A DNA stretch of 34,416 bases from Saccoglossus kowalevskii. Its lineage: Eukaryota; Hemichordata; Enteropneusta; Harrimaniidae. The notes under the pieces are model-generated. The model was not told the DNA's origin. It did no database searches and was given only the letters and a program-made list of their open reading frames with translations. Both the position numbers and the translations under genes were made by a program. The stretch spans positions 250,763 through 285,178 of the forward strand of contig NW_003137828.1 in NCBI RefSeq assembly GCF_000003605.2. Reading direction: 5' to 3'. The first letter of the stretch is position 1. Every line of letters starts with the position of its first letter. Below, in pieces: positions 1 through 34,416 of the stretch.

Positions 1-388
1 TAGTTCGGTAGCCAATGAAAATACCATGTTCATTTGCATATCGACCGTGAAAATACCGAAAACATTATTGCATGGGTGATATGCAAATTAGTTTGGGCCA
101 AAATAAGTGACTGCCTAATAGTACCATTACTGTTGTTCAAATTTCATTTCACTCGGCAAGTATATTCATGTACCCCAGGGGGAAATATCGTACTTCTAAA
201 TATTGTTTACTCTGAAAAACTGTACTCCTGAAGGAACTACTTTGTTTGCTCTCAGACCTCATTTGCATATGGGTTGTGTAAATACCGATTTTGATTTCAA
301 GGACGAATCAAAATATACTGCAGTACATATGTAATAATATTATATACCAGTAAAATTAAGTTTTAAATAATATTTTCTGTCTCTGCAG
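1..388 (+). other. Last intron of the KCNQ gene (3' part)
   Basis: Non-coding sequence that ends in a good splice acceptor: a pyrimidine-rich stretch and CAG at 386-388. It holds three octamer (POU/OCT-type) words: ATTTGCATAT at 32-41 and 261-270, and the inverted form ATATGCAAAT at 79-88. The two direct copies sit in a diverged repeat, because both are followed by a GTGAAAATACCGA/GTGTAAATACCGA word. The intron's 5' end and all earlier KCNQ exons lie outside the window. Confidence 0.7.
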
Positions 389-953
389 GCTAGATGAAAT
401 TCTTGGAAAAACTGAAGGAAAGAATGGAATCGAGTTGTATAATACAAAGGTTCCTATGATCACCAGGGTTATAAAAGTTGAGAAAAAGGTCAATATGATT
501 GATCGAAAATTAGATATGTTGATTGAACTCTACAGAGAAGAAAGGCAAGAAAAAATGAAAGCGTTACAACAAAATAAACATGAACATGATGATCAGAATG
601 ATAGTGACAAAGACACTAAAGATCCCCCATCACGGATTAGGCGGCATGGAAGAGCCAGAAAGTTGTCACGGGTAAAATCAGAGGGGCATGGGGCACATGT
701 TGATACCCATGAAAAGTCTGAACGCAGAGTTGAATTCAGAAAACTCTCTGATTCACAACCGAGTATTCCATCGTCTTTAAATTTAGATGCACCAGATGCA
801 ACAACTGTTACAGTATCCACAGCACTTTCACAACCATCAATCACTACTACTACTGAAAGTGAACAAGGCCTGCAGCTCGCAAATGCCAAAGGTGTTGGTA
901 GGGGACAAAATATTCCTGATTATGACAGTGCAATAGACGATACTAGAGTTTAG
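389..953 (+). CDS. KCNQ: KCNQ (Kv7) potassium channel, C-terminal coding exon (partial gene)
   Basis: This is the last coding exon of a voltage-gated potassium channel alpha subunit of the plasma membrane (M-current/KCNQ family). It opens after an acceptor CAG at 386-388, carries one leftover base, then 187 codons and a TAG at 951-953. Residues 1-7 (LDEILGK) match the end of KCNQ helix C (RVDQIVGR in human KCNQ2). Residues 24-52 match the helix-D assembly coiled coil: ITRVIKVEKKV and DRKLDMLIELY resemble GRLGKVEKQV and EKKLDFLVNIY. Hydrophobic a/d positions V27, V30, V34, I37, L41, L44 and Y48 keep a perfect 3-4 heptad. After that comes a polar, Lys/Glu-rich then Ser/Thr-rich tail with a basic patch (IRRHGRARKLSR). 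The protein ends in DTRV, a class I PDZ-ligand pattern. No ankyrin-G anchor motif of the vertebrate KCNQ2/3 type is visible. The six membrane helices, pore and calmodulin-binding helices A/B must lie upstream of the window. Confidence 0.87.
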
Positions 954-3900
954 TATATCAGCTTACATCCATATGTATATTTTGCCCAGGGAGCCAGCTG
1001 TGAATAGTCAACTTTCTTGCCAAAGACAGAAATCAACAGATACAATAGTTAAAATTTTGGTAGAGCTTCCTACTTCTGTTTTAACACGATTTGGAGCTAA
1101 TCACACATAATGATTTAATTGGAATTAAAGATACTACTAACCCATTGTGTGGATATATATGTTCATGACTTCAACGGAATATTATCCAAGGAAAGTATGC
1201 GCGTACATGCGTGTCATCTGTAACATATCCATTTCTTTATTTCGTTTTCATTCCTGGATCATGCAGTGAAAAACAACAATAGATTTATTTGAAACTAGTA
1301 AAGCAAAGAATGTCACTGCTTTCTGGATATAAGGAGCTGAATGCTGTGCCTAAAATGGGATTATTATATCTAACTAATTGCTTCATATAAAACTACCGAA
1401 CCAGGATGTATTCTCACATAGAATATCAAAGAAATGCTACTTACTAAATGGAATAGTGTAGACATTTGTTTGAGTGATTCTGAGTGGATTATCAATATAC
1501 ATAACCTGAAATGGAAGTAGTGTTACTCAACATTACTGCCTAGTTGGGACATTATCAAGTACCTGTTTTAGAAATGTTTTCGTTGGTTTCTGTCTGGGCC
1601 ATCTCAGCAAATATTGATAGCGAGTTGTGTGCTGAGGAATTTTGAACCTTGCGGATAAACATTACTGCCATGGACACAATGCTTCTTCTGGATATAGTTG
1701 TTAAGAGAAACATAACTTTACAAACGCAAACAAGAGAAGAATTACTGCCGTCAACAAGTGAATGAAGCTTCGACAAAACAGTCATGAATTTACATGTTTT
1801 AATTTAGTTGTTAATTTGTTTTTCATGTTTTGTTTGATATTGTTTTTAATTTTTTATTACTTTCATTTCATACATTCACAAAGAACAGCGTAATTATGAG
1901 TTTCCAAAGCATGAGAGGTAATACAGAAAATATATGCTGTGTTTTTCTGGATTTTCATGAGATAATTAGGCCGTTTTTTGTTGTCCACATTATTTTTTAA
2001 ATTCTGGACTCTGATGTTCGAAAAATATGAAGAGTTACATACTATTACAGGAATGAGTGTGGTTCTTGTGTGTTGGGGCTTGTTACCCAATTATGTATGG
2101 TATTTGCCTGCGAGAGATATTTTTTCTATGCAATTTCTGCGACGATGGCAGCTGCGATTCATGGCTTGCTACTTAAGCAGTACTATTGATAAAAAAGTGT
2201 ATGTTCGATTATATTGACATAAGTATAATTCTCGCAAGTTACATGAAACCTTTGCTCCGGTATGGTCTTATGAAAGTCTTTATTATTTCCTAAACAGTGA
2301 ATTGCTCGTGAGGTATGGTCGTCATTGGTGGTACCTTTAACGCGAAAATGAATACTATGTAGTTATATTTTGCAAGATTGTCAAATTACTTAATATATAT
2401 CTGCTTGATAACAGAGTTTCTTCTTTTTGTCTGTTGGTCACGTAGAACTATTTGCTACATGTTTCCTCGGAGGCCCAGCTCTCTTTGGATGTAAAATGTA
2501 ACTCTTACATAAGTTTTGGTCTATTTGACTGGTCTATCACAGAAACGTCACAAGTGGAAAATATGAAGGCATCTCAGAGTCTTTCAATATATATTCAGGG
2601 CATTGCACAGTAATTTAAGTAGCTATACTATTATTATTATTATATTTAAAACTAAATCTATTTATCACTTTTCACGTCAGTCATGTGTGCACAATTTTTA
2701 CTATTTGAAGGAGATGTCTTTTTTTTCTTTAATGTCATCACTTAAATACTTCGCACAATATCTGCTACTATTTCAATTGAAATGAAAGCCACAACTGAAT
2801 TCTTTGTTAATTGTGACAGGGTTTAGAAACGTTTAAAAGTTTAGACCAAGTTCAAATTAGTTAGGCGTTCTGGGTGATCAGAAATTTGAAAAGTTGTGTT
2901 TTGGTGTAAACATGTTGACTGCATACTTTTATAAAGTATGTATATTCTACGTTCTCAGCATGTCATTGCACTATACGTGTGTTATTCATTGCAGCACAAC
3001 AACGCACTCTCACTCCAGCAAGCCACTTTCGACTCTAGCACTCAATCCCAAGCGTATCCCATCTAGGAAAATAGTGAAATGAATCACCAGAAGTTTAATA
3101 CATATAGTGTTCACTCTATCATTATTCTTCTTTACTTGACACTCTACTTGCATATTTATGTTTTGTATAAATGAGCTGCATTGGCATTTTAAATGTTTAT
3201 GACATGTTTTAATTACTTGAAATGGCCTCCTACATTACCTCATGAAATTTTCGGAAATAACGTCATTTTCAGGTACATGATTGCTCAACCACTTTTCACC
3301 TGATATTGGAAACGTTATCGAGTCATATATTCTAATCTCTTTTTACTGTTTCATGTTTTTATTTTTATTTTACTTTTGACTGGAGGCTGAATGAAGCGCA
3401 GGTGTTTTATTTACCGTCTCAAATTTTATTTATTAATTAATTTATTTATTTATTAAATATTTATTCAGCAGGAGCGGGTTTTAAATTAAACTGTGGCGGG
3501 CATAAGCAGTAGTTTCTAGCGAGTTTCTAGTGCTCGTGATATTCTGTGCCTTACGTCAGTAACGCCGGCTCGTTTGAGGGTAATTCATGACGTGCTGGTC
3601 GGCGATCCGTGCAAACCAAAATATGTACCCAAACTACTACAGTTTGTTCAATATTTCATTTGACCTACGAAGCCATGGTGTAATAAATAGATACTTTACT
3701 GTTTTGGTTAACACGACAAACTATCCTCTAAGGTGAACAAATTGGGGACGTATTTGACAAAATATCACGTGACACTGAAACCCACTAATGGTCTACTGAT
3801 ATTCAGGTGTTGGCTATTAACCTACATAGCAAGGGGACAGTGAAAGACACTGTGTTCATGCGGTATAAACACGAAACTCGCCACACATCTCAAAATTCGT

Positions 3901-4552
3901 ATGCATGAGGTGTCCCTGTAAACATGAGCAATATCAAAAAAAAAAAAACTTTTTTCGGAATTTAGATGGACTGTTCAATATGTTTACCTGAGATTTGCGG
4001 GTCTTTAAGAACAGGCGGTGATAAAGTTCTAATGAAACGTATGCTACGAACATGCCATTGTATTTGAATACAATATATCCATTTCTATATTTGCACCCAA
4101 AAGTCAGCACCTAGTAATTCAACTTTTTTTCTGGGGATTGTTTTGAAGCCCTGATATGTCTTACCTCTCCACCCTCTGTGTTCTACATCTTCATACATGG
4201 TGATACTACAATTATATATACTTAAACACTTTACTATAATATAAATAGTAGCGGATTCTAGCGTAATTTTCTCTTTTATGTAACTTTTAGAACCATTCTT
4301 GGTTATTTCCCTACTAAACATTCTGGCAATGGCCATTCTATTTTCGAAAAATACAAATGGTGGTTTTATCGTAGACTTTATATACCATTGTGTAAACCTG
4401 GCAGGTTGCAGTTGAACAATACTGTGTACCTATTTATTTACTGATATCTACGTTTATTCTGATCTCAACACGTTGCTTGGCGCATTTCACTTGCTGTTAG
4501 CTTGCCATAAAATGTACGTGGCTCAGACTATACATGTACTCTGTACAATAAA
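954..4552 (+). other. KCNQ 3' flank, probable 3' UTR; no gene seen
   Basis: About 3.6 kb of AT-rich sequence after the KCNQ stop. Open frames here are short, lack splice context and match nothing I know. Possible polyadenylation signals on the + strand are ATTAAA at 1124-1129, AATAAA at 3682-3687 and AATAAA at 4547-4552. Which one is used cannot be told from sequence. A TTTA-rich low-complexity run lies at about 3425-3469 and an A12 run at about 3937-3948. Confidence 0.5.
3425..3469. repeat. TTTA-type low-complexity tract
   Basis: An imperfect run of TTTA/TTAA units, seen directly in the sequence. No flanking duplication is evident. It is probably a simple AT-rich tract in the KCNQ-BMP intergenic region. 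Confidence 0.7.
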
Positions 4553-7500
4553 TATACCTTTAGGTGCTAATTAGTTGCTTTCCCTGTTATATGTGTTCCT
4601 TACCAAGCGCAAACTCGGTGTTAATGACTTGCTTTTCTATTGTATTATAGCTTTGCCGTGGCCACATTGCTTATATAGAGTAACATCAGCATGTGTCACA
4701 CAAAGCATTGATACGTTCTTTGGATGCGAGTGGGCGGTGGTAGGACAAAGTTGATGTATAGAACGCGAATTTTTCTGTACATTCGTGTTTCGCTAAAATT
4801 GTAAATAACTTACAGGATAATAAAATAATTTCTTTTAAGTTGTTAATTTTTTAACAATTACATTTTGAATTCAAAGTACTCTCAATCAACCCGTCGTCTA
4901 CAGTGCACAGATAAGCCACAACTTTCAAGTTTTATAGTTGCATACAATTTTATTTGCAGGCCAAATCAATGGTGGCTATATATCTGATTGTTATGTGTAA
5001 GGAATTATTTGGCAAATATCACATTTGAAACGCAATCACGTGTAGAATAGAGAACACCTACTGTATATTATAATGCTTCCATTGCATACTACCAAATCTC
5101 ATCAACCTATGCTAATGAGCAAACGTGTGTCAGGCACATGACAGACACGTCTGCTGATTTACATTATATTGTGCCAGAGACTAATGCCACATGATGGATT
5201 CCGTATAGATGTCGACGATGTGTGTGTGTATGCGTGTAATATTTGGTTAATGATTGGAGTGTAAGTGGTAAGGGTGATGATTGCACAAATGAACCATCAT
5301 GGGTATATTCGTACTAACTCAATCAATTGAAAATTCGATTTGGATATTACATTTTTATACAGTTTGGATCTATGTGCATCTCTTTAAGGATACGTTTTAT
5401 AAACGTCAGTCTTTGATGTTATTGTCCAATTCAATTATTAGATCACGTGTGTGAAAAGGTTTTATTTTATATAAATATGTACATAAAACTTTACTGACTC
5501 TGGTCAACTCTTTGAAATTTGCCAAATAATTTCTGTGATTGTGTAAACTTATAGGATTACGCTGATACTGTGTAGATGTTCCGTGTCCATGAATTCAAGA
5601 AACTATATGTATAATATTATTTTTACAATCTGCCAAACGTGGAAGAAAATATATAATTTCATTTCTTAACTCTTTATAGTTTTTCCCCTTCAGCTTTTAA
5701 ACTATAATAACTTGCATACTGTAAGTAGTCTAAACGCACTGAGAGGATTTCAATTTGACTACTGTCGAGGTGTAATATTATTTAACTTCTTTGTATCCTG
5801 ACAAAAGTCATTTTTATCAGAATTAAAAATATTTCAAAACATCCATATATATAATTTTAGTAAGTGTGCTTTTTTGTAAGCTGTGCCCTCTAGCAACGAA
5901 GACCTATGACGTAAATGGGTAAAAGAAATGGGAGTAATTATCGGACAAGTGCATCTGTTCCCAGAAGATGCATAAATCCTTTTTTTTTTTTTTTTTAGTT
6001 CTCCAACTTATTTCGGGAATTGTAATTTATTTGTTCAATGTGTATATAGGAGCGCCCGGGTTTCCGTGATTCGAGAAAGTTGTTCTTTATTTCGTAATAT
6101 CCATGGACGAATTTAAAAACAAAAACGTGCCCACGCAACTCATATTTAACTGTAGTAACATAGTTTAGTGGATTATCACTCGGGGTTCGACGGTGGGCTA
6201 TATCATCAAATCAATATTCGATGAGAAACATTTGTTTGAGATGCGCGCGAGTTGTTTCCTGTATCGCCATTAGACCCCTCCCGTTCGAATTTATAGGATG
6301 GCTATTTTAAATTACTCGTACTTCGACAGCGAACTTCGAACATTGCATACTTCCTGGGTTAGTATTGTATAGCGCATATCCGAGGCGGAACTCGGTCTGC
6401 AATGAATGATGGGATTTTGTTGTAGTGAAAACAATAAATAACATCTTAGTCAATAAACGTCACAATACGTCAGCTTTCAATCAGTATAACCGGTGACTTT
6501 CAGACTCGATTGTTAAAACGTCAACTAGCGACTATCTTAAGCGTCGGTATAGCCCATTAAATTGAACTCGTCATGCAAGGCGCTGAATGCGTATAGTTCA
6601 ACTACTTTGTCAATATTCCTGTAACTCGGGACATTGGGAAAATTTATATATAGAACCAAAAATGTAATCATTTTCTTACATCACGGGAATATGCACATTT
6701 ATAAAATAAAATGGTAATATGCCCGACAAAAAAGCAGGAAAAGCCAAAAAAAATAGAATTAACTAAGGAAACAATGCGAGTATTAAAACAATATGTATAT
6801 TGGGTTTACGAATAGCGAAGTTGTAGTCTGGAAACCAACCTATCCGAGTGCGCTTGAGAATGGGCTGGCGAATCGCTATGTAACAACGTAGTCTGCTCTG
6901 TTATCAGACCCATTCACTAGTATATTATTCATAAATGTTTCAAAGTTTCACGACCCCAGACGCCATCTAGACTAGCGAAGATGGGGAAAATGAACTGACT
7001 CATGCATAAGATTTTAATCAGATCGAGGTACCTGGGATATAAGGAGGGAATGTGTGCACACATTGGGGGCGTTCATGCCTATATTTGAAATGCGCAAGAC
7101 GTCACACAAAATCGTTCTTTTTTTCGTGTTTTCATGTACGAGGTTAATGATTGTTCTACGCGAAGCACTTGACCACCATAAGATGGATGATTAGACTATA
7201 TGGCATTTACGTGATGATCATCAATGTATCGCCAATCAATTGATTATATACTCAATGGAGGCCAACACTCAGTAATGACTAGAATGTTCACCGTGCGTGA
7301 CTCAAGCCACCATCGTAAACGGCGTGGAGTCACGCATCACCGTGGCCGTGACCGATGGGGGGGGGCCCTAATGAGCTGTCAGTATACGAAGAGTGGTGGG
7401 CGGTTATACGTCGTCAGTTTGCTTATATTACGATTTTGTATATTATGATTCGAGATAATCGAACTACTGACGATTTCCGGTCCAGCTCCAATTATAATTA

Positions 7501-9240
7501 TATCCCCGTGTTTGATTTGTCCCGATTTTTTGGCAAACCACATCCTTAAATTAAGCGTACAAAAACAACGACACTGCGATGTAGCAAAAAGGGATATCTG
7601 TAGTACCACGGAATGTTCATCTTTAACATATTTGCATGAATTTGGATAACAAGAATTGGAATTTGGGGAAAACATAGAATTCTTGCTAGATGGTATGCAA
7701 CCTGGCTTTCACGTCACACATTCTAATCAGGAAAAAAGTAGTGGATGGAAAATACTATACATCCGCAGTTGACTCAAAGCAGAGGGACAAGGTAAAAAAA
7801 CAAATTCATACTGAGATCACCCATGGGCGCTATGTGTTAACCGATAACACCTTATATGGCGTGTGCTTTAGGAGCACCCCCCCCCCCTCCAAAGATTTAT
7901 TGTGAAGTTCACCTCATTCATGATTGTAGCAGTCTTGCTTGGGATGTTTTGAATGGTTATGACACAATAGACCACTATCGTTATCAGACTCTTGAGGGTA
8001 TTTTTTCGCTTTTGAATTCAAATTATGTCATGGCAAAAGTCGCATTTGCAGAGTGCATATTGCATACTGGTATAACGTGAAATTTCCCAATTCGTGGCCA
8101 ACCTTCATTTATGTAATATTATACATACATTTTCTTTGTCTTGTAACTTTCTTACTTATAATATAAATAAGCTTTACTACGCTAAAAACCAAAGAAGATA
8201 TACTAGTATATCAATTTTCTTTAAAGACGTGATAAAGCTCACTTTACTCGCACAACTCATTTACATATTCATTTTTGTACGATGCCCGCCCTGCATATGT
8301 AGCTATGCGGTCAAACGCACTATGGTCCGTCATGGTTTAATTTTGATCTCACGACAGTGTACGAGTTGGGTTTTTTTATGGCGCCCTCTATGGATGCATG
8401 CATGCTATTGGCCTTAAATGCCTTCCTGTCGGACGAAGTCTGAAACGAGGACTCGCGTTTTGGGTTCCGGCCGTGCGTTTTCAAAGTTGGTACAAAAAGA
8501 AGTTATAATAGGATACATATGCACGTCAATTTTATTTTTCGTTTGGTTTACCTTTGACCCACTGGCGGCTATTTCCGTCTTGAAAAACAGTATTCGATCA
8601 TATCAACAATTTCTCAGCCATGCCTTGAATTAATTTCACTCGAAGTTGGTATTGACATCACTTACGAGTTACTGATGCACGTCAAAATGGACGAGTTTTC
8701 TGCCCGTTTTTGAGAGATATTATACAACATTGGATTAAATGTGTTACAAAGGTAATACAGTTTGGGTTTAATGGTTTTTAGCACTTTTTGACCGACTTTG
8801 TGGAAAATAGTTACAAAGACAATATACAAATATACGTTGTTTGTTGTTGTAATGATCTTTGACAATAAATCAAATTCGTCACCCGTTATGACCTACCACA
8901 ACGCTGATTCAAGCCCTCATTCAAACTGCATGGAACCTGTATCCATGGTCAATTGTGTGTTGCCCACTGTGGAATTACTTTGCCATTTAATGTTTGTAAT
9001 TTTTTTTGGCAAATTACCAGTGGAATAATGTATAATTGTTAAATAAACTATTTTTCTTTTTCTCATTTACCCCCACTTGATACTGAAATGCATTTTTGTG
9101 TATGTGTATTGTGTATGCATTTTTTGTTTGAACTAGTTTCATTTTGCACAGCATTGGTCAATTTACGTCCTAGTACCAGTAATTCCCCCACAATCACACA
9201 GTATTATCTACAACCACATTTTAGGTTTAAATACATTGAG
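4553..9240. other. Intergenic DNA between convergent KCNQ and BMP genes; no gene seen
   Basis: No open frame has a convincing protein, start or splice context. Visible items: a T run at about 5980-5997; a patch richer in CpG at about 6040-6560; a 9-bp hairpin stem at 7295-7303 with 7327-7335; a G run at about 7356-7364; and a C run at about 7877-7888. The CpG-richer patch could be a regulatory element but has no decisive motif. Confidence 0.5.
7295..7335. repeat. Short inverted repeat (hairpin)
   Basis: GCGTGACTC at 7295-7303 pairs perfectly with GAGTCACGC at 7327-7335 across a 23-base loop. There is no T run after it and no gene boundary beside it, so no function is assigned. Confidence 0.5.
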
Positions 9241-10708
9241 TTTATTAAAACATATATAACCGTGCACGAGGTTTGGAATACAACCCGTAATGAATAATGT
9301 GTGTAAACGTCTATGCTGGGACGGTCACGTGTACGTCAAACGACATCTAATGAAAATATCCGAGCCTGTTAATTTAAAGTTATTTTTCCACGACTCAGTT
9401 ACTTTTTTCGGATATTTAAGCAACAAATGTGACCTCTGGAAAATACTGCAATCCAAGACGCCAATTAAGTAGAACAAAGGCAAGCATAACCACTGCACAT
9501 TATTTAAAAAAAACATGCGTTAATTAAGAATATACAATCACTAAAATCCAGTTGCGAAGAAAATTGAATTCAGTTCTGGATTTGAGTTAAACGTCCACAC
9601 ACGTGGGACATGGCAGTTGACGCCATCAAACACACAATATCTCGTTAATGACTGAAGCATCGAAAACACATAATAATATAGTTACAAGTTCATAATTGAA
9701 TGCTTTGAATAAATTTGAATCTGAAAAATGTGAAAAGATTAAATCAGGAAAGTATGAACACTCGTACTCAAACAAAAGCAACCTGAGCTATCAGTTATAG
9801 CGGGCGTGCTTCGCCGCGTATCACATTCCCGGTAGATGAATTGTGACTGGTACAACGCCTTACTCTCAGTAACAAACCATTTCGAAACACAATAAAAACA
9901 AGACGAACGACGATGATCTAGAAGGTATCTTTCGAAGAAATATATATAACAATTAAACTCCCATGTATATGAACACAATTTTCGAATTCGTTAAATGTCA
10001 TGCATTTTTGTTTACAATACAAATAGAAATAAAAATCTTTACACAACTAAATACCTTAATATTGTGAGCAGTGTCAGCGTAAGTTAAATAGAAATAAACA
10101 AGATGTCTTCTATATAAGATATTTGTCACATACGTATACAAGTCCCTGAATTAAAAAGTATATATCTCACGCAACGTGTATATAATACACTGTATAATAA
10201 ATTAAAAACAACAGTATTTCATATTATCACCGTAAGTGGCAGTTTCCAAAATGCCACAAGACGAACTGCTGTAACATAAAAAATATAGCATTACCTGCCG
10301 GGCGGATCTCCTTGTATACTTAGTTTTTTAAAAACGATTAAACTAAAATATACAAAGCATATAAATGAGGTCAATCGTCCGAGAAAATAACATATCAGAA
10401 AAAAAAACACAGACGAAATGTTCAAACTTCAACTTCATCATGGATAATAAGATGTCCCATGATACTTTTCGAGTAAAGAAAAAAATTAGCCGATTCACAT
10501 TAAAGGTGAACAATAAAAATATAGGCTTCATCACTTGGCAAGCTGTCGTCTGATCTGAGAGTTTCCCGTCAATTCTGCCTTTTGTGACACAAGTGAAAAG
10601 CCGCTGTATTTTTTGTTCACAGTATGCAAACTGCTTTCCGAGAAACCGACCAATTATTAATTTTGTGAAGAAGAAACATTCACGCATTAAGGCGTGAATA
10701 AAAAATAT
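9241..10708 (-). other. BMP 3' flank, probable 3' UTR
   Basis: Sequence downstream of the BMP stop, read on the - strand. It is AT-rich with no supported gene. The nearest canonical - strand AATAAA I found is TTTATT on the + strand at 9241-9246, about 1.5 kb after the stop. If used, it would give a long 3' UTR. Variant signals nearer the stop are possible. Confidence 0.35.
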
Positions 10709-10969
10709 TCAGTGACAACCGCACGATTTGACTATCATGTTACGGTATTTTTTCAGTATGACGTTAGAACTGTCATCGAAATAGAGTACCGAGATGGCGT
10801 TTAACTTGGTGGGTGCACAACAAGGCTTGGGAACTGCTTCCGGATCCATGAGATGAACCAGGGTCTGGACTATAGCATGATTTGTTGCATTCATATGTGC
10901 ATTCAAGGGAAATGAACATTCCCCATTGCAGTAAAAAGCGGAATAGCCATCTGGAGCAATAATCCAGTC
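10709..10969 (-). CDS. bmp5-8: BMP coding exon 6: most of the mature cystine-knot domain and stop
   Basis: It encodes residues 324-409 and the stop. The acceptor is TTTCAG at 10970-10975 (- strand) in phase 0, so exon 5 ends with Gln and this exon starts DWIIAPDGY. It contains six of the seven cysteines: YCNGEC, KPCCAPT and SCGCH. C373-C374 include the inter-chain disulphide cysteine of the family. The glycosylation site MNATNH is intact. The whole segment is one 261-nt exon. Vertebrate BMP5-7 genes, as I recall, split it after the AIVQTL motif. Confidence 0.97.
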
Positions 10970-13900
10970 CTGAAATTTACAAGAAAACAAAATGACAGAT
11001 AAATCATGTAATTATCAGAAATCCAACCCAGCTTAACATTTCACATTACTATGTGTATCCCCACATGGCGGCACTACACCTGTTTAATTCGTAACTATAT
11101 GTGTAGCTGTATGTCGCAGTCACACGAGAGCTGAACATCCAAATAACTGGTCAGTAAGACGGGAATGTTATGGGTAACACTACCAAATACGGTATTGTGA
11201 CCCAGGCCACGTGACAATCAACCGACTTTCAGCCAATTACTGGTGGTGTAACAACGCGAATTTGGCATAAACTGTCGAAATAGTTGTGAATTGTACAGTT
11301 TTGAAATAAATAAACTTAGTGATTGAACAAAAACAATGTTTCTTAAAATATATCCAGACGCCGTAGAAATTTGTACTTTTACAATTTCAGGTAAGATATG
11401 GATCGTTGAAATTTACGATGCATTGATTTCATGGCGGCCGTGTTTCAAACTTTATAGATTGACGTAGCGATGACAAATCTGGAAAAAATATTAATAAATT
11501 GTACTGGTTGATTTATTTGGATGTTTTAGCCCTCAAGTGTCTGTAGCCAATAAGTGATTAGTTTCCCTTCTTACCTGCCAACCTAGCTCCCTGAAGCTGA
11601 CAACCAGTGATCGTTTTTTACAACTTCTATCGCGGCGACTCTTGTTATCTGAGTATCAAAAAACAAAAAAAAAACAAGGCGGGTGAGCAAAATATAGTTT
11701 CCATACATAGCATAACGAAAGATTTGTGCTTTTGATGATTTTTTTTTATTTATTGAAAGCAATAAATGTCATTACTGGGAAAACCCTATCTAGGAATTAG
11801 ATCTCTGTGTTGCGAGATGTATTATTGTTTATAAAAGCCATTTATAGGTTGATTGAGCACGTGACATTCCTAAAATGAGAATGTCTCTTAGAAAAACAAA
11901 ACTTTGCATTCGATCAATGTTGCATTTCCATGCTGAACACACAGAGCTGAGAACAGCCACTGCTTGCGCTGTAAAATTTTGAAGTATCGAAGTTTCGAAA
12001 AGGTAGACACATGAGCGACGGCACTTGTGAATCCTGGTGACCAGTTTAGTGTGGTGTTTAGCGTGTAGTCTTCCAATAACCACAACAAACAGGGTGGAGT
12101 TCAAGGCCGAAAATATGTGCTCGCGGCGTTTCATAATAAATGCTTTTTATTAATAATTGCACCTTAACATAATATTTCATTAGATACGACTACGTCATAT
12201 CTCATTATAATATTAGCATATCATATACGCAGTCACGGTACACATGCTTCAGGTCGTTCTTACGTATTCCAAAACGCATGCGCGACAGTGCCGTGGTACA
12301 AAGTGTCAATGTGAGGAGGGTAATGCCACATACCCGCTGTAAACTGCGGGCCACTTTCCCTGTGTTGTTGAAATTGACAAATTCAAATTGCATCACCACC
12401 CATTCTTCCATAACTCCCTTCACAATCAAAAACAATGTCTCCTTCATCCACACGAAAACACACTCTTTTCCTCTGCTAAAAACAATCAACGAGTATTAAA
12501 TAATTCATGTCTACTTCTGTGAACTTTCTAGTTCTAGTTCCCATAACCACGGATAGCAGTTTTGTTGACAATATAGTCTATGTCTTCTAATGCATGGGAT
12601 TCTAGTACTGGTATGTAAATTCGACTGACTGCTGCCACCAAGAGTCAGAGACAGACAACATGATTATGAAAACAACTTCAACCTCTATTTTTAGTTGCAG
12701 AACATTTTGAAAACAAAATGATTAAAGTAATTAGAACTAACCTTCGTCGTCATCGTAATTGTCGGGTTTCTTGTTTCTATCTCGATTTCGATTTCTTTTC
12801 TTCGACCCTGCTCCTCGCCTCCGTCTCGAGTGTGCCTCTTCTGACGTCTTGAAAAATGCTACCACGAAAGGTTGTTTTTCATCGGCTTCGTCTTCTCCTA
12901 AAATGCCGACATCTTTGATATCCACGGCCTCTCCTAGTTATGTGATTACAATATACTTTATATTCAAACAAATTTGCTTTTGATATTGCACTGTTCATGA
13001 CACATACAAGAGTATTCTTCTATAAGAAATTTAATACACTAATACGCATGAAATTGTTATTGTACGTATCCAAATAGTGCACATGCGCATTAGCCATATC
13101 GTAATGTTGTATCGAGCAAATACTTGTGTGGTGTAGGCCATCCATGAACATACAGTATCAGCAATATTCAAAAATTACGTTCTCGTCTAAATTGCATCTT
13201 TTAATTGCCAAATCAGTTTAAAAATGCCGTATGATTCGCCTTCGCGACCTTTATTTATCTCAGTAGCAAAGAATACCACAAATTAGAAAAATGTGGGTAT
13301 TGAAAGTGTGTGTTCTCCTTCCAATGAACACATTGTCTGACTTTACTGCTAATTTCCCATGAAATAATTACATATGACGTCATATCGGATATGCGTTCCA
13401 CATCTGCACCTGCTGGAATGGTGACCAGCCCCTTGTCACTCGTGTACGGTAGACGAAACGATATACTGTAAAATCATTTATTTTCGCTATTGTCGCTGAA
13501 GGGGCGATTCAGTGAAAATAATTTCAAGTCATCAACACTCAGTGAAAATGAACTCCATACAAAACACCCAACATTTTTTTTTCCTGCGAACTCCAGCTAA
13601 TTTTTTTTACAGTAACACCCAAAACCACCAACTTTCAATGTTGATCATGTAAAATACGTGTGGAGTACAGGCACGAGAGTACGTCACATCCGGCTGTTCG
13701 GACAAGTTTCGTTACTTTAGGTGATAGCAGAGAGTGATTATAATATTTCACTCTCAGCTCTAATCTGAAACTCGGCAACATTTACTCTATAATTTCTCAG
13801 AAAATTGGCGCCATTTTTCCAATTCACTTTTCTTACAGACGATAATGTGACTGGCGGTCAAAACGCATATGTTGATATAAAAATGAAAGAATATAGTAAC

Positions 13901-16900
13901 ATGTTAGGTCTAGATCAGAGTCTTTGCGGTCTTCATTACTCAAAGATTATATCCAGTTTCCCCGCGGTTATTGACGCCAGCTTGCCGGCACTTGTCCGAT
14001 ATTAATCTGGCTGATTCGAGAATGTTTTTTAATTTCTCCGTAATGGATTGTTACCTGCACATGCGCAAAGACGTTCTTTGGTGAGAAACATCTACACTAA
14101 CACATCGCTATTCGCTGTGCATGACATGGAGTCATGTTTTGAATTCTGCGTGATACGTAAACTCTTAACCAAACAATAATTGTGTAAATAAGTTACTGAC
14201 TTCGCGCTATTAAGTTTTGTATTCGATGCATCAGATAATTTCACCGTGATGTTATTATACTGACTTAGTTCATGATATTCACTTTTACCACAAAGAGAAT
14301 CAAGCTGTCACGCCATTAAAGCACGGGGGTCGTCGCGCAGCGCGTGTTCGAATTTCATGTTAATTTCCATTTGATGGATTAACATTCAAAATTTAAATAC
14401 ATTATGAGCAACACTTCCACATTAATACAGCTTCGCATGTTTATAAAAGAAAGTAAGGTAATGTGATACAGTAATTATCAATTCTCTGATTTTCCAAGCC
14501 CTTTTGTTAAACTGTTTTAGTAAGTTTTTGTTTATATATTTAGGAATTGTTATCTAGTTATAGATTGGACTATGTTCTATTCAAAATGAATAATGTCAAT
14601 AAAGTTAAAGTTAAAGTGTAAACATACAATGTATTTTACACGCGTTGTATACGTCACTAGGAGTCCGACATCGGACAGGACGCGACACGACGACCACCGC
14701 CCTTTAATGTTCCAAGCCGCACGTATCAGCGTTGAGTCGCAAGTCGACCTACTTCTGACTGAAAATGACATTACGATATGACATTTCATATATGATTTGA
14801 ACTACCGGTAGGAATGCAAAGATAAACAGTTTGTACGAGTTTCAACTTTTTGTGAGATTCAACTACACCCGCAGGGCAAAGTTTCAAACTAGTGATCTAG
14901 GGCAGATGCAACTAAATCTTAGGAATTTATCGACACATTAGCTAAGCTATGTGCATATACACGTACAATATTAAAATGCAGTGTGAAGGGACGTTCTAAC
15001 AGACAATTTGCGGGTTTCAGGTGCGCGTGATGTTTAATTCGATTACGCCAGTTACACCACGGGCTCGTTCGAAGATCGTGCACGATGCACACCGCCAATG
15101 CCCGGCGCCAATGGCACATGTTGTTCTGTTTGTACAACGCGACTGCACATCTACAGGAGTTCACGGTACTCTACGAGAAGAATGTTAACCTGCAAATACT
15201 TGGTATCAAAAACAACTTGAACGCGATGCGAATACAGTGACACCGTACTAATCAACAACCACGACCGCCGAATTAACTTTTACAGCAATATACATATAAT
15301 GTGTTCTGAACAATAAATGCCACTTAATAAACAGTCCGTAATTTTGGAATTGCCAAACGGAATGGTATGCGACTTATAACAGATGGGCATGGTAGTGTCG
15401 AGAATGAATGGGTTGCAAGGACAGGTCGAATGAACGAAAAACAAGTTTATCTGCACGTCTCTGACATATATATATACTAGTATGGCACCATTTCGAAGGC
15501 GGTCATTTTAGAGTCAAAACCAACCGCGACTTAGAACGCCATGTGTTGGGCCCACTGTGACGTCAGATGTCTAATAACAGAAGTGACAAAGATTCAGAGT
15601 TTGTTGTTAGTCGTAAACATATAAATACCTTCTGATGTCTCTATTTCGACGTGGATTTTCAGTTTATCTTTTTCCAATAAATCCCACACATCTACAGCAT
15701 GCGTGACGTCAAACACTAACCACCCTTGCTCATAGCCAAATATCGTCCTTTGGTCAAGTAAAACTGTCTCTTTTGCTCTGAAAAAATGAAACAAGTTTGT
15801 TTATTACAATTTTGGAAGATAGATATTTAAATTAAATTTAAGTTTTCTGGTCACGTGAAAGATTTTGGAATTTTCCAGTGTTTACTAAGCGCGGGCAAGA
15901 GGGGAGAGGCAATTTTTAGAACCAGTCGTTCACGAGCCCGTTTGCTTTAACTTCCCTCCAGAAATATCTTTGAAATGTGCATACGGATACCAAAATGTTA
16001 TAAATGATGTCATGATGTATGAAAGACACGTTTTCTATGGTTTTTCTTTGCAAACATTGAAATGTGGCACGGTAAAGTAAAATATCTACTTAATACTGCG
16101 TATTTTTGCTCACCAGAAGTGGATCAACTTCGTTTATGCATGGAAGGTACTAACGTTAGTACTTACCATGGTTTATGTTCGACTGCTATGTGACATCACA
16201 ACTGGGGCGTATTGGAGTGTTTTTACCACCGTCACTGGTCACAGTGCCAAGTAAGCTTGGAGAAAAGATAGCCAACGGCGAAATCGTAGGATAATCTCAA
16301 ATCGTTTTTAAAATTACTCTAGTTACCGATGCAATAATGTGACGTCACTTCCTCTTTTATCTACTAGTACTATACATTTGCAGCACATACATTTCGTATT
16401 CGTTCGATGACAAATGTAACATATCAATACGCATGCGCAGTAATTGTTATTGTACGTGCAAAAAACAATTAGTCCACAGTGCCTAAACAGTGCATTGTTT
16501 CATTGAACGAATACTCGGCTGTGGGCTACAAGAACAATGTTTTTAGTTCAGGATATTTCATGGTCAAATACATTCATCGACTTACAGTATACAACAATAA
16601 TATTAAAGCGCGGTGGTCGTCGCGCAGCGCGTGTTCGGATTTCATGTAAATAAACAATGTATTTTACACGCGTTGTATACGTCGCTGTTAGTCCCATATC
16701 GAACAGGACGCGACGCGACGACCACCACCCTTTAAGTGTTCACAGTGCACTATAACAATTATATTATCGTACGGAGTGTAAAACAATCAGATAAAACCTA
16801 CTTTCCGGTAAGAACTTGATACACGTGTATTTTGTAACTGCTTTCTGGATCCAATGATGTTTTATACATTCTCAACTCGGCTGACGTCACAGTATCTTCC

Positions 16901-19900
16901 AATGACACGTCACTTACGTCAAATTCATACCGTTGTACATTGACTCGAGGTGATTTGTGATGTTTCTTCTGATGTACTGAAATATCAAAAACATACATGT
17001 GTAAGTCATACTGGTATTGGTACACGTGATCTCATACAAGGTCATACATACTGGGGTCACACATCCTGGTACTGACATGACGTAACAAATGTTACCCATC
17101 TTGGTACTTGTCTTGACGCCATACATCCAGGGACGATGTTCCATGTAAGGATTTAGATATTTAATTAAGATAATTGCAACGTCGTGTTTTTTGTAAAATC
17201 GTTATCGTGCTGGATTATAGATATTACATGGTCATATAGGGAAGTTTGCTTTATCGTAATCTGAGAAACGTTTTTGTTTTGGTTGCACGCGGAGTATTAA
17301 GCGCGAGATGCCAGTGGGACATCGCAAATGCGCATGCGTTTTTTTTTAGAGTGGGGTTACTGGTACATACTAATAATTCGAAACGCATGCGCATTTAGAT
17401 GTTCAGTTTACGAAAACTACTATGCAATGCGTAAATATTACCAGTAGTATCGGACAGACGGAACCAAATAGAGAGCATTATCTTCACTCGAATGCATACT
17501 ATAACTTGAACAAGGTGATGATGAATTATCAGTTTGTTTGTGTACCTCAATACGCATGCGCAGTTCACTATTTCATCATACAGATATCATTTCGGGAGTG
17601 ACTAAAAAAAACATGTTTATTTATGATATAGCCACGTGATCCAATACATGAATTATGATATTTGTAGAAAAATGTGCTACATGGTTCATCGCCACTTTCA
17701 CTTTGCACGCAACCAGGAGTGGACATGCATTGAATGTCCACGTTTGGAGCATTCGACACAAATATGATTTAAAAATAAACACGTTATATAAGAACCAGGA
17801 ATTCACAGTGAAATGCGTCGAAGTAAAACGAACATGATTCTCATGCTTATCACATAGGTATACATGTTTTTTTTTGCTTTATATTATGGAGTTGAAACAT
17901 TCTCATTTCGACTATATGTCCAATCTATGCACACAAGTGGGATACATTGGACCGCCGATGAAGATTTATGGAGAAAGAGACGTGTGCGTACGACAGAACC
18001 TCATCGTCTGTTTAGAGGAGTATCTGCCTGAATTGGTACCATCGGCAAAACCGAACCGCGACGAATGAATCAAAACCAGGAAAAATAGTAAGATACGGTC
18101 TGTTCTATTACAATATCCAAGCCACCGAAATCACTGTAATCAATGAAAGGAGAAAACACGAATTGAACTGTTGATTTAAGAGGACAACGCGCCTACCTGA
18201 GCGTAATTGTTTTCACATCAAAAGAACATGCCTTTCACGTAAAAACTAAACAAACTTGCATTCAGTGAAGCGTGATCTAAGTCGTAGTGTGCGGTCCGGG
18301 AAAGCCGTCGCCATTTTGATTAACGCAGCCATAAGAGTGGCTGAGTTCAGTGAAAAAAAGAGTTGAAATGCTGTAAAGGCTTAGATTTGTCAGAGATTGC
18401 CAGCTATTTAAAGGTATCAATGGCTAGTTCTATTTGAGTGAATACACCGCCAATTTTATCAACATTGGCACGTAAATCAACCAAAGCCCTCACAGTCCCG
18501 TTCTAAAGAACCGATTAAAACTGGCCCCACGCGATCAGAGCCGAACGTTCAGTAAGAAAATACAAAATATTATAAAAATCAAATAAAGGCAACTTTAATA
18601 TGAAAAAACGCCCAAATTTGTGTGAACGGGTACAAAAAATGCATAGATCGTAAAGATTTTTTATTTTATTTTCGATTTGTGAACTATGGATGCTGTATTC
18701 TATACAGTGCAGAATATTCTATCATGCATACCAGGATAACAGCGATGGGTAATCGATTCCTAGTCCACTGCCGACAGACAGGAAAAGGACACTCAACATT
18801 TTTCAGCTCAGGGCATTCCGAGGACTACGCCAATTATGTTCGTCTGTACCTCTTCCCCAAACCCAATTTAATTAGTTGATGACTCAACTTTCCAATTACA
18901 CCCACCAACGCTATTTCGACAAGGTTATCAACCATCAAAACGTAAGGGTGACCGTGGACAGTACTTATTCCAATGACAGCTAAAAGGTATTACCATGAAG
19001 TCACGATCTAAAGGCTGGTTTACACAGCATCACTTCTCAAAAGTGAAGTAAAATAAGTTTAATTCGCGTTATAAATGTCTATCTAAGGAATAACTAAGGT
19101 AGAGGCAAGGGAATAGGACCGGCGTTTAATACAATCGCAAACACATTACAGAAACTCACTTACACATCTCTCGGGTATATAGACTTCACAAATTATGTTG
19201 CTTCGCTTATACGCCCATGGAGTAGATTACAGTAAATAAACATATCAGAAACCGCTCTTATCGCAAGTGTCTTAATTCCGTTCAAAGGCGGTCCCACCGT
19301 GATATATATATCTGATTATCTGCCAGGCACTTTAAAAGCCACGATGCTAATAATACAACCCCATTTCACGTACACTTCAACTGAAAAGAAAAAATAGGGA
19401 CATGCCACCAAGAGGGGTCCATTTTTAAGGGAGTCTAGAAAACCTGCTGATGAGAGTAATCATATCGACAATAAACGTTATTCCGGCATCAAAACTGCCA
19501 TTTCGGCGAGAAACCGCTCACCATACAAAAGTAGATGACAACGTTCTAAACGATTTTTTGCAACAATTTGTGAGAGAGGTGTTAATTTTGTCCGTCTGGA
19601 CAGGGATATGCGCCACACCCCTACCATACATTGCCAGGAAAGTAAATTTCTTCTTTCACACACAATTACGTGTAAGTGGACATAGCAATATGGAGGCGCT
19701 CTGTAATTCACATACACTAGTACATAACATACACTGAATTGTGATATTTTGTAAATAAAAGTATCGAGGGGTCACATTGTGTGGCAGCCGTCTGGCAGCA
19801 CAGTCGACAAGCAGTACACCGCAGTCATGCAGCGCGTCACAGCCGAAGCACCGCAGTTGTCATGCAGCGCGCCACGGCCCGGCCGCGCACGAAGCACCGT

Positions 19901-22900
19901 AGTTGTCATGCAGCGCGCCATAATCGCCACACAGCGCGCCAGTCATCAAGTAGCGCGTCACACACCAAATTCGTCACGTTGGCTGGTTCCTGCCCCAGGT
20001 GTCATAGGACACTTATCATTGGCAAGGGACACCGGGAACCAGTGAAAGGCCTTACACAGCACCACATTCTCCAAACCTCAACTGATTACTGCCGTTGGTG
20101 CTGGGCGTTGGTGGCGTGGCGAGGGTCCATAATCACTGATTCAGCACGTTCAGTCGACGCATGCACGATCCATAGTCGTCACGCGGCGCGTCACACGCAG
20201 CAACACAGTCGCCCACAGCAGCACAGGTTTTTACATGCCTTGTATACATCGCATGGGACCCATATCAAACACGACGCGACGCGACAACTGTGATGTAAAT
20301 TTCTCTAGAGCAGAAGCTTGAATCTATAAAGAAATGACACTCGAGTTGTTTTCTGACAAAATTGAGAAGATCAGCGAAACAGCCTCTCTAGTAGATCTGG
20401 GTACATGGGTGTCCTGTTCTTTTGAATGATAAAAACATGACAAAAACAAACATAACATTTTATGGCTATCGATAAAAGAAAACTCACAAATACAAGAATA
20501 GATCAAATGTGTAGCGAGTTGTGCCCGTGTAATTATTATAAATGTGCTGATTCGTAAAATAAACACGTAAACCGCCATACTTTAAAACAATCTACCCCTG
20601 GCGACTTTAGCTTGTCCACAAACGCCGACACGTGTTTTTTTATGATAGTGTCAATGTCACCTCAACAAATCAACTACTTCTCGCGGCAGTGTGGAAACAC
20701 TGGCCTGTTGACGAGAATGAATTCATACACTCTGAATTCGGCAGTTCACTCAACTGTGGCAAAATTGCAAGCAGGTGGTCCAACTTCCGCCACGGTGTTC
20801 TCCTTAGTGTGGGTAGTGTATTAATAATGCAAAGTTGACTATAAAACAAATTACTTATTTACATTTAGGCCGTAAATTGAACTCGTGTGGGGTTTTGTAA
20901 AAAAGAAATACAGTAACAGACATCAGTTTTATGTCAGTGGAGGGCCCAAAACGATTATGGATATTAACAAGCAATGACACAGCCGCCGTTTGCCACACAG
21001 TAACCATATGTATACCGTTATACTGGGAAAAGGAACGTAGGAGGAGGATGTGGTATGTAACACAAGTGTTACACGCCGCTCTCGCATGGCACGACACAAT
21101 AAATGCGAATGTTGTTATATAACAACGGAGATTAAACAAGGTACCTGTGACAATGGCCATGGCCTTTAAAATACACGTCTCTACATGTTCAGATACGGAT
21201 AATGTAGATTCATTGCCACAAATGTTGTCAATAGTTATTGAGTAGTTGCAAAAACTGACAAGTATTACCTATTTTTAAATGTTTACTACAGTTTCTATAG
21301 CTTGACCCGAACCAATTTCTCTGATTCATGTCTGTAACTTAATTTTATCTATCTTGGAAACGATTGTTACTAGGGTATATATTGGTATAATGAATAGGTT
21401 GGAAGCCTAAACAGTATATGGTCAACTTTGTGGCTGTTGTCGTTTCAGTTAAAGGTATAGCACGTGACTGTCTGCTGGCGAGTTGGCTGGTACCCTACGT
21501 AAATGTTGAGTGCTCTTGAAGTTCTCAAAAAACTGGAGTGCGCACTAAACGTTTTATTAGCGACCGGATTTTGATGGCTACTCGTTGTGCACAGAGAAAG
21601 CTGCATAGTGTCATTCACAAGTGATTGCCTATCGGAGACATACCATACTAAATAGAACGTGTTTACCCTCATGTAAAGGGACTTTTCTGTGGCGAGGTCA
21701 TGACTTCATTTTAACGGTCTGTGGCCACATGAAATAAGACATCGTGAGATCGTTTTTTTTTTTTGACAACTTGGAGTATATACAACAAAAATAAAAATAT
21801 TACATTCCTAGAGTTGTAACGTGGGATCTTCATATTATGGTATAATATGCATTTCTCGACAGTTTTGTTTCATATTTATTATTCTCATTTAGTACCTCTG
21901 TAGTGCATTCGAGAATGTCATCAGTCAAAAGTTTGTATTTTGTTGGCAATGTATTAAAATTTGTATACGTGTTTGGGCGGAAATTTGGGCAAAGAGTTCT
22001 TGAATTAAATATAATTTCGGAAGTATCTAACAAAAGTACGACGGAGATGTAAAAAAAACAGATGAAAGCTGAATAGCTAAGGCTCACTGCATAATCCAAT
22101 CTGTTGTACGGCGTATCATTTAACAATCGCCACATATGTTTCAGTTTCGCGATTATTGGCACTTTAAACTTTAAGCTACCAGCAATTGAACAGCAATTTG
22201 AATATAAAAATAAAGAAAATGTGTAAACAATAAATAATGCATACTATTAATACAAAAAATAATGTTTTAATCATATTGCATACAATCAATCATGTTTTAT
22301 CAATTTTTAATAGGAAGTATATATACATACTTTGATTTGATTTACATACCGGCCTGTCAAGTTATTAAAAATATATTTTGTTGCACATTAATTATTCTAT
22401 GTACATACATTTTAATTAGTACATATGCGCTTTAAATTGAAAATGTTAGTCACATGATGTCTATCTGTCTCCCGTGAAGAATACAGCAGTATTATTATTA
22501 TTGCACCAAATCCCTATTAACTTCTTCACCACCAGACTTTCACGCCCATATTTGTTCTTAAAGTCTTCAATACTTCTGAAAATAAACCCAATTTCGGAGC
22601 CAACAGACACAATTTGAGTCGATTTTCAGTTTTTACTCCGGTTATTTTCGTCCAAATCTCCTGAAGAAAAGTGCAGACTATAAACGGGACTTTTTTTGAA
22701 TTCGTGGTGAAAAGAGGGATCTGGTGGTGAAAAAATGTGTTCATACCACTGCGATTATTGGTCGGCCTTATTACGACAATTTCCTCGCTTAGTGTGGGAA
22801 TTTAGGACGAATATTTTCCACGAACACTACTAATTTACGTAAATTGTAACACGATTAAAAACACGGTAACCGTGCTTTAATTGGCCAGTGTGTGAACAAA

Positions 22901-25900
22901 TCAATATGACCCGAGGAACTCGGAAGCAGAGACAACGTCTTTCGGTTTCCGTGGTGCAGTAATTTTTTAAAACCGAAAGTTTCACCGCTGAAGAATGTAT
23001 GGTGTTTCGAAAGCAGACGCACCATATGTGTGGTCCAAACAGCTTATTTCACATTCAGTCGAAAGTGGAATTGTAAATGTATAAAAAAAAAAAAAAAAAC
23101 ACGATCCTCGGCGACTTGAATCACAAGCGAACGTAATACTACAAGAATGTGCCGGGGGCTTGTGTGGGTCAGCGACGCAACAAAATTGAGCGTCGTCGGC
23201 CAATTTCTCAATTCGCCACAGCTGAAAGGCTGTGTGTCGCGGACACAAGTGGGCGCGTGGTGACAATTAAATGGGTACACGTTCCCCGATACGTCGCGAC
23301 ACACAAGAAAGAATTTAGAACCTTACAAGATCAAAGAAACACGAGGGGATCGCTTTCCACGTGTCGTCCACCAGACGTAGAAACATACGCCACCAGTAAG
23401 ATTATACGCGTCGTGCCTTTGTTTCCAGTTAGCAGATCTGCCCCAGCGTAAACGTGCAGCTATTTCATATTTGTTTACTTAAGGTGTTTATGTTTGCTTA
23501 AGACGAACAAACAAACACGAGTTTAATGATTGCAGAGCGGCACCACGGGCCGAGTAAACGGTTTACTCAGTAGAACATGTGGCTTCATTTTGTCCTTTAG
23601 GATTGAAAGTACAGTCGGAGTTAGTGTTGACACACGCCGTGTAGTTAGATACTAGTATACCATTATTTCACGCTGCGCATTAAACGAAATCACCCGATAA
23701 TTTAAAATGATTTGCAAGAAATTTCACTGATCGCATTATTGATGTCTCATAATTATATTCAAAAATGCTAATTATGCGATAAATATTGGCGAATTTGCGG
23801 ATGAATCACGTGTTATTCCAGAGGCAAACTTGGCGGGAGTTTAAAATTTCAAAATAAAACAACGCACTGCGTAGCATTCAGACTCTCGTCATCTAGTAGT
23901 CTGAGCAAGTTTTTTTTTTGTTCGCAAAGTTCAAGTTGTAGGGTGAATCCTTGACATTATTTTCCATGAATTACGAGTGATGGATACCAATCTCTAAACA
24001 TCGCGAACTTTTCCATCACCATACAATCTACAAATAAAGGAGGAGGAAAAACAACACACTTAAAGGTCATTTACTGCCAAAATACATTTGATGGTGTCGC
24101 CCTTTCTCTCGCTGTCAATGTGCTTTTCAGGACAGAGTGATGATAATTGAGACGCCGCCCGATGCACCAGCTTACTAACAGAAAAGACTCGAAAGCTATT
24201 TGCCGACCTTTGCAGGACGAGTAATACCATCGAATGGAGGTAATTCCATATAAAAGAAGATATTCTACATAACCGATTTGTCGCGCGCAAAAAAAAAAAA
24301 AAACGTCTTAATGAATTATTTTCAGAGAGTATGGATTAGTACATTAAGCAAATTTTAAAGTCAACGGTGTGCAATTAAGGATATTTTTAACAGATGATAC
24401 CGAGTTAAACGATATTTTTTACGATGCTTTTATCACGCCACGACCTCGGGTTAAAAATCCACGGCAGTACTTGCCTATTTGCATGACTTTAAACGCACAT
24501 GAAAAACGGCAAGGATGGACGGGACGTGAGAGAAAACAGAACCTGACTGGACGAAACTACTCTCATCATAATCATTCAGTTGACATGCATAAAATACGAC
24601 TTGGAGTTTTCAGTTCCCATCGACCTTACAATTAGTGATCGAGAATATGTTTTCGGAACAAATAAATCACGGAGCCTAAATACGTTAACATGTAATAATT
24701 CTATCTATATTCAAATTTATTCCAGTTCTATATGAATATGTCTTATAATATACTAGACGTTGTCATGGCGTTCTCTCAGTACACATGATTTGGTCTCAAA
24801 TTGCTGGTTTTAAAATCACAGTTAATATTAGTACAGATACCGTAATTGTGTTAACAATGCAAAGAATGATGTCCCGTGATTCATTGGTGCAATCTCAATT
24901 TAAATTGGTTGTCAAATCAGCAATCAGAACTGTCTCCTCATCTGTGAACATATTAAACACCATCGGACAACCCCTCCCAACCAAGAGGTTACTGACCTAC
25001 TGTATGACCATGGGGAGGGAGTGCCCCAGCTCGAATTCATTGTCGGGATAACAGAGAATATAGTAAGTGAGTAGCATGCCCATGTACTACCGGTAGTATA
25101 TTGAAAGTCGAATCATGTTTGAATAGTTCAGTTTCACCAATTCTCATTATAGTCGAGATTTTTTTGGTTCGTAATTGGACAGTTCGATTTCGAACCTCAA
25201 TTATGTAATACAACTTGGACGCGAATAGATTATTTTTATTTTACCTTATTTTTTTCACAAATAACACGCACCGATTAGCCAATTAGCATATGAGCATCCA
25301 GATTGTGTGTTTCGTGCCACAACAGGTATTGCCTAACTTATTTAAGAGATTACGCAACAGGGATATGTTGGCGCGCCATGATTTGATTACATAGTTCTTT
25401 GTAGTGAATATTTGAAACCTGTTTAGGTAGTAATGGATAGAGGATAATAATAATAATAATAATAATAATAATCAATATACAAAAACTTGAATTTTTTTCA
25501 ATTATTTTGTATGAGTTACAAGTCAAAATTAAAGCCAATGAATATGTATATTCAATATATAATATTAGAGTTTGCCATATTTCTGACTCAGAATGCGTTA
25601 GCACCGCCCACCTTCAAATATGCAGAGATATACGTCATCCCCCACTTATCTGCGTCCCCCTTTCATCGCACAAGTACATAATTGCGTCCATTGAGAGGGG
25701 TAACCCCCGCCTCCGATTGCCTTGAACACATAGTAATTACAATTTCGACGCTCTTCCCGACTCTTCGATGAGGCTGACTGAGGTACGCCGTAAATGTCTC
25801 TCCGCACTAATTACAGACAGGAACATTGGATTTTTCACAAAACCCCCACCCGATTATCTATTCTGCGTCATAGTAGGGCAGATGCAGAAGCAGAAATTTC

Positions 25901-27641
25901 TCAAAACAAGCCCGGCTTTTCGCCATACACAGATGGCCCGCGGACACACTTTCGTTCTAATATACGCATATTTTTTGACTTTATGGTGCTCAGGAGGAGG
26001 ATTACGTTTCTACTAAGAATACGGAATGGCCAGTAAGTGTGTACACAAACAAGGCTACAAGACAATATACTCTCCACAAACACAAAGAGCGAGCAAACAC
26101 TTAAAAGCGAATCAAATTGGTGCCCGTCGTTAAAGTCCACTGTTCGTATAATGAATGGATCGCTCTGTTTTGTTGTGAATACTAGTAGAATAGGCGAGTA
26201 TGAGTTGACTTTTACTTCAATGCTTTTCCCAGGCTTTATGAACTTTACTGAGAGAACTTGCCGGGGAGACTAGTGGACGAGAGTAGGTCGATGACTAATG
26301 GCCGTGGCGGCTTAAAAATGAATCGTACGAGGTTGCTGTATTCACAACGCCAATAATCCCGGTGAATCGGCAATGCCAAATTAGAATCCCATCACATCAA
26401 TATTTTCACTTAGATTTCCCACTGTACACGTCACGGCATGGAAATGCGCCGAATGGTTTGTTAAAAAATAACAAAAACACAGAATTCAATACTATTGAGT
26501 AACACACACAGTATCAAACCAGAAACGCTATAGGCGATTCCATGAACAGCGCTGCCATAACGGTTGACAGCTTGTGCATAAAGAGATCCGTAAACCTGAA
26601 ACATTACGTTACGTCACATGCTAATAAGAACGGTGTTAATTAAAAAGAATGCATTGACCGTCTTTTGTTAGTTCGTGTGAAATGTACTCTTTGAAAATGT
26701 GTAATTTCATTTAAATGAAGAAGAGCGCGAAAACACGAGTATTCGTGTATGCCGAGGCGCTTTTTTGATACAAAAAAAAAAGAATGGGCAAGGGTGCGAT
26801 CCACTGCGCTCTCAGTATTGTACCAAGAAAGTGGGCGTCTTTTTACCACAACAAAGGAGGCAGTATGTAACTTAAGCGTTTAGAAAAAAACTCTGAATAA
26901 GTAGACTTGCTGAGATAAAATGGCAAAAATTGGAAGCGTTAAGCCATCGAAACTACAACGCGAGTTACAAGATTCAACCCAGTACATCGTCAGAGTGTGA
27001 GCCATTAAACGGAGTGGTCGTAACAGACCTTAGTTTGGGAGTTCTGTTGGATAATGACACGCTGACGTGAAAAATGACAGGTATTTCAACAACACGCGTG
27101 TTGACCAAAGAATGAAACATCCGTTCCAGCTGTCGGTCTGTTGAGAATCTAAGCCAACAAAGCTATTGAGACCGAGTATTTGGTTGCGGCAATTCGTTAG
27201 TGCTGGGACGAATATTCAATTATATATTTCACCTATACAGACAATATACATGAAATACTTACGTGGAAAACTCATGACAACATCGGCGTTGTTAATAGCG
27301 TTCACCTCCTGAAGCGTGTAGTTGTGTGTTAGATCGTGGAGTAATGCATGACTCGGAATATCCTCCAGTGTTTCGTTATTTTCCGTGGAAATTGTTCGAT
27401 ACAAATCGATCATGAACTTAGGAGCCGAATTGTGCGTTGCTTGTGCCCGTGGCCTCGGTCTATGTTGGAGACCCAATAGCGACAGAATCTCGTGTTGCAT
27501 GTCCTTCTTTTGCTTTCCGAAAACCTGAAACACTGGGTCATTGAGATCCGAGTGCAAGTCCTGCGTTTCCTCTGCGTACAAATCCCAGGCAGTGGTACTG
27601 GTAAATAACAGCCAGCAGAAGAGGACCCAGCGACACCGCAT
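10709..27641 (-). CDS. bmp5-8: BMP5/6/7/8-class bone morphogenetic protein precursor, complete, six coding exons
   Basis: This encodes a secreted TGF-beta superfamily ligand. It is expected to dimerise through the mature domain and signal through BMP type I/II serine-kinase receptors to Smad1/5. Coding exons on the - strand are 27641-27263, 16976-16802, 15777-15629, 12933-12742, 11648-11575 and 10969-10709. Intron phases are 1, 2, 1, 1 and 0, and the joined length is 1230 nt (409 aa plus stop). Residues 1-18 are a signal peptide; 19-274 a prodomain ([35 protein letters not shown] motifs); R271-R274 a furin site before GAGSKK; 275-409 the 135-aa mature chain. The seven cysteines are C308, C337, C341, C373, C374, C406 and C408. 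N350-A-T is the conserved N-glycosylation site. The ending CGCH and the [19 protein letters not shown] block place it in the BMP5-8 (60A/gbb) group, not BMP2/4. Every splice junction uses GT-AG. Orthology to one single vertebrate paralog cannot be assigned. Confidence 0.95.
10970..11574 (-). other. BMP intron 5 (605 bp)
   Basis: Donor GTAAGA at 11574-11569 and acceptor TTTCAG next to 10969. The intron is AT-rich, with no repeat or reading frame that I can support. Confidence 0.9.
11575..11648 (-). CDS. bmp5-8: BMP coding exon 5 (74 bp): first cysteine and SFRELGW motif
   Basis: A short exon found by translating between flanking splice sites. The acceptor is ACTCAG at 11649-11654 and the donor GTAAGA starts at 11574. 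It completes codon 299 (Asp) and encodes residues 300-323: a basic linker (NKSRRDR), then [17 protein letters not shown]. That matches CKKHELYVSFRDLGWQ of human BMP7 and supplies the first knot cysteine, C308. Its phases (1 in, 0 out) join exons 4 and 6 exactly. The motif R303-R-D-R306 just before the cysteine is a minimal RXXR proprotein-convertase site. The Tyr usual in LYVSF is Val here. Confidence 0.95.
11649..12741 (-). other. BMP intron 4 (1093 bp)
   Basis: Donor GTTAGT at 12741-12736 and acceptor ACTCAG at 11654-11649. It holds one NRF1-like palindrome (ACGCATGCGCGA, 12274-12285). The open frames at about 11829-12134 and 12205-12489 show no family features and are treated as chance. 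Confidence 0.88.
12742..12933 (-). CDS. bmp5-8: BMP coding exon 4: end of prodomain, furin site, N-terminus of mature chain
   Basis: It completes codon 235 and encodes residues 236-298, with one base left over (phase 1). [16 protein letters not shown] matches KQPFMVAFFKATEVH of human BMP7. SRRRR at 270-274 is the furin cleavage site. The mature chain then starts [16 protein letters not shown], a strongly basic stretch, followed by an acidic run (DNYDDDE, 292-298). The acceptor reads AACTAG and has a poor pyrimidine tract. It is fixed by phase and by the homology on both sides. An alternative AG three bases further in would drop one residue. Confidence 0.93.
13040..13140 (+). repeat. Diverged dispersed repeat, copy 1
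   Basis: It shares AATACGCATG and an exact 16-base word (AATTGTTATTGTACGT) with 16426-16532, followed by a weaker matching stretch ending GTGTAGGCCA versus GTGGGCTACA. I do not recognise the family. The copies are too diverged to define ends. Confidence 0.45.
14316..14707 (+). mobile_element. MITE copy A, interrupted or long form
   Basis: The left arm (14316-14360: TTAAAGCACGGGGGTCGTCGCG, then GTGTTCGAATTTCATGT) and the right arm (about 14617-14707, ending CGACGACCACCGCCCTTTAA) match the compact copies elsewhere. About 256 bp (14361-14616), absent from the other copies, separates them. The extra segment ends in a short TAAAGT-type tandem tail. It may be a nested insertion, or this may be the longer parent form. 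Both ends carry TTAA. Confidence 0.75.
15629..15777 (-). CDS. bmp5-8: BMP coding exon 3: prodomain arm
   Basis: It completes codon 185 and encodes residues 186-234 plus one base. [20 protein letters not shown] aligns with LLDSRTLWASEEGWLVFDIT of human BMP7, a prodomain core strand. The acceptor has a good T-rich tract ending TTTTTTCAG (15778-15786). The donor is GTATTT from 15628. At 149 nt it fits the surrounding phases (2 in, 1 out). Confidence 0.95.
16426..16532 (+). repeat. Diverged dispersed repeat, copy 2
   Basis: Partner of 13040-13140, sharing AATACGCATG and AATTGTTATTGTACGT. This copy includes a full ACGCATGCGCAG palindrome (16429-16440) that is missing at the same place in copy 1. 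Confidence 0.45.
16603..16735 (+). mobile_element. MITE copy B (133 bp)
   Basis: A compact non-coding element with terminal inverted repeats of about 22 bp: left TTAAAGCGCGGTGGTCGTCGC, right GCGACGACCACCACCCTTTAA. The interior includes GTGTTCGGATTTCATG and ATTTTACACGCGTTGTATAC. TTAA at both ends in every good copy suggests a TTAA target duplication, as in piggyBac- or Kolobok-type transposons. Assignment to either superfamily is inference, because no transposase is present. Confidence 0.85.
16802..16976 (-). CDS. bmp5-8: BMP coding exon 2: prodomain
   Basis: It completes codon 127 (a Leu split across the intron) and encodes residues 128-184 plus two bases. [20 protein letters not shown] and KIHVYQVL align with the BMP7 prodomain (FRFDLSKIPEGEAVTAAEF, RISVYQVL). 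The acceptor is GATATTTCAG at 16977-16986 and the donor GTAGGT starts at 16801. The segment between the MSF motif and this block is shorter than in vertebrate BMP7. Confidence 0.94.
17328..17562. promoter_or_regulatory. Cluster of three NRF1-like palindromes
   Basis: ATGCGCATGCGT (17328-17339), ACGCATGCGCAT (17383-17394) and ACGCATGCGCA (17552-17562) lie within 235 bp, 350-590 bp upstream of BMP exon 2 on its strand. They resemble the NRF1 consensus YGCGCAYGCGCR with one edge mismatch. Similar words occur at 12274-12285 and 16429-16440. They may be real sites or remnants of a dispersed repeat. Confidence 0.3.
19785..20170 (+). repeat. CpG-rich patch with degenerate GCAGCGCGCCAC repeats
   Basis: The word GTCATGCAGCGCGYCA recurs with a spacing near 46 bp. 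Near-identical units are at 19845-19875 and 19891-19921, and weaker ones at 19812-19840 and after 19921. The high GC removes stop codons, so two overlapping + frames stay open (19779-20045 and 19781-20293). Their translations are His/Arg/Ala-rich repeats with no domain, so I treat this as non-coding repeat DNA related to the neighbouring decayed MITE. Confidence 0.55.
20173..20288 (+). mobile_element. Decayed MITE-related copy C
   Basis: AGTCGTCACGCGGCGCGTCAC at the left, then TTTTACATGCCTTGTATACATCGC and CCCATATCAAACACGACGCGACGCGAC at the right, follow the same order as the intact MITEs. The terminal TTAAAGGG/CCCTTTAA ends are missing and the left half is rearranged. It is probably an old, truncated copy. 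Confidence 0.55.
22920..23450. promoter_or_regulatory. CpG-rich patch in BMP intron 1, possible enhancer
   Basis: It is visibly richer in CG dinucleotides than the surrounding AT-rich intron, with an A16 run at about 23083-23098. It keeps a + frame open at 23149-23451 that has no recognisable domain. Regulatory function is only a guess from composition. Confidence 0.15.
25444..25472. repeat. TAA microsatellite
   Basis: A perfect trinucleotide run of about nine to ten units inside BMP intron 1. Confidence 0.95.
27263..27641 (-). CDS. bmp5-8: BMP coding exon 1: signal peptide and N-terminal prodomain
   Basis: It encodes residues 1-126 plus one base. I chose ATG at 27641-27639 because it has A at -3 (AAAATGCG) and gives a compact signal peptide: MRCRW, a hydrophobic core [13 protein letters not shown], and likely cleavage after A18. 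In-frame ATGs at 27659 and 27686 would only add a polar N-terminal extension. [30 protein letters not shown] and ADVVMSF match the BMP7 prodomain alpha-1 and latency-lasso region. N89-E-T and N107-Y-T are possible N-glycosylation sites. The donor is a perfect GTAAGT at 27262. Confidence 0.93.
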
Positions 27642-28889
27642 TTTATCCGAACGGCACATGCTTAGCTCCGTAAAATCTAGTATCATGACTTCACACAGCG
27701 CGGACCACAATAACTTGCGGGAGGCTGAACTGAGTGGGTTTTTTTGAGATGTAAATGCAATACGGGGTACGTTTGAAAGGACGCTCTGAGTGCCTTATTG
27801 AGAACACAAGTACCTATTAGAGTCCTGTTTCCCAACTCGCCGTCGAATCCTCTTGAAAATCGACACAGACTACAACATACAACTTTTAAAAGACTGAGTA
27901 TCGAAGCAAATATTCACAATAGCTAAACGTCGTTGAATAACCATACGCACACGCACTGGCTGCTCACATACTGGAAGGTGAGTCGCGAAACAATAAGTAC
28001 CCGGATGTTTCACTGTCCAGAAAACTGCAATTAGGCCCACGTTACTGTGGATGCGTTCCCATGGGGTTTACAAATAACTGAAGTTGTACTTGTACATAAA
28101 TCAGATCAGAAACGGAACTGTGGTGACGCGGCAATTGTTACTAGACGCAAATGGTTTAGACGTACTCTGGCAAATGGTAGACTTCGACGAACTTTTCACT
28201 CAATGTATGACTGACTTCTTTCTAACGGACCGCCCAATCAGAGGCTCCGAAACCTTTACTGTTTGTTTTGTTCCTAAGAGTCTCGGAAACAAATTGATGC
28301 GGGGATTCAATCTGTTGTCATGACAGCAAATGACCGACGAAAGGGAAGTGAAATGTGATCTGGGTGGGTATCAGCCCACCAGGGAAGAACAAGTTACTCG
28401 CGGAATAGTGCAGTTTAGGTATGAGTTGTCAACTCGGCAATTCCTCTCACCTCTGTGTCAGCGTGCGTCGCTGTTTGATCACTTAATTCGACACGGCTTC
28501 GATTGGTCATAACACAAATTGTTAGGATATATGTTTTTGTCAGCGCATCACGAGGCGTATCAGCGACATGACGTCAGACCTTACTGTCGAAATAATTTTA
28601 ACTCTCGTGAAGACCGTGTTTCCTTGGAAACAGCGAATCTATCCTCGTACCGTAGATAGACTCACTGGTATTCTCACTGGTTTGATATGTTTCACTGATA
28701 TAAAGCAGGATATTACATTTTTCTTCTCATTTCGTCATATGGGTTTAAGCTCATTATCATCACAATTCCCCTCCCCTTTATTTTTCGAACAGAGGGGAGT
28801 GTCCCTTCATAAATAATGAAACAGCTTTTGGTATTACCGGGTATTTTTTATTCAAAAAAAAAACACATGCAAGTTTGACTGGGTATGGT
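27642..28889 (-). promoter_or_regulatory. BMP 5' flank: presumed 5' UTR and promoter region
   Basis: Sequence directly upstream of the BMP start. No TATA box at a telling position was found, and the transcription start is not defined. In-frame ATGs at 27659 and 27686 precede the chosen start. A + frame stays open from 28084 to 28512 apart from one TGA at 28321-28323, but it lacks an ATG at its head and resembles no protein I know. Confidence 0.35.
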
Positions 28890-29010
28890 TTAAAGGGCGG
28901 TGGTCATCGCACAGCGCGTGTTCGAATTTCATGTAAACAAACAATGTATTTTACACGTGTTGTGAGTCCCACATCAAACAGGACGCGGGGCGACGACCAC
29001 CACCCTTTAA
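28890..29010 (+). mobile_element. MITE copy D (121 bp)
   Basis: Left end TTAAAGGGCGGTGGTCATCG, right end GGCGACGACCACCACCCTTTAA. The interior matches copy B except for a deletion of about 12 bases next to TTGTGAGTCCC. TTAA is present at both ends. It lies about 1.2 kb upstream of the BMP start codon. Confidence 0.87.
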
Positions 29011-30325
29011 ACGGGAATAGAAGTACTACTTTAGTGTTACCTGTTTGGGAAAACATAAAGTTAACAAACAAGCATTTGAAAATTTGTTCAATCGTGGGAC
29101 AGCCTCGTCTAGTTGCGTCCATCGAATCGCTAACCGTAAACACACTTCCCCACTGAGGCCATAGGCCGAATAAACCTTAGCGGGCAAACAGGATAGCCGA
29201 GATATCACCTATATCTAGAAATTACAATACTAACCGCTCTGCATTAACCCATTCGTGCGAAGAACTTGAACCCCCAAGCCACCGTGGTATTGTCTGTATA
29301 AACAATTTTGTTTTTACAAGAGAGAAAATCCACTTGGCAGTGAATTATATGTTTTTAACTACAGGCTATCAACAACGGGGCGCTGGTTGACGGCGACGTG
29401 TAGCTTACTGTCGGCCCATTATTTATATCGTGGGATTTGACAATTTGTAACAGAAATACCCACAGTAAACACTGCTCCACACACGAATCATGATGTCATT
29501 GCGTTTTGTTCCCATGGAAACTGTGTTGATAAGCAAAAAAGACAGTGAACTGATATTTGACACCAGATTAATGTAAACAACAATTTTATTACACAAATTG
29601 TTTTGCTTAAAATGCAAGGATCTGCTCGCACCCCAGTAGAAATAAATGATCTTGCCGTAGATGGCGTGTGGCTAATCATTAAAGAACATGGTCATTACCA
29701 TAATTGCTGAAAATTTGACATAAACGGATTTCTCCCTAATATTTATCAGGTTCATTTTACCGTTATATAACAGAAAACCGACAAATAGCTACTTTATTAA
29801 TAATAATATTTAAATGAGCGACCCCATTTATGTACGTAACGTAAAAGCCTGGTCTAAACATTAAAATCCCTCCATGCTTGAATGATTTCCAGTGGCGACC
29901 CAGCAATTAATACGTTCCGTGCGCTTGTTTTTGCAATTAGTAGGATTTCTGAAAGCATTGAGTACGAGACGAGATTGCCTGTCTTACCGAGGTCGTAATT
30001 ACAAGGCAGACATCATCCCAGCTTCGGCTTAATTGACTACTTTCAGTAAAAAAAAACCAACATGTTGATTTCAGAATGTTGATGTTTTTGATTGACAACA
30101 TACCATGTGCTCACTGCATGTTTCTCCGTTGCGGCATGGTCGCTGTGTTGCGTTTATACGTAAAACCTCCAGTCGGTATTTGGTGAACTGCTACGTAATT
30201 TGAAATCTCACAAAAGAGCACATTCCTTTAAAAAGACGGTGTTTTATTATATTATACCATGGCATTGTTTTACATATCAACTTATACTCCTCATAGAGTC
30301 TACTTAAACACCGTTTCCACGCAGG
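29011..30325. other. Non-coding DNA upstream of BMP; nothing recognised
   Basis: AT-rich sequence with only short chance reading frames. No repeat, RNA gene or motif cluster that I can support. Confidence 0.5.
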
Positions 30326-30341
30326 GAGTTAGTGTGTTTTT

Positions 30342-30492
30342 ATGGGTAGTGTTGATGGTGAAACAGTTATCGCTACCAATAAGACGGTGCATGATCAAGC
30401 CCTAGTAACGGACATTGCCCGGCAGCACGAAGAACTACTCAGACAAACTGGCTTCTCTGAGAAATGTTACAGTGTCTCATATTACTCAGGCA
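30342..30492 (+). CDS. Candidate first coding exon of an unrecognised gene
   Basis: The ATG at 30342 follows an in-frame TAG (30330-30332) and opens 50 codons, then one base, before a perfect donor GTAAGT at 30493. A possible acceptor (CCACGCAG, ending 30324) lies just upstream. The peptide (MGSVDGETVIATNKTVHDQA, then a charged helix-like DIARQHEELLRQ) is hydrophilic, with no signal peptide or membrane segment. I do not recognise it. A strong acceptor at 32229-32244 could begin a later exon, but joining it in phase gives only about 21 more residues. It would be transcribed divergently from BMP. It may equally be a non-coding RNA exon or chance. Confidence 0.22.
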
Positions 30493-30498
30493 GTAAGT

Positions 30499-31886
30499 AT
30501 TTGTCGTTTGTTTTCCAGACGTAACTACTGAACGGAACTAAAAGAATTTCAAATGTTATCACGTGACATGCGGTATATTACAGTCACATTGACATACCAA
30601 ACTTGGATCGTGTCCTGAGTTATGTCGCGTCAATGTCCCTACAAAATATAAAAATGTAATGTTTTTTCAGTTGTTCTGAAAGGCGGCACAAATTCGCGAT
30701 TTACTCGTGTACTATATATTTTGAGTTGTCTAATAACATGAATTTTAAATCTCTCCCGTTGCGCAGCGCCAAAGCGGGAACTCATGGCGCGATGCTGTCT
30801 GTATGTATGTCTGTCGATGAGCAAACCGTGTTCTGTGTTTCATAACAAAGAACCAGTCAACCAAGTGATCAGATACAATGCAATACGGCGTGATTAATTT
30901 CTTGGTACGAAATGGCGCATGCTAACTAATTAATTTGCATATTAATTCAACATTTTGTTCCTATCTCAAAAAACCATATTACAATTCAACTATAAAGTGA
31001 ATCATCGTATACATCTGCCAGGGCTGTTAGGGTTCAGTTCAAATCCCCATGAATACTAATTAGATTAATTTGTATATCAACTATACATGCTATCGCTCCA
31101 CTGTCATTATGTCACTTCTAATGACACTAAAACTAAAAATATATATAAAACAATATATAGAGAACAATAATTACATTTCAATGTTTTGTTAGCTGCAAGA
31201 TATAATTGAAATGCAAATATCATGGCAATGCATACAGTAACATAATATCATTTGGTACAAATATGTGCATAGTAATAAGCTGAATTTACATAATAACTAC
31301 ATTCATGGCCAATCACTCAAATTAGTCAAAGTTCAAAAGTCCGACGTCGTGCTGATTGGCCCAGAGCGTCTTAAACCTCAAGCCGTGGTTAAACGAAGGA
31401 ATAAACCACCGTCGCAGGCGGGTATACCAATAGATATTGCACAATTCACGACATATATGCACGGGCAGCATTGAAGCAATCTCGGCCAATCATAACGACG
31501 TTTAGAGACAGGCCCCAGACTTGAATAACATACAGTAGGGATAAATCCTTCTGTCAATTAAAATCGACAACAATAATTTTGCGTTGCGAACATAGCGAAT
31601 AATGAAGAACATTGTGATCATCGAGTATTTTATGCACATGAGAGTGAGAGAAAAAAAACTTAAATAAATGTGCCTTCTGTATTGTCTTTCTTGTGATCTC
31701 GGAAGTTTTTTTCGACTCGCAAAACGTAAACGTATGTCGCAAATTATCGATTGAGAAGATTAACACATCATACGTTGTCGCCAAAAACTACGCAAATAAA
31801 CCACGCAACCCCGAAATACCGTGCGAATTTGCACCATCGCTCTATGTATCTATAATCATGTATAATAGTTCTGGAGCCCATTTCAT
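30499..31886. other. Non-coding DNA; nothing recognised
   Basis: AT-rich sequence between the candidate exon and MITE copy E. The + frame at 31265-31474 has no family features. Confidence 0.5.
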
Positions 31887-32018
31887 TTAAAGGGCGATAG
31901 TCGTCGCGCCGCGTCCTGTTCGGCATGGGACTCATAGCGACATATACAACGCGTGTAAAATACATTGTTCTTTTCATGAAATTCGAACAAGCACTGCGCG
32001 ACGACCGCCGCCCTTTAA
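31887..32018 (-). mobile_element. MITE copy E (132 bp, reverse orientation)
   Basis: The reverse complement of copies B and D: left TTAAAGGGCGATAGTCGTCGCG, interior CGCGTGTAAAATACATTG and TTTCATGAAATTCGAAC, right GCGACGACCGCCGCCCTTTAA. TTAA flanks both ends. It is inverted relative to copy D, about 2.9 kb away. Confidence 0.87.
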
Positions 32019-33354
32019 CCACAAGTAGAACGTTTATGAAGCTTTATAACATTTGAACATTGTTTTTTGTGCTATAAATGTATTTTCATGCCTTAGAATT
32101 ACATTTAAAATTAAGTTGTTATAACAACTGGATATTACAAGCACTCGATATTGCACTCGCATGCGACTCGTGCATATATTAAATGTATACATTTTTCTGC
32201 GAAGGCATATACTGGGTTGCAGTATCACTCATTTCTTGTCTCAGGATTCATTTGCGCCACGAACACCCACAACGGGACCAGTGCCTGTAAAGCTATGCAA
32301 TTCGGTTGACGGTTGCTATGATACAATTTACGTAGTCGATTGTTTATAGAACACCTATTTCTGTTTCTACAGATTGCTTGACACATCCTTCTCTGTAACA
32401 ACCGACAGTATTTCTTATTCTACCAGCCTCACCAGGAATTTTGGTTCGCCCCTTATAATATGATTTTCGCAACAACTAACACCGATAAACAACTCGAGTA
32501 TGATCTGCATTTACACGTGATCAACTCATTAGAGTGGAGTGGGTCACCTTATAAGTTTACATCCATCATCGCGTTAATTATCTCTGCTCTGAACGCAGAA
32601 ATGACTCTAATGGAGTATACTCCTTTCATTGTGCATTGAAACGGAGATGGTAATCTAAAATCAATTGAAGACCACAGGATCCAAAGTAATGACATCGGAA
32701 CAAAACAGTCAGATCTTTGTACTTTCCCCATTTCCAAACAGCTCGGAAATGAGTAAATGAGGTGTGTTATTTTCTGTCAAATTAAGCATCATGATATAGG
32801 CAAATGTATTTGTTTGAAATAGAGTCGGATTGTAATGGGAAATACCGCGATGTAGTATTATTTTGAAAAACAAAAACAAATTAAACGTATTTTTTAGTCA
32901 ATTTTTATTTAGCAATTTACTCTTGGCGTGTGTTTTCTCATCAACACGACGTATCTACTGCTGCGGTAGATGCCGGATCTAACCGTTCACAGCGTCATGA
33001 CACTTTCCACACATGGTACCAATTTCATTAACTCATGAAGAAACTCAAAATGTCCTACACAAATTTCGACACTGGTGAATTATGACACATACAAAGTGTT
33101 CCCATGTTCTCACTAGAGAAAATACACCCACAAAAATTGCGCCAAATTACCAAACTTATAAGGAATCTATAATTTTGTGTTCAAACACACTTTTTTTCAC
33201 AAAAGGCCTAGGGTGGCAATCGATCGTCAATACGCGCAATGTATAACACTTCCATTGATAGGCATTCTTTTCGGTTATCGGTCTTGATTGTACATGTTAA
33301 TCTATTTGTGTTATTAACCTTATAGTTATTAGCAGCTCACACCAACTACTATAC

Positions 33355-33355
<1 letters not shown>
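32019..33355. other. Non-coding DNA; one strong orphan splice acceptor
   Basis: No gene can be supported. The pyrimidine-rich TCATTTCTTGTCTCAG ending at 32244 looks like a splice acceptor and is followed by a 34-codon open frame ending TAG at 32347-32349. Without a matching donor or homology it stays unassigned. Confidence 0.4.

Positions 33356-33400
<45 letters not shown>
33356..33400. repeat. TAA microsatellite (15 units)
   Basis: A perfect 45-base trinucleotide run. Confidence 0.97.
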
Positions 33401-33402
<2 letters not shown>

Positions 33403-33540
33403 ATATTATTACTGATATAGTGATATAAATGAAGATGTTCGAATTTAACAACTATGATGTATAACACCTAAACAGCGTGGCACACCATTAACGTGTTCAT
33501 CCCCTACACTACCCAGCAAAAGCATATATCGAACTGTTAT

Positions 33541-34416
33541 AAACTGAGGCACCTGTACCTTAGTCTTATTGAGGCGGGTTTCTGTACCTTACTCTTATCA
33601 GGCCAGGTATTTGTACCTTAGGCTTACCATGAGGGCAGGTATCTGTACCTTAGTCCTATCAGGGCAGGTATCTGTACCTTAGTCTTATCAGGGCAGGTAT
33701 CTGTACCTTAGTCTTATCAGGGCAGGTATCTGTACCTTAGTCTTATTGCGACGGGATCTTTGCCTTAGCCTTATTCTTATCAGGCCAGGTATCTGCATCT
33801 TAGTCTTATCAGGACAGATATCTGTACCTTAGTCTTATCAAGGCAGTGATCTGTACCTCAGTCTTATTGAGGCAGGTATCTGTACCCCAGTCTTATTGGG
33901 GCAGGGATCAGTACCTTAGTCTTATCAGGGCAGGTATCTGTACCTTAGTCTCATCAACTTGAAGGCAGTTATCTCTACCTTAGGCTTATCAGGGCAGGTA
34001 TCTCGACCTTAGTCTTATCAGGGCAGGTATCTTTACCTCAGTCTTATCAGAGAAGGTATCTGTATCTTAGTCTTATTGAGGCAGGTATCTGTACCTTAGT
34101 CTTATCAGGGCAGGTATCTTTACCTCAGTCTTATCAGGACAGGTATCTGTACCTTAGTCTTATCAGGGCAGGTATCTGTACCTTAGTCTTATCAAGGCAG
34201 GTATCTGTTCCTTCTTAGTCTTATCAAGGCGAGTATCTGTACCTTATTCTTATCAGGGCAGGTATCTGTTCCTTCTTAGTCTTATCAAGGCGAGTATCTG
34301 TACCTTATTCTTATCAGGCCAGGTATCTGTACCTCAGTCTTATCAGGACAGGTATCTGTACCTTAGTCTTATCAGGGCAGGTATCTGTACCTTAGTCTTA
34401 TCAAGGCAGGTATCTT
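33541..34416 (+). repeat. 29-bp minisatellite, about 30 degenerate copies, runs past window end
   Basis: The unit is CAGGTATCTGTACCTT followed by AGTCTTATCAGGG, 29 bases. Copies differ by point changes (ATCAGGG, ATCAAGG, ATTGAGG) and a few small indels. Near 34205-34325 a 61-bp compound unit (32 plus 29, marked by GTTCCTTCTTAG) occurs twice in a row. Copies at the left edge are the most diverged. The array is cut by the window end. Confidence 0.97.

Follow-up and report, generated by a model that had tools for sequence, protein, structure and literature searches.

Neighbouring KCNQ, BMP5-8 and TXNDC5 Genes in Saccoglossus kowalevskii: A Candidate Outgroup View of a Vertebrate Paralogon

Introduction

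The closest described system is the human 1/2/8/20 paralogon, which also has members on chromosome 6 and includes KCNQ2–5, RIMS1–4, RSPO1–4 and others. In Table 1 of PMC6585022, KCNQ4 is placed at 1p34, KCNQ3 at 8q24, KCNQ2 at 20q13.3 and KCNQ5 at 6q14. The authors preferred small-scale duplications over genome duplication and counted translocations, with KCNQ5 among the translocated genes. Their text names no BMP, and TXNDC5 does not appear in their Table 1. According to the available part of PMC2660306, KCNQ4 lies near akirin1 and KCNQ5 near akirin2, and KCNQ2–5 derive from one gene by two duplication rounds. In PMC2597720, the title of one section names KCNQ1 and KCNQ4/5-like channels of invertebrates.

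Linkage has also been followed at a larger scale. Chordate linkage groups keep their content with an extensively rearranged internal order (PMC7269912, as far as available). According to the accessible part of PMC13121700, 23 annotated BMP components have stayed on their linkage group in five bilaterians, as have 16 of 17 in a bryozoan, and a noggin-like gene is found on chromosomes of two linkage groups; retention of the linkage group is more frequent for BMP pathway genes than for genes taken at random (P = 0.003). A neighbourhood of TGF-beta ligands is known as well: Gdf1/3 was detected in deuterostomes only, many of which have it linked to Bmp2/4 (PMC10794066, available part). Among the papers listed by searches of open-licence full text, no title or abstract start names a KCNQ–BMP5-8 linkage, and PMC2801517 does not mention TXNDC5.

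In the hemichordate Saccoglossus kowalevskii, a KCNQ gene, BMP5-8 and TXNDC5 follow one another in this order, and the KCNQ–BMP5-8 junction is free of gaps. Where the human paralogon shows paralogues spread over several chromosomes, single neighbouring genes are found here.

Results

Sequence Continuity

The window, that is the whole stretch of 34,416 bp that was analysed, corresponds to C2922:250763-285178 on a scaffold of 843 kb (C2922), and the genome searched comprised 572 Mb in 4830 contigs. The window contains no gap, and runs of N abut both of its ends (C2922:248191-250762 before and C2922:285179-292042 after). As it is one gap-free piece, the adjacency of KCNQ and BMP5-8 is independent of scaffolding. 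The two genes are convergent, with KCNQ on the plus strand and BMP5-8 on the minus strand, and the stop codons at 953 and 10709 are separated by 9755 bp. In this interval, no Pfam family was detected at E<=0.1 by a six-frame scan, which short or unfamiliar genes would escape. The initial annotation had described a terminal KCNQ exon and a full BMP5-8 gene lying tail to tail at this distance, a description confirmed by Pfam, by the PDB and by splicing. The recognised features are collected in Table 1.

Table 1. Features recognised in the window and on the surrounding scaffold (window positions, unless preceded by C2922).
Feature	Position	Strand	Content	Basis
N-terminal KCNQ exon	frame C2922:126887-127282	+		PDB matches at E<=0.01: 11, all KCNQ; KCNQ5 best, E 0.00022
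Two helix-A exons (KCNQ)	C2922:242144-242239, 242316-242411	+		splice sites; first one searched, KCNQ5 best
Helix-B exon (KCNQ)	C2922 247.2 kb	+		KCNQ5 best in PDB, E 5.4e-17
Last coding KCNQ (Kv7) exon	389-953	+	helix C end, helix D coiled coil, C-terminal tail; stop 951-953	
Inter-stop interval	954-10708	.	no recognisable gene	six-frame Pfam
BMP5-8 exon 6	10969-10709	-	most of mature TGF-beta domain; stop 10711-10709	PF00019, E 7.2e-32; splicing
BMP5-8 exon 5	11648-11575	-	start of mature TGF-beta domain, first cysteine	splice sites and frame
BMP5-8 exon 4	12933-12742	-	prodomain end, RRRR, basic N-terminus of mature ligand	splice sites and frame
BMP5-8 exon 3	15777-15629	-	prodomain	PF00688, E 1.4e-6; splicing
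BMP5-8 exon 2	16976-16802	-	prodomain	PF00688, E 2.8e-8; splicing
BMP5-8 exon 1	27641-27263	-	signal peptide-like start, beginning of prodomain	PF00688, E 7.2e-21; splicing
TXNDC5	~C2922:298.3-313.2 kb	+	next recognised gene past BMP5-8	motifs of three thioredoxin repeats

Two kinds of repeated sequence were also seen. Four copies of an element of about 130 bp, with inverted ends beginning TTAA, are located at window positions 14316-14707 (interrupted), 16603-16735, 28890-29010 and 31884-32018; we presume that they resemble a non-autonomous piggyBac-type MITE. A minisatellite at 33553-34415, with a 29-bp unit in about 29 copies and a longer period of 209 bp, reaches the N gap.

The KCNQ Gene

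The last KCNQ exon is preceded by a CAG acceptor at 386-388. PF03520 (KCNQ_channel) was its sole Pfam match at E<=1, with an E-value of 4.8e-6 and 26.9 bits for a cut-off of 25. All five PDB matches at E<=1 corresponded to the helix D of KCNQ4 or KCNQ5, some of them as fusions (best E 0.0068). These matches answer the concern that the KCNQ-like exon might belong to another family.

Further exons were recognised on the scaffold beyond the N run, so that the C-terminal helices A, B and D of KCNQ (Kv7) channels are all present, and positions 66-123 and then 154-185 of PF03520 are covered by successive recognised exons. The helix-B exon is joined in phase to the window exon by a split codon, AG/G. 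As the AG at the end of the former and the G at the start of the latter complete an arginine codon, the upstream exons look like parts of one gene, and the recognised exons together look like a single gene extending over at least 124.8 kb from the first to the last. The best PDB match of each searched exon, for the four recognised types, was KCNQ5 or KCNQ4. For helix B, the scores, obtained without a tree, were 64 bits for KCNQ5, 57-62 for KCNQ4, 55-57 for KCNQ1 and 50-53 for KCNQ2/3, KCNQ1 thus outscoring KCNQ2 and KCNQ3. For helix A (first exon searched, E 9.5e-11, again without a tree), the full channels KCNQ2–5 reached 40-43 bits versus 36 for KCNQ1. The scores are favourable to a gene of the KCNQ2–5 class rather than KCNQ1, which would be nearest to KCNQ4/5. 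No S1–S6 exon was found by motif search of the part read (C2922:200001-240762 lies outside it and 131166-162843 consists of N).

The two helix-A exons both measure 96 bp, are identical at 85 of 96 bases, lie 76 bp apart and both carry splice sites. In the 40 bp flanking them, identity falls to 25% upstream and 32.5% downstream. Eight of the codon changes are silent and one is a replacement, from E to Q, directly before LIQ, a triplet which we take to belong to the calmodulin-binding motif. Judged from the sequence, this suggests an old duplication under selection that would be alternatively spliced, and the two look like candidate mutually exclusive exons. The pair is not named in the titles or abstract starts among the literature matches listed.

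A fragment at C2922:248003-248190, inside the last KCNQ intron and cut by the N gap, presumably resembles the start of a Tc1/mariner transposase. Upstream of KCNQ (C2922:1-126886, of which about 15 kb are N), a codon-usage gene finder recognised no other gene. This method is weak: four of the six BMP exons escaped it at the threshold used, so that the lack of recognised genes in this segment is poor evidence for a gene desert.

The BMP5-8 Gene

The BMP5-8 gene is complete, with six coding exons bounded by AG/GT sites from 27641 to 10709 on the minus strand and a spliced frame of 1230 bp encoding 409 amino acids. The ATG at 27641 is one of several in frame, and the frame stays open to 27794. 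The intron after exon 1 covers 10.3 kb. Exon 4 alone gave no Pfam match at E<=0.01; its RRRR motif is presumably the cleavage site. When exon 6 was compared with the PDB, BMP6 and BMP7 scored 172-178 bits, a BMP2/BMP6 chimera 156, and BMP2 and GDF5 at most 122. The protein combines a prodomain with a TGF-beta domain and, by PDB comparison with no tree, is closest to the BMP5/6/7/8 ligands (60A).

TGF-beta matches were obtained for 15 stretches of the genome, and the best 8 were read by eye, the ligands being named by recognition, with no tree. Besides BMP5-8, these 8 comprised Gdf1/3-, BMP2/4-, ADMP-, Nodal- and TGF-beta sensu stricto-like ligands and two others. Identity to the mature BMP5-8 domain was 64/102 for the Gdf1/3-like ligand, 58/102 for the BMP2/4-like, 53/102 for the ADMP-like and 42/102 for the Nodal-like. 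BMP5-8 was thus single among the 8 loci read of the 15 matched stretches, and to this extent its description as unduplicated in the initial annotation holds. The Gdf1/3-like (C803:285585-285890) and BMP2/4-like (C803:295837-296142) sequences share a strand and are separated by about 10 kb. A pair of the Gdf1/3–Bmp2/4 kind known from deuterostomes (PMC10794066, available part) is present in this genome too and offers a parallel, as a widely kept TGF-beta ligand neighbourhood. Taken with the TGF-beta sensu stricto-like ligand, this pair would by itself point to a deuterostome outside the vertebrates. Unlike that pair, which consists of two related ligands, KCNQ, BMP5-8 and TXNDC5 are unrelated genes.

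TXNDC5 and Its Surroundings

The next gene recognised past BMP5-8 was identified as TXNDC5 (ERp46) by the motifs of its three thioredoxin repeats and by TXNDC5 being the best match among PDIs, on separate exons rather than a whole gene model. For one exon, the best PDB match was full-length TXNDC5, at 197 bits as a sum across its repeats, followed by PDIA4 at 88 bits; in the same search, single-domain TXNDC5 chains scored 62-79 bits, under the value for PDIA4. Two exons matched Pfam Thioredoxin, and NCBIfam returned only general PDI/thioredoxin families on the TXNDC5 exons, all under their cut-offs. The exon with the third thioredoxin active site occurs twice in one open frame (L032:6728-7039), as a CDDC copy and a CGHC copy.

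BMP exon 1 and TXNDC5 are arranged head to head, about 20 kb apart including a 6.9-kb run of N. A match to COX4_pro upstream of BMP exon 1, which is a prokaryotic family, was sub-threshold (E 0.049) and was taken as chance; the readable sequence between the two genes gave no other Pfam match (6.9 kb there being N). Past TXNDC5, a heparan sulfate 3-O-sulfotransferase-like frame of 370 amino acids was observed on the minus strand at C2922 ~334.1-335.2 kb, with HS3ST5 narrowly ahead among its PDB matches.

Human TXNDC5 presumably directly adjoins BMP6 at 6p24.3, tail to tail. The human BMP6 locus would in this respect resemble the hemichordate one, with a member of the BMP5-8 family beside TXNDC5. 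The two arrangements differ: ours is head to head, its two genes stand about 20 kb apart with an N gap in that interval, and at least one inversion is needed to relate the two. To our knowledge, human BMP6 has no KCNQ nearby.

Comparison with the Human Paralogues

We take human BMP7 to be on chromosome 20, BMP8 on chromosome 1 and BMP5 on chromosome 6, that is on the chromosomes that carry KCNQ2, KCNQ4 and KCNQ5, respectively. The distances, again as we assume them, are about 1.2 Mb for BMP8–KCNQ4, 6.2 Mb for BMP7–KCNQ2, 16.8 Mb for BMP5–KCNQ5 and 65 Mb for BMP6–KCNQ5. In 59 of 400,000 random placements of four BMP loci, three of the loci each had a different KCNQ gene within 17 Mb; the test uses assumed human positions and a 17-Mb limit that was set once the distances were known. 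The looser event of three BMPs on three different KCNQ chromosomes is reached by chance in 2.3% of cases. BMP6 and KCNQ3 form the odd pair among the human paralogues, and chicken chromosome 2 presumably holds both. The three human pairs had been put forward in the initial annotation: the bands of KCNQ2, KCNQ4 and KCNQ5 agree with Table 1 of PMC6585022, and the BMP positions are the assumed ones. The locus resembles the human 1/2/8/20 paralogon, with KCNQ2/3/4/5 at 20q13.3/8q24/1p34/6q14 in that table and, by assumed bands, BMP7/BMP8/BMP5 on 20/1/6.

Discussion

We propose that the row formed by KCNQ, BMP5-8 and TXNDC5 represents a single-copy linkage block that predates the two vertebrate genome duplications and was copied by them, a reading which we regard as fairly likely. 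In this model, a KCNQ2-5-type gene, BMP5-8 and TXNDC5 would have stood in a row in single copy; KCNQ2/3/4/5 and BMP5/6/7/8 would have arisen from this block by the two duplications; and later rearrangement would have separated the KCNQ–BMP pairs, BMP6 retaining its TXNDC5 neighbour. The parts of this model are not equally firm. The linkage itself is very probably ancestral, and BMP and TXNDC5 were probably, if with less assurance, already close together in the last ancestor shared with vertebrates. For KCNQ and BMP the matter is nearly balanced and leans slightly against such close neighbourhood. The earlier suggestion that the two genes were linked before the duplications is likely to be correct, in view of their position here, the KCNQ bands, the placement test and TXNDC5. 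Its stronger form, immediate adjacency before the duplications, is less secure: by assumed positions the human pairs lie about 1, 6 and 17 Mb apart, and gene order is scrambled within chordate linkage groups (PMC7269912, available part).

The same assumed distances of about 1 to 17 Mb would fit a different history, in which a single ancestral linkage group carried the genes and their adjacency arose secondarily, in this lineage only, by the scrambling of order. We consider this rather unlikely. Against it, the TXNDC5 side repeats the presumed neighbourhood of human BMP6, a repetition not to be expected from scrambling. The TXNDC5 neighbourhood in this way raises the case above that of a merely shared chromosome, given the assumed human position. 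That unrelated genes came together by coincidence or by a wrong join is highly improbable. The N gaps that flank the window, which the links to the upstream KCNQ exons and to TXNDC5 have to cross, leave some room for it, as does the looser chance figure of 2.3% for the human pairs; on the other side, no gap separates the last KCNQ exon from BMP5-8, the KCNQ exons across the gap join the window exon in phase, and three human pairs within 17 Mb were obtained by chance in only 59 of 400,000 placements, with assumed human positions.

As to why the linkage would have been retained, inertia is the simplest cause and the most likely one: small local blocks inside a linkage group that rearranges slowly would simply be still unbroken. 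A regulatory constraint may play a part. In that case, the KCNQ introns, the 9.8-kb interval or the surroundings of TXNDC5 would contain enhancers of BMP5-8, breakage of the linkage would be harmful, and KCNQ and TXNDC5 would be bystanders. The length of the KCNQ gene (124.8 kb) and the 126 kb before it in which no other gene was recognised (about 15 kb of N, by a weak method) are in line with such a block. KCNQ genes are normally long, however, so that the length is no anomaly. The retention of linkage groups by BMP pathway genes above that of random genes (P = 0.003; PMC13121700, available part) also speaks for a constraint. We judge this explanation unlikely, and it is compatible with the block that we propose to predate the duplications. 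In an extended version, a tight KCNQ–BMP5-8–TXNDC5 trio would have existed in the deuterostome, perhaps bilaterian, ancestor, held together by BMP5-8 regulatory DNA interspersed along the 125 kb of KCNQ, pieces of which vertebrate BMP5/6/7/8 would still use beside KCNQ2-5; this appears quite improbable.

Since BMP components keep their linkage group (PMC13121700, available part), the linkage of a BMP gene was to be expected, and the linkage described here is a moderate surprise. The locus shows a vertebrate paralogon as seen from an outgroup. BMP6 was the paralogue missing from the three human pairs recognised earlier, and TXNDC5, through its presumed human position, would bring it in; all four BMP5-8 paralogues, and not three, could in this way be linked to one ancestral neighbourhood. 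The role of BMP5-8 regulation in the survival of the linkage becomes testable.
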